From Owenia fusiformis (Eukaryota; Annelida; Polychaeta; Sabellida; Oweniidae), in the NCBI GenBank assembly GCA_903813345.2, contig CAIIXF020000008.1:21000822-21064821 (forward strand): a stretch of DNA of 64,000 bases, written 5' to 3'. The first letter of the stretch is position 1. Each line of letters starts with the position of its first letter. Below are positions 1 through 64,000 of this stretch, piece after piece. The position numbers were made by a program, and so were the translations under genes. The notes under the pieces are model-generated. The model made no database searches. It was given only the letters and a program-made list of their open reading frames with translations, and was not told the DNA's origin.

Positions 1-589
1 TCTATTCTTAAACGGTTTAACTAAATCATAATATTTAATTCTATTTAATTAAGTATCAGCATTTTAATTAAGCTTTACATTGTAGATAATAGGGATTTTA
101 CTAAGGATTTGTAAAATGGTGTTATTCATCTTTAAATTGAATTCAGGGTCAGTGGAATCTACTGTATGCATCATTAAGACCAAATGTATGCTATTGTCAT
201 AAATAGTGCTTTGGGGAAGAATTACAGTACAGACTTTGACTCTTAGTATAGCTACAACCCCCATGACCCCCTCCCACTACTTGTCTACACAGGTATGAAA
301 ACTTCTCACACAGGAGGGAGTGTCTGGAAGTGTGTAGGGGGGACACAAAGGCTTGTAGCTATACTACTGACTCTTTGCTTATATCTTTGAGGTAAAGTTC
401 TCCGCTGGACACAATAACTGAATATTGTTTACTCATGATACTGTCCATTGCTCACTCATGCTATTGTATGATTTTGTTCAGCCATGATATATGTATTGCC
501 TATTGATATTTTCCACTCATGGCACTCTGGCATTGCACAACAATATTGTTCCCTCACAGATGATATTGCCCTAGGATATTGTTCCTTAA
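1..589. other. Gene-free stretch with a small inverted-repeat element and decayed repeat edge
   Basis: No credible coding region is seen. The 13-base motif AGTATAGCTACAA at 245-257 returns inverted at 353-365, so 245-365 may be a ~120-bp MITE-like element. From about 430 onward the sequence contains degenerate pieces of the 29-bp unit that forms the array starting near 590, so this is the decayed edge of that array. Confidence 0.5.
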
Positions 590-1560
590 TAATGTTGCCC
601 AATGATATTGATCTGTCATTCTTTGCCCAATGATATTGATCCATCATTGTATTGCCTAAATCGTATTGATCCATCATGGTATTGCCAAATCATATTGATC
701 AGTCATTGTTTTGCCCAATGATATTGATCCATCATTGTTTTGCCCAATGATATTGATCCATCATCGTTTTGCCCAATGATATTGATCCATCATTGTTTTG
801 CACAATGATATTGATCCATCATTGTTTTGCCCAATGATATTGATCCATCGTTGTTTGCCCAATGATATTGATCCATCGTTGTTTGCCCAATGATATTGAC
901 TCTTCATTATATTGCCCAAATCATGTTGATCCATCATTGTTTTGCCCAATGATATTGATCCATCATTGTTTTGCCCAATGATATTGATCCATCATTGTTT
1001 TGCCTAATGATATTGATCCATCATTGTTTTGCCCAATGATATTGATCCGTCATTGTATTGCCAAACCATATTGATCCGTCATTGTTTTGCCCAATGATAT
1101 TGATCCATCATTGTTTTGTCCAATGATATTGATCCATCATTGTTTTGCCTAATGATATTGATCCATCATTGTTTTGCCCAATGATATTGATCCATCATTG
1201 TTTTGCCCAATGATATTGATCCATCATTGTTTTGCCCAATGATATTGATCCATCATTGTTTTGCTCAATGATATTGATCCATCATTGTTTTGCCCAATGA
1301 TATTGATCCATCATTGTTTTGCCCAATGATATTGATCCATCATTGTTTTGCCCAATGATATTGATCCATCATTGTTTTGCCCAATGATATTGATCCGTCA
1401 TTGTATTGCCAAATCATATTGATCCATCATTGTTTTGCCCAATGATATTGATCCATCATTGTTTTGTCCAATGATATTGATCCATCATTGTTTTGCCCAA
1501 TGATATTGATCCATCATTGTTTTGCCCAATGATATTGATCCATCATTGTTTTGCCCAACA
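590..1560. repeat. 29-bp minisatellite array
   Basis: About 33 head-to-tail copies of a 29-base unit containing TGATATTGATCCATCATTG followed by TTTTGCCCAA. Copies are near-identical in the centre (1090-1555) and more divergent at the left edge, as expected of an array homogenised by unequal exchange. Variant units with a shorter linker (around 660, 910, 1060 and 1405) recur at intervals. The period is not a multiple of three and the short ORFs across it are by-products. There are no unique spacers, so it is not a CRISPR-like array. Confidence 0.95.
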
Positions 1561-1689
1561 GTCAATACTGACTCCAGACTATGTATACAGAGTTAGGAAT
1601 AAAGAAGTACCTGGAGCAAACCAATATTTAAGCAGAATAAAAAATGCCATAATTACCAAGTTATATTTGCTTTGCCATTAGCTTCTGAT

Positions 1690-1985
1690 GAAATGTCTAG
1701 TGATTCTGGAGTGGTCTGTCTAGGGCGCAAGAGTCTACTGGCGACAACACTCAAATGGACATGACCTATACATGATGACATCAAACATCAAAGCTAGGGT
1801 GTCTTTATAGCCATTAGTACATGATGACATCACACATTGCTGTAGGGTGTCTACGAGAGACTGTCGACCAGATTCAATAGTCGTCATTGGTGAATGATGA
1901 CATCACACATTGGAGTAGAGTATCTAGGGGGTATTGTCGACCAGACTTAATAGCCCTTACTGGTACATGATTACATCACACAGGA
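1690..1985. repeat. Degenerate tandem repeat (GATGACATCACACATTG units)
   Basis: The motif CATGATGACATCACACATTG or a variant occurs near 1771, 1821, 1890 and 1966. Between copies a second motif, GTCGACCAGAYTYAATAG, recurs at about 1864 and 1938. This reads as a short, old tandem repeat of roughly 50-77-bp spacing. No coding potential is seen. Confidence 0.6.
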
Positions 1986-2120
1986 AAGTTTTTCAGTTTT
2001 TGGCGTCCATACTTGAGTTAATATACCTAAAAGAATAATAACAAATTGTTGAAGAATTACAGGATAATGGCAAATAATGAATGAGCTGGGAGACAGAATG
2101 CAAGCAGCATAATTTTCACA

Positions 2121-2294
2121 AGAATTAACATGCAAAATGTCACCACCTGCCATTTGTTACAGACACTGACCACCATTGTCACAAAACATGGAACACTAAC
2201 TGCTGAACACTGAACACCAACCACCAAACACCATCTACAAAAAATTGGAGAATATAACAATAGTCACACTGTCACCACTTGTTGTGGTGAAGTA
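2121..2294 (+). mobile_element. Hairpin-ended short element (family A), copy 1
   Basis: Family A elements begin near AAGGCATTAACATG, continue into AAAATGTCACCACC, contain a TTGTTACAGACACTGAA-like middle and an AACACCATCCACAAAAA stretch, and end in a hairpin of the form ATGTCACCACT...GTGGTGACAT. This copy has the left block at 2121-2150 and a diverged terminal hairpin at 2270-2290. Eight further full or partial copies lie in the window. The terminal hairpin, and the tandem repeats inside two copies, suggest a non-autonomous Helitron/Helentron-like or MITE element. The class is inference. Confidence 0.7.
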
Positions 2295-2404
2295 AAAATG
2301 GGAGAACTTCTGTACAAAGAAACTAATATAATATGATAGCACCAGTATTTATCGTATGGTTTGTAAAAAATGAAGCCTTCTGATTGGTCAGTTCTTGTGC
2401 TGTA

Positions 2405-2648
2405 CCAATCTGTATTGCTACTGAGATTGTCCCTATTGATCATCTCCGACGCAATACAGAAAATATTGGTACGGAGGGGACATTCTCAGTAGCAATACAG
2501 AGGATCACACGATAAAAACGCCACAGAAAGATTTGAAGTGCAATACAGCATATATTCTGTCTTGATATTCTGTATTGGCACTCGACTTCATCTCGTTCCA
2601 ATACGGAATTTCTTGAGCAGAATATATCCTGTATTGCACTTCAAATCA
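2405..2648. repeat. Two adjacent ~100-bp palindromes
   Basis: The first palindrome pairs TCTGTATTGCTACTGAGA (2409-2426) with its complement at 2484-2501. The second pairs TTTGAAGTGCAATACAG (2532-2548) with its complement at 2629-2645. Both share the core word CAATACAG/CTGTATTG, so they are probably related modules. They may be the ends or halves of one ~240-bp foldback MITE. No gene is seen in the flanks 2295-2404 and 2649-3109. Confidence 0.75.
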
Positions 2649-3109
2649 TTCAATAACTTATAGTACTAGAATGTAGTGTCTTAAAATACAAAAAGAGTTC
2701 ACAATATCATTCCGTATAATTTTATGTTTGACCAATACATTTGCCACGAACAATATGGTCGAGTAATCTACTGGAAATACTTGTTTTTTATAATGGCATA
2801 CCATAAAATATAGCAATGAATGCTACATAAAAATGTCAGTCAATATCTATAAACTTTTTGCATTGATAATGTTTTTATGGAACTATTTGCCTCTTGATAA
2901 TAACATTAAATAGGTCAAATAGTGAGGCAGACATAAAATGAATGTGCATCAGGCCTGATACAAACAACAGTTTCATCTGAACCAATGTTGACAACCAACA
3001 AACTGACCAAATGAACAGATGGACTGCCATATAAACACCTTGGCTAATCTATATGATTTTCAGTATGCATTTTATATTAGGCTATTATTAATCAAGGATG
3101 TCTTGCATT

Positions 3110-3362
3110 GCATAGGCGTAGCTAGGGGGTGCCATAACCAATAGAAAATAAAATCATGAGAAAAAATCATGAAGAAAAGAGCTTTTTATTTGGGGCTTCA
3201 AGCTCAATTTTGAAGGAAGTTGCATCAGTTTTTGTAAAATTCAAAATAAATCTTATTTTTGACTTGTTTATGGCACAATCGCACCCCCTCTGACTGAAAA
3301 TCAAAATATTTTTGGCTATCGCACCCCCTCCCCCCTGAATGAAAGCTGACTACGCCCCTGCA
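3110..3362. mobile_element. MITE-like element with GGGGCGTAG-type ends (family C)
   Basis: The left end reads ATAGGCGTAGCTAGGGGGTG. The right end is CTGACTACGCCCCTGC, approximately the inverted complement. The interior contains two further C-rich stretches (GCACCCCCTC) near 3280 and 3320. It is non-coding. A longer relative with similar degenerate ends is at 29722-30528. Confidence 0.6.
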
Positions 3363-3512
3363 TTAATCAACAATATATGCACATATACACAAAAGGATGG
3401 ACTGGACAGAAAGATTCATTTCCACCCCAAACCTGATTTGATATTATAATTAAAAATAGATGTTAAAAGCACAGACTATGAATCAGGATGAGAGGGTAAA
3501 TCATCTTGAAAT

Positions 3513-3713
3513 GCAGGCCCGTAGCCAGGATTTGCCAAGGGGGGTTCACTTTTTGAAAAACTACAGGAGGGGTTCACTTGTGACAATTTTGGTCCAAAAA
3601 TGGCCAAAATCACTTAAAAAGTGCTCAGAATAGCGAGAAACTGCATGAACTCAAAGATTTTTTGGCCATGGGGCGGAGTTCGAACCCATTGCCCCCCCCT
3701 GGCTTCGGACCTG
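3513..3713. mobile_element. MITE-like element, CAGGCCCGTAGCCAGG family (B), copy 1
   Basis: It begins GCAGGCCCGTAGCCAGG and ends with CCTGGCTTCGGACCTG, an imperfect inverted terminal repeat. The interior words (GGGGTTCACTT, AAAAGTGCTCAGAAT, CATG...TTTTGGCCA) recur in the copies at 9655, 14430 and 31145, and more weakly at 43573. It is non-coding. Ends starting with CAGG would fit a hAT-type non-autonomous element, but no target-site duplication is clear here. Confidence 0.75.
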
Positions 3714-4512
3714 AAATGTATTGGTTTTTGCGGAGCAATTGGATAAAGAAGTCCCAAATTCAAAGAAAAAAAAATCTTGTTTTCTTAAAAACAATGCTCT
3801 AGTCATTAAAATTGCTTTCTTATAAGCTGACAGATAAAGAGAAAATCTGGGCCTTGGAGAACACATTAACATTAGATTCTTCATTATCAAAGCTGGATTA
3901 TAGTGGAGTATCTAGCCAGAGGTCTTCTAATCTCCCTCATCCACTTTCTGCACCTTTCAAAGTATTCAGAACACTAAATAATAAACTAGGATGATCATGT
4001 TACTCAATTAATGACATCAAGGAAATATGTTCATATAAAACACACATATTTCATTGTTTATGTTATTCCGTTTTTAGTGAAATTAAAGTGGAATAACGAA
4101 ATTTTTGTCTCATTTTTTAAGGTACAGCAATAAAGATATGACTCTAATATACGCAATATCTTATGGGGAATCTTTTCTCGAATTTTCATTACTCCTCAAG
4201 TTTTAAAAGCAAGCCTGACATTTGTGATGGCTCATTTAATAAATGTAATAAGGCATCTTCTTGGAGTAAAGGGACACCACTAAAGTATGGCCAAATTACC
4301 GAGGTGCCCATATATGGTTACCAGTTTTCGCTACCAGGTGGCTTATTTAATCATCACAGGTGGAGGTCATTATTGAAGTAATAAGAAAAGTCAAATGTGA
4401 ACATTTATGTTGCAAGAAACAGTCATCAAGAGATAAGGTGAATTACATTGAATGTACTGAATGGAAAAGGTCATCATTTGATCTCAGACTGTATACATTA
4501 TACAAGACTGAA
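3714..4512. other. Gene-free stretch
   Basis: Only short ORFs with no recognisable motif. A 30-base piece near 4316-4350 (GGTTACCAG...CTACCAGGTGGCTTA) resembles one end of the dispersed repeat found at 24421-24700 and 43009-43287. Confidence 0.5.
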
Positions 4513-4660
4513 CAAGGCATTAACAAGCAAAATGTCACCACCTATCATTTGTATACAGACACTGAATGCCAAACACCAACTAACAGATACCAAACACCAA
4601 CTGCTGAACAATGTCCACAAAATAGTTGGAGACTATAACAATAGTGGTGGTGACCAAAAA
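4513..4660 (+). mobile_element. Hairpin-ended short element (family A), copy 2
   Basis: Left block ACAAGGCATTAACAAGCAAAATGTCACCACC at 4513-4543 (two joined conserved words), then ACAGACACTGAATGCC, and the end TAGTGGTGGTGACC. The 5' half of the terminal hairpin is lost. Two short ORFs across it are incidental. Confidence 0.7.
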
Positions 4661-7600
4661 ACTAATAATGAAAATAATTCCTATGGAACTGTTATTTAAC
4701 ATTATACATTGCTCAAGTTGTAATGTCCCATTGTGAGGTACCATACTCCATGGCAGTGCTAGTCTTCAACATACCACTGCGGCATGTAAATCTTTCACCT
4801 ATTTTCAACAAATTTTGACTATTTCTCGATCTACTCGCCTCAGTGTCTATTCAGAGACACTGTCATGGGAGTTCAGTGAGATACCACAAGGTAATGGTCA
4901 CATACAAGCAAAAATTATAATATAAATTGTACTGCAGTATATGTCCTTTATTCCTCTATTCCAATGGATATCAACCTACAACTCATAATCATGATTCAAA
5001 CTTTCCACATGTTGCTATACTACAAGATTCAGTATTGCTACTATACTCTAATCCCCTGTAAAAGAGAATAAATTGCAGGATAAATTGATGGAAAATCTCC
5101 CAAATGTATTACATCCCTTGACAGCGTATTTTTGTGTACCATATAATTGCATGCATATCATTGCTCTCAATCAAAAGAATGAGAGCAATAACAAAACACA
5201 CACAAAAGATTAAGCATGAAATCAAACCCCTAAAATATGTAGAAACTCAGACAGTACATTGAGTCTAATAATTAAAGGTACAATTGTCTATTTTAAATTT
5301 CCAAGACACACTAACAGGTTTCATTTGATTAAACACACTTCCCAAGGGATTTATAAAAAAGTTTGGATCGTATAATAAATTGCTTGAACATCAAAATCCC
5401 ATTCCAACTATTTTATCTTTATAAACTGTTTTTTCTATTGATTTGGTTCTCAGTATATATACAATATTAGCTGTACAGTTTTTATAATATAAATATTTCA
5501 ACTGTTTTAAACACAGTATTGTACTTCATGTCTCACTGGTGATCCACTTGATTACGTTGGTTACTGAAACAAACCGTTTCGGTAACAATATGTCGGAACC
5601 TCAAAAGTAGGACTTTTTTTCCTCATTTCATGCGTTGTGGGCAGAATTCTCACGAAATTTTTTATCACAAACGTGTGTCAGTATCATATGTTTAAGAAAA
5701 TGTAAATGTTTGCGAAGAAATAGTTTAGAAGACAAAAGAATCGTCAATTTAATACCTCATTTAAGTTACGAAAACGGAATCGGCTAGAAATGCACATCTT
5801 ACCGGTTTTTTCGAATTACCGTTTATCTTGCTTCGATGACATTTCTTCTATTTTTAACAAAGTAAACCAAATCATGAAAATCTGACAAAATCAAAGCTGA
5901 CTATTGCCAAGGAAACAATAACTCATAAAATCTGAAATATCCGCAACCATCGTTCATAATAATAATAATAATTTTATATCTTCATTTTTATCGCAAATTG
6001 ATTCAGGCTTTCGTTGCATTAGGAGATGTTTATGGAGCAGATTCACACCTTAAAGCCTCATGAAATTGAAGATCAAAGGTTTTCCTTCTTGAATGTCTTT
6101 CTCACTTTTATTTCTGTCTTTAATCCTGTCTGCTTAAAAGATAATCAATAATCTGATGAATCTTTTCAGCAATCCAGAGGTCTTGATTACTTTTCTCTAA
6201 TGTTGCCCTTAATGCTTATAAAGTTTTGTCACAATAAAATAATGTGGAATTCCTGATGTTTCAGAATATGGCATTAAAACATGGAATTTTATTTAAGTCT
6301 TGCATGTACAGATGTACATGTACATACCCCCTCCCTCACATGCTCAGTAAGGGGGTAGAGGGCACTGAGACTATTATAGCAGGAGACGGATACATTTTAA
6401 CATGGACTGGAACTAGGCATACAGCATTTGCTTGAAAATATGCTTTAAAAATTCATGTATACTAAACTTCCAAAATCATGAAAATACATCTTGTTACCCA
6501 CTGTTGACCATTAATTCATGTAATTGTAAATTTCACAAAAGAATAATTTCATAGTTTTCCAAAATGTTTAAAAAAATTCTTGCCAGTTCATATCATCTTG
6601 ATATCTATTCACACGAAATAACAATAACCTCCTTTCTAATATCAGTATTTCACACTGCAAGGTTACCACAACCTTTCAAAGAACTAAAGGAAATTACATT
6701 TCATACTCCTCAAGTCTGGAAAACTCATAAAAATAGATATTGTTGTTTTTCATTCGAAATTTGCATTAATTATTCATAAAGGTTGGTCTCTACTGGAACT
6801 GAATAGTTCTGAATGTAACCACAAGGTGGCAGCACCAACTAAAGCAAGCATTCAGACGACATTGGAATAAGATTATAAATGTGTAAAAAATATTATTTTC
6901 ACAAATATGATAGACAGTATGTTTAGTAAATAAAGATACAAAGTCTCTTTCGTTGCTTTGTCTCCTATGATCCAGCATTAATATTAAAATTCTGAATTCA
7001 TCCATATCACCAAATTATATAAAAATCAGTATTAATTGTCATATGTTTTTGTGAAATAGCATTCATTACATTTCAATAAAACTGACTTCAAAATGAAGAC
7101 ATGGACATGTGAGGATGATCAAACATGTAAAATCTCAACAGTGAAGATGAAAGTTGTCACAATATTTTCAAACAGTCAAAGATACCAGTGTTTGTTTTTA
7201 TCTATAAGTCCAAAGTGGTTGAATGATGAGAGAAAATAAACTTAGAGGTTGGGGTTTTCCTCCTTCCTCAGTATAGCTGACCACAGGCACAGATATGTTA
7301 CAATCTCACCCCTCTATACTCTGTGGGCTACTCCTCTTTTTTTATTTATCATACTGTATTGTGGAATTCCCCCTCCCAAGAATCATTATTCGTTATATTG
7401 TATTGTGAAATCCTGGAATCATTCACATTGGGGCATAGCACATGATGTGGTTGTTATAGTACCGAAGGAATACAATCTCTTGGAAATAACCCATGGGTAT
7501 GAATTCCCAGGCATTTCAAGGCAAATAGTACAAGCCACTTCACACCATATTTGTTCATACTCAACTTCTCAATACCAAATGAACAACCAGTCTGCGTTCA

Positions 7601-9654
7601 TGGCAACAAACACGACATAAAAAAGGTTTCAAATTATAGTAATTAATAAAAATGAAATGCATAAAAAGTTTATAGATTTTCATTAGAGTGCAATGTAGGG
7701 TCATAAATTCACTTGTACACAACAACAAAATGGCATGTTCTCCTCTAAATGACCTAATATTTTACCTTTTCTGATTCTAAAATGTGACAGATGTTTCTAA
7801 AGGAATCTGATAGTTGCCCAGGCATCAACGCTATTAGTCACTGTTCTTATCACCAGAGGCCTCCACTGCATAGTCTCGTCAATTCCAAAACCTGCGTAAA
7901 AGTAAATCAATACATTTACTATAATCACAAATGCAGCTTGTTTTGCAATCTTGAGACCTGTTGTCCTTACGTAAGTATTTTCTCTTCAGATATATACTAT
8001 ACAATGTATATATAATCCCCACAGATAATCATTTTAGATACTTTTGATTACTGCAAAATGATGTTAAATGGTTGGCATGGAGATGAATGAATTAACATCC
8101 CATTGTCTCCTGAAGGAGAAGCCTTTTTATGAGGTATATTCCACTAACTTGGTCAGCACACTTCTAAATTTTCCAACTTTTTGATATATTTAGGCATTCT
8201 GATCCTATATTCAGATATTCCAGAGGATGAAACAACATTAGCAAAATGCAATGGCTTGTGCTTCTGGTGAATCTTAATTTTATATAATATATCCATCCAT
8301 CTTTTATTTGCTGCCCTGATGTATCCATGTATTTAATTTGACTGTTTTTCCTGGATACACTACAATTAAATGTATAAATCCCACTCTATATCAATATGTA
8401 GGAATAATATTTATCTGTATATTGCTCATCCATGTTTTTTGGCATAATTATAATTCAATGACTGATCCATGTATATAAACCCCTTCTCTGAAAAGTATAT
8501 AATCCAAACATGTGTTGATGCCACAAACACTATCAAAGAACTGACTAAAATATGTTGAAATAATCGGAATAAAGGCAGAAATATATAAATATAGAAATGA
8601 TGTCATGGTTATTATATTAGTCATGGGCGAGCCTGAGCAGATAAGTCATATAAACGCACGATCTACAAGCAGCGAAACACTCAAAATCGAACATCTGGCA
8701 TATTTACATTGTATCGCTTAGTCAAAGATTTGATTATTTTATCTTAACTGGTCGTGAAATATATCACAATGGTAGAGATATAGGGTCTATATTCTGTGTA
8801 GGATCACTGTGACATTATTTGAAAGAGTTGGTATATTGTTCTTAAAAAGACAGATGTTAGTTTTCATTTGTTATTTTTTGTAAAGAAATGCAGGTAATGA
8901 AAATATACACAACGGCTAAATGGATTTATTTTGCAGATTATATGGCTACATTCAGTTTTGTTGCTATTTGTAGGTTTGAAAAGACAGATTGGCTCCATAA
9001 AATTGATAGATTGAGTATTTGTTATATTCAAAAATAAAAAAAATCCCTGAAAGGATTGATGAAAATCCACCAAGATCCAAATAAACAGAATTTTGTTAAA
9101 ATAGTTCCAATTTCAGGTGTTGAGAATGAACTTAACCTCTTACTGTCAAATGAATCAAAACTAACATACAGCCCCCTCCCTAAATACACATGTAAGCAAT
9201 TAACATTAAATCAAGCGAATAATCTTAAGATCCAGGCAGAAAATCTTCACATTTTGCCTGTCAAATTCTTGTAGGAGTTGAAAATTATTGGGATATCAAG
9301 TGGCTGATTAGAACAGGTAGTGGACATCTTGTTATTTATTGTTATACATTAAGCAGTTATTGTCATCTCTAATCACCCATTGTTGTATCTGAGTAGGAAT
9401 CTTATACGGCTTTGTTTTCATACGAATTTGAGATGTTAATTGAATTTGGAATAATTGGATCTGATTTTACTGATTGGGGAACAAATTCAGTGAAAGCAGA
9501 TTTTCTTTGGTATAATCTTTATAATGAATAATGTTCATATTTGAAGAACTAATGAGTAACGGAATGAAATTATTAAACAAATAGATTTCTATTATCTCTG
9601 TTGATTGCCACTTGTATCAAATTAATTTGTTTGTATCAAATTGTTGATACCTAT
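4661..9654. other. 5-kb gene-free AT-rich stretch
   Basis: No ORF here shows a recognisable domain, paired splice sites or codon structure. The longest (7249-7620, 123 residues) has no motif I recognise. There is a short AAT trinucleotide run near 5957 and a palindromic word GTTACTGAAAC/GTTTCGGTAAC at about 5560-5583. It could be intergenic DNA or the intron of a gene outside the window. Confidence 0.55.
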
Positions 9655-10162
9655 CAGGCCCATAGCCAAGGGCCATCCCCAGGCCTGTCAACTTGGGAAC
9701 ACCTAACATGAGTGACTTGGAAATGTTGAACACCTCCCCTCAAAATGTGAATTCGTGACATATACGTACTTCGCGTGTAAATTCCGAACAAAATGCGTTC
9801 GTTTTTTCGGCGTTCGTATTTTTGCTGTGTAGACGAACTTTTTTATAAATTTTTCTACAGAAATATTTTTGCTTGACAATTACCAGGTAAAATGCGTATT
9901 TGCGTGACATTTTCTGTCACGCAAAAATACCTGGCGTGACTTCAAATTCTTCAGCAAATGCGTGACAAATACGCAAATTGCGGGACAGTTGACAGGCCTG
10001 CATCCCCCCAGCCAGAAATTCTTTCAAAATCATGCAGTTTTTCGCCATTCTGAGCACTTTCTGCATGATTTTTTTGCCAAAAATGTTAAAAAGCTCCCCC
10101 CTTGGAAAAAGCTGCCCCCTTGGTAAAACCGTTCCCCCTGGTAAATCCTGGCTATAGGCCTG
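9655..10162. mobile_element. Family B MITE-like element, copy interrupted by another MITE
   Basis: The left end CAGGCCCATAGCCAAGG (9655-9671) and right end CCTGGCTATAGGCCTG (10147-10162) are inverted ends of family B. The interior right of 10007 (CAGAAATTCTTTCAAAATCATGCAG) closely matches the copy at 43573-43742. A 320-bp element sits between 9680 and 10000. Confidence 0.75.
9680..10000. mobile_element. hAT-like MITE inserted in family B element
   Basis: Inverted ends: CAGGCCTGTCAACTTGG at 9680 and AGTTGACAGGCCTG ending at 10000. CATCCCC lies on both sides (9674-9680 and 10001-10007), consistent with a 7-8-bp target-site duplication; CAGG-type ends also fit hAT. The interior has short inverted words such as TGCGTATTTGCGTGACA and TGTCACGCAAAAATAC (9894-9930). 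No transposase is encoded. Confidence 0.7.
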
Positions 10163-10297
10163 CCTATATTGAATAAGGGGAAATGGGAGAATTGGCAAAT
10201 TTAAACAACATATCAATTCCCTATTTGACAATTAGAGGCAAGCGGACATTAGCACATCTATGTAGCCATCAAACTCTGTGATGTATTTCAAGGTTCA

Positions 10298-10402
10298 ACA
10301 AAGCATTAGCATGAAAAATGTCACCACCTGCCATTTGTTACAGATACTGAACACCAACCACCGAATGCCGAATACCATCCACTTCTGGTGGTGACAAAAA
10401 AA
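10298..10402 (+). mobile_element. Hairpin-ended short element (family A), copy 3
   Basis: Contains the left block AACAAAGCATTAGCATG plus AAAATGTCACCACC, the TTGTTACAGATACTGAACACC middle and the end CTTCTGGTGGTGACA. It is about 105 bp and shorter than the other complete copies, so it has an internal deletion. Confidence 0.7.
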
Positions 10403-13400
10403 ACAGTTAATTGTTAAGGTTTAAAAGCTGCATATTCAATGGTTGAGTAACATTCTGTCAAAGATATGACATGGTTCCAAAATTACCACTTTTATTGTTT
10501 TGACAAATCCTATGAATATTACAATAACTATGGAATAACATTGAATATATCTCCTGGAAATTAATTAATATTTGATCAAAGACAAAGTTGGTTTAGAAAC
10601 TGAGAGCATTGTATATATTTCCCCTCATCTATGGCAGTCACTGGGAGATGATATAATAGCCATAAATGTTCCCCTATTCCAATGTATTTCCAACATATTC
10701 AGTTAATATTTCATTTATTCAAGAAATTAATGTGATTCCCAGAAATTGTTCTATTTGGAGATATTAATCACCAAACATCAAAATCTCAAGAATGGGAATG
10801 GCCACATTTTAAAATCACATTGATACGTTTCAAAACTAACAATAGAAACTTCTGAACAATTGAACATCAAGGTGACCACAAAATTGTGACCATTTGCCAG
10901 GTAAATAATAGAGAAATAATACACTTAGACCGCTTCAAAGCAGTCCTACTCTTAGGTTTTCTAATGTCTAAACAGAAACAAATGTCTTTTTTAAGTGTTT
11001 TATCAATATTAAACCATTAATGCTTTCCGTTGACATCAATTAGTTTTCTGATTGATGTTAAAAGTCTGAGTCTGGAAAAATCATAAAATGTTAAAATTAT
11101 GATTCAAAAATGGACGACTTTATTGATGTATTATATGGAAAATCTACATTTATGTTATCATGAAGGGCATTAAAAGTGAAATTTATGCCGTTTACCTTTG
11201 ACAGTGGTGCTTAGAGTAAATGGGATGACCTTTGAGAACATTATATCATCATTGCCGATAATGTATTATCTTTTTAAGCACTTATCTTTTTTTTTAGTTT
11301 AGTAACAATTCTGACCCCATCTCCTCTTACATATACTACAATACATATAGCATTCTCCTTTAGGAGAAAATGGGATACCTGTACATGCACCAACATTATA
11401 TGTAATTATAATAGCCTCCTTATTGAAACATACAAACAGATGTAATCGAAATATTATGTCTCCTGCTTAATATAAGAAAAAAAAGATTTCCCAGGAACCC
11501 ATAAATTTAGACAATATAATGCTTGAAAAGCTAGAATATTGAATTAAATGTCGCAGTTCTAATTTAACAGACCATAGCACATAAAGTCCAGAAGGCATGA
11601 CTCTGAACAAAAAAGGGTTAAAAAATATGATTTTTTCTCATCAGAAAATATATAATTTTAAGGGAGCCACGAGAACAGACAGATGTCTAAGATGGTCAAA
11701 CTGAACTTCTAAGAACTGACCTTCATTAAAACAATTCTTGAGAAAAAAGAACAAAAGCTTTATTAATATTGTTTCTTGGATCAAATTATTCTTTTTTCTG
11801 GTTTTATTCTGAATAGATTGGTCAAGGCAAGTCAAAGAAAGTTCAAATGACCAACTTTTTGTGACTGTAATTGAATAAAAGACAGCCACCCTAATGAACA
11901 ATAACTGGCGATTTTATAGATCATGTGCATGGAATTAAATTAAGGCAAAAAGGTAACTCTCTAATTGGGACCAAAGGTCATTTGGACCATCATTTGTGGT
12001 GGGATAATTTTATTTATATTTTTAATTGGTGTTTTGTTCAGATTTTTCCCAAGCAGCTGGTGGATTAATGATACAGACATGACTGTACTAATACTCAACC
12101 TAGAACTAGGTCACCACATATGTCAGCAAGCACATGTCCACTGTTAAAGGGACCTGGCTGGGTAACTGGGTGAACTAGTTTATGTCTCCTTAAAGCAAAG
12201 AAGCTTGCCTGGGTAACAAGATCGACTATACTGGTATACATCCATCCTTGCCCAAGGTCAATATCATATTTTCCAAGGAATAAAACCCATATTCAATCCC
12301 AACAAGAAATAACCTATTTATTCCATAATACATCCCTCTAAAATGTTACATTTGGATAATGCGAACAATAAAAAAATAAATAAAACAACAAAATAACCGG
12401 GAAACCAAAAATAGGTTAATACGCTCTTATACGATTTTTTCATGTAATACACTCCAAAATGTTTTTTTTCCGGGGACAATACGATTTTTTCATGTAATAC
12501 GATTCAGTATGATTTTTTTCCTTCATATTTCCCTGGGAAAACAGTAGTATTATGGAATAAATGTCCATTCTTATGGGAAGTTACTGATTTTAATTCCACC
12601 CACATAATTGACCAGTTGGAAACTGATTGTTATATTCACATGGACGTGGGTGGAATTACCTAGAAAAAACTTGTGCTCTGCTTGAGAATATGTAAATGTA
12701 ATTAGAAAGTTAAAAGTCTTGCCAAGAGAAAGCAAATGAAAGTAAACATGAAATACTTCATTGTATTCCTTAGATAAATCTTTTAAAACCAACATCATAA
12801 TTTTTGCTTCAAACAGTTAATAAAGTGTACTTCGATGATTAGGCATGAGAGTAAAATTTTCACATGCTTTTAAATGATAATGGCATTTCTTATATTGCTA
12901 CGACTTTTTCTCAGTGAATGTTCTTTAATCAAGCAGCACATATAAATGTGTTATGTAATTCATTGACATGTTGAACAAAAGTGATTTGATTCTGTACTTT
13001 TATTAACAGTAAAGCTGTTTACACTCTGTAATAAAAATGATAAAATATCGAGAGACATTTTGACAATTAAAAACAGGTAAACTGATTATTTTAAAAAACA
13101 GAGGAAATCGCTGAATATCAAAAAAACAGAACTAGAAAAAGACAGACATTGGTACTTGATTAACTGTTGCCAACTGGCACTTTGTCCTTCATTAGACTTA
13201 AGTAAATAAGCTCTTTAAGTACCTGCAAAAATGACCAGAAGATGATTAATCAAAAAATATTAAAAATGTTTAAACTATAATGCCCAGTGAGTCTAGAAGG
13301 ACAAACCACTCAATGCTATCCCTTGTAGATAGATACAATGCTTGTATATATCTGACAAAATAAAATATCATATTGGCAATAACGATCATAAATACAAAAA

Positions 13401-14429
13401 AAGAATGCCAAAAGTATACTTATTGAATACATGAATATCAAACTGGAGAGCAAAACAGTATGTAACATATATATATCCAGCTTTGCACTTATGGGAGGAT
13501 TTAATACAATGGCAGGTTCTACTTCAAAAAAGACACAGTCAGCCTTGGAACAATCTCTTCATATGTTCTGTTAACAATAGGGATTCTCCAAAGACAACTG
13601 AAGACAATGAGATTCAACCACCCTGGTCAAACTTGATAAATCGCAGCAGTTTTTATGAGATAAATGTCAGTTTTTTATGCATTTATCCATGAACATTTCA
13701 TTAGTGTCTTGTTATATGAGCCAATTATGGCTTCATCGTGACAGGGCATTTGTCAGACGCTTGAAAGCTCAACTCCCATTAAGACAGCCAACTAGAGTTG
13801 AGTGTCTTTATCACCAGATACATGCATTTTGGGGGCAGGCACTATAATCAATCACAAAGCATTCTATCCAAATGCCATTATTGAATCAAGTTTGATGCAT
13901 AAGATGTATTTGCTGAAAATAGCTGCAAACTTTGCCCTATATACACAAATGCTAAATAATCCAAAGGATTTTACAACCGTTTTGAGCTAGATGTGAGGGT
14001 TGGTGAACATTGCAACCTTTGAACCTTAACTGACAACCCTGAACCTTGGGATATGGTGACCCCTGAAGAAATCACTACAACAAACAATACCAGATTAAAT
14101 CCCAATCAAAGTTTTAAGTATTTATTGCAATCAAATGAGGGGACCAACTACACTGACCACTCACTGGGATTAATTCATTAATTTACTACTTGTATGTGTC
14201 TGTATTCAGCCAGTGTGTTTAGTTCATCAAATTTATTAGCGTCAATAGAATAAATATTATCATTAATTTTCATCTTTTTAATTTAGGCATTTGACACTGC
14301 GCTATCCACAACTGCTGTTCCATATACACATTTCTTTGGAATTTGCTTACTATAATATTCCATTCTGTTATACCTTCCATCCCTGCGGATATTCAATCAG
14401 TCCAAAAACAAATTAAGCTATAACTAATT
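10403..14429. other. 4-kb gene-free stretch with a small inverted-repeat element
   Basis: No credible gene. TTTATTCCATAATAC at 12317-12331 recurs inverted at 12547-12561, bracketing ~245 bp. Inside it, the word TACGATTTTTTCATGTAATAC occurs twice, 50 bases apart (12430 and 12480). That interval may be a MITE. The remaining ORFs (for example 11965-12147 and 13483-13692) have no recognisable features. Confidence 0.5.
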
Positions 14430-14602
14430 CAGGCCTGAGGCCAGGATTTGCTAAGGGGGTTCACTTTTTAAAAAAATTCCAGGGAATTCGCTTTTGATAA
14501 CCTTGACCTAAAAAGGGCAAAATCACTTGAAAAGTGCTCAGAATGGTGAAGAATTGCATGATTTTGAAAGAACTTTTGGCCAGGGGGGTTGCTCGAACCC
14601 CG
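14430..14602. mobile_element. Family B MITE-like element, copy 3 (right end missing)
   Basis: Starts CAGGCCTGAGGCCAGGATT, followed by the GGGGGTTCACTTTTT and AAAAGTGCTCAGAATGG interior words shared with 3513-3713 and 31145-31333. It stops at GGGGGGTTGCTCGAACCCC, without the expected CCTGGCTACAGGCCTG end. Confidence 0.7.
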
Positions 14603-15264
14603 ATTAAATAACAAAAGAATCTTACAACAGATAACAGTTCCTCCTTCTTTTACTATAAATCTTCAAGCATATGCCATTCTAGCTTCCTCCAATTAAGTTC
14701 CAATTATTCTGGTAGAAGAATTGAGGTTAAATGTCATTGCATTTATTCTAACTGATTTTGATGTCACATGAATTAGATTATGTTTGGTTAAATGGGCCTG
14801 CATGCTATCAATTATAAACATATAATTCTGGTTTAGTATCCTGAGCTATATATTCTTTGCTATTCATCTAATGTGATTGAAAATAACAAGAGAAACAAAC
14901 CGAACAACAAACAAAAAACAGTTTATGGTACTTACAGTGAAGGGACATATTTTTGGAAGGAGAAAAGAGTGACAATTGCTAATAGTATGCAGGTGAGGAG
15001 GGGGGGGGGGCTTAGGACCAATTTTGCTACCATTTGGATGAAATGAGGTCATTGACCTTCAAAATTAATTAATAAAATAAAATTACCAACTCTTTGATGC
15101 TGCATTGTTTATTGCATGTAAGGAATATGTATGGATGTAGATATTGCAAAATAACTGCCAATTAAAACTTTTATTTCATTTTTCAACAAAGTGGATGAAG
15201 TTGCACATGTCTATACAATAGATAAGAATTATATTCTTTGTATGTTTAGCAGTAACAATTGTTT
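14603..15264. other. Gene-free stretch
   Basis: No coding signal. It holds a poly-G tract near 14998-15010. Confidence 0.5.
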
Positions 15265-15418
15265 AACAAGGCATTAACATGACAAAATGTCACCACCAGT
15301 TATATTGGAAATTGTAAGAATATGTTATAGACACTGAACCCTGAATGTCAACTGCCGAACACCATCCCCAAAAAGTTAGACTTTAACAAAATGTCACTAC
15401 TTCTGGTGTTGACATAAT
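15265..15418 (+). mobile_element. Hairpin-ended short element (family A), copy 4
   Basis: A fairly complete short copy. Left AACAAGGCATTAACATGAC plus AAAATGTCACCACC, the middle words TTGTAAGAATATGTTATAGACACTGAA and AACACCATCCCC, and the terminal hairpin ATGTCACTACTTCTGGTGTTGACATAAT. It is about 154 bp and lacks the satellite present in the copies at 46549 and 59120. Confidence 0.75.
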
Positions 15419-15819
15419 ACACATCTTTAATATAAGGCATCTGTGATCATTGTGAATTTGATGAACATGAATTGTAGAAGTGTAGTACTGTAAAAAGTGC
15501 CCATCACAAAAATGGTGACTATAACAATGATTTTGTTGACACCTCTTGGTGGCATAGAAGCCCAAACCCAAATCATCTTTATATAAGCATATAATATGAC
15601 AATTGCTTTCAGATGAACTGCATGGAAATATAATTGCTATATTGGATAGGGACAGCTCATTATTGTCATAGATCCTTGCCTGTTAGGCCATAATGTGACA
15701 ATTATTGGTGATTTGGGCTTGTACTTAGCTGCTAAAGAAAGCAGATAATTATATCATTGTGAACAGAAGTGCAAGATGTGCTATCATGAGCATGATTAGT
15801 GCCAAATAACTGGTTATTT

Positions 15820-16235
15820 TCCATCTGACATACTGGTTTGGGTCAATCTATTAAGATGGGCAGATTGGGACGAAATACTGGTATAGGTTAATCTATTAAG
15901 ATGGGCAGATTGGGATGAAATACTGGTATAGGTTAATCCATTAAGGTGGGCAGGGTGGAATGATATACTGGTATAGGTAAATCTATTAAGGTGGGTAGAG
16001 TGGGATGAAATACTGGTACATGTCCATTTACTAAGGTGGGTAGAGTGGGATAAAATGCTGGCATATGTCAATTTACTAAGGTGGGTAGAATGGAATGAAA
16101 CACTAGTATATATCAATTGGCAAAGTTGGGTAGAGTGGGATAAAATACTGGTACAAGTAAATTTACTAAGGTGGGTAGAGTGGTATGAAAATATATGTCA
16201 ATTTACAAAGGTGATGAGAGTGGGATGACATACCT
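15820..16235. repeat. 45-bp minisatellite
   Basis: About nine copies of a 45-base unit containing GGGATGAAATACTGGTATAG followed by TTAATCTATTAAGATGGGCAG; successive GGGAYG starts are at 15867 and 15912. Because 45 is a multiple of three, the minus strand keeps a 100-codon open frame (15814-16116) with a 15-residue repeat. No start context, signal peptide or splice sites support it, so non-coding is more likely. Confidence 0.85.
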
Positions 16236-16327
16236 TTATATGAAAAAGGTATAAAGGGAAAGTGCTATCTAAATAATTAGGCAGGGCTCAAGTATAAAAG
16301 GGAGAGAGCTATCAAAATAATTAGGCA

Positions 16328-16558
16328 GGGCTCTCGCTAGGCTTTTAGGCTGTGGTGCAGCACCACATTCTTTTTAGCTCCCACCACAACCTATTGGCAA
16401 ATCATGATTGTTCCCACAGTATAAGCTTGACTGAATACACAATAATAGCATGGAAAAGGATCAAATAATATAACATAAATTTGATTTATCACCATTGAAT
16501 GGCCATGTTGCAGATGTTTCCCCCACACCCCAAATGTTTCCTGGTGAGAGCACTGTTA
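16328..16558. mobile_element. MITE with CAGGGCTCTCGCTAGG ends
   Basis: Inverted ends: GCAGGGCTCTCGCTAGG at 16328 and CCTGGTGAGAGCACTGTTAG near 16541-16560. Immediately to the left, a ~38-base sequence (AAAGGG...AATAATTAGGCAGGGCTC) is duplicated at 16251-16290 and 16297-16334. That looks like a second, abortive end of the same element. Non-coding. Confidence 0.65.
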
Positions 16559-16559
16559 G

Positions 16560-17760
16560 GATTATATAAAGCTACACAAAGAAAAATTTGGTGATATTTG
16601 TAAAATGTAATTGCAAAAAAACAATAAAACCAAACTAGACTGTAAGTCAAATAGGGACCAAAACTCAAATGGTGATATAAAACATGCCAATGAGGATCAT
16701 AAAAAGTTCAAACACATTCCTAACAACTCGGAAACAACCATCAAGATTCAATCGGAAGAAAGCTGAGAGTTTCCTTGAGCAAATATTTGCTAACTAAGGT
16801 CTGTATGACCCTTCTTTGTTTTACCTGGGCAAGGTGGAGACTCCCATTAAGGTTATTTATAACAAATGTCAAATACAGGTGAAACAACTTTTAGATGTTT
16901 GATGTCAAATTATTAAGTAAATGCATGGTCATGAATCAAAGTTTTAAATAATTTCTTAGAAAAGTAAGTGAAAGGTGTGAATTTTTTGTATATTCTATTT
17001 CTCTCTGTTTAAATGATACAACCTTCTTGCATATTTTATGTGTTGCTACATATTGGCAATACTTATTATTGACATTAATTATAAGATCATGCCAGTTGGA
17101 CATTTTAATATCTGAAAAAAAGCAAAAAAATCAACGAAAAAATAAATCAAAACTAAAAGCTTCAGGTACATCAATAAATGATTTCAAACAAATGATAACA
17201 ACTGATGTTTTTAACTCATTTCTTTATCAATAGATGGTGTACTTGTATGCAATGATTTTTCTCAACTTTGGTGAAAGCAAATACTGTGCATCAGGGCCAG
17301 ATGTTTATTGCTGCACTGAATAGATGTCACCTAAGGTGTCTCTGTTCATACTCAAAAAGTATATCATACATGTACAGCTTATGCCTTGGTCACATTTGCT
17401 CAGATTTTCTCTACGGCGCCAGGCCGATTGAGTATTTTGTTCAAAATTGAATACAATATTGAACCATGGGTTTTCAACAAGAAATTGAAAGCCCATGACT
17501 GAACAAAACACTCAATTGGCTGGTCGATGCCTGGGTCACAATGTGATCCAGGCATCAATGTGTATGTACAGCTTGTAACAATGCTCCTATAGACTAATAC
17601 ACGATAGTTCAGAATTTTAGGTGTCAACTTCATTCCCAGAAACCGAGACCAGATGACACAATATGAAACAAGAAGTTTGAGTGTATACAACGTGGGTTGA
17701 CTTCTATGTTTATTAATGTTTGATTTGTATCAATTGTGAGGGTTGATATTATTGTTAAGA
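16560..17760. other. Gene-free stretch
   Basis: Overlapping ORFs on both strands (17027-17233 and 17268-17690) show no recognisable domain. CTCAATTGGCTGG at 17511 and CCAGGCCGATTGAG at 17419 form an imperfect ~100-bp inverted repeat that explains the paired ORFs. Confidence 0.5.
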
Positions 17761-17762
17761 TT

Positions 17763-18280
17763 AGGGTCACACCGGAATAGCCTGACAACCGTAAAGTCAA
17801 ATACAGTTGTCACAAATAGCGGATATAACCGTCGCTTCAACTCTTAAATCATGGGATTTTATCGTCGCTAATTCTGTGCATGTATTAAGCTCTTGTGATA
17901 ATGTATCATGTGAAATCCCAATTTCGATCAAATTGGGTTGTGAATTGCCAAAATATAGCGTCTTCGATATCGTCAATGACAACGGAATCTGAATTTGAAA
18001 TAATATACAACAACAACGACATACGGTAATACAGTGTCCGTTGTCCCGTATTCATTTTGTTCAGTTATTAAATTAAAGATTTCATTTCGATGGTAGAACA
18101 TGAATAACTGTACAATGAGTATAAAGACACTTTGCTTGATTGTTATTCAAAAGGAATTTAGTCTAGGTGCTCTATTAAACATACAGTTCATGACAATCTT
18201 ATTGAAGAGATGGTTATGTCCGCCATTTGTGACAACGGTATCTGACTTTACCATTGTCAGGCTATTCTGGTGTGAGGATG
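17763..18280. mobile_element. MITE with ~70-bp terminal inverted repeats
   Basis: The left end (GGGTCACACCGGAATAGCC and the next ~55 bases, to ~17835) is repeated inverted at the right end (...GGCTATTCTGGTGTGAGGA, 18210-18280). Shared words include CTGACAA..GTAAAGTCA and GTTGTCACAAAT.GCGGA. The ~370-bp interior is non-coding, with matching sense and antisense short ORFs. Confidence 0.8.
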
Positions 18281-18640
18281 CACTTTGATGAAATTTCATG
18301 ACCATGTTCTATTTTCAGATAAACATAACTCATTCCACACATCATCTACATCTTGCACAAAAGATGCATTAGTGCACCTAGACTATTAATTGAGGGCTGA
18401 TAATTATTCAGAATGTTTGAATAACTAGAATATTCAGTGGTTTACTTTTCAAAATTGCAAAAAAATTCCAACATGCACCCTGGCCTTAACTTTATCGTCC
18501 TGTCAATACGCAAAAAAAAAATTTCATTAACGGACCAAAGAAAATTTGTCCCACATTTAAGTTAATGACCATGTTTTTGTCTATCACGTATTAGTCTATT
18601 ATATTAAAGATAAAACATAAAAAATGGTTAGATATATACA
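18281..18640. other. Gene-free stretch
   Basis: AT-rich with no coding signal. It contains CACCCTGGCCTTA at 18476, an inverted match to a TAAGGCCAGGGTCACGGTGC end at 22876. Confidence 0.45.
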
Positions 18641-18644
18641 GCTA

Positions 18645-19230
18645 ATAAATTAGCAAAATAACCCAATTGAAAATATACCTTACATATACAGCTAATGGTA
18701 TATACAGCTAATAAATGAGTAAAATAATCCTACTGAAAACATCATATACAGCTAATGGTATATACAGCTAAAAAATGAGTAAAATAATCCTACAGAAAAC
18801 ATCATATACAGCTAATGGTATATACAGCTAATAAATGAGTAAAATAATCGTACTGAAAACATCATATTCGGCTAATGGTATATACAGCTAATAAATGAGT
18901 AAAATAATCCTACTGAAAACATCATATACAGCTAATGGTATATACAGCTAAAAAATGAGTAAAATAATCCTACTGAAAACATCATATACAGCTAATGGTA
19001 TATACAGCTAAAAAATGAGTAAAATAATCCTACTGAAAACATCATATACAGCTAATGGTGTATACAGCTAAAAAATGAGTAAAATAATCCTACTGAAAAC
19101 ATCATATACAGCTAATGGTATATACAGCTAATAAATGAGTAAAAGAATACTACTGAAAATATCATATACAGCTAATGGTATATACAGCTAGTACAGTAAA
19201 ATTATACTTTTGTAGATATACTGTACATGT
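18645..19230. repeat. 60-bp tandem array 3' of the TLR gene
   Basis: Nine or so copies of a 60-base unit with the words TATATACAGCTAATGG and AAAATAATCCTACTGAAAAC. Several units (18900-19140) are virtually identical and the flanking ones are degenerate. Each unit itself contains two ATATACAGCTAA words about 16 bases apart. The array lies just beyond the stop codon of the minus-strand TLR, so it may fall in or beyond its 3' UTR. Confidence 0.9.
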
Positions 19231-19355
19231 AGTATATACAGCTAGCAAAGAGTAAAATAAATCAATATATTCCAAATAATATGACACCAATTAAAGGTCT
19301 ATATAATAGAATTAATACGACCCACTAGCATTCTGAACATACATTATGTCTGAGC

Positions 19356-21245
19356 CTAATTGACTAATAAAGGAGCTTCATCATCACATTGCATGATGAG
19401 GTCATCAGCATCATTATGATTATTATGCACAGCAGCGTCAGCATGGTCAGCAGTTGTGTTAGCATAGATGAATGGTGTATCAGTTGGTGGTTGTTCATGG
19501 TGTATGGGTTCACCAAGAGCATCACGTAGTTTTCTCCAGAAAACATCGATTCTGTCAACATCATCGCTCCACTCAAGGTACACTCTGGTTTCTAGGAGGG
19601 AGCGTAGTGTCGGTGATATCAACTCAGGTGGTAGAACACCTATTGGCTCCTTGAGAATGAGAATGAGGCAATCACGCCCTCTATTAGCCAGTTCACCTCT
19701 TGCAAGGTTCATTTCAAATTGACACCATTTACTTCGCAGAAAATTCTGACTTATAATCAGGATGATTTTGTTGCTATTGCTGATGGTATCAACAATGATT
19801 TCAGTGAGTGTTGCTCCTGGTTTAAAGTTCCGGTCATCAATGCATATGTTATATCCATACACACTTGCTAATTTAGCATACAAGGTCTCCAATCCCCATA
19901 TTTTATCAAAAGAGCTGTAACTGATGAAGCCATCAAATATGAAGTCCCGATTCTCCTGGTTGTGGTGTCGAAGAGCTGCTCTTAGTTGAAGGTACAAATA
20001 GTTCAACTTGTACCTACGCCTATATGTGAAAACTATGAGTAGAACTAAAAGCAGCAGAACACCACAAGAGATTCCACTCGCTAAAATAACATTTTCCCAG
20101 CAAGACAACTTCAACATTTGTACATCGATTGTGTGCATTTTGATGAAGGTACCATTGAGATAGGTACATTCAAGTGTTCTCCATTCATAAATGTTTTCAG
20201 TGTGTGAATGCATCCATTCAATGAATTCAATTGAATTACATCCACAATCTAAAGAGTTTCCTTGTATGTCAATTAAAATGGATCCTTCTTTTTGGTTTTC
20301 TATACTAACGAGGAGGCTTTTCGGTAATATTTTCAAATAGTTCTGGGAAATGTTCAATGTCTCTAATGAGACTGCTCCATCTAGGTCAAGGTCAATGTCA
20401 CGAAGGTTGTTTCCACTTAAGTTTAGAGATTTCACATTTGCAGCATCCCTTAACATTGTGGAAGGCACATTGCCCATGTTATTGTAGGACAAGTCCAAAT
20501 GCTGGAGACGAGAACAGTTCTGAAACAACTGAAGTGTATTATTTGCTTCAGATATGTTAATGAAGTTATGAGCTACATTTAATACCTCCAGAGATTCAAA
20601 AGCACCCTTCACACATGAGAACATAGTTGGGTGAATGAAGCATTGGTTATCCTGGAAATACAATGCCTTCAAATATACCATTCCTAAGAGAGGACCAAGT
20701 TTTTTGATAACTTTCATGTGTGACAAATCCAATATGGTCAGTTTGTTATTTCTTTGTAGTCTCAACCCATAATCAAGGCAAAAGGCACGTCCACTTATAC
20801 GTGAATGAGCAAAATCTATTTCTTCAAGACCAATAGGAATTGCATATTCTAGCTTTGCCATTTTCTTAGAAAGGGGGTGACAATCTGGATTATAGTCTGT
20901 TGGGTGACTGTTCTTTTGGAATATCATACGGCGTAATTTCGTCATTTTATATAGTTGTATCACAGTTCTCCAAATTGCAGTGGGCTCAACAGCCATTTGA
21001 ATGCTGTTCTCTGACAGGTCAATTTCTTCCAGATGTGGCAGGTATTCAATGAACTCTATATCAATGGTAACGATACCCATATTTCTTAGCATCAACCTCT
21101 TAATTGGTAGACTCTGTAAGTGCTTGAATTTCGATTTCGCGATTATTAGTGGATTCACAGTTAGATACTCAAATAAAATTGTTTCAATAGTTGAATTTTC
21201 TAGTCCTCTGAAAGTTGCTAGCCATGCATTGGGGCTAGGTTCCAA
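19356..21245 (-). CDS. Toll-like receptor, open C-terminal portion (LRRs, TM, TIR)
   Basis: A single-exon Toll-like receptor, a membrane pattern-recognition receptor that would signal through TIR-TIR contacts with MyD88-type adaptors. In this 629-codon stretch, residues 20-330 are leucine-rich repeats (for example LEEIDLSEN, LQHLDLSYNN, VKSLNLSGNN). A cysteine-rich LRR C-terminal cap follows (CGC at ~334-336, other Cys at 360 and 382). A transmembrane helix spans ~386-408, and the TIR domain ~436-577. TIR box 1 is FDGFISYSS, the BB loop is DDRNFKPGATL with the conserved Pro and Gly, and box 3 is FW at 569-570. The acidic, His- and Asp-rich tail (590-629) is not a family feature I recognise. 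The first codon here is TTG and is not the real start: the N-terminus continues in other frames to 21720. TLR identity is firm; the vertebrate orthologue cannot be assigned. Confidence 0.93.
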   Translation of the reverse strand: MEPSPNAWLATFRGLENSTIETILFEYLTVNPLIIAKSKFKHLQSLPIKRLMLRNMGIVTIDIEFIEYLPHLEEIDLSENSIQMAVEPTAIWRTVIQLYKMTKLRRMIFQKNSHPTDYNPDCHPLSKKMAKLEYAIPIGLEEIDFAHSRISGRAFCLDYGLRLQRNNKLTILDLSHMKVIKKLGPLLGMVYLKALYFQDNQCFIHPTMFSCVKGAFESLEVLNVAHNFINISEANNTLQLFQNCSRLQHLDLSYNNMGNVPSTMLRDAANVKSLNLSGNNLRDIDLDLDGAVSLETLNISQNYLKILPKSLLVSIENQKEGSILIDIQGNSLDCGCNSIEFIEWMHSHTENIYEWRTLECTYLNGTFIKMHTIDVQMLKLSCWENVILASGISCGVLLLLVLLIVFTYRRRYKLNYLYLQLRAALRHHNQENRDFIFDGFISYSSFDKIWGLETLYAKLASVYGYNICIDDRNFKPGATLTEIIVDTISNSNKIILIISQNFLRSKWCQFEMNLARGELANRGRDCLILILKEPIGVLPPELISPTLRSLLETRVYLEWSDDVDRIDVFWRKLRDALGEPIHHEQPPTDTPFIYANTTADHADAAVHNNHNDADDLIMQCDDEAPLLVN

Positions 21246-21720
21246 TTCCCTGTTTGCTTAGAATCACCAAAACCTCTCAAATAAATGAATTTAATGCTTG
21301 GCAGTGAACTGAACACATAGGGGTCTACCTTACTTGCCGAGTATCTATTAGAATCCATGCTCAGATGCTTTAGGTCATTCAGCCCTGCAAATGTCTCTTT
21401 CCTTAGAACAGCAATGTTGTTGTCTGCAATATCCAGATTCTGAATATGCTTGTATAGATGGCCATGGTTCATTGTCCTTTAATTGATAGAGATTGCAGTT
21501 TGCAAGTACCAATTTGGTAATGTTTGGTGGAAAATCATTTGGAAGAGAGTTGTTGGAAAATCGTTTACCAGAACAGTCCACTGTTGTATTTGTACATTTA
21601 CATATGCTACAACCTATTCCTCAAAATAGATGCGGCTTCCATCATGTAAGCCCCAGTTGACAAGGACCCATGTGAACTGGAAAAATGCACCAACATATAA
21701 ATCACTAAAACAAGCTGCAT
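21218..21720 (-). pseudogene. TLR N-terminal region broken by three frameshifts
   Basis: Reading leftward on the minus strand, an ATG at 21720 opens a 37-codon frame with a hydrophobic signal-peptide-like start (MQLVLVIYMLVHF); it ends at a TAG at 21607-21609. A second frame, open from 21620, carries an LRR N-terminal cap (CSICKCTNTTVDC) and the first LRR up to about 21465. A third frame (21472-21218) carries the next LRRs (IQNLDIADNN, LKHLSMDSN) until a TAG. The frame of 21620-21465 and the main ORF are the same, so the middle two shifts compensate each other. Together the pieces would give a ~785-residue receptor. Either this is a recently inactivated TLR, as is common in expanded invertebrate TLR families, or the assembly has three indel errors in 260 bases. 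Confidence 0.75.
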
Positions 21721-22688
21721 CATACTGTGGATTGATAGCTATTGTCTTCAAATGCTTTTATATTCTATACTTTTCAGTCTGATCGATATTGCTTCTTTAG
21801 GAGAGCTCTATACACTCTTTCAATTCCAGACAACTATTGATCTAGGCCTCATCAAAAATTATACGAAGTTTAAACTGGATTTTACGATGTAAATAACATT
21901 TATGAATAGTCACTGCATAAAAGATGAATACCTATTAGTTCTATTACTCATAGCACTTACATTCTAAATTCATCTTGAAAACGTTTAAATTAGCTGAACC
22001 AATATTGTGGAAAAAACATCAAGAACATATTAACTTTTATCATGCTTGCTTATTTTTCTAAGGGCCAAAAATGATATGAAAAAGTCACTCCACCAAGTGG
22101 TGATTGGACCCGCGACCCCAGTACCGACTGACCCTTCCATATCAACACTGCTTATATATATCATTGCTGCCATTTCTGACTTATATGCCCAGTTTCCTGG
22201 ACCCAATATTACTTTTACCTGTCTTTCCAGGTTGTCAATCACTCTGTTCATAATGTCAAATGGTCTTTCCCACGAGCCATTCTGCTAAGGAGAAAGTACT
22301 GGTTAATGAAAACACAGAGTTAAATCCTGCGCTAAAATAAGGGCTGATGTGAAAAAGTCAGTCCAACCTAATGAGGAATGAACCCATTGTTTGGCACTGG
22401 CATGCAAGGGGTTTGTTTTGTTTTAACTAAATGATACTCTTAAATCTTCCCTTTATATCAGTTAAACATTTCTAAAGTCTCATGGCATTTATATTCAATG
22501 AGCATCTTCATACAACAAATTCTTACACACTCATCATATACATAACTGTACATAGATTTCAACACATTGAGTCATCATGACCCTGAGCTTGTGTTATCTA
22601 AGACACTTTATAATTTATGTTTTACTGTGCAACACATACTACACAGCATAGCAGTGAAACAGGCAGTCTAAAATTGAGCAACTAAGCC
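21721..22688. other. Intergenic stretch between divergent TLR and ABM-like genes
   Basis: This is the presumed upstream region of both flanking genes, which are transcribed away from each other. It holds two related words, ATGAAAAAGTCACTCCACC (22074) and GTGAAAAAGTCAGTCCAACC (22349), about 275 bases apart, suggesting an old repeat. No promoter motif can be assigned with confidence. The sense and antisense ORFs at 22030-22288 have no recognisable domain. Confidence 0.5.
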
Positions 22689-24367
22689 ATGCCTGCATTA
22701 TTCATAGAAGCCTGGCTAACATACAAGGATGAGGCAACCTTTAAAGATGGACAACCTATACTTGACAACTATATATGTTTAATCCTTAGAAATAGGCCTG
22801 GTGTATGTTATGCACATATGGCTAAAGAATCAAGTACATTAACTGCACATGAAATAGCTGTAAGTGATGTTTGTTAAGGCCAGGGTCACGGTGCATGTTC
22901 GGAATTTTTCTGCATTTCTCAATTGAGTCACATGGTATTTTTCAAATTTGAATCACTTAAAAGAGGTTTTAAGGCAAATGGTCCAAAAGTGCATTTCGTG
23001 AGACCTATGGACATGAAAAATATTTTCACAGAGATTAAATAGTCTCATCAGAGCGAGACACATTTGGACATATACAAATTTTTATCACAATTCCACACAG
23101 TAAACAGATTCAATAATTTTCTAGGTTTACGACAGTGTTGAAACTTTCCTGGATCATGTAGAGGTTGATACCAAAACTGAGGAAGGGAAACTTGCTCTGT
23201 CGATGATATCCAAGATTACTGTACAAATAACAGGTAAGCATTTATCTTCTATCATTTATTCATAAAGGTAAAGTCCTTTCAAATGTTCTATATCTCCTAC
23301 ATAAGGTTAACCATTGACTACAAACTCTAGAAAGTGTTAAAAAAAAGTAAAGTATACTCAGTGATCTCCCCAGCATTAAATCAAGTGGATCAGATGCAGC
23401 ACCCACCTGAGATTTTGAAAATAGGCTTGCATCCACCTGAAAATCCATTTGCACCCACCTGAAAATCCATTTGTACCCACTAGAAAATGAGAAAAATCAT
23501 GAAAAATTGGCATATTTTGACCAATTTTGGTCTGCATTGTGAAAATGAGAATTTTGCACCCACTTGAGAAAAAAACCTGGGGAGATCACTGATACTTATA
23601 CAAAGAAGAAGTTCTTATTATGGATATTTCAAATGTTATTTGAGCAAATTGGGTTCCAGTTTTTGTGTCACCCTGTATATTCACACACATTATTTTGACC
23701 TGACTGACTATACATGATCCAGAGTACTAGTAACCAATCTTTGTCAGTATATATTTTACTTTCCTTTATCTATAGATGGCAAACCAAATGCACAGATTGA
23801 TACACCCCCTTGTGACTATTAAAAACATATAATAAAAACATACAATACTTATATTCAGGTGATTCTTCTGAGAAGCTAAAGAAGGCTGTAGAACCATACA
23901 AAGGTGAACTTGTCCGTGCACTAACAAAGGGTTATATACTTCATGAAGATGCACTCTGGTGTGATCCAGCTACAGATGGCAAACCATTGAGGCTTCATCT
24001 TGTGATACTCACAGATCAACAGGAGCAAGTCCTTGAGAAGTTAGATGCCCTGGTGACTTCTACCAACAATGGTGTTGTAACACTTGCTATTCAAGCATTT
24101 GATGATGAACAGAAAGGCATGGTTGTTGAAGTACATGAAGTCTGTTCAAGCAATGCTGCATTGGCAAAGCATATAAGCAGTGATGGTGTTCAAAGTGCTA
24201 TAACTTACATCAAGGCTATAGCAAACGAAATGCAGTGCATAATGTATGGTGATGTTCTTGAGGAGACAATCGGCAGACTTAATGGCCTGGGGTTGAATGC
24301 TAAACAAGGAGAAACATATTGTGGGAAACTGATTAATCCACAATATTTATCATCATATCAGAAATAA
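22689..24367 (+). CDS. Three-exon gene for a two-domain ABM-like (dimeric alpha-beta barrel) protein
   Basis: Exons 22689-22859, 23125-23233 and 23859-24367 join in frame (phase 0, then phase 1) through consensus sites: GCT|GTAAGT, TTTTCTAG|GTTTAC, ACAG|GTAAGC and TATTCAG|GTGATT. They encode 262 residues. Residues ~30-75 contain RPGVCYAHMAKESS and HEIAVYDSVETFLDHVE. That spacing resembles the antibiotic-biosynthesis-monooxygenase (ABM) fold, where a strand ending in E-x-Y/W is followed by a helix with A/F-x-x-H. Residues ~145-240 look like a second copy (LHLVILTDQQEQVLEKL, VEVHEVCSSNAALAKHI). No signal peptide or TM is seen, so it is probably cytosolic. Enzymatic activity is not shown by the sequence. 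The ATG at 22689 is the first in the open frame; an upstream non-coding exon is possible. Exon structure is well supported, the fold assignment moderately. Confidence 0.8.
22876..22960. repeat. Single repeat end in intron 1
   Basis: TAAGGCCAGGGTCACGGTGC, just inside intron 1 of the ABM-like gene, resembles the inverted CACCCTGGCCTTA at 18476. Only one end is seen in the intron, so this is probably a decayed MITE fragment. Confidence 0.35.
23359..23591. mobile_element. hAT-like MITE in intron 2 of the ABM-like gene
   Basis: Perfect 15-bp inverted ends, CAGTGATCTCCCCAG (23359-23373) and CTGGGGAGATCACTG (23577-23591). ATACT lies next to both ends, off by one base, which is compatible with a decayed target-site duplication. 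Inside, GCACCCACCTGAAAATCCATTTG recurs as three diverged tandem words. Non-coding. Confidence 0.8.
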
Positions 24368-24420
24368 TGATACTTTATTATAAATAGTACTGTGGGTACT
24401 GGGCTCACATGAACATTTAA

Positions 24421-24700
24421 TTTTTTTTGAAAATGTGACTTCTAGTTTGGGGAGCTTCCCAATAGACCCTATGTTATAAAATCACAATAAGTGATATATC
24501 TTTTCTTGTATTTGACAGGTAACATTTACTTTTACTGGACATATTTTAATTTGCATAACTATTAGATATAAGGGAGATATGAAAATTGAACCACTAAAAC
24601 AGATAAATATTTTAGTTAAAGGGAATTTTCTACTATACTCGCCATGCTATCTGACCCGAACAAGCCACCTGGTGGTGGAACTGGTAACTACCTAACTCTC
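24421..24700 (-). mobile_element. Dispersed repeat D, copy 1
   Basis: The ~280-bp sequence from TGAAAATGTGACTTCTAG to CACCTGGTGGTGGAACTGGTAACTACC is present inverted at 43009-43287. Shared landmarks are GGGGAGCTTCCCAATAGACCC, CCAGTAAA and GACCCGAAC.AGCCACCTGG. It lies directly 3' of the ABM-like gene, possibly within its 3' UTR. Class unknown; non-coding. Confidence 0.65.
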
Positions 24701-24746
24701 ATCTAAATTATTAGTGGAACTACAGTATAGGCTCTTGGTTCAGAAC

Positions 24747-24884
24747 AATCAAGCCATTGACACGACAAAATGTCACCACCTTGTAAGTTATTACAAATTG
24801 TTACAGACACAGAACGAAACCAAACTCCAACCACTGAACTCTGAATGCCGAACACCATCCACAAAAAAGATGTAGACTATAACA
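24747..24884 (+). mobile_element. Hairpin-ended short element (family A), copy 5
   Basis: AATCAAGCCATTGACACGAC plus AAAATGTCACCACC, then TTGTTACAGACACAGAAC, GAATGCCGAACACCATCCAC and GTAGACTATAACAA. The terminal hairpin is missing. Confidence 0.65.
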
Positions 24885-26168
24885 AACATACATGTACATC
24901 CATATTTTCACACATTTTGATCCTTTAACATACACAAACACAATTTGTTTCTAAAATCTGAAAATGGTAGTAAGCTAGTATGTCATGGGCTGGTCAAGTA
25001 TACAATTATGGCAGCAAATTTTAATCAAGTGACATAAGTGATTGAAAGTGTAACTTATTCTGAAAATTCACTGTTTTGTTCAATGACATTTCTATCCTTT
25101 TGTATTGCAGTATGTGGATTTTAGAGACAAAAAATAAACTTCATGTATGTATTATAAAATATTATCGCTACTTTGTTTCTTTCTATATGAATTTTTGGAC
25201 AGTTAAGCAAAAACTTACAGATCCAAAATGGGCTGAAAAAAGGAAAGCGTGTCATCTATCACTGAATTAGAATCATGTATACTTTTAATGATTCATTTAT
25301 TGATAGATGTCACTTCAGGCATATTCTAAAATCTTAGAGATAATAACATCAATCTGTCGCCATGTCTGTTATTACTAAAATTCCATTTATGAATAACAAA
25401 TAATCACCAATTTTGATGTGAGACTTATTAAATATCAACAAAACTCACAGTTGTACAAACAATGCACTGAAGTAATATCTATAATCAAGTGAAACTTAAA
25501 TAATTTGTAAGGGTTTCATAAGCCAATATAAATAGAGCGCATACAGAGTAATGGATAAGAGATTTAAACTTTATATAGCACATAGCAGTGCACTTATATG
25601 CTTCTAAGTTATTCAGTCCAAACTTTTAGCAGGTTTCTCTATGTACTACTAAGAAGTAATAAAAGGGCAAAGTTGAAGGCCTAAAAGTAAATTTTGAGGA
25701 AGTCGTGAGAATCATGACTAATGTATTTTATATGATTTCTGGAGGAGAGACGGGTACTAATAATCACCTGTAAGTAACAGAATGAACTGAATAAGACACA
25801 TGATAAACAGATTAGTAACTAGATAAATCTACATGTATATCAGGTATTTGACAGTAAAGGTCAGATATACTACACATTGCAGACATACAAGTATATCAGA
25901 GAGGCAAATTGGACTTGATGTCCCCATATAAACAGGCCATCATTGTACACAGAGTAATTAATAATATATATGTACATATAATTGGCCAATATTGGTCACA
26001 TGTGTTTTGTAGAACTAAAATAGCTGCCTCGGGTAACATATTATATACTATAGTTCATGTCAAACAGCTTATACGACAGATCTTATTGTTTGCACAGGAG
26101 TTCAGCATAACCACACAGTATAAATTGTATAAAGCCTTAATATAACAAACTTATTGCATTTTCTTCAG
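24885..26168. other. Upstream region of the MFS gene, gene-free
   Basis: No ORF with a recognisable domain. A strong 3' splice site, TTGCATTTTCTTCAG at about 26154-26168, sits 94 bases before the MFS start codon. This suggests a 5' UTR intron whose upstream exon lies somewhere in this stretch or beyond. Confidence 0.5.
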
Positions 26169-26262
26169 CGTGTAGGGGCTCTTGACTTGATCAACACTAT
26201 TATTGATATTCAAAGACAGACCGACTGGACTTTGATGATCATAGACATACTCTGATTTAAAA

Positions 26263-27660
26263 ATGCAACGAAAACCACTACATTCCGCAGATATGAATGG
26301 AAAAAAGGATTCCACTCAAAATTCAGAAAAGCCATCTGAAGGAAAAATGGACAAAATGATTTATGTTGTGTTCTTTGGCCTGCTGATTGATTTATTGGCA
26401 TTCACAATGATCCTTCCCTTGTTGCCGTCACTCCTAGACTACTATGGGCAAGATGGAAAAGACGGGCTTTACAACTCGCTCAAAGATTCCGTACACGGAT
26501 TCCGACAACTGGTTGGCGCTCCTGATATCCCGAGATGGAATTCTGTATTATTCGGTGGAATTTTGGGATCAATGTTTTCGCTGCTACAATTTGTGACATC
26601 ACCCGTTTATGGAGCAGCGTCGGACGTATATGGACGTAAACCTGTCCTTTTGCTCAATATGCTTGGGATTGCCTTATCCTATGCATTGTGGGCAATATCG
26701 AATAATTTCACCATGTTCGTCATTGCTCGAATAGTAGGCGGCATAAGTAAAGGAAATGTGAGTTTAAGTACTGCTGTCGTCACTGATGTTTCCACACGTA
26801 AAACCAGGGGACGTGGTATGGCGATGGTCGGTATTGCGTTCTCCATAGGATTCCTTATAGGACCACTGATCGGAGCTTATTTTGCCAAAAGGGTACGGGA
26901 ACAAGAAGAACTATTTTTCCTAGGTCCTGCCCTATTCGCATTAACATTAGCCATTATTGACATTGTGTTTATTGCAGTATGTTTCAAAGAGACTCTACCT
27001 GCTGAAAAGAGGGCATCTTCAATGGCAAGTAGCGTACAAGAGGTCTCCTATCTTATCAACCCTGTGTCATTATTCAATTTCTCTGCCGTGCAAACCAATA
27101 CACCCCAGGACTTAAAAGCCATGCGTCAAATAGGAGGAGTATATTTTGCCTACCTGTTGTTGTATTCCGGGCTTGAGTTCACGCTTACATTCCTCACTCA
27201 TAACACATTCAACTACGATAGCATGCAGCAGGGTAAAATGTTCTTCTTCATCGGTATCATCATGGCAGTCGTCCAAGGTGGCTACATCAGACGTCTTAAA
27301 CCAGGAACTGAAAAGAAAATTGCAGTGAGAGGCTTTGTGTTGCTCATCCCCGCATTTATATTAATAGGATACGCAAGCTCTACTGCCATATTATATACAG
27401 GATTGGCGTTATTCTCATTTGCCTCAGCCACAGTTGTGCCATGTCTAACAACTCTCATCTCAAGTTATGGCACTGAGGACCAAAAGGGTGTCATTCTGGG
27501 TATATTCCGGTCACTGGGGGCACTGGCCAGGGCTATAGGCCCAATGGTAGCTTCCACAATATATTGGTCAGTTGGTCCTTTCATATGTTACACAGTTGGT
27601 GGGTTGCTTCTTGCTTTACCACTTATATTTTTATTAAAAATTAAAATTAAGACAACATAA
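26263..27660 (+). CDS. MFS transporter, MFSD10 (tetracycline transporter-like) type
   Basis: A 465-residue polytopic membrane protein of the major facilitator superfamily, in one uninterrupted exon. TM1 (about 34-56) carries LLIDLLAFTMILPLLPSLLDYY, typical of MFSD10-like proteins. MFS motif A between TM2 and TM3 reads GAASDVYGRKPVLLL (about 117-131). GISKGNVSLSTAVVTDVS and GRGMAMVGIAFSIGFLIGPLIGA match the TM4/TM5 segments of this group. The C-terminal half keeps EFTLTFLTHNTFNY, GTEDQKGVILGIFRSLGALARAIGP and a lysine-rich end (KIKIKTT). Length fits the family (about 450-460). MFSD10 is described as an organic-anion efflux carrier; the substrate here is unknown. The start is the first ATG after an in-frame TAG at 26242. 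An intron-free CDS contrasts with the multi-exon vertebrate gene as I recall it, so it may be a retrocopy or show intron loss, but it is intact. Symbol withheld because paralogues are close. Confidence 0.85.
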   Translation: MQRKPLHSADMNGKKDSTQNSEKPSEGKMDKMIYVVFFGLLIDLLAFTMILPLLPSLLDYYGQDGKDGLYNSLKDSVHGFRQLVGAPDIPRWNSVLFGGILGSMFSLLQFVTSPVYGAASDVYGRKPVLLLNMLGIALSYALWAISNNFTMFVIARIVGGISKGNVSLSTAVVTDVSTRKTRGRGMAMVGIAFSIGFLIGPLIGAYFAKRVREQEELFFLGPALFALTLAIIDIVFIAVCFKETLPAEKRASSMASSVQEVSYLINPVSLFNFSAVQTNTPQDLKAMRQIGGVYFAYLLLYSGLEFTLTFLTHNTFNYDSMQQGKMFFFIGIIMAVVQGGYIRRLKPGTEKKIAVRGFVLLIPAFILIGYASSTAILYTGLALFSFASATVVPCLTTLISSYGTEDQKGVILGIFRSLGALARAIGPMVASTIYWSVGPFICYTVGGLLLALPLIFLLKIKIKTT

Positions 27661-28446
27661 TGTGAGATTCATAAACGTTCTACATGACAAACAGCAACCA
27701 GTCAAAACTTAACGCATACATCAAGTTTCATGAACCCCCTCCTCCCGTAATAATATTCCTCATCATAGGTCAGGGGGTTGGGAACTGAGGCATAATGTCT
27801 ACTCCTAATTTATGTATGTGTCCCCTTTTTCGCTACATTGAGATGTAATAGACTTATGTATTCCAATTCAGGGATAGTACTAAGGTCAATGTTCCCATGT
27901 ACACAAAACCAATGCTAAAGATAGGGAGAGGGGGTTATGTTTTGAGGAACCAGCTTTTAAATTCAAAATTCAATTAATTCTCTCAATTACATGTTTGGGG
28001 ATAGTAGGCATTGACCGATTAATGCATTGCCAGTCCCTTTTTGGAGGGAAAAAGTTAAATAAAAAGTGACCTATATAATTTCAAAGTGACTCTAGAAATG
28101 TGCAAATATAATCTTTTAAAAGGAATGTGCAAATAATAAATATATGGATATGTGAGTAGCTCATAAAATGTACATGACATCTAAATATGATCCTACCTTT
28201 CCATGACAGTTGCGACACATGTGGTGATTGTGACAAACTGTGATTGTGATTCACCATTATTGTGACTCACTATAATATTGTGACAGACTGTATCATGTAT
28301 GACAGTATGATGATTGTGAGGAAACGCAGCATTCTGGAAATCAATCAATGGTTTAAATATGCTTCTTTTTGTAATTATTGAATGTATCACCAAAAATGTA
28401 TGTTAGATTTTGCATGCAGGGTGATGGCTGTAATTTAGATTTATTC

Positions 28447-28452
28447 AATAAA
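28447..28452 (+). terminator. Probable polyadenylation signal of the MFS gene
   Basis: AATAAA at 28447-28452, followed ~35 bases later by a GT-rich run (ATGTGTTTGTTTATTT). It would give a 3' UTR of ~800 bases. The 3' UTR interval includes TGATTGTGA-type short repeats at 28220-28320. Confidence 0.5.
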
Positions 28453-28474
28453 ATTATATTATATTTTCAAATCT

Positions 28475-29721
28475 ATTAAATATGTGTTTGTTTATTTACA
28501 AAACTGAATGAGGTTTCAGTATGGTTTCCAAATCTCCCAATAAATGAAAATTAAATTGGTGGTCTGAGTACAGCAATATGGATAAAATGGTTGGTTTTCC
28601 ATATCAGGGTCAATCAGAACTTGAGAAAGACTGGTAAATGTATGCAATTATAACTCTTGCATCAAGTCCCTGGTTCCCTCCCAAATATACTTTCCTGGCC
28701 ACAGAGAGTTAAAGAATGGGGGGAGGGGCAACTAAAATACTTAAATTATACACTTTGAATTGATTAGCATTCACTGCATCAGCATTTTCTAATAATCACT
28801 ATTAGATCTATTAAATACTAAGTAAGTAATAAAACTACAATATAAACCAGGACACAGTAATATGTATTCATGCTTAACCATCAATCAAATGCTACCCTTT
28901 GCATTTGTTTGACTTCACAGACTCTGACAGAGAGCTTTGTTTGTATACACACTTACTCTCCTCTGGGCTCAGGATAATCATATGCTGCACTACCCTTTGC
29001 ATAGGATTTTGGACTTTTATGGCAGTTCAAATGTGAAGAGAACTGTACTATTGGCAGAAAATCGAAATCAACAAACCATTTCTTTTTTAAAGAGTGCAGA
29101 TGGAGTCAAGTTATTGTGAAGGGTAACCATATATGAAACAATCAACATTTTATCAGCAGTCATATAACACATCTCCATCTACATTTGTTATATTAATTTG
29201 CAAATAAGCCTATTCTTTAGCAAATATAACATATCAAATATCTTGTTTATTCAGAAAACTTCATAAGTTTCAAGATATTGAATTCTATTGTTACAATCTA
29301 ACAGTTTGATTGAACCCATAGGCATGTGACACATTGCTGTTATTTCAAGTGACATTAAAAATAATTATTAGTAATATAAATTAGAAACACATTTATGATT
29401 GTTATTTTCTTTATTGATTCAATCAATGATATCATGCTACATGAGATTGTGGGTATATTCCGCAGAATGGATAACTTATGTTTTGGTTAATAATTTTTTA
29501 CAAGCCACATTGTAGTTATCGATATGATAAGAATCAGTATTTTAATTTTACATGACTGATTTAGATCAAACTTATGAATTTGAACACCTGCTACTTAATA
29601 TCTCAGTTTCGACCATGACAATTTTTTATTTCTATAATTGGTTTAATATTCATACCACATACAATCACAAATGGCAACTTAGACTCTTAAACCAAATTAT
29701 CAAATTCCAAGATATCAGTAT
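28475..29721. other. Gene-free stretch
   Basis: AT-rich intergenic DNA. I see no coding ORF, RNA gene or inverted-repeat element. Confidence 0.5.
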
Positions 29722-30528
29722 CAGGGGCGTAGCCAGCAAATGTCAAGGGGGTGCAAATGTCAAGGGAGTTTGCATCATCGCAAGCGAAGTGAGCCCCAAA
29801 AAACAGAATTTTTTTAAATTTACATTGTATATGGTGCATTCTAAGCATTTCAAACTATAATGTGTTAAGTTTTTTAAAGGAATTCTGAGCAATAGGAATA
29901 ACAAAATATTGCTTCTGGGACGAGATCAAACAACTTTGTCATATTCTTTGCCCAACCTATTAACAATCAACACAAGTATACATACCATATCTCAGCAGAT
30001 ATGGGACAAATTCATAAAAATATTGTTTTGAGCAATAAAATCATCAATTATAAACCAGAAGTGTGCTCTCTGATGTCGGCGTGGAAATATTTCAATTCTT
30101 TCAAATTTTGCCGTGGATTCAATTTTAAATGCTTCTAAATGAACTTCAAATGCTTACTATGACTTCTATTTGTAATGTTTTGACTTCCCTGATTCATAAA
30201 AAGAACATAATCACCATTTACTCGACTCGAAAATTCACTTCCCGTTCATCTTAATAAGATGAGCTGGAAGTTGTCGTGAACACCTTTCAAAATATGGCTC
30301 TTCAAGGTTCAATAGAAAACTTTGAATGGACCTTCATGCATATTTCGAAAATAGAATTATAGAGAAGGTTTTAATTTAAACCATGAAATCGACTCTAAAG
30401 CCATTTTATCGGTTCTGAAGTACAGTGTGCCTTGAACAAAATACACAAAATTGCCTTTTTATTTTTTTGTTGGGGTGGGGGTTTGGGATCGCACCATTGC
30501 TCCCCCTAGTTACACCCATGAGTCTCAA
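29722..30528. mobile_element. ~0.8-kb element with GGGGCGTAGCCAG-type ends (family C)
   Basis: It begins CAGGGGCGTAGCCAGCAAATG, with GTCAAGGGGGTGCAAAT, and ends GCACCATTGCTCCCCCTAGTTACACCCATGAG, which is approximately the inverted complement. The ~0.75-kb interior has no coding region. The ends are degenerate, so it is old. It is longer than the related element at 3110-3362. Confidence 0.5.
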
Positions 30529-31144
30529 ACATAAAATTATATCTTAGAGATGAACCACTCCCCTGGGCAGTGTTTTTCTTCATGTCAATTCATGTCAGAT
30601 ATTTTTACCTAGTACTTTCAAAATTCTTGCAAAATGATACACGTGTATTAAAAATTTCAAGAGATTTGTTTGTGAAACATATGTCGAGTGCATTGAACTC
30701 TCAATGTCTAGCCAAATTGATAACTTATAATTTCACTTCTTAAAAAATACATCAATTATAATTGTTTATCAATATCTATACCAGACATGTTCTTATAGAC
30801 ATATATCAAGACTACTCTATGCACCTCTGCATGTACTCATTAAGGTAGGCACTAAGGCAGGGTAGACTGAATATTAAGGAGGCTATTACATGAAAATATG
30901 AAACAATTTCTAAAATTCTACTTCCTTTTGTTGCTTGTCATCGAAAATATCAATTGCAATTCATTATTTATATATTTTCAGGGGTTCCAAAAAACAACAC
31001 GCAATCCAGACTATTTTCTCTGGTTCTAGGTTTTTGGTTTGAGGAATTTCACAACTGTTTCCATGGAAATAATAATTTCCAATAATTTGCCTGTCAGTGT
31101 AATTCTTATTCATTTCACTTGTTGCGAGAAATTACAATTAAATT
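30529..31144. other. Gene-free stretch
   Basis: No ORF with recognisable features and no clear repeat. Confidence 0.45.
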
Positions 31145-31333
31145 CTGTAGCCAGGATTTGCCAAGGGGGTTCACTTTTTAAAAATTCCAGGGGGGTCACT
31201 TTTGACAACTTTGGCCAAAAGATGACTAAATCCACTTGAAAAGTGCTCAGAATGATGAAGAACTTTGTGATTTTGAAATAATTTTTGGTCAGGGAAGGGG
31301 TACAAGTCCCCCCCACCCTGGCTACAGGCCTGC
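31145..31333. mobile_element. Family B MITE-like element, copy 4
   Basis: Left CTGTAGCCAGGATTTGCC (outermost bases lost), the shared interior GGGGGTTCACTTTTT and AAAAGTGCTCAGAATGATG, and a good right end CCTGGCTACAGGCCTG at 31318-31333. The two long minus-strand ORFs here come entirely from the element. Confidence 0.75.
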
Positions 31334-31581
31334 ATATGTAGACTTTCATTCTGACAACATGCCATGAACAAAAAGTCTCAGTATTTCCATTCTGCCTAAC
31401 TTAAGTTTATAAAGGACTAATTGTGGTTATTACATGTATGTACATGTGTACTTCTGAAAATTAAATTAATCAGCACACATTAATTGCTAAATAACTATAC
31501 CTTCACCAGAACAAAGTAATAAATTTAAGGTACAATCAAGTTAACAAATGAAACCACTGTGTTTGACAGGCTTCTACCCTT

Positions 31582-31726
31582 AAAGGCATTAACATGACAA
31601 AATAAGAAGTTATAAGAAGTTGTAAGAATTTGTTACAGACGCCGAACCCCAAAGTGCCTAACATCATACACAAAAAAGTTGGAGACCATAACAATATCGA
31701 ACAACTTCTAGCTGGTGGTGACATTC
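31582..31726 (+). mobile_element. Hairpin-ended short element (family A), copy 6
   Basis: AAAGGCATTAACATGACAAAAT at the left, then TTATAAGAAGTTGTAAGAATTTGTTACAGACGCCGAA, AAAAAGTTGGAGACCATAACAAT and the end CTAGCTGGTGGTGACAT. The TAAGAAGTTGTAAGAA..TTGTTACAGACGCC part closely matches the segment right of the satellite at 49900-49940. Confidence 0.7.
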
Positions 31727-32624
31727 TAAAAATAATTTGCATAAGCATTCACAATCGTGAGATTGGGTAACCATATACTTGAACTCATTTGTCAATGATA
31801 TACAACTCATCAACCAATATGTTCTTTACCATCCCAAATGCATCTTCCAAACTAAAAAGATTGGAGATATGAAATAATGTTAGTTATTTAAGATCAAAGT
31901 GCAAAATTTCTGTAATCTCTGCAAGATAGATATTATATTCACATTTATTGAAAACATTTTTCAAATGTATGTGTGATATTATGATCTACATAGACCACTA
32001 CTGCGACGCCATCTTTCTGTCAACAAAGTGCCTATATTGGTTCACAATACAGAGAACACTTGATCAGCCCCTATTTTTAAAATTAAATGATTTATGACTA
32101 AATAATTGTAAAGTCACCATCATTATTGATTGATTAAATGAAGCATCATACATGAAACAATGCAAGACCTACATTTATCAAGAACATCTTTATATTAATC
32201 ACTTGGTGAATCATAATAAACATCCAAATAACATCAAGGACAGCACCATTGTTGAGGCAGGCTCCTCGGAATGTAATTAATATTGAATACTTCTCCTTGG
32301 TTTCAGGTGCATCTTTATAATTATAAATTATAAGATTGCATTCCAACATTTTTGCTTATTTTTGAAATATTTGAACTTGTAAAGCAATGTTATACTTGTT
32401 GTATTAACTACAGTATGCAAGGAATCGATGAACTCAGTTACTATTGCTTAATAGTTGGGATCTTCACCCCCAATATTTACAACACCAGAGGGCAGCATTT
32501 CCACATTCATCAAAAGGACTCCATGGAAGACATGAGACAGTGAATGGTGTGCCATACTCTTAGAAATTTCTTGGTAGCTTTAACAATGAACATAATTCAG
32601 CACAGATTAAGATGTAAAAGAACT
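31727..32624. other. Gene-free stretch
   Basis: No coding region with recognisable features is seen. Confidence 0.45.
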
Positions 32625-33110
32625 GTTATTACTTCATTTTAAAATATCATTAAGATATAAGTGTTCAGAACTGACAGTTGTGAGTAGGAAAGTTAGCAAT
32701 GTAAACAATCGCTTTGTCACACTATCCCTTAAAAAGTAAACAAAATTCAACAATGTACATTTACATCTCTAAGTTATAATTTATAAATAAGATTCTAAGA
32801 AATGCCCATAGAATAATTTAAGGTAAAAAGTATTCACAAAATGAAACTTAAAGTTTGGAATTTCAAATGAATAGGTATATAATTGAAAGCCTAGCTGAAA
32901 ATACATATTGGACATAATATAAAACTCTTGAAATCCTGTTCAACTGCAAACATTTCAGGTAAGTTATAAGAAATAAATAATAACAATGACGTAATATTAT
33001 GTTAACAGAAACTTTCTGATTTAATTTACATTGTACTTTTAATTCTTGGAGAGCTTGTAAAACTACATGCACATTCTGCTTTCAAAAAGTACAACAACAT
33101 GTCTGTCACC
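32625..33110 (+). repeat. Duplicated segment upstream of vWA copy 1
   Basis: This ~480-bp stretch is similar to 45255-45700. Shared words include ATTTTAAAATA.CATT, TTGTCAC.ACA.C, CACAAAATGAAAC, CTAGCTGAAA.T, CCTGTTCAACTGC.AACAT.TC, AATAATGACGTAAT and ATTCTGCTTTCAAA. Both copies keep a perfect splice donor CAG|GTAAGTTATA (32956-32968; 45582-45594), so the segment may hold a 5' untranslated exon of the downstream gene. The exon itself is inference. Confidence 0.65.
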
Positions 33111-33456
33111 TCAGGAGAATTTACCTGCTCAGTATATATATGGGCAGTACATACTACATTAAATTGTATACTTAGTATAGTATATTGTACAGAATACACA
33201 AATCCTCACTTTTATTTATGCAAATATGTCAATTATCTCAGTTGTTCATTTATAGATTTGTTATTAATTTGATGTATTTTGGTATCAGTTAAGAAGTTAT
33301 ACCAGTAAAAATACACAAAATAAAAAGTTTTGAAATTTTTGTTCTGAGCATGTCAATGATGGCTGTATTTTGTGGACAATTCAGATTCTTCAGTTGATAT
33401 AAGGGAAGGCACCAGTTTTGTATCATCCAGTATGTTTTCTTTAATCAAGATCTTTA

Positions 33457-33790
33457 TCAGGGTTCCCACCAGAAAATTTTTAGACCCAGGATTTTTCAGT
33501 GTATCGTAACTATACTCCTCCCCCATGTGAGATCAGAGATATCCTATTTAGTTTTACTTTTTAAAATACTACTTAAGATTATCTTCCTATTTTAATTACA
33601 ATATACATTTCTAAAAGGTTATTGACTTCCTATTCCTTGTCTGTATCCAGTTTAATGTATTTTTTCAAGAGTTTAATCACAAATAATGTGACAAAAATGT
33701 AAAATTAGACTCTGGAAAAACACTTTAGACTTCTGAAAAGCTATTAGACTCTGGACAAGAGGGTCTCAATACACTAGACTCCAAACAGAT
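33457..33790 (+). mobile_element. Element E with CAGGGTTCCCACCAG end, left-end copy
   Basis: CAGGGTTCCCACCAG begins the element. The body (ATGTGAGATCAGAGATATCCTATT, TTCCTATTCCTTGT, GTATCCAGTTT.ATGTATTTT, CAAGAGTTT) is shared in the same orientation with 37122-37422, which instead preserves the right end CTAGTGAGAACCCTGCA. Together the two copies define inverted CAGGGTTCYCAC ends. They flank vWA copy 1 on both sides. Confidence 0.65.
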
Positions 33791-33869
33791 ATTGTGTTTG
33801 TAAATATCAATTTTTCCAGTTTTATCTAATTTTGTAAAAATATATACTAAGTACATATATCTCCTATAC

Positions 33870-34042
33870 AAAGGGCAATAAATATAGAGATTATCCTACA
33901 TGAGGTTCAGGATATTTGTATTATCCCGAGGCCAATGTAATATATCTGCTTGAGGGATGTAGGTCCCGAGAGTATATATATTATATTGGCCAAGGGATAA
34001 TCCCAATATCCTAAACCGACTATAGGATGATCTCTTTATCCC
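33870..34042. repeat. ~170-bp palindrome upstream of vWA copy 1
   Basis: Left arm AGAGATTATCCTACATGAGG...CAGGATATTTG.ATTATCCC.AGGCCAAT.TAATATAT, with the inverted match at 33966-34042 (ATATTGGCCAAGGGATAAT...GGATGATCTCTTTATCCC). It is probably a small foldback MITE. The words CTCCTATACAAAGGGCAATAAATA just left of it resemble CTCCTATTTAAAGGGCGATAAATA at 54231, upstream of vWA copy 2. Confidence 0.7.
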
Positions 34043-34379
34043 ATATCAATATTGCTCATCTGGTTCACATAGTCAATATTGGCCTGAGTTCAGAAAAATG
34101 CACCATGCGAACGGCGATAATGACATAGCGGGGCAGATATGTAATATATCTGCCTGCTCAGGCTGGGACATAAAGCTTTATCTGCCCATTGATAAAAATA
34201 TAAATTTTTACAAACGTGCTTTATGTAACTGTAACACAGAGTACAGGATAAATCTACATACAATACATGCAATCTATTAATTGTGCAGACCTTTGTCGAT
34301 AAAGGAGATTCTTTGTTCAGTGCTTCTCAATTTAATATTATAGCTTCTATTTTTTTAGAAAGCAAAATCTGGAGATATC

Positions 34380-35159
34380 ATGTCAACCCTCATTGGATTC
34401 CTCATTGATGTTTCAAGTACAATGCGGTTGACTATCGGAGGCAAGCCAAGAATGAGAGAGAGTACCCATTGGTCTTATTCTATATTCAGTATGCTGGATG
34501 GCTTAATAAGGCATGATGTTTCATCCTCAAATTTTATATTTGCATTAGGGGTTGGAGCTCGTGAAAAGCCTCATACATTTGACATACTTAATACACTCAA
34601 TGAAGCCGTAACACCATTAGTTGAAAAACTAACTAAAAGACAGATGATTGAGGAAATTCTTACAATACTTGAAACACATGGCGCACCTAGAGTCCGTGTT
34701 TGGGGTAAAATAGAGGACTTGCTCGATGTTGTAGAAGATAACCAAGCAACTGCAATACTTTCAAGGCTCAGAGATGACCCAAACTTTAAAAACAGAGTAG
34801 CGAGGGAGTGCTTACCAAGTGCGTGTTGGGAAACTGATGTTCCTGTTAAACAAGATGAACCAGTGGAAGCCCCCAGTGGATTGTGGAGAGCTTGGGGCTA
34901 TGTTCGCCATACTGCAGCCAAAGCAGCATTTAATACATCCATTATAGGACAAAAAATGTTTTCCACAAAGGATAAAGTCAAAGAAGTTGTTGAAAAAGCA
35001 TTAAAATTTGCAGAAAATTTGAAACCACCAAAAATTAAGCAGGTGAAAATTATCGGTGTCAAGGATTCTCACGGGGTACCATCGAATAATTTTGGCAACG
35101 TACCGGAGAACGACATTTTACTAAGAAATGGCAATAATTTAGCACAATATATTTTTTAA
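34380..35159 (+). pseudogene. vWA-like N-terminal exon of a vWA/C1-peptidase/zinc-ribbon protein, copy 1
   Basis: A 259-codon open frame begins at ATG 34380, 22 bases after a good 3' splice site (TTTTTTTAG at 34350-34358), so the start lies in a second or later exon. It opens with LIGFLIDVSSTM, a vWA-type first strand with a partial MIDAS (D-x-S-S-T). WSYSIFSMLDGLIRHDVSSS follows, then a helical region that I associate with an uncharacterised invertebrate protein family. Residues 1-~100 are nearly identical to copy 2 at 54342. Residues 245-259 and the stop codon are not native: they are read from the palindromic element that starts at 35112. The frame is intact to that point, so a truncated 259-residue protein could still be made. 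The rest of the vWA domain is missing here, apart from the fragment at 36768. Family identity moderate; function unknown. Confidence 0.65.
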
Positions 35160-36705
35160 CTAGAGTTCTACTTTGATTTTGACAAAAGTAAGTATTCCAT
35201 GCAATGGCTATTTCATTCATGAGTTTGTAGGAATTCTGTTGGAACCCAGTTCTGATCAAGTACAAAGTTATTGAAATCGGCCCAGTCGGACTTTACTCCG
35301 AAAGATGGTTTTTCGATTATAACTTTTTACAACATTTAAGTATAGACTTTTGAAAAAAGTACAGAATAGTCCTTATACTATTGAATGATTCTGTTATTTC
35401 TGATTCACACGACTCTGATTTGTTTAATTAAAAAAAAGTTTTAAAAATATTACTTAGGAACGTAACCGGAGCTGGGAACGTAACCGGAGCAGATCAGTTG
35501 AATTATATAATTTAAAAAAATAAAATATATGATTTAAAGCATATATATTATTTACAAACACATATGAATGCTTACAGGAAAATCAATGCATGGCAAAACA
35601 TATAAATTTTCTAAAGATATATTTTTTGCACTTATATTTTAGAGTATCAAAAAATTCACTGATAGTTATTGCTTCAGTGGGAAGCTGGGAAGTAACACAA
35701 GGAGATACATTGTATAGTACAAAGTTCTGTCAAACAAAGAAGAGGCAGTCATCAGTCGCATCGCTAATTAAAAGCAAATAGGCCTAATACAAAAGTGATG
35801 CCATAAAATAGTTATTTTTTCATGAGTTAATAAATTCCTAAATTGTTCAGTGATTTTTTTTAATGTGATTGATCATGTTTGCCCTTTTCTTCCATGTTTT
35901 TCCACAATGGGGACATTCAAATACAACTTTTCCGTGGGTAATCCTTTTGTGTTTGTCCAGATATTCCTTGGTTTTAAAGGATCGTACTTCCATATCACGT
36001 CCATTTTCTTGACATAGTATAACAGAAAGGGTTCTAATAGTTCGCTGAACAAATACAATGGGTGAAATCAAATGGAATTATTTGCTTACTACATTTAATC
36101 ACTTCATTCTCCATACAATGGTTGTTCTATGTTTGATAGCCTTTCTAAGGTAAGTGCAATGATGCATGGTAAATACCAAATTTAATTTTTCACAATGGAT
36201 ACATTTTTTTCTTTAAATAAAATGTAATAAATACGCATTCGAACAATCCCTTATGTTTTTAAATTAGTATATGTGCTTTAAATCATATATTTTAATTTTT
36301 TTTGATTAAATAATTCAACTGATCTGCTCCAGTTACGTTCCCAGCTCCGGTTACGTTCCTAAATAATATTTTTAAAACTTTTTTTTTAATTAAACAAATC
36401 AGAGTCGTGTGAATCAGAAATAACAGAATTATTCAAAAGTATAAGGACTAGTCTGTACTTTTTTCAAAAGTCTATACTTAAATGTTGTGAAAAGTTATAA
36501 TCGAAAAACCATCTTTCGGAGTAAAGTCCGTCTGCGCCGATTTCAATAACTTCGTACTTGATCAGAACTGGGTTCCAACAGAATTCCTACAAACTCATGA
36601 ATGAAATAGTTATTGCATGGAATACTTACTTTTGTCAAAATCAAAATAGAACTCTAGTTAAAAAATATATTGTGCTAAATTATTGCCATTTCTTAGTAAA
36701 ATGTC
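35112..36705. mobile_element. 1.6-kb palindromic element with ~455-bp arms, inserted in the vWA gene
   Basis: Left arm 35112-~35568 starts GACATTTTACTAAGAAATGG. Right arm ~36235-36705 ends CCATTTCTTAGTAAAATGTC. The arms are roughly 95% identical by eye, including a tandem word AACGTAACCGGAGCTGGG (35459-35490) matched inverted at ~36331-36358. The ~670-bp loop holds a minus-strand C2H2 zinc-finger ORF. No target-site duplication is evident. It could be a transposon with long TIRs that carries a captured exon, or an inverted duplication. The twin ORFs in the arms (35059-35265 and 36558-36767) simply mirror each other. Confidence 0.85.
35847..36071 (-). pseudogene. C2H2 zinc-finger fragment in the palindrome loop
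   Basis: The last ~50 codons encode a complete C2H2 finger, FECPHCGKTWKKRANMINH followed by IKKNH and the stop (C-x2-C-x12-H-x4-H). It is preceded by a degenerate finger (CQEN...SFKTKEYLDKHKRITHGK) in which the second cysteine is replaced. The linker THGKVVFEC resembles the usual inter-finger linker. A TTGTTCAG at about 36040-36047 (minus strand) could be a 3' splice site for this as a terminal exon. It is too short to be a whole gene. It may be a captured exon, or part of a DNA-binding protein belonging to the element. Confidence 0.65.
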
Positions 36706-36708
36706 CAC

Positions 36709-36992
36709 TTATATCAGCAATGTCCCAAGCAACTCAATTATTCTCCAAACAAGAGTTTAAACATTAAGTGTTAGGTGTGACAACCCTTTGCTGTTTCATG
36801 ACAGATGAGTCAATATCTGATTCACGCCATTTATACTGCGAAGAATGTCCTGACTGGAAACCACCAGCCAAATTTATGTTTAGAATGAGCTCAAGTATCC
36901 CAACACAAATGATACCTCATACAATGTTCCTGAAAAAGAATTGGAAAATAGACATAAAAAATAATGAAACAAAATTATTTGCCCAAGTTTAA
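36709..36992 (+). pseudogene. Downstream fragment of vWA/C1 copy 1 (end of vWA domain and linker)
   Basis: Right of the palindrome an open frame (36768-36992) reads VLGVTTLCCFMTDESISDS, the look of the last strand of a vWA domain, followed by KPPAKFMFRMSSSIPTQ and LKKNWKIDIKNNETKLFAQV, ending at TAA. The first ~28 nucleotides around CTGTTTCATGACAGATGAGTCAATAT are also present in copy 2 at 54676-54702, so this is the same gene family. The sequence between the first vWA part (34380 exon) and this part is absent, and a frame break (TAG at 36772 in the frame entering from 36706) separates them. No C1 peptidase region follows before unrelated repeats begin at 37122. Confidence 0.65.
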
Positions 36993-37121
36993 ACTCTTGT
37001 TCAATCTATTAATTTTCAGGCATTGACGTCATTGATTTGACTCATTTGCATACAACCAATCAACGCGCAGGAAATTATCGATTTTCTTTACTTAGTGGAA
37101 AGGTGAATTGTGATTTTTTTT

Positions 37122-37422
37122 TCACGGTATTGCAACTATTTCACCCCTATGTGAGATGAGAGATATCCTATTAATATACTTTTCAACATACTTAAGATTA
37201 TCTTGCTATTTTAATCCCAATATTTATTTCTAAAAGGTTTCTGATTTCCTATTCCTTGTTTGTATCCAGTTTTATGTATTTTCTCAAGAGTTTTACCACA
37301 AATAATGTGACAAATATGTAAAATTAGACTCCGGAAAAGCTATTAGAATCTGGAGCAAGAGGGTTTTAAGACATTAGACTCCAGAGAATTTCTGGAGTCT
37401 AAAAGCCTAGTGAGAACCCTGC
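37122..37422 (+). mobile_element. Element E, right-end copy
   Basis: It has the same body as 33457-33790 in direct orientation and ends CTAGTGAGAACCCTGCA. A local palindrome, CTCCAGAGAATTTCTGGAG (37379-37397), lies near the end. Together with the left copy it brackets vWA copy 1 with ~300-bp direct repeats. Confidence 0.65.
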
Positions 37423-37439
37423 AATACTATAAGAATTGC

Positions 37440-37865
37440 CCACTGTCTAATTACACTTTTGGTAGAAGGTGGCCATTTTGAAAAATGGCCTCCATTTTAA
37501 CACATTTTACTATAACTCGAAAAGTAGTGGAGTGATTTTGTTCATATTTGGTATGTGAACACTATAAGCATGGCACACTATCTAATGACACTTTTGGTAG
37601 AAGGCGGCAAATTATATAGGACATTAATAAAGCTAGAAATGTAGATATTAAAGAAGCACATGGCGGCAATCTTGAAAAATGGCGGCCTTTACGCACTATT
37701 TTATGATTTTTGCTGTAACTCGAAAAGTATTGGAGCGATTTTGTTCATATTTGGTATGTGAATACTATAAGCATGGCCCACTGTCTAGTGACACTTTTGG
37801 TACAAGGTGGCCATTTTGAAAAATGGCCGCCATTTTAACATATTTTACCATAACTCGAAAAGTAG
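37440..37865. repeat. Tandem duplication of a GGCCATTTTGAAAAATGGC module
   Basis: The module (GGTGGCCATTTTGAAAAATGG, ACTCGAAAAGTA.TGGAG.GATTTTG, TTCATATTTGGTATGTGAA and CTATAAGCATGGC.CACT.TCTA) occurs at 37468, 37678 and 37806, the last partial. It contains the palindromic word GGCCATTTTGAAAAATGGCC. Similar GGCGGCCATTTTGAAA words occur in the repeat at 45703-51620. Non-coding. Confidence 0.75.
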
Positions 37866-37869
37866 TATA

Positions 37870-38345
37870 GCTATTGCCCCGAACCGGTCCGTCTTCTCTC
37901 TGCAAGCAGATTGCCCCGAACCGGACCGTCTTCTCGCTGCAAGCAGGATGAAATTCTTTGTCACAAAGTTTGGCATTTTTTATAAAATCAAACGCGCGTC
38001 ATTGAAACTCACAAGATGTAAATTGCATGTCATTTACATCATACCTTGATGGGGAAAAATAGATCTTATATGTAAGAAGTACTAAATAAAAGTTATCGTG
38101 AAAATGAGACAGTCGTTCTCGAGAGAAAAGAGCATAAATGCGCATTTAGAGAGTTTTGGTCCGTTTAAAAATCTGTAAAAAATTGGGGTACTTAAAAGCA
38201 TCGGGAGGCATCATATATTTCAAATTAGACACAAGGAAGTCAATATTGAGCAAGTTATGGCTGTTTTAAATTCAAATAAAACCGTTAACCCGTACCGGTC
38301 CAGCTTTTGACCCGTACCGGTCAATTTTCATTAGCTGCGTATACC
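37870..38345. repeat. Stretch with repeated CCGAACCGGTCCG words
   Basis: GCCCCGAACCGGTCCGTCTT is followed 40 bases later by GCCCCGAACCGGACCGTCTT, each trailed by TCTCNCTGCAAGCAG. At 38288-38328 CCCGTACCGGTCCA and CCCGTACCGGTCAA recur. Clustered ACCGGT palindromes with flanking copies suggest the two ends of a ~450-bp element. I cannot name it. Confidence 0.45.
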
Positions 38346-38562
38346 AAGGGTGATTACAGAGCACATTCAGCTGCTCAAGTTAAGTTAAATTGTCATTATT
38401 CCCTGAATCCTCAAGTTCTGTGAACTAAGTTACCCTTTGTACAGTAATTATGCCAACCGAATGTCAATTTTGGATAAGATTTACAGTCATTAGATCTAGG
38501 TCAATGGCATGCTGCTCCTCACTCTGTATTACATCATCATTTTGGTTGTTTATTTTTATATA

Positions 38563-41500
38563 TGTCACGATATAGGGACAAAAAATATTGACATTTTAAA
38601 AATACTGTTTATTTCGTTTTGTTATTATGAAAAGTAATTAAGGAACGTTGGCTACCTTGGCTGTTGAAACCTGGTGATATAATCATTATCTTTACGAAGA
38701 AGAGATTATGTTTTATGCAGGCATTTTAAAACACGTTACTTTGCCTTTAAAACGTTCGTTCATTGTCAATGGATGATTTTTTATGTAGCCATTTCTAAAA
38801 CACGTTACTTTGCCTTTAGAACGTTACCTTAATAGACTTTAAGTTTTCTCTAATAAGATTGGATGCTTTTTATGTACGCATTCTTAAAACACGTTACTTT
38901 GCCTTAAAAACGTTACTTTATTGGACTTAAACTGATCTCTACGAATGGATGATTTTTTATGTAGGCCATTTTCAAAACAAAGTACTTTTTCAGTAAAACG
39001 TTACTTTATTCGACTTTAACAATACTCCACGAAGAATGGATGAATTTTATGTAAGCATTTTCAAAACACGGTGCTTTGCCTTAAAAACGTTACTTTATTG
39101 GACTTAAACTTATCTCCACGAAGAATGGATGATTTTTATATGTAGGCTATTTCAAAACACAGTATTTTGACACTCCACGTTACTTTATTCGATTTTAACC
39201 ATACTCCACGAAGAATGGATGAATTTTATGTAAGCATTTTCAAACACGTTACTTTGCCTTAAAAACGTTACTTAATTGGACTTTAACTGATCTCCAAGAA
39301 GAATGGATGATTTTATATTAGGTATTTTCAAAGCACAGTACTTTGTCAGTAAAACGTTACTTTATTCAACTTTAACCATACTCCACGAAGAATGGATGGC
39401 TTTTTATGCAGGCATTTTCAAAACACAGTACTTTGCCTTAAAAACGTTACTTTATTGGACTTTAACTTTTCTCCACGAAGAATGGATGAATTTTTGTGTA
39501 GTCTTTTCAAAACACAGTACTTTGTCAGTAAAACGTTACTTTATTCAACTTTAACCATACTCCACGAAGAATGGATGGCTTTTTATGCAGGCATTTTCAA
39601 AACACAGTACTTTGCCTTAAAAACGTTACTTTATTGGACTTTAACTTTTCTCCACGAAGAATGGATGAATTTTTGTGTAGTCTTTTCAAAACACGTTACT
39701 TTGCCTTAAAAACGTTACTTTATTGGACTTTAACTGATCTCCACGAAGAATGGATGATTTTATATTAGGCATTTTCAAAACACAGTACTTTGTCAGTAAA
39801 ACGTTACTTTATTCGACTTTAACCATACTCCACGAAGAATGGATGGTTTTTTATGTAGGGCCTTCTTAAAACACGTTACTTTGCCTTAAAAACGTTACTT
39901 TATTGGACTTTAACTGATCTCCACGAAGAATGGATGATTTTTATGCACGCACTTTCAAAACACAGTACTTTGCCTTAAAGACGTAACTTTATTGGATTTT
40001 AACTTTTCTTCTCGAAGAATGGATGATTTTTAAGTAGGCATTTTCAAAACACAGTACTTTGCCGATAAAACGTTACTTTCGTGGACTTTAACTTTTCTCC
40101 TCGAATAATGGGTGATTTTTATGTAGGCATTCTAAAAACACAGTACTTTGCCAGTAAAACGTTACTTTTAACTTTATTCCTTCAAGTGTCGAACATTTTA
40201 GCCTGGTGTTTTTAAAAAGCGTTACTTTGGCCGATTTCCGTAACTTTCTTGTACTCTTAGTTTTCCTCCATCGAGCGTTGGTGAAATTTAGGTAGGCATT
40301 TTCAAAAAGCGTTACTTTGGCCCTTTTCCGTTACTTTCTTGGACTTTAACTTTTTTGCCCGATTGAGTATTTTGAATGTAAAAAATAAGGAATCAAAGGA
40401 CGATATTGAACAGTATTTTGTAAAAGTAGAAACAATTGTACGAGGCCTAACTTTTGTTTATTTTGGTTTGTTTTGTAGTTAGCTATCATATGTGTGGCCT
40501 CTTATATTTCGATGCTTCTCTGCCATGACATTTTCGACACTAAAAATTAACATGGATGAAACTCAATAAATTACTGAATGCCACACGTTTGCTGTTACTA
40601 TCTGAAATACTAAAGTTAGGCCTTGTACATAAGTTTCTATTTCTCCAAATATAGTTGCAATATGGTCATTTGATTGCTTTTTAAATTCAAAGTACTCAAT
40701 AGATGATTTTGAATCGCATTTTGACGAACTTCAGTTTTGTCTCCGTCAGTCGATAAAAAGCAGTCAAAAGACCACAGTGCAATATTAAATGGAAAAATAC
40801 ATTGGTATTCTGATGCAAACGATTGTATTGTTTGTTAGCTCGTGTTTTTAATAATACAATGTGTATATAATTCTTGAAAACTAGTGATTTAGTTCGACAT
40901 TTATGAGATGTAGTTGAAGCGAACGACATCTTTATGAATTACTCATACTTATAGTCGGATTGAAAACTGTGTTTTATAAAGATGTCGCTCAGTACAACAT
41001 GACTTGGCACAACAAAATCGAATAAACAAGATACATCATCAGACCTAGGATGAAGAAAAGAAGAATATTTGTTTTGGAAAGAGGGTCAAAATTATTGCAT
41101 CAATGTCTTAGATGGTTGCATTCAAACGTACTAATAAAGGGAAGTGAAAAATAATGCCATGTTATAAGTGACCTAAATGGCGCGGACGTCAGAGAGCGCT
41201 TTCCGGTAAAGTGGGTGTTTGGGATGAATCGATCTTTTATCGTATGAATCGCTAAAATTGCAACTCTGAAGTAATTCAACACTGTTATCGGCTAAACTAA
41301 TCTATAAATTAACGTACATTCATGAAAAAGGACCCACTTTGGTCTTTTAACCGCCTAATTGAGTACATTGAACGTTAAATAAGCAACCAACATATTGCAA
41401 CAGAAAATGAAAAAAATATAAACATGGATTAACATATATACGTACAAGACGTAACTATTGTATATTACAGATAGTTAGGTATAACGTGCAGTAAAGCTGT

Positions 41501-42843
41501 ACCTATTTAGGAAGTTTCATCCATGTTATTATTTCGAAAATAACATGGAAGATCATCGAACTACGAAACAAACCAGAACAAAAGTTAGGCATTGTACAAA
41601 AGTTTCTATTTTTCCATAACGGGTCATTTGATTCGTTGTGAATTAATAGATGGAAAAACACTACTAGCCTCTCTTTACACTATGGTCCATCTTATCTTTT
41701 ACAATTAGTAATACCACTCACTGACAAGATTTTCAAGTTACACATCGAAAAAAGTTTAAGTCCAAGAAAGTAACGGAAAAGGGCCAAAGTAACGCTTTTT
41801 GAAAATGCCTACCTAAAATTTACCAACGCTCGATGGAGGAAAACTTAAGAGTACAAGAAAGTTACAGAAATCGGCCAAAGTTACGCTTTTTAAAAATGCC
41901 AGGCTAAAATGTTCGACACTTGAAGGAATAAACTGGCCAAGTAACGTGTTTTAACAACTTGGCATGGAAACAGTTAGAGTCCACGCGAGTCCACGAAAGT
42001 AACGTTTTATCGGCAAAGTACTGTGTTTTGAAAATGCCTACCTAAAAATTCATCCATTCTTCGAGGAGAAAAGTTAGAGTCCACGAAAGTAACGTTTTAT
42101 CGGCAAAGTACTGTGTTTTGAAAATGCCTACCTAAAAATCATCCATTCTTCGAGGAGAAAAGTAAGAGTCCAATAAAGTAACGTTTTTAAGGCAAAGAAA
42201 CGTGTTTTGAAAATGCCTAATATAAAATCATCCATTCTTCGAGGAAAAAAGTTAAAGTCCAATAAAGTAACGTTTTTAAGGCAAAGTAACGTGTTTTAAG
42301 AATGCCTACATAAAAAATCATACATTCTTTGTGGGGAGAAGTTTAAGTCCGATAAAGTAACGTTTTATTGGCAAAGTACTGTGTTTTGAAAATGCTTACC
42401 TAAAAATCATCCATTCTTCGAGGAGAAAAGTTAGAGACCAATAAAGTAACGTTTTTAAGGCAAAGTATCGTGTTTTAAGAATGCCTTCATAAAAAAATCA
42501 TACATTCCGGCTTTTGTGGGGAAAAGTTAAAGTCCAATAAAGTAACGTTTTATTGGCAAAGTACTGTGTTTTGAAAATGCTTAATATAAAATCATCCATT
42601 CTTCGAGGAGAAAAGTTAAAGTCCAATAAAGTAACGTTTTTAAGGCAAAGTAACGTTTTTTAAGAATGCCTACATAAATTCCTACAAAAATCATCCATTC
42701 TTCGTAGAGTATGGTTAAGTATCATACATAAATGCCTACATAAAACATCATCTATAGTCATGTTTGACTTTCCATTATAACAAAACGAAAAAAACGGTAC
42801 TTTTAAAATGTCAATATTTTCTGTCCCTATATCTTGACACTGT
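38563..42843. mobile_element. 4.3-kb foldback element with tandem-repeat arms
   Basis: The outer ends are inverted copies: TGTCACGATATAGGGACA...ATTGACATTTTAAAA (38563) and TTTTAAAATGTCAATATTTTCTGTCCCTATATCTTGACA (ending 42843). Inside each end is a tandem array of an ~89-bp unit (AAAACGTTACTTTATTGGAC, CTCCACGAAGAATGGATG, TATGTAGGCATTTTCAAAACAC). There are about 18 units in the left arm (38650-40357) and about 11, inverted, in the right arm (41746-42720). The central 40358-41745 is unique and non-coding, apart from a direct repeat (AAAGTTAGGC.TTGTACA.AAGTTTCTATTT at 40612 and 41581). The structure resembles Drosophila FB and sea-urchin TU foldback elements. No transposase is seen, so it is non-autonomous. 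Confidence 0.85.
39302..39750. repeat. Recently duplicated ~180-bp dimers inside the left foldback arm
   Basis: Within the left arm, two-unit blocks (39391-39570 and 39571-39750) are almost identical, closer to each other than neighbouring single units are. This indicates recent local unequal exchange. The ORFs on the + strand here (39303-39768) follow the repeat and have no coding features. Confidence 0.7.
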
Positions 42844-43008
42844 TGTTTATTTTGGTTCTAGTAAGCCAGTGTAAAAGACATTGTTGATAGTATCCCATCA
42901 CTCGATAACACTGGACGAACATTTTACACAAAAAAAAACATATCGGAGTCCTAGGAACTTACACATTTAACAAATTCCTGGGGATTTAATTACCCAAATG
43001 CGAGTAGG

Positions 43009-43287
43009 TAGTTACCAGTTTCACCACCAGGTGGCTGATTCGGGTCAATTAACATGGCAGGTATATAAGAAAGTTCCCTTAAACTTGAATATTATCAATT
43101 TAAGTGGCTCAATTTTCATATAACCCTTATGTGTCTGATACTGATACTAATGAAAATACGTCCAGTAAAGCAAAATATTATCTGTCCACTAAAAGAAAAG
43201 ATATTTCATTTTTTGTGATTTTATAGCATGGGGTCTATGGGGAATCTCCCCGAGCGAGAAGTCACATTTTCAAAGAAAATTAATTTT
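43009..43287 (+). mobile_element. Dispersed repeat D, copy 2 (inverted relative to 24421)
   Basis: TAGGTAGTTACCAGTTTCACCACCAGGTGGCTG at the left and GGTCTATGGGGAATCTCCCC...AGTCACATTTTCA at the right match 24421-24700 in reverse orientation over the whole ~280 bp. Confidence 0.65.
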
Positions 43288-43572
43288 TCAAAGTTGATAA
43301 ACACTTTTTAAAACCACATTTCTAGATGTAATTTTACATGTAGATTTCAAATATGATATTACTTTGACTCAATTTTGAATTTTTAATGACGTAAATCAAG
43401 ATTATTTCCACTCGCATCTGGGTTATTGACAAATTTTGCCACATTTATTTTTGTGATTTTACAAAAATCGCGAAAAACGCAAAACTTAATCGAACGCAAA
43501 AAATACCGGGAGTACAGTACAATTCAGCTTCAATGTTTGTTTAGACTACACTGCAGAATATAATATGCCATT

Positions 43573-43742
43573 GCAGGCCCGTAGCCAGAGGGGGAGCTGG
43601 GGGAGCTCCCCCCCTGGCCAGAAATTCTTTCAAAATCATGCAGTTTTGCACCATTCTGAGAATTTTTCGCATGACTTTAAGTGAAAAAGCTCCCCCCTGG
43701 AAAAAAGCTCCCCCTCCTGGTAAAAACTGGCTACGGGCAAGC
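43573..43742. mobile_element. Family B MITE-like element, copy 5
   Basis: GCAGGCCCGTAGCCAGAGG at the left, ACTGGCTACGGGCAAGC at the right. The interior CAGAAATTCTTTCAAAATCATGCAG and CTCCCCCCTGGAAAAA is shared with 10007-10162. A minus-strand ORF through it is rich in Ala/Pro only because of the C-rich ends. Confidence 0.75.
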
Positions 43743-43770
43743 ATTGACAGTTCTATAGCTGATTTTCTAA

Positions 43771-44376
43771 TACCGTATTCTCTGTAATTACCGCCCACTC
43801 TCTAATAAGCGCCCACCCTGCTTCACAAAGTTCAAGAAACATCGAGGAATCATAATAATCCATAATGAATGAAGGAATTGTTCTTTATCGGCATTCAGAA
43901 ATTTCAAAAGCTACTGCGCAGATGTTCTGCGCATGTCAAGGTCGTGAACTTTCTGGTTTCTTTTTAATGTTTCTCGACTTTTACACGACTTTTGCACGAA
44001 TAATGATGATCTCTCATCAAATTAGAAATAATGTATAACTTTAGATCGATATCCAGCAGTCTCTAGTGGAAATATTGAAGGTAATCGGCGATAATGACAA
44101 AGTGGGCGTGCCGGAAATAAATTAGACATAGACAGGTCTTCAACCACTGTCAATATTGTCTAAGCGATCTTTACCGTATTCTCTCCAATAACAGCACTTG
44201 TCATATTATTATAAAAATATGTTGAAGAAAATGCATTCTTGTCAAGAAAAATTGCCATACATGAAATTCCTCGGGATTTCTGATTTCTTTCATACATGGG
44301 CGCTTATTAGAATGGTCTAAATAATGTATTTTCAATTTTCTAAACGCCCTGGGCGCTAATTACAGAGAATACGGTA
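43771..44376. mobile_element. MITE with ACCGTATTCTCTGTAATTA ends
   Basis: Near-perfect 27-bp inverted ends: TACCGTATTCTCTGTAATTA continuing CCGCCCA at 43771, and the complement (GCGCTAATTACAGAGAATACGGTA) ending at 44376. An internal copy of the end (ACCGTATTCTCTCCAATAACAGC) is at 44174, so the element may be a fused dimer. Non-coding. Confidence 0.85.
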
Positions 44377-45254
44377 CATATTTTAAACAAGTAGTTTCGT
44401 ATATATGAGGAGTTACGTATTATATATTATTAGACTCCAGATTGAAAATTTGTCGTTTTTTGGGAACTTTTATGGATTTTGAGAAATTCAACTTCAAAAA
44501 ATGGTGAATTTTAAAGTGTTCTAAATCTATTGTGATTGGTATCAATTAAATAGGAAATTTTCGCAGGATTCCGAGTTTGAAATCAAAATTGAAATCCAGT
44601 TGACCTTTTATGGCCTTTTAAAGAAAAAAACTTAAAATTTTAAAATCTTTATTTTGACTTTAAAATAGGTTTAAACAAAACAAAGGGACCTTAAAAATAA
44701 TATACATGCATGGCATACATCATCTTTTTCACTGAGAAATAATTCTACGCACCCCCTTTTCAAATATGATCAGACGCCCCTGTTCTACCTCATATTTTCA
44801 ACCTCTATTTTCTCCTTTACCTCTTGGAAAACGTTCAAACCATTCTATCTGACACTTTGCCTCACCATTAACTACAACTTTCACATTGATTACATAATAT
44901 CTGGAACCAGTCCATTGAAGACATGGAACAAGTACCTCGTGTGGAAGCAAACTTACTTTTCCTTATGATATGAATGACAATGCCAAAATGCAATGTGTGT
45001 ATGCCAAAATCGGACGCGCTTATGCCAAATAATAATTGAAAGTTGCTCAAGCTCTCATTTCCTTACAATATACTAACATACCGTATTCGTTATAATGAAA
45101 CGGAACAACATTACCTTATTAATTACTTAAACTGCCATTAATGTTTCATCAATGTATTTTAACCAATGTTATATTACTCGCACTAGCTTCAACACCAAAT
45201 AAAAATATTTCAATAGAGATAAATAAATAACTTAATAAATAAATAAATAAGAGT
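44377..45254. other. Gene-free stretch
   Basis: No coding region with recognisable features. ACGCACCCCCTTTTCAAATATGATCAGACGCCCC near 44747-44780 resembles a single family C end. Confidence 0.45.
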
Positions 45255-45700
45255 TACTTAAAGTTGTAATTACTTTAAAATACCATTTAGGTGTGGAGAA
45301 TTGACACATTAAAATGTTGAACTGATTTTAACAAGTATGAGATAACAATTGCTATTGTCACTACACCTTATCTTAAAAAGTATGCTGACTCATAGAATGC
45401 CCAATATCAGAATCTTGAATAACAAATTTGATAATCACTAATCAAAGGTTCAAAGTACCCACAAAATGAAACAAAACGGGGGTTAAAATTAAAAAATAGC
45501 TTATAATTGAAAACCTAGCTGAAATTGCATTACATTGATTAGAATGTATGTAACTTAAAACCTGTTCAACTGCTAACATCTCAGGTAAGTTATAATAATA
45601 AACAAATAATAATAATGACGTAATGATACATTTCAGATTTAATTTACATCTGATTCTTGGGGTGGGTCTCAACATTCTGCTTTCAAACTAGAAAAACAGC
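45255..45700 (+). repeat. Duplicated segment upstream of vWA copy 2
   Basis: This is the partner of 32625-33110, with the conserved donor CAG|GTAAGTTATAATAATA at 45582. Similarity ends at about 45700, exactly where the ATCCCACC-ended repeat begins. The duplicated locus was therefore split from its coding part (54342) by later insertions. Confidence 0.65.
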
Positions 45701-46295
45701 AACTCCACGGGGTAGCAAATCCCACCGAACAAACGTGTATTGATAAATAGCGGCCATATAAAATTTGAGCCAAATCCATCCACTGGTATTTGAATTATCA
45801 AAGATTATGTTTTTATGAAACATGGTTGCCATTTTGAAATTCAGCTGTTATCTCTAGATTTCTTATTTAGCAGAGCTCCTATGTCCCAAGGTATCAGCAT
45901 ATACAATTTAATCCAAATCTGTCAACTGGTACTTGAGTTATCAAGCATTACATATTTAGTGAAAAATGGCGGAGATTTCGATAAATAGCAGCCACCTTGA
46001 AAATTTCTTCTCAAGCAGAGCTCCTTTATCTCTAGGCATCAGTATATAAAAGGGTCTAGTGCACTTTCCATTATGATTTCCCCATGAACAAAATGAATCA
46101 TTTTTAGGTGTAACATAAAGAATACAATGTCACATAATACTTTGGAAAATAGGTTGAGGTTGAGGTCATTAAGTTCAGCAAGGGAGTATTAACTTGACAT
46201 TGGATGTGTTCTATTGACTTAACATGTGGATACCATCAGATTCCAATGGAGGCCATTGGTTTCTATTGATTTGCACAAAAATACCTAAAATACAC

Positions 46296-46402
46296 TATGA
46301 CCTGAATCGATTGCAAATTAAATAAATAATTTCACAATATGACACAAATGGTATATCACATCAGATGTGCAAATATAAAGTTTGCAATTGATTCAGGTCA
46401 TA
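46296..46402. repeat. ~107-bp hairpin
   Basis: TATGACCTGAATCGATTGCA (46296) pairs with TGCAATTGATTCAGGTCATA (ending 46402), with one mismatch across 22 bases. Between them is a 63-base AT-rich loop. Confidence 0.75.
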
Positions 46403-46548
46403 CTTCAAATTAAAAGATTTACATTTTTTCCTCATTTTTTCCCTACAAAATGTTGCTTCAAAAGCAACATTTACACTTATGGAATCCCATACAACTTTGT
46501 AAATCCAAAGATTATACTATTATGTTTCATTAATTAATAACATATTTT

Positions 46549-49500
46549 GACAAGGCATTAACATGACAAAATGTCACCACCTAGTTGCTCACAATATTAT
46601 GAGTTCAAACTTAAGTCAGATTTGAATTTCTGAGAAATTTGGTCAATTTGAAGCAAGTTGAAAACAGACCTTTTTGACCTTTTTTGACCTTGAGAAGGTC
46701 ATTAAAGGTCAAATCTAAAGTCAGATTTGAATTTCTGAGAACATGTTGATGATTTTGAAAAAAAAATTTGGTCAATTTGAAGCAAGTTGAAAACAGACCT
46801 TTTTGACCTTTTTTGACCTTGAGAAGGTCATTAAAGGTCAAATGTCAAATCTAAAGTCAGATTTGAATTTCTGAGAACATGTAGATGATTTTGAAAAAAA
46901 AATTAGTCAATTTGAAGCAAGTTGAAAAAATACCTTTTTGACCTTTTTTGACCTTGAGAAGGTCACTAAAGGTCAAATGTCAAATCTAAAGTCAAATCTA
47001 AAGTCATATTTGAATTTCTGAGAACATGTAGATGATTTTGAAAAAAAATTTAGTCAATTTGAAGCAAGATGAAAAAATACCTTTTTGACCTTTTTTGACA
47101 TTGAGAAGGTCATTGAAGGTCAAATGTCAAATCTAAAGTCTAAAGTCAGATTTGAATTTCTGAGAACATGTAGATGATTTTGAAAAAAAAATTAGTCAAT
47201 TTGAAGCAAGTTGAAAACAGACCTTTTTGACCTTTTTTGACCTTGAGAAGGTCATTAAAGGTCAAATGTCAAATCTAAAGTCAGATTTGAATTTCTGAGA
47301 ACATGTAGATGATTTTGAAAAAAAAATTAGTCAATTTGAAGCAAGTTGAAAAAAGACCTTTTTGACCTTTTTTGACCTTGAGAAGGTCACTGAAGGTCAA
47401 ATGTCAAATCTAAAGTCAAATCTAAAGTCATATTTGAATTTCTGAGAACATGTAGATGATTTTGAAAAAAAATTTAGTCAATTTGAAGCAAGATGACAAA
47501 ATACCTTTTTGACCTTTTTTGACATTGAGAAGGTCATTGAAGGTCAAATGTCAAATCTAAAGTCTAAAGTCAGATTTGAATTTCTGAGAACATGTAGATG
47601 ATTTTGAAAAAAAAATTAGTCAATTTGAAGCAAGTTGAAAAAAGACCTTTTTGACCTTTTTTGACTTTGAGAAGGTCATTGAAGGTCAAATGTCAAATCT
47701 TAAGTCAAATCTAAAGTCAGATTTTTATTTCTGAGAACACGTATATGATTTTGAAAATTTTTTTTAGTCAATTTGAAGCAAGTTGAAAACAGACCTTTTT
47801 GAACTTTTTTGACCTTGAGAAGGTCATTAAAGGTCAAATGTCAAATCTAAAGTCAGATTTGAATTTCTGAGAACATGTAGATGATTTTGAAAAAAAAATT
47901 AGTCAATTTGAAGCAAGTTGAAAAATACGTTTTTGACCTTTTTTGACCTTGAGAAGGTCATTGAAGGTCAAATGTCAAATCTAAAGTCATATTTGAATTT
48001 CTGAGAACATGTAGATGATTTTGAAAAAAAATTTAGTCAATTTGAAGCAAGATGAAAAAATACCTTTTTGACCTTTTTTGACATTGAGAAGGTCATTGAA
48101 GGTCAAATGTCAAATCTAAAGTCAGATTTGAATTTCTGAGAACATGTAGATGATTTTGAAAAAAAAATTTAGTCAATTTGAAGCAAGTTGAAAAAAGACC
48201 TTTTTGACCTTTTTTGACTTTGAGAAGGTCATTGAAGGTCAAATGACAAATCTTAAGTCAAATCTAAAGTCAGATTTGAATTTCTGAGAACACGTAGATG
48301 ATTTTGAAAAAAATTTTTAGTCAATTTGAAGCAAGTTGAAAACAGACCTTTTTGACCTTTTTGACCTTGAGAAGGTCATTGAAGGTCAAATGTCAAATCT
48401 TAAGTAAAATCTTAAGTCAGATTTGAATTTCTGAGAACACGTAGATGATTTTGAAAAATAAATTTAGTCAATTTGAAGCAAGTTGAAAACAGACCTTTTT
48501 GACCTTTTTTGACCTTGAGAAGGTCATTGAAGGTCAAATGTCAAATCTAAAGTCAGATTTGAATTTCTGAGAACATGTAGATGATTTTGAAAAAAAAATT
48601 TAGTCAATTTGAAGCAAGTTGAAAAAAGACCTTTTTGACCTTTTTTGACTTTGAGAAGGTCATTGAAGGTCAAATGTCAAATCTTAAGTCAAATCTAAAG
48701 TCAGATTTGAATTTCTGAGAACACGTAGATGATTTTGAAAAAAATTTTTAGTCAATTTGAAGCAAGTTGAAAACAGACCTTTTTGACCTTTTTTGACCTT
48801 GAGAAGGTCATTGAAGGTCAAATGTCAAATCTAAAGTCATATTTGAATTTCTGAGAACATGTAGATGATTTTGAAAAAAAATTTAGTCAATTTGAAGCAA
48901 GATGAAAAAATACCTTTTTGACCTTTTTTGACATTGAGAAGGTCATTGAAGGTCAAATGTCAAATCTAAAGTCAGATTTGAATTTCTGAGAACATGTAGA
49001 TGATTTTGAAAAAAAAATTTAGTCAATTTGAAGCAAGTTGAAAAAAGACCTTTTTGACCTTTTTTGACTTTGAGAAGGTCATTGAAGGTCAAATGACAAA
49101 TCTTAAGTCAAATCTAAAGTCAGATTTGAATTTCTGAGAACACGTAGATGATTTTGAAAAATTTTTTTAGTCAATTTGAAGCAAGTTGAAAACAGACCTT
49201 TTTGACCTTTTTGACCTTGAGAAGGTCATTGAAGGTCAAATGTCAAATCTCAAGTAAAATCTTAAGTCAGATTTGAATTTCTGAGAACACGTAGATGATT
49301 TTGAAAAAAAAATTTAGTCAATTTGAAGCAAGTTGAAAACAGACCTTTTTGACCTTTTTTGACCTTGAGAAGGTCATTGAAGGTCAAATGTCAAATCTAA
49401 AGTCAGATTTGAATTTCTGAGAACATGTAGATGATTTTGAAAAAAAAATTTAAGTCAATTTGAAGCAAGTTGAAAAAAGACCTTTTTGACCTTTTTTGAC

Positions 49501-50031
49501 CTTGAGAAGGTCATTGAAGGTCAAATGTCAAAACTTAAGTCAGATTTGAATTTCTGAGAACACGTAGATGATTTTGAAAAAAAAATTTAGTCAATTTGAA
49601 GCAAGTTGAAAACAGACCTTTTTGACCTTTTTTGACCTTGAGAAGGTCATTGAAGGTCAAATGTCAAATCTAAAGTCAGATTTGAAGGTCAAATGTCAAA
49701 TCTAAAGTCAGATTTTAATTTCTGAGAACATGTAGATGATTTTGAAAAAAAATTTAGTCAATGTGAAGCAAGTTGAAAAAAGACCTTTTTGACCTTGAGA
49801 AGGTCATTGAAGGTCAAATGTCAAATCTAAAGTCAGATTTGAACTTCTGAGAACATGTAGATGATTTAGAAAAAAATTGAAGTCAGTCTAAACAGTATTT
49901 GTTAAGTTATAGGAAGTTGTAAGAAATTGTTACAGACGCCAACCGCCGGACGCCAACCGCCGGACGCCAACCGCCGTCGCAAAAAAACGGAGACCATAAC
50001 AATATGTCACCACTTTTGGTGGTGACATAAT
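46549..50031 (+). mobile_element. Family A hairpin-ended element, copy 7, expanded by an internal satellite
   Basis: The left end GACAAGGCATTAACATGACAAAAT.GTCACCACC (46549-46581) is followed by CTAGTT and the satellite. The family A sequence resumes only at ~49900 (TTATAGGAAGTTGTAAGAAATTG), then a 14-bp triplication of CCAACCGCCGGACG (49938-49978), GGAGACCATAACAATATG and the terminal hairpin ATGTCACCACTTTTGGTGGTGACATAAT. Satellite-free copies (31582, 15265) join the same two flanks within ~50 bp, so ~3.3 kb of satellite occupies the element's interior. Confidence 0.85.
46605..49890. repeat. ~140-bp satellite, about 24 units, with higher-order structure
   Basis: Units of 132-150 bp contain AAATCTAAAGTCAGATTTGAATTTCTGAGAAC, ATGTAGATGATTTTGAAAA, TTAGTCAATTTGAAGCAAG, GACCTTTTTGACCTTTTTTGACCTTGAGAAGG and TCATTGAAGGTCAAATGTC in that order. 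Length varies through extra CAAATCTAAAGT blocks. Sub-types (ACCTTGAG, ACATTGAG or ACTTTGAG; AAACAGACC, AAAAGACC or AAAATACC) recur in ordered sets. The block near 47990-48700 is repeated near 48840-49550 at an 849-bp offset (for example AAATGACAAATC at 48241 and 49090), a six-unit higher-order repeat. Non-coding. Confidence 0.95.
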
Positions 50032-50134
50032 AAGATTAATAGAGGGATGTGTAGGATGCAAATGGATTTTGAAGACACAAAAAGACTTCCTGGTTTGGCA
50101 TCTCTACCCCTGTGATTGAATATTGGCCCTAATA

Positions 50135-50541
50135 AGGGGAGGCATCAAAAGTTCGATGTCGGATAGAAAACTAAATAAATCTAGTTAGGGGGGAGGGGGT
50201 TCAAACCCATTTCAGTTTGCTATCCGACAAATTTCAACATTTCAAATTTTCGGCAATTTGACTCAGAATGCCTTCGAATGGTTTAAAAATAAAGATCTTA
50301 CCTGATGCTTTCTTCGTCAAGATCATTCCAAAGGATTCTATTCTATCAATAGTTGTTAAAAGCAGCAAATGACGATAGGAATTAACAAAAACTAGATCAT
50401 GCTTAGCAATAATTTTTCAAATTCTCAAACCAGAAGTCAGGGACCAACTTTCATGATATTTAGTTTTTGGGGGAGGGGGGGTCAGAGTCAAAACTAGATT
50501 TATTTAGTTTCCAATCTGACATTGAACTTTTGATGCCTCCC
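50135..50541. mobile_element. 0.4-kb MITE with ~50-bp TIRs
   Basis: GGGAGGCATCAAAAGTTCGATGTC...AACTAAATAAATCTAGT (50135-50186) is repeated inverted at 50492-50541, with about four mismatches. G-rich tracts (GGGGGGAGGGGG) sit just inside both TIRs. It lies between the family A element and the right end of the 4.65-kb element. Confidence 0.85.
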
Positions 50542-51671
50542 TTAGTTGCCCATTCATCAATACAGTGCTGAATATAGGTCAACAAGATACAAGTGTACAC
50601 ATAAATGTAATAATAAAAGCAGTATATTTATTTTGAAAAATCAGATGAATTTATTTTTGTTCATGGGGAGATCATAATGGAGGGCGCACTAGATCCTTTG
50701 AAGTAAATCCGTCCAATGGTATTTGAGTTATCAAAGATTACCTTTTTCATGAAAAATGGCAGCCATTTTGAAATTCAGCTGACGGCTTTGAAATTTCTTC
50801 TGAAGCAGATCTTCTTTTTCTCTAAACATCAGCATATAAAATTGGAACCAAATCCATTGACTGGTATTTGAGTTATCAATGATTACGTTTTTTTTTACAA
50901 AAAATGGCGGCCATTTTGAAATTCAGTAGCCATCTTGAAAATGCTGGCTATTTTTATCCCAGATTAAAATAGCATAATAGATATAAAAAAATAAATATAA
51001 ATAAATATAAAATTGGAACCAAATCCATCAACCATCTTGAAAATGTCTTCTTGAGCAGCACTTCTTTATCTCTAGGGATCAGCATTTAGAATTTGAACCA
51101 AATCCATCAACTGGTATTTGAGTTATCAAAGGTTACGTTCTTTTATGAAAAATGGCGGCCATTTTGAAATTTAGCTGCCATCTTGAAAATCCCTTCTAAA
51201 GCAGAGCTCCTATGTCCTTAGGCATCAGCATGTAAAATTTGAACCAGATCCATTCAATGGTATTTGAGTTAGCAAAGATAACATTTCTTTACGAAAAATA
51301 GCTGCCATTTTGAAATATGGTGGCCATCTTAAAAACATCTTCTTGAGCAAGGCTCTTTTGTACACAGGCAACAGCACATAAAATTTGAACCAAATCCATC
51401 CACTAGTATTTGAGTTATCCATTTAGCCATTTTGAATTTAATGGCCATATTGAAAATTACTTCTCCAATGGAGGTTATACACCCATAAGGCATAAGGCTA
51501 TAAAATTTGAATGAAATCCATCAACCGGTATTTGAGTTATTGCCCAGACACATGAACGGACAGACGAACAGATGGACGGCTTTTCTATATCCCCCTCAAA
51601 CTTCGTTTGGTGGGATAAAAAGTACAAAAACATATTTCTTCGCAGAATTCACCAGCCAAATGCAACCCACT

Positions 51672-52080
51672 TAAGGTACAGCTGGAAAGTAACATTTTGG
51701 TAAAAAATTGCTATACCTGCACATGTTATTTTCTGGTACAAAATAAAGTATGAAGGCATGTATCAATTTCCTTGCTTTTTTCAGGAAAGTATCATTACAT
51801 TGTCTTCTTTTAGAATATCTGGTAGGCGTTCAAAGGGAACTCCAGGGAATTCTGATATTTCACACTTCCTGTTTTTCCAAATTTTCTTTCAAAGTTTCCA
51901 GACAACACAGGAGCTACCATTGACCTGTTTCCAGGTTTACTAAAAGTAGACAGTGTAATGATACTTTCTGAAAAAAGCAAGGAAATACACACATGCCTTC
52001 ATACTTAATTCTGTACCAGAAAATAACATGTGCAGGTATAGCAATTTTTTACCAAAATGTTACTTTCCAGCTGAACCTTA
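51672..52080. repeat. ~410-bp palindrome with ~150-bp arms
   Basis: TTAAGGTACAGCTGGAAAGT through GAAAGTATCATTACATTGTC (51672-51822) is inverted at ~51936-52080, with over 90% identity by eye. The ~110-bp loop includes GACCTGTTTCCAGG. Mirror ORFs on both strands result. It is a foldback MITE candidate. Confidence 0.85.
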
Positions 52081-52093
52081 AGGTGGCATAAAG

Positions 52094-52697
52094 TGCTGCT
52101 TATTTTTTCGTGAAGCCACTCAGTAAAATTACAATTTCTCTGCACCCTGATGTCCAATCAACATCATTTGAGTATATATCTCCCTTACACGTTTGGGCAT
52201 CCGGTAATGACAACATCTACCCAATGAAAAAACCTGGAAGACTGCAGATTTCATGTAATGATTTACGTTCATGTAAACAAGTAAAGTACATTTAATCCCA
52301 ATATAAAACACTGGCCTACATATAATAACATGTTCAAACTGAAATATAGAAAATTTTCGACATAGCATTTGCTTCCGTGTTCTGTATGCCCCTCTACCTA
52401 CTTAATAAGGCAATGTATCTTCAAATAAAACTTTAGCCAAGTAGATCTATTAGAGTCTCTGGAACACTTTTATAAATAGTTTTCACAAGCAATTTTGTTT
52501 GTGAATATCAAATTTTGTCTTCCCGATTTCAGTCATGAATTACATCAATTTCGCGTGCAAACTTTGGGTAGACGTTGTTATTCCCGGACGCCAAAACGTG
52601 TCAGGAACACATAGATACTTGAATAATCTTGATTGGACATAAGGTTGCAGAGAAATCGTAATTTTATTGAGTGGCTTTACAAAAAAATAAAAAATGC
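52094..52697. mobile_element. ~0.6-kb MITE with ~90-bp TIRs
   Basis: The left arm has GAAGCCACTCAGTAAAATTAC, AATTTCTCTGCA and GATGTCCAATCAA (52110-52162). The right arm is the complement (TTGATTGGACAT, TGCAGAGAAAT, GTAATTTTATTGAGTGGCTTTAC, 52631-52680). The ~400-bp interior has no coding features. It lies 14 bp from the palindrome at 51672-52080. Confidence 0.8.
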
Positions 52698-52749
52698 TAT
52701 ACGCCTCATTTATCATAAATAATGTACTGAATTAACAACCCAGCCTATG

Positions 52750-53345
52750 GTTTCTATACTGACAGGCCTACTCCAAGGGGTTTACTATATATAAACCTTG
52801 ACGGGGATCCTCAGTGCACATGGGATATCTTTTTTGACATTTGGTATGGCAATGGACCCAAAATTTAGGATCTGGAATGATAATGACCCCGAAATTAAGC
52901 CTTGAGATATGGCAATGGGTGGATTTTCAACTACATGTATCTGGTATTGGAAATATGTGGCCTCACACTTGTGGTATGGCGTTGGTCTAGTAGTTACACA
53001 TATCTTTAATTTGAGGTTGTTTGAATCATTTTTCTCAAAGATCTACCTTCTTGTCAGGTTTTCTTCAGTTTGAATTGAGACTAACATACCTAGAAGATTT
53101 GAATATTGTTTTTTTGCCCTGTGGTATGGCATTGGTCCTATATTTGGTATGGCATTTGTTTTATATTTGGACATTTGGTATGGCTTTTGGCGTTATTTTT
53201 GTTGGTATGAGAACACATTGAAATTGACAGATTGGTATGGGAACATATTGATATCTGAGGGTTCAGCCTAAGGACCCTGCCGAATTTTGAATACAGTGAA
53301 CCCTGGCGGTCTACAACAGTCTATACTGACAGGTCTACTTTCAGT
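52750..53345. repeat. Region with repeated GGTATGGCATTGG words
   Basis: TGGTATGGCAATGGACCC, GTGGTATGGCGTTGGTC, GTGGTATGGCATTGGTCC and shorter relatives occur at 52852, 52973, 53121, 53142, 53168 and 53235. TATACTGACAGGYCTACT is repeated at 52756 and 53322, bracketing them, so it may be a direct-repeat-flanked element. Non-coding. Confidence 0.5.
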
Positions 53346-53379
53346 CAATGTCCCATATCAAAATTGCATTGACAGGTGC

Positions 53380-53835
53380 ATTTCAATTACGGTAATCACA
53401 ACCTGCCATTGACGATATACATGTGAAAGTTTCCTGAAAATGACTCCCTTAAGTCCTGCTTTTTGTCAAATTCTATAGAGTAAACACCAAAAACTGTAAT
53501 TCCCAGAGCTTTGAAATCTTCAGAGGACATATGTTGCACATAAAGCAACTACTACCACTTATTTGAAAGTTCTACTTCAACAAAGTGTCTGATGTTTACA
53601 GAAAATTTGACATTTTGACTTCAAAATTGGCAATTTCTCGGAAACCGGGCGATGATGAATGGCGATGAAAGGTCAAACAGGCGTTATGGATATGCATAAA
53701 ATGAATGTAAATATGACTCAATACGAATAGCAGTTTTAATTTGTGCGGCCAATGATGATTGACTTTATACATGAGTAAGTTCCCTGAAAATGACAAAGTC
53801 CTAATTTTTGTCAAATTAGATGATCCCAACCCGTG
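53380..53835. repeat. Diverged direct repeat (CCTGAAAATGAC modules)
   Basis: TATACATG.GAAAGTTTCCTGAAAATGACTC...AAGTCCT.CTTTTTGTCAAATT at 53416-53476 recurs as TATACATGAGTAAGTTCCCTGAAAATGAC...AAGTCCTAATTTTTGTCAAATT at 53766-53818, a ~350-bp offset. Class unknown. Confidence 0.55.
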
Positions 53836-54082
53836 CCTAAGGTTGCCAAACTTTTGGAGAGAAGTGTAACTTTACTCTTTTTTCCTAACTATAGGACTCT
53901 GGTGTTCACCATAACAAATATGTTCAAATTCGTTCACTGGTATAAAATTATCAAATTGCACAGTAAAATGTTTTTGGTTATCGCTCTGAATTTTGCGCAA
54001 AAATATTTTTTGGGAAATCCTGACCGAGGGTTCATTCGAACCAATCGAACCCCCAATCCCTACGGCTATGAGTTGACATCAA

Positions 54083-54150
54083 TCGCCAACCGCCGTCACA
54101 AAAAATGGAGACCATAACAATATGTCACCACTTTTTGGTGGTGACATAAT
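54083..54150 (+). mobile_element. Family A element, right end only (copy 8)
   Basis: CGCCAACCGCCGTCACAAAAAATGGAGACCATAACAAT plus the terminal hairpin ATGTCACCACTTTTTGGTGGTGACATAAT. It closely matches the right end at 49965-50031. The left part is gone. Confidence 0.8.
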
Positions 54151-54341
54151 TATAGCAACCATATCAGGAGCGAAATAGTCTGACAAGGAATGTCCCTTAA
54201 AGTATATTTTAGAGACTGAATACCCATATCTCCTATTTAAAGGGCGATAAATAAAAAGCATAATTCCAATAAGTTAAAAAGATCTAATAAAAAGATTTAA
54301 TACCCTTTAATTTTTTAGACCTCAAAATACGGATAGATATC

Positions 54342-54690
54342 ATGTCGGTCCTTATTGGATTCCTCATTGATGTTTCAAGTACAATGCGGTTGACTATCGG
54401 AGGCAAGCCAAGAATGAGAGAGAGTAGCCATTGGTCTTATTCTATATTCAATATGCTGAATAAAGCATGACGTTTCATCCTCAAATTTTATATTTGCATT
54501 AGGGGTTGGAGCTCGTGAAAAGCCTCATACATTTGACATACTTAATACACTCAATGAAGCGGTAACACCATTAGTTAAAAAACTAACTAAAAGAGAGATG
54601 ATTGAGGAAATTCTTACAATACTTGAGAAACATGGCGCACCTAGAGTCCGTGTTTGGGGTAAAAAAGAGGATTTCCTGTTTCATGACAGA
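54342..54690 (+). pseudogene. vWA-like N-terminal exon, copy 2, frameshifted
   Basis: ATG at 54342 follows a 3' splice site (TTTTTTAG at 54311-54318), as in copy 1. Sequence is nearly identical to 34380-34725. An 8-bp deletion (GATGGCTT of copy 1) after ...SIFNML creates a stop (TGA) within three codons. The remaining ~65 codons (HDVSSSNFIFALGVGAREKP... to RVRVWGKKEDF) stay open in the shifted frame. At ~54673 the sequence jumps to the CTGTTTCATGACAGATGAG piece that in copy 1 lies at ~36791. About 400 bp of coding sequence present in copy 1 between those points is therefore deleted. It is a pseudogene in its N-terminal half. Confidence 0.75.
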
Positions 54691-54699
54691 TGAGTCAAT

Positions 54700-55308
54700 A
54701 TGTGTCAGCAATACAGACTGAGGTGCAAGAAAGTGGACTTGAAAGGTGCTATAGAGGCCATAAGTGAGAAACGACCAGTGGTTGCCAGGTTCCGTTTAAC
54801 TGCAGACAAATGGACGCGGTTCAAGGAGTTTTATGAAAACCATCCAAATGGTATTCTCAGCAGAAAAGATTTGGAGATAAGCAGGGAGCAAAACGCTCAA
54901 ATAACAGGACATGCTGTGGTGCTGACAAGTTATGACAGTAAAGGTCTACGCCTAATGAACTCTTGGGGACGGGATTGGGCAGAAGGTGGTTTCTTTAAAA
55001 TACGGGACGCAAATGTACTAGGTCTGGAGTTTATTGATGTCTACTGGGAAGAGGATGACCTCACAGAATCGGAAAAGGATGCATATAAACTATCTGGACC
55101 AAAGAAAGCCAGAGAGATAGTGTCCACTCTTAAAGGGCTAAAGCTTGCAAAATACAGATGCCCAAAGTGCTGTGTTGACTCCCATATAAGTCTTTTTAAG
55201 GGCACTTTGTTGAGGGCAAGATGCCCTAAATGCAAAGAAACATTTGACACTAATAAAAAGGGTAACATTCTTGCATTGAATATGTATCTGACATCACTGT
55301 GCCAGTAA
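54700..55308 (+). pseudogene. Papain-like C1 peptidase C-terminal half plus zinc ribbon (copy 2)
   Basis: An open frame of 202 codons from an ATG at 54700. Residues 70-102 read GHAVVLTSYDSKGLRLMNSW then GRDWAEGGFF, the His (71) and Asn (87) active-site blocks of papain-family C1 peptidases. Residues 24-45 (RPVVARFRLTADKW) match the strand that usually precedes them. The catalytic cysteine block is absent upstream. Residues 154-178 hold two CxxC pairs (CPKC and CPKC, 18 residues apart), a zinc-ribbon-like C-terminus. The ATG is probably not native: TGTGTCAG at 54701-54708 resembles a 3' splice site, and the sequence upstream is a vWA remnant. The frame is intact and conserved-looking, so this exon decayed late or is still used by splicing. 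Fusion of a vWA region with a C1 peptidase is the family's recognisable feature; function is unknown. Confidence 0.7.
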
Positions 55309-56400
55309 TTCTTGACCGACCTATATTCCATCCCCTACACTTAATAAATAGGGAAAATGTATAAATCGGTTCTAGGTTCTAATTTCCACCTCTGAATCTT
55401 TAGACCCCTGTATGAAATTGGTCTGCAGCTTTGTTCTGAAAAACACATCACAGTCCACCTTCTCCCCCTCTACCCACAATGATCATAAGTAAAAATGGAA
55501 TTTGCTTGCATATACTATTATACAGATCATTAACTAAAGCCTAGCTTATATTATCTTGAATATTAACTGGGTCAAAATTTGAAATCGCTTTGAATGTTAA
55601 ATAAATATTTATTAATCAACACTTCAAAGTTTGGGATCTCATTCTTGAGCATTTTCAGTTTGTGAAGTTTTTTATATCCCTCGTTGAGCTTGATGATTTA
55701 AGCAATGACTTTAACAATATATGGCATAAAATTCAAGGGAGACAAAATTGTACATAAGGGAGGGGTTAAGTTACACTGTTTTGAAAAATGTGAATATGTA
55801 AAATCATTGTCTCCAATGGATTTTTCCAGTTTATTTCTTGAGGACCTCATAGGAGGATAAGAACCCATGAGGATCATAATGATACTTAATCAAGTTCTCT
55901 AAAGTAGCTGTCACATTAGCCATATGGGCTCACCAGCATTTGATGCCAAGTGGCTAATTTTGGGTACTAATTCAATAGTTAATCATTTTATTTGGTTTGA
56001 TGGGGATATCTTGCTGAAGAACTTTTTGTTTTCACACATTGGAGAATGGTGAGCCCACATTATCTAGTGTGAAAGCTCCATAAAATATGCTTTTACTTAC
56101 TTCTATACTAAGATACATGTATATAGTACTTCAAAAATCTCAACGATATAAAGTTCACAAAGTTCTCCATAACTCAGACAAAGTTATTATAAGAATAAAG
56201 AAAAAAATATACGAGTAGGACTAGGAGTTTGGCTAATCAAAGTTGAATATATGTTTAACATGCCCCCTCTCATAAGATTGAGGCTAATTTGAAAAATAAT
56301 AACACATTGCATTTGAGATATGTACCTGTAATAAATCTAGCAAATATATGGAGAGTATTTGCAGACAACAATTCAGATTGTCAAGTTGATATTAAATGGG
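55309..56400. other. Gene-free stretch
   Basis: 3' flank of copy 2. No ORF with features and no clear polyadenylation signal beyond a weak ACTTAATAAATAGGG at ~55339. Confidence 0.45.
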
Positions 56401-56404
56401 GAAG

Positions 56405-56711
56405 TTACTCAAGCAGTTTTGGATATCATCCAGGATATTTTCTTTAAATTTCATAGTATCTTGTTTTAATGTAATCTTTGGAAACTTCTAAAATGTCTAG
56501 GCACATTCCAGATTGCTGGCATCAACTAGCTTTAGCTTCCATCAATAAACAGGGGTTCACATTGAACATTTTGTCTTGGCAAAATATGTTCACTATAGGT
56601 TTAACTGTACTTGGTACAATCTTTAAAAAGCCTCATGTATTTGACCTATTTAATACGCTCAATGAAGCATTACGAGAAGTCACTGCTACTAGTGATCCAA
56701 CATTTATATAA
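56405..56711 (+). pseudogene. Third, heavily decayed copy of the vWA exon region
   Basis: AAAAAGCCTCATGTATTTGACC...TTTAATACGCTCAATGAAGC (56626-56669) matches the codons for EKPHTFDILNTLNEA of copies 1 and 2. Upstream, AGTTTTGGATATCATCCAGGATATTTTCTTTAA (56415-56447) matches 33411-33442, the sequence ~950 bp upstream of copy 1. No start codon or MIDAS region survives between them, so a large deletion is likely. Confidence 0.6.
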
Positions 56712-57978
56712 TCCACAATCTGTCCAGTGTTAAGGAAACAATATTTTGGAGTTTTAAATAATACTTGTAAATACTGTAACACATGCAAAATTGATGAAAC
56801 TTTTGCCTTAACTAATGATTTTTAAAAGCAACTAAACACAAAACATTTAACAAATCAAAACATTTCTTTAACTACTGCATACTCACTATAGATGGCACTC
56901 TTGATTGTTTCTTTACATGCGCACCTTTCATGAGGATGGCTATGCTCATTTTATTCTTCTGTTTTTATTTACACTATACATTAAAGATGAAACGATCATT
57001 TTTAGCATCTTTTAATTTTTTATTTAACCGTCATGGTTTTAACTTTTCAAGTTAACTCCAAATTCGATTTCCGGCTATTTAGGTTAATGCTGTCCACATA
57101 TGATTTTCACATCTATTGATTCAGAAAGATGTCACTGTAAAGTATCTTTCTGACTTTCACTGAACTGCTGATTTAAATTTTACATCCTTGTTAAGAAATC
57201 TCTTTTATGCATAAAGTTTGACAACTATTTAAAAGATGGCATTCACATCATTCATGTCATTTCTAATGACTCCAGAGATATTTTATTCCAATCCCAGGTA
57301 GCTTTAAAACACAGAAAGATGTCGCAAATATTCTGACGATGCATCTGCAGACTCATCATATATACAATCAATTTATTTACACATGGACGAGCAGGACTCA
57401 TGGATCAATGTACAATATGCTCCAATATTCCTTGTCGTATTAAATGTTCGCATTCAGATCTCAACAAGAAATGTTGACTGTTTTTCTTCAAGAGAACTAT
57501 ACTTCCTTCCTGAGTTTCAAACTCACCATGGTCAACTTTACAACGTACCTGGAATCACAAATGGTTATATTAAGTAGAAATATTAAATTCTCCATATTAT
57601 TCTTAAAAGAATTAGCAAAGAATTTACAATGTTTTTATACTATTTTATAGATGTCGCCGTAACATATTTTCTGATATTTTCAAGAATTTAGCCCCCGTAA
57701 GAACGGTGATTATTCTGACGTAGAGGAACTTTCGTTTGCAAAATTTCTGAACATAATTCAACTTTTTTCCAGGTTTGTTGTGCTTTTTACCGTTTTTCCT
57801 GGCGTCATTTCGTTCTCAAGTTACACCATTTGTAAGATAAGGTAGAATTACGCGGGTAATACGTCGCCTTTATGATGTTCTTCTGAGGAATTTATAGTTT
57901 TATTTAAAAAATTAAATTCACAGAAATTGTTTTCCATGTTTGATTCATCGAAAAATCAACTTTGTCAATTTATCTCAC
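56712..57978. other. Gene-free stretch
   Basis: No recognisable coding region. AGAAAGATGTCACTGTAAAGTATCTTTCT at 57123-57151 is a small hairpin, and AGAAAGATGTC recurs at 57311. Confidence 0.45.
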
Positions 57979-57982
57979 TTAA

Positions 57983-58757
57983 AGGCCCCATGTAAAGTTT
58001 TAACCACTTTGGCTTATATTGTAGTCTTACCCAATGTTATCAAAGTGTGATATGTGAAACTTTTTTTTTTAATTTCAAAAAGTGGTTTTTGATAGACTTT
58101 TTGTTCCAAAATTTGTGAATTTATTTAAAACCAAATTTTAGAGGTCATTCATATCTTCTAATTGGCCACAATTCATACCAATGCATAGCATACATCCTCC
58201 CATGTTTTTTGCCGAAAAAATTAAGAAAATCGGTTGATAAACAAGCGAGAAATGAACTTATCAGTGCATGAAAATGGTTCTGAGAAAAATGCATTTCAAA
58301 ATTTTAGTTCTCATAGAAACCAATGGTACAATGATATCTAAAACATAATGTATTCTTCCTTTTAACCTGGTTAGACAATCAACATTGTTTTTTTATGAAA
58401 GTCTAGCATATTTAGAAAAGATTGACATCGAAAAAAAAAATTCAATTTTTTTCAAAAAGTTTTTGTTACCTTAGTGACATCACTAATGTTTCAAAATATT
58501 TTTGATAAGCTAAAACATTGAAGTGGCCCATTAAATATGACATTTTATTATTGAAATAGTGTGTCTTTTGTTCAATCTTTGCATTGGTGTTACAAATATA
58601 ATTTTTTTGAAATGCATTAAGAAATATTTGATGACTTAGAAATTTCAACTTTTTTTGAAAAAAATTTTTTGTTCAAAAATCTCTAAAATCACTTTTTAAG
58701 TCCTGACAAATAGTAAATGAATGATAAAAAAATATTTTCAAACTTTAGACGGGGACT
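57983..58757. mobile_element. 0.78-kb MITE flanked by TTAA
   Basis: Inverted ends AGGCCCCATGTAAAGTTTT (57983) and AAACTTTAGACGGGGACT (ending 58757) lie exactly between TTAA tetranucleotides (57979-57982 and 58758-58761). TTAA target sites are characteristic of piggyBac-type (and some Kolobok-type) transposons. The interior is AT-rich and non-coding, with no transposase. Confidence 0.8.
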
Positions 58758-58761
58758 TTAA

Positions 58762-59119
58762 CAATTTTATATAAGATCAAGAGGTTAAATTTGCCTATCA
58801 CGCTAGGTGCTAAAAACAAGATGGCGTCCTAATTATGTAGTCAACAATCCTAATGGGGTTTATTTCCGTGCGGTGCATTATCGATTTTTTTAAAAACAGC
58901 GCTATCTATCAATTACGCCGAGCGTAAAAAGCATTAAATCAAGTGGCCAGTTTAGAGCTCCAAATCGGACATCGTGTTATACAACAGATAATCAATTTGA
59001 TAAATAGTGAAAAACTGCTAGAATATTTATATCATTATACAAAAATATTCATTCTCCTAAAAAGATAAAGAAAACATAAAATACCCAATAATCTCATTCA
59101 AAATTCCACCAAAAATAAA
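58762..59119. other. Gene-free stretch
   Basis: Nothing recognisable between the TTAA-flanked MITE and the family A element. Confidence 0.45.
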
Positions 59120-60057
59120 CAAAACAAGGCATTAACATGACAAAATGTCACCACCTAGTTAGGTCATTGAAGGTCAAATGTCAAATCTTAAGTCAAATCT
59201 AAAGTCAGATTTGAACTTCTGAGAACACGTAGATGATTTTGAAAATTTTTTTCAGTCAATTTGAAGCAAGTTGAAAAAGACCTTTTTGACCTTGAGAAGG
59301 TCATTGAAGGTCAAAGGTCAAATCTAAAGTCAGATTTGAACTTCTGAGAACTTGTAAAGTCAAATTTGAACTTCTGAAAAGATGTAGATGATTTTGAAAA
59401 AAAAATTTGGTCAATTTGAAGCAAGTTGAAAACAGACCTTTTTGACCTTTTTTGACCTTGAGAAGGTCATTAAAGGTCAAATGTCAAATCTAAAGTCAGA
59501 TTTGAATTTCTGAGAACATGTAGATGATTTTGAAAAAAAAAATTAGACAATTTGAAGCAAGTTGAAAAAAGACCTTTTTGACCTTTTTTGACCTTGAGAA
59601 GGTCATTGAAGGTCAAATGTCAAATCTAAAGTCAAATCTAAAGTCATATTTGAATTTCTGAGGACATGTAGATGATTTTGAAAAAAAAATTTAGTCAATT
59701 TGAAGCAAGATGAAAAAATACCTTTTTGACCTTTTTTTGACATTGAGAAGGTCATTGAAGGTCAAATGTCAAATCTAAAGTCAGATTTGAATTTCTGAGA
59801 ACATGTAGATGATTTTGAAAAAAATTTAGTCAATTTGAAGCAAGTTGAAAAAAGACCTTTTTGACCTTTTTTGACTTTGAGAAGGTCATTGAAGGTCAAA
59901 TGTTGTCAAATCTAAAGTCAGATTTGAATTTCTGAGAACATGTAGATGATTTTGAAAAAAATTTTAGTCAATTTGAAGCAAGTTGAAAAAAGACCTTTTT
60001 GACCTTTTTTGACTTTGAGAAGGTCATTGAAGGTCAAATGTCAAATCTTAAGGTGAG
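59120..60057 (+). mobile_element. Family A element, copy 9: left end with internal satellite
   Basis: AAACAAGGCATTAACATGAC plus AAAATGTCACCACCTAGTT (59120-59160), then about seven units of the same ~140-bp satellite as at 46605-49890. The left-end/satellite junction (CACCACCTAGTT) matches the one at 46575-46585. The right end with its hairpin is not found, because the retrotransposon at 60146 follows. Confidence 0.85.
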
Positions 60058-60145
60058 GAGTGAAATTCTCAATTGTGCAATTTAAAGGAGATTAATAGTT
60101 CAGAGTATATAAACTCAAAGGTCAAATCTAAAGTCAGATTTGAAC
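60058..60145. repeat. Junction patchwork between satellite and retrotransposon
   Basis: The satellite stops near 60053. About 64 unique bases (GTGAGGAGTGAAATTCTC to GTATATAAACTC) follow, then a 30-base satellite piece, AAAGGTCAAATCTAAAGTCAGATTTGAACT (60116-60145), then the retrotransposon. This looks like filler at the 5' junction of a target-primed insertion, or a decayed satellite unit. Confidence 0.55.
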
Positions 60146-63089
60146 TACTGATCATTGCATGATATCACTGCTTTTGAGGGTAAATAAAGTAACAAAGTTG
60201 AAGCAGGAAATTAGTGGTAGTGATGACAGAGTTATCAAACGGATTTCTGCTAGTAAATTTAAATGGGACCCAACACAAACTAAAAATTTCGCAGATGCAT
60301 TAACAAGTCAAACTAATATTGGGTTAATTAACCAAATTACGAAAGATCTTGAAAATTTACATAATTTAAACATAGATTCTATAAATACTCAAATTGAAAG
60401 TATATTTATAAATGCAGCCAAACTTACACTGAAAAAGAAAAAGATGTCAGGTAAGAGGAAACAAATAAAATCAAATAAATGGTATGACAATGACTGTGTT
60501 AAATTAAGAAAGAAAGTTAAATCCCTTGGTCAGATACTGACGAAAAATCCCAATGATAGCTGTGTTAGACACAATTATTTCAAATATTTAAAGCATTATA
60601 GAAAGTGTTGTAAAGGTAAACAGAAAGAATATAAAAAAGAACTGCTAAATAGGTTAGAAAATCTGTATGAAACAGACCCTAAAGAATATTGGGAACTATT
60701 GGACAAAATGAGAAATAATGAAAAGGGTAGTGACGGAAATGATATATCACCTCGGGGCTGGTATGATCACTATTCCAAGCTTTTTACAGATAAATCAAAT
60801 GACACGACTATGGATGAGAAAATAAAGGCTTTGGAAAATGATAAAACATTTGATAATTTAGATTATAAAATAACGGATGAAGAGCTTTGGCAAGCAGTGA
60901 AAGGCCTGAAAAATAAAAAGGCGACTGGCCATAATGGTGTCAGTTATGAAATGATAAAAACATCATACCCTGTGATAGGGAATATTATTTTAAAGATGTT
61001 TAATACTATGTTTTCAAATACACTCTTCCCAAAAGAGTGGAATGTATCATCAATAATAACTGTTTTCAAGAAGGGTAATTCAAGTGATCCTGGAAATTAT
61101 CGTGGACTATTTATATCAGACTGCTTGTCAAAATTGTTCTCCATAATAATGAATAATCGTTTATATAACTATGTTCAAGAAAATCAAATGTTACAGGAAA
61201 ACCAAATTGGCTTCAAGAAAAAGTCACGAACCACAGACCATATGTTTATTATTCGTACGCTAATTGACAGATTTATACACTTTGAGAAAAAGAAAATGTA
61301 TATTTGCTTTGTAGATCTAAGAAAAGCATTCGACACGATATGGCATAAGGGACTGTATCTCAAACTTCTCCAAGCAGGAATTCGAGGTCATTTTTATCAC
61401 ATGGTAAAACACATGTATAATAATTCAATGGCATCAGTTAGAATTAACAGTAACGGTGACCATATTGATATCTTTAAATGTGAGAGGGGGGTTAAACAGG
61501 GGGACCCACTCAGTCCATTAATGTTTAATATTTACATCAATGGTGTTGTTGAAGAATTAACACTTGAATCAGACTTAAAATTACAAAAACAAAAAATAAG
61601 TTGCCTGCTATTTGCAGATGATTTAGCCATAATTACTGCAAATAAAACTGATATGGACATAAAATTGAAAAAATTAAACAATTATTGTAAACAATGGAAC
61701 TTAGATATCAATACTGATAAAACTAAAATTGTAATGTTTAATAAAAGTGGTAAACGATGTAATGATATATTCTACATTGGGGACCAGGTAATTGAAAACG
61801 TATCAAAGTATACTTATTTGGGTATGGAATTCCATGCCAACGGATCGATGAAACAAGCTGCAATCTTTATTAAAGAAAAAGCAGAAAAGGCGAAATTCAA
61901 ATTGATAAGTATGCTTACACATGGTGATATTAACCTAACTTTGTGCCTGAAATTATTTGACATATTAGTAAAACCAATTTTATTATATGGATGTGAAATC
62001 TGGGGTACTGGTCTAATAACTAATAAAGATCTTCTGAAAAATAAAGATTTTGGCCTTGAAATGAAATATGACAAGTCACTTCCACCGGAATTACTACATC
62101 TATCTTTTTTGAAGTTTCTATTAGGGGTGCATAGAAAAACGAGTAATTTAGCTACGATGGGTGAGTTAGGTAGATTCCCTCTGTTTATCAATATATTTTA
62201 CCAACAAGTTAAATACTTAGATCATATAGAAAATGAAGGAACGAGTTCATTACTAATTAATGCATATGCAGATAGTATTGAACTATCAAAAGTTCATAAT
62301 CAACCATCATGGTACTATGACATTGATAAAATAATGGCATATGTTCAACCACAAGATAAAAATTACATTAAAAGTAAACCGCTTGATATTAAGAAAATCC
62401 TTGAAAAAAGATATATAAAATATTGGGAAAAAACTGTCAATGATAATAAAGGGAAATTAGAATTTTTGAATAATATCAAACAACGATGGGGAAAAGAACC
62501 ATATTTGAATTTAATAAAGAACGCCGAACATAGGAAATCTATGACGCGATTAAGAATAAGTGCACACAATTTAGAAATAGAGCGAGGAAGGTATACAAGA
62601 CCAATAGTTCCGAGAGATCAAAGAAAATGCAAATTATGTAAAATCACCACTGGTACGGAAATTCATTTTATTTTTGAGTGCCAAAAATTGGAAAAAATGA
62701 GATATGAATACTTTGATACGTTTAACTCGATTTGCCCAAATCTAACTGTATTGACTACCGAAGAAAAGGCTAATTATATGTTTAATGCTGAGGGTAACAT
62801 GTGTATCACCTTTGCAAAATACCTTTATGAAATAATTGAAAAGAGATCAACAACTATATTATCAATATAAATATATACATGTAGGTGTAGGCTAATAGTA
62901 GTTGTTGGTATATATCTAATGATCAGTCAATCACATTATATTGTCATTATATGCCATGTAAAATTTGCATTGTATGTTATTGTAATTGTATGTATAGTTT
63001 TAGTTTTATTTTATCATGTTTATTTGCTGTACACTCACCCGAAAGGGATTTTTAGTACAATAAAGCATTGAATAATAAAAAAAAAAAAA
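60146..63089 (+). mobile_element. 5'-truncated non-LTR (LINE) retrotransposon
   Basis: It comprises the RT ORF, a ~190-bp 3' UTR with CTGTACACTCACCCGAAAGG, AATAAA at 63059-63064 and a 13-base poly(A) at 63077-63089. The 5' region with the endonuclease is missing and the left edge abuts satellite DNA, as expected of incomplete target-primed reverse transcription. No target-site duplication could be fixed by eye. Confidence 0.85.
60159..62870 (+). CDS. LINE ORF2-type reverse transcriptase, 5'-truncated
   Basis: A 903-codon frame without internal stops. Residues ~1-240 are the linker that normally follows an APE endonuclease (lysine-rich, with NKWYDNDCVKLRKKV). The RT domain spans ~245-570. It includes LKNKKATGHNGVSYEMIK, PGNYRGLFISDCLSKL, FVDLRKAFDTIWH (catalytic Asp386), GVKQGDPLSPLMFNIYI and LLFADDLAI (Asp487 and Asp488). 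The thumb and a C-terminal CCHC-like knuckle (CKLCKITTGTEIHFIFEC, from ~824) follow. It lacks the endonuclease, so cannot be autonomous as it stands, but the uninterrupted frame points to a recent insertion. Clade is uncertain (CR1/L2/Jockey-type or RTE-like). The first ATG is fortuitous, since truncation removed the true start. Confidence 0.93.
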   Translation: MISLLLRVNKVTKLKQEISGSDDRVIKRISASKFKWDPTQTKNFADALTSQTNIGLINQITKDLENLHNLNIDSINTQIESIFINAAKLTLKKKKMSGKRKQIKSNKWYDNDCVKLRKKVKSLGQILTKNPNDSCVRHNYFKYLKHYRKCCKGKQKEYKKELLNRLENLYETDPKEYWELLDKMRNNEKGSDGNDISPRGWYDHYSKLFTDKSNDTTMDEKIKALENDKTFDNLDYKITDEELWQAVKGLKNKKATGHNGVSYEMIKTSYPVIGNIILKMFNTMFSNTLFPKEWNVSSIITVFKKGNSSDPGNYRGLFISDCLSKLFSIIMNNRLYNYVQENQMLQENQIGFKKKSRTTDHMFIIRTLIDRFIHFEKKKMYICFVDLRKAFDTIWHKGLYLKLLQAGIRGHFYHMVKHMYNNSMASVRINSNGDHIDIFKCERGVKQGDPLSPLMFNIYINGVVEELTLESDLKLQKQKISCLLFADDLAIITANKTDMDIKLKKLNNYCKQWNLDINTDKTKIVMFNKSGKRCNDIFYIGDQVIENVSKYTYLGMEFHANGSMKQAAIFIKEKAEKAKFKLISMLTHGDINLTLCLKLFDILVKPILLYGCEIWGTGLITNKDLLKNKDFGLEMKYDKSLPPELLHLSFLKFLLGVHRKTSNLATMGELGRFPLFINIFYQQVKYLDHIENEGTSSLLINAYADSIELSKVHNQPSWYYDIDKIMAYVQPQDKNYIKSKPLDIKKILEKRYIKYWEKTVNDNKGKLEFLNNIKQRWGKEPYLNLIKNAEHRKSMTRLRISAHNLEIERGRYTRPIVPRDQRKCKLCKITTGTEIHFIFECQKLEKMRYEYFDTFNSICPNLTVLTTEEKANYMFNAEGNMCITFAKYLYEIIEKRSTTILSI

Positions 63090-64000
63090 TATAAGGACGT
63101 GTCATACCTTAATCTCTTCGTTTATATATGCTTTCAGTGAAAAAATGTATATTTTAAATCATAGTGAGGGACAATGATGTTTTAGAAGTCCGTTTCCATG
63201 GCAACTGGATTTTACCATTGTTAATGAGGACTATTTCTATTATTTGATGTAACTATGTCATTTTTTATCCGATTTTGATGAAATATACACCAAATGAAAG
63301 CTAATGGAACAAAAATTATGATTGGTTGAAAATTATGCAAATTAGCTCATTTGCATATCAACTGTGACGTCATAGCCATAATTTATATCTAATTATTGAT
63401 GTTTTTTAATACTTCTTACAATATAAACTGCTATTTAATTAAACTATCATGGTAGATTTATAATATTTCACTATAAAACAGTTCTAGAATATCATAGCTT
63501 CACAATGATATATAATATGAGGCTTATTAGCTTAAATTATTACAATTATGGCATTCTCAAGTTGCATATTAAAAATTCAAAATGTATACAAATTATACCG
63601 TAAATGCAATGAAAAATGTTAAATGAAAAATATGTTTTTTATGTATGAATTATTTAATTTGTGGTAATGTAAAATTTGTAATGTAAGTACCAAATGAGAG
63701 CTACTTACCCTAGATGACTGTTTATAAATCATTAAAAATGATCATGTGTGACACACTCGTTTCCATGGCAACCATATTTCTTTAATATCAAATATATTCT
63801 TGCTTAGCTTAGCTATTCTTGTATAGCTTAGTAATCTGATTTTAATCATACTGAAACCGAGTGAAAGCTAATCGAAAAAGGAATCTTTTTTTTGTTGCTT
63901 GTTTTTGTTTTGTTGTTCTGTTGTTGCCAAGACAACAATCAATAATACTGGTGACATCACAAACAAACTGCAAAACATGCATTACTTTAGACTCTAAAGC
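63090..64000. repeat. Stretch with a 567-bp-offset direct repeat
   Basis: GTTTCCATGGCAAC at 63192 and 63759, and GAAAGCTAAT at 63296 and 63863, are both exactly 567 bases apart. A GTGACGTCA/GTGACATCA word follows each (63365, 63951). The intervening sequences are diverged. This is probably two old copies of a dispersed repeat. No gene is seen to the end of the window. Confidence 0.55.

Follow-up and report, generated by a model that had tools for sequence, protein, structure and literature searches.

The window, by which we mean the whole 64,000-bp stretch of Owenia fusiformis DNA analysed here, contains a decaying duplicated locus, as a preliminary description had proposed, and this is well supported by a frameshift, two deletion joints, an element insertion, and an in-frame stop. 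Copy 1 occupies positions 34340-36989 and copy 2 positions 54300-55308, both on the plus strand, and they have a common start (ATG at 34380 and 54342): 34340-34723 aligns to 54300-54677 with 90.9% identity, leader included, and the coding sequence of this start region is 93.0% identical over 344 aligned bp. The copy 1 leader preceding the ATG (34340-34379), which carries TTTTTTTAG, matches 54300-54341 at 31 of 42 alignment columns (2 gaps), with a score of 28 that none of 1,000 shuffles reached (best shuffle, 27). The likeness resumes farther upstream, where plus-strand blocks at 33837-33884 in copy 1 and 54199-54253 in copy 2 are counterparts; their local alignment scores 44, compared with a maximum of 30 in 200 dinucleotide-model shuffles. 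This common upstream block goes beyond the preliminary description, and directly 3' of it in copy 1 lies a palindromic (hairpin, MITE-like) sequence at 33882-34035, with a self-inverted match of 76.0% over 154 bp. A scrap of the start region is also present at 56626-56668 (plus strand), previously presented as a third remnant of the same exon; its homology holds (38 of 43 positions identical, E 9.7e-10; score 61, above all 100 shuffles, maximum 36), but at just 43 bp its status as an exon does not.

From its ATG, copy 1 has 244 open codons (34380-35111, plus strand), as previously noted, coding for a vWA-like beginning with the motif DVSSTM and a predicted helical stretch, and at 35112 the frame enters a 1594-bp terminal-inverted-repeat element (35112-36705) that splits the copy. 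The element has arms of ~450 bp that are 95.4% identical over 452 columns, and translation of its minus strand reveals what we judge by eye to be a C2H2-finger-like fragment; inspection by eye showed no target-site duplication for it. Immediately 3' of the element on the plus strand is a coding remnant at 36706-36764 (ending in ISAMSQATQLFSKQEFKH), which is followed by a TAA at 36765-36767 and then by a second plus-strand remnant of 74 open codons (36768-36989). The element and the 36706-36764 coding stretch are both additions to the earlier account. Around the last remnant is a 15-bp perfect inverted repeat spanning 36748-37001 (arms 36748-36762 and 36987-37001), and a 13-bp direct repeat flanks copy 1 as a whole (34270-34282 and 37002-37014). 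We considered the direct repeat as a target-site duplication of the entire copy and dropped the idea, there being no poly-A run or other support.

Copy 2 begins with the leader, the ATG, and the vWA-like beginning (54300-54677, plus strand, by alignment to copy 1), and is thrown out of frame by an 8-bp deletion around 54458-54460; reading from its ATG meets a stop after 42 codons. Between the two deletion joints is a short middle segment, SCFMTDESI (54672-54704, plus strand), a further addition to the earlier account, which is 33 bp long and 93.9% identical to 36787-36819 within the 74-codon remnant of copy 1. The C-terminal piece follows at 54700-55308 (plus strand), containing the His/Asn half of a C1 peptidase and two CxxC pairs and closing with a stop at 55306-55308; a polyA-type signal, AATAAA, lies at 55343, 35 bp past this stop. 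An intron ending at the supposed acceptor at 54318 is doubtful, because the acceptor is merely ~65 bp from the common upstream block.

Because the 33-bp segment occurs in both copies, the pieces can be assigned to one gene and their order is known, in agreement with the single-gene view advanced before: within ~1 kb, copy 2 itself runs from the start region through the 36787-type segment to the C1 piece. Both hallmarks of duplication at the DNA level, common flanking sequence and disabling changes, were found, the former in the upstream block and the latter in the frameshift, stop, and element. Neither copy in its present form is able to make the parent protein. Comparison of the start regions over 111 of 115 codons (the 4 codons at the gap being excluded) shows 7 synonymous against 10 nonsynonymous changes and gives a dN/dS of 0.40, which suggests, without proving, past constraint on this coding sequence (binomial P 0.067).

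The C-terminal piece of copy 2 matches Pfam PF00112 of the papain family (MEROPS C1) with 22.5 bits, or 24.2 bits for a trimmed piece, above the Pfam cut-off of 20.7. A C1 fold for this piece is thus supported by profile comparison, and the His and Asn blocks already reported are confirmed, with GHAVVL and NSWGRDW present as in the papain family (His codon at 54910-54912, Asn codon at 54958-54960). The closest PDB sequences, with E values of 0.00078 and weaker, are dipeptidyl peptidase I and next papain-type enzymes, the matches lying at the His/Asn region; PHROGs returned a phage peptidase family (E 0.0041 and weaker), and four NCBIfam matches were all under cut-off. As for the claim of a papain-like protease, the His/Asn half stands but a catalytic cysteine cannot be demonstrated, as the match spans profile positions 128-205 of 220 only. 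A six-frame motif scan of the window for the Gln/Cys half returned 7 matches, and on inspection by eye none of them was credible; one crosses the joint of copy 2 at 54692, in a different frame. That the cysteine half is missing had gone unremarked earlier. Copy 2 also differs from the papain family in having, after the C1 blocks, the two CxxC pairs (55159-55170 and 55222-55233), which had been noted before and are readily read from the sequence; the two best zinc-ribbon profiles for this piece reach 18.8 bits, under their cut-offs of 27 and 24.1.

The vWA assignment fared less evenly. Residues 1-77 of the start piece have moderate hhalign support, with a probability of 48% against a panel of 14 bacterial vWA domains (60 shuffles gave at most 1.1%). 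The choice of panel favours a match, since its members were picked by a DxSx[ST]M-type pattern and the query contains this pattern too; residues 78-244 reach only 0.1%, and no Pfam family supports the call. The 36768 piece, previously described as the last vWA strand, likewise gives 0.1%, and its score of 9.4 was exceeded when the piece itself was shuffled (best of 60 shuffles, 15.8), so that this claim is unsupported, and none of the results supports an adhesion-type sensor. The remnant at 36706-36764 can be placed, very weakly, on the helix that follows the Thr of the vWA metal site (hhalign probability 0.4%). Like the metal-site vWA domains (VWA_2, PF13519), the start piece has a hydrophobic strand and DVSSTM, here at its extreme N terminus; unlike them, it has no Pfam vWA match and the remaining metal-site residues are not visible, the Thr and Asp parts having been lost or falling where the element and the deletion joints are. 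No library searched (Pfam, NCBIfam, PHROGs, PADLOC, and PDB sequences) names the first 244 residues: Pfam yielded no vWA family, PDB no sequence match, PHROGs a best E of 0.1, and PADLOC weak matches only (E 0.044 and 0.045). For the 36768 piece, Pfam has no family over cut-off, the sole listing being c-SKI_SMAD_bind (E 0.073), and NCBIfam matched neither this nor the start piece. Structure models have mean pLDDT values of 48.3 and 37.3, a confidence too low for judging folds; the second, of 34380-35111, has two strands, at residues 3-10 and 52-59, and helices from residue 63 onward. The sequence is consistent with the earlier remark that no signal peptide is visible, the putative vWA strand starting at about residue 3.

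Taking these observations together, we favour, with a probability of roughly 70%, the reading that the locus consists of DNA-level decayed duplicates and a 43-bp scrap, all derived from one uncharacterised multidomain protease-like animal gene. Retroposition is the least probable of the other origins we considered: the pieces are without evident introns and the 13-bp direct repeat brackets copy 1, as processed pseudogenes would have it, but the copies also match upstream of the leader, what copy 1 has lost is its 3' end and not its 5' end, and at that 3' end no poly-A run precedes 37002. It is also unlikely that the pieces come from separate genes, with an unrelated C1/zinc-ribbon exon joined to copy 2 through rearrangement. 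As such a rearrangement would predict, tblastn within the window finds no C1 piece in copy 1, and nothing in that copy corresponds to the 54700 joint; however, the three copy 2 segments lie on the same strand, in order, and within about 1 kb, and invertebrates probably have proteins of this layout.

Part of copy 2 could instead be alive, with 54694-55308 serving as an exon of a still-spliced but catalytically dead C1/zinc-ribbon protein, or as an allele of a functioning gene. This piece does have 204 open codons, free of internal stop or frameshift, and the stop is followed 35 bp on by AATAAA; set against this are the early stop met on reading from the ATG of copy 2, the lack of a clear acceptor at the ~54700 joint (by eye), and the missing Cys half of the protease, and we consider a living exon improbable. 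Under the preferred reading of decayed duplicates, the locus itself is an instance of ordinary gene death, in which duplicates were broken by deletion and a mobile-type element, and its value is as a pointer, the two relics jointly giving the part order of a parent protein.

No intact version of the gene came to light. We infer that the copies descend from an intact parent gene, whose product would have had a vWA-like domain, a papain-like C1 domain, and a C-terminal zinc ribbon, in that order; a helical stretch would lie within the vWA-like domain or follow it. Lacking a signal peptide, it would therefore probably be cytosolic or nuclear. In the most likely mechanism, the metal-site vWA domain would bind a partner or substrate and then control or target the cysteine protease, and the zinc ribbon would add a second contact. 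It is conceivable, if rather unlikely, that the parent belongs to an undescribed group of multi-copy, fast-turnover, signal-peptide-less invertebrate proteases, each with a papain-like protease that bears its own zinc ribbon and is gated by a vWA metal-site domain; in the papers listed by our searches, titles and abstract openings contain no description of this domain layout. An intact copy would open a vWA-controlled intracellular papain-like protease to direct testing.

If true, such a vWA-gated papain-like family would parallel the vWA-fused effectors of bacterial conflict systems. Bacterial MoxR-vWA systems have effectors fused C-terminal to the vWA, which works with an AAA+ ATPase partner; their peptidases are mostly trypsin- and caspase-like, and transglutaminase-like thiol peptidases are rare and on another component (PMC7159879, PMC8195603). 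The likeness to the inferred parent is the general idea of a vWA and a peptidase on the same chain, and one difference is in the peptidase, which in the parent would be papain-like C1. Of the 15 selected ORFs or pieces from the window that were run against Pfam, none was an ATPase.

In searches for relatives outside animals, none of the candidate stretches from viral contigs was confirmed, whether for the C1 piece (12 candidates), the start piece (6 candidates), or the 36768 piece (12 candidates); plasmids gave no match to the start piece and phages none to the C1 piece, the sole query in each case, and Rfam had 0 matches across the whole window. Bacterial origin of the whole layout is unsupported, because the 10 ORFs behind the bacterial C1 matches contain no vWA or zinc-ribbon family (Pfam, E up to 0.01), and in the latter respect they are unlike copy 2 with its CxxC pairs. 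Prokaryotic matches to the C1 piece were nonetheless found in 5 of 32 stretches from genome contigs, all inside query residues 14-107, and in 5 of 198 genomes of one phylum, within residues 60-121, leaving the zinc ribbon unreached; the bacterial C1 proteins have the same block as copy 2, with 29-58% identity.

Two broken copies of one putative parent gene lie in the window, copy 1 at 34340-36989 and copy 2 at 54300-55308, and they share their beginning, as the preliminary description proposed; within the window, 34340-34723 aligns with 54300-54677 at 90.9% identity, and the coding part, starting at the ATG codons at 34380 and 54342, is 93.0% identical over 344 columns. Across 111 of 115 codons (the four at a gap excluded) the copies differ by 7 synonymous and 10 nonsynonymous changes, giving a dN/dS of 0.40; the synonymous excess is suggestive only (P 0.067). 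A 40-bp leader 5′ of the ATG is also common to both, matching in 31 of 42 columns with an alignment score of 28, which none of 1000 shuffles reached (best, 27); its divergence (9/40) lies above that at synonymous sites (7/75), though not significantly (Fisher P 0.087). Farther upstream, a block at 33837-33884 in copy 1 matches 54199-54253 in copy 2 with a score of 44 (maximum in 200 shuffles, 30), and its greater distance from the ATG in copy 1 is due in part to a palindromic MITE-like sequence (33882-34035) directly 3′ of it. Retroposition is disfavoured as the origin of the copies by the presence of this block in both; because common sequence extends so far 5′ of the ATG, the comparison speaks for duplication of DNA. 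Two direct copies of a dispersed repeat (33492-33783 and 37118-37383; 79.5%) flank the whole of copy 1.

The copy 1 frame keeps the 244 codons attributed to it (34380-35111) and then enters a 1594-bp foldback-type inverted-repeat element (35112-36705) with arms of ~450 bp that are 95.4% alike. The element has a C2H2-finger-like fragment in its middle, on the minus strand (translation read by eye), and inspection by eye revealed no target-site duplication. Copy 1 coding sequence restarts after it at 36706 (ISAMSQATQLFSKQEFKH) and meets a stop at 36765-36767, beyond which the same frame goes on with VLGVTTLCCFMTDESI to 36989; segment 36706-36764, for which there is no supporting database match, is putatively coding, judging from its frame. 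The last remnant is bounded by a perfect 15-bp inverted repeat (36748-36762 and 36987-37001). A perfect 13-bp direct repeat (34270-34282 and 37002-37014) brackets copy 1, the right-hand one directly following an arm of this 15-bp inverted repeat.

Copy 2 is broken differently, with an 8-bp deletion at ~54458-54460 that shifts its frame; the frame from the ATG ends at a stop after 42 codons. A joint near 54670, after the start region, leads into a segment (54672-54704) that is 93.9% identical to copy 1 36787-36819, and a second joint near 54700 leads into a piece with C1 peptidase and zinc-ribbon features (54700-55308). TTGCT occurs in both copy 1 flanks of the first joint (34719-34723 and 36788-36792) and copy 2 has TTCCT there, a pattern that would fit a microhomology deletion. 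The start region is followed in copy 2 by the 36787-type segment and then by the C1/zinc-ribbon piece, an arrangement that by itself indicates one gene with the three in that order. The decay of the locus has good support and is of an ordinary kind.

The His and Asn blocks of a C1 peptidase and the two CxxC pairs reported for copy 2 were both confirmed. Against PF00112 (cut-off, 20.7 bits) the ORF scores 22.5 bits and the trimmed piece 24.2, and the match spans profile positions 128-205 of 220; a PDB sequence search lists dipeptidyl peptidase I first (E 0.00078), with papain-type enzymes next. From the papain motif, we take the codons at 54910-54912 and 54958-54960 to be those of the catalytic His and Asn; the Gln and Cys of a papain-like peptidase are absent from the piece. 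The putative zinc ribbon reads CxxC-x17-CxxC, and several ribbon families match it weakly, all under the Pfam cut-off. The vWA assignment is moderately supported at its start: residues 1-77 match 14 bacterial vWA domains in a profile comparison at 48% with a score of 28.2 (60 shuffles, ≤1.1% and ≤15.6), support that is somewhat overstated as the panel was chosen by a motif also in the query, but residues 78-244 reach 0.1%, no vWA family matches in Pfam (the start piece listed LpxI_N alone, E 0.13-0.15), and a PDB sequence search with the start piece gave no match. The piece at 36768-36989, described as the last vWA strand, also reaches 0.1% and is outscored by the top one of 60 shuffles of its own sequence; that proposal gained no support. 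Mean pLDDT of the predicted structures was 48.3 for the C1 piece and 37.3 for the start piece, too low for a fold comparison.

The reading we prefer for the parent is a protein that lacks a signal peptide and carries a zinc ribbon along with vWA-like and papain-like domains; as we infer for each functional step, it would probably be a regulated intracellular protease. The finding is of modest interest because this layout, its strange part, is seen only piecemeal, and the catalytic half of the protease is not visible at all in the relics. Invertebrates probably have proteins of vWA/C1/zinc-ribbon layout, which offer no more than a lead. Prokaryote genomes matched the C1 core only; the ORFs concerned have C1 domains, in some cases together with DUF4384, and no vWA domain at E ≤0.01 (Pfam). 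Viral contigs gave no confirmed match to the C1, start, or 36768 pieces, and there was no match to the start piece among plasmids or to the C1 piece among phages.

The third remnant, placed at 56626, is a scrap of the gene, a mere 43 bases (56626-56668) of which 38 are identical to copy 1 (E 9.7e-10 within the window; score above all 100 shuffles). The only other blastn match to the gene in the window at E 0.05 lies at 11989-12009 (minus strand) and covers 21 bp of copy 1's last remnant (E 0.014); we take it as chance.

The 64-kb window has a G+C content of 33.4% and looks like a piece of animal genome. Pfam identifies, upstream of the copies, an ORF on the minus strand (19356-21257; 633 codons) whose LRR and TIR domains make it Toll-like receptor-like, and an MFS transporter ORF (26245-27660), and, downstream, a 908-codon ORF with a reverse transcriptase domain (RVT_1; 60144-62870); a 183-codon open frame at 23816-24367 has no Pfam family above cut-off. 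Tandem repeats include a 29-bp unit at 566-1558 (34.3 copies, 91% matches), an 89/179-bp unit in arrays of opposite orientation <2 kb apart (38768-40168 and 41988-42678), and a ~136-147-bp unit in two arrays (46635-49876 and 59161-60052) that are ≤92% alike and ~9 kb apart.
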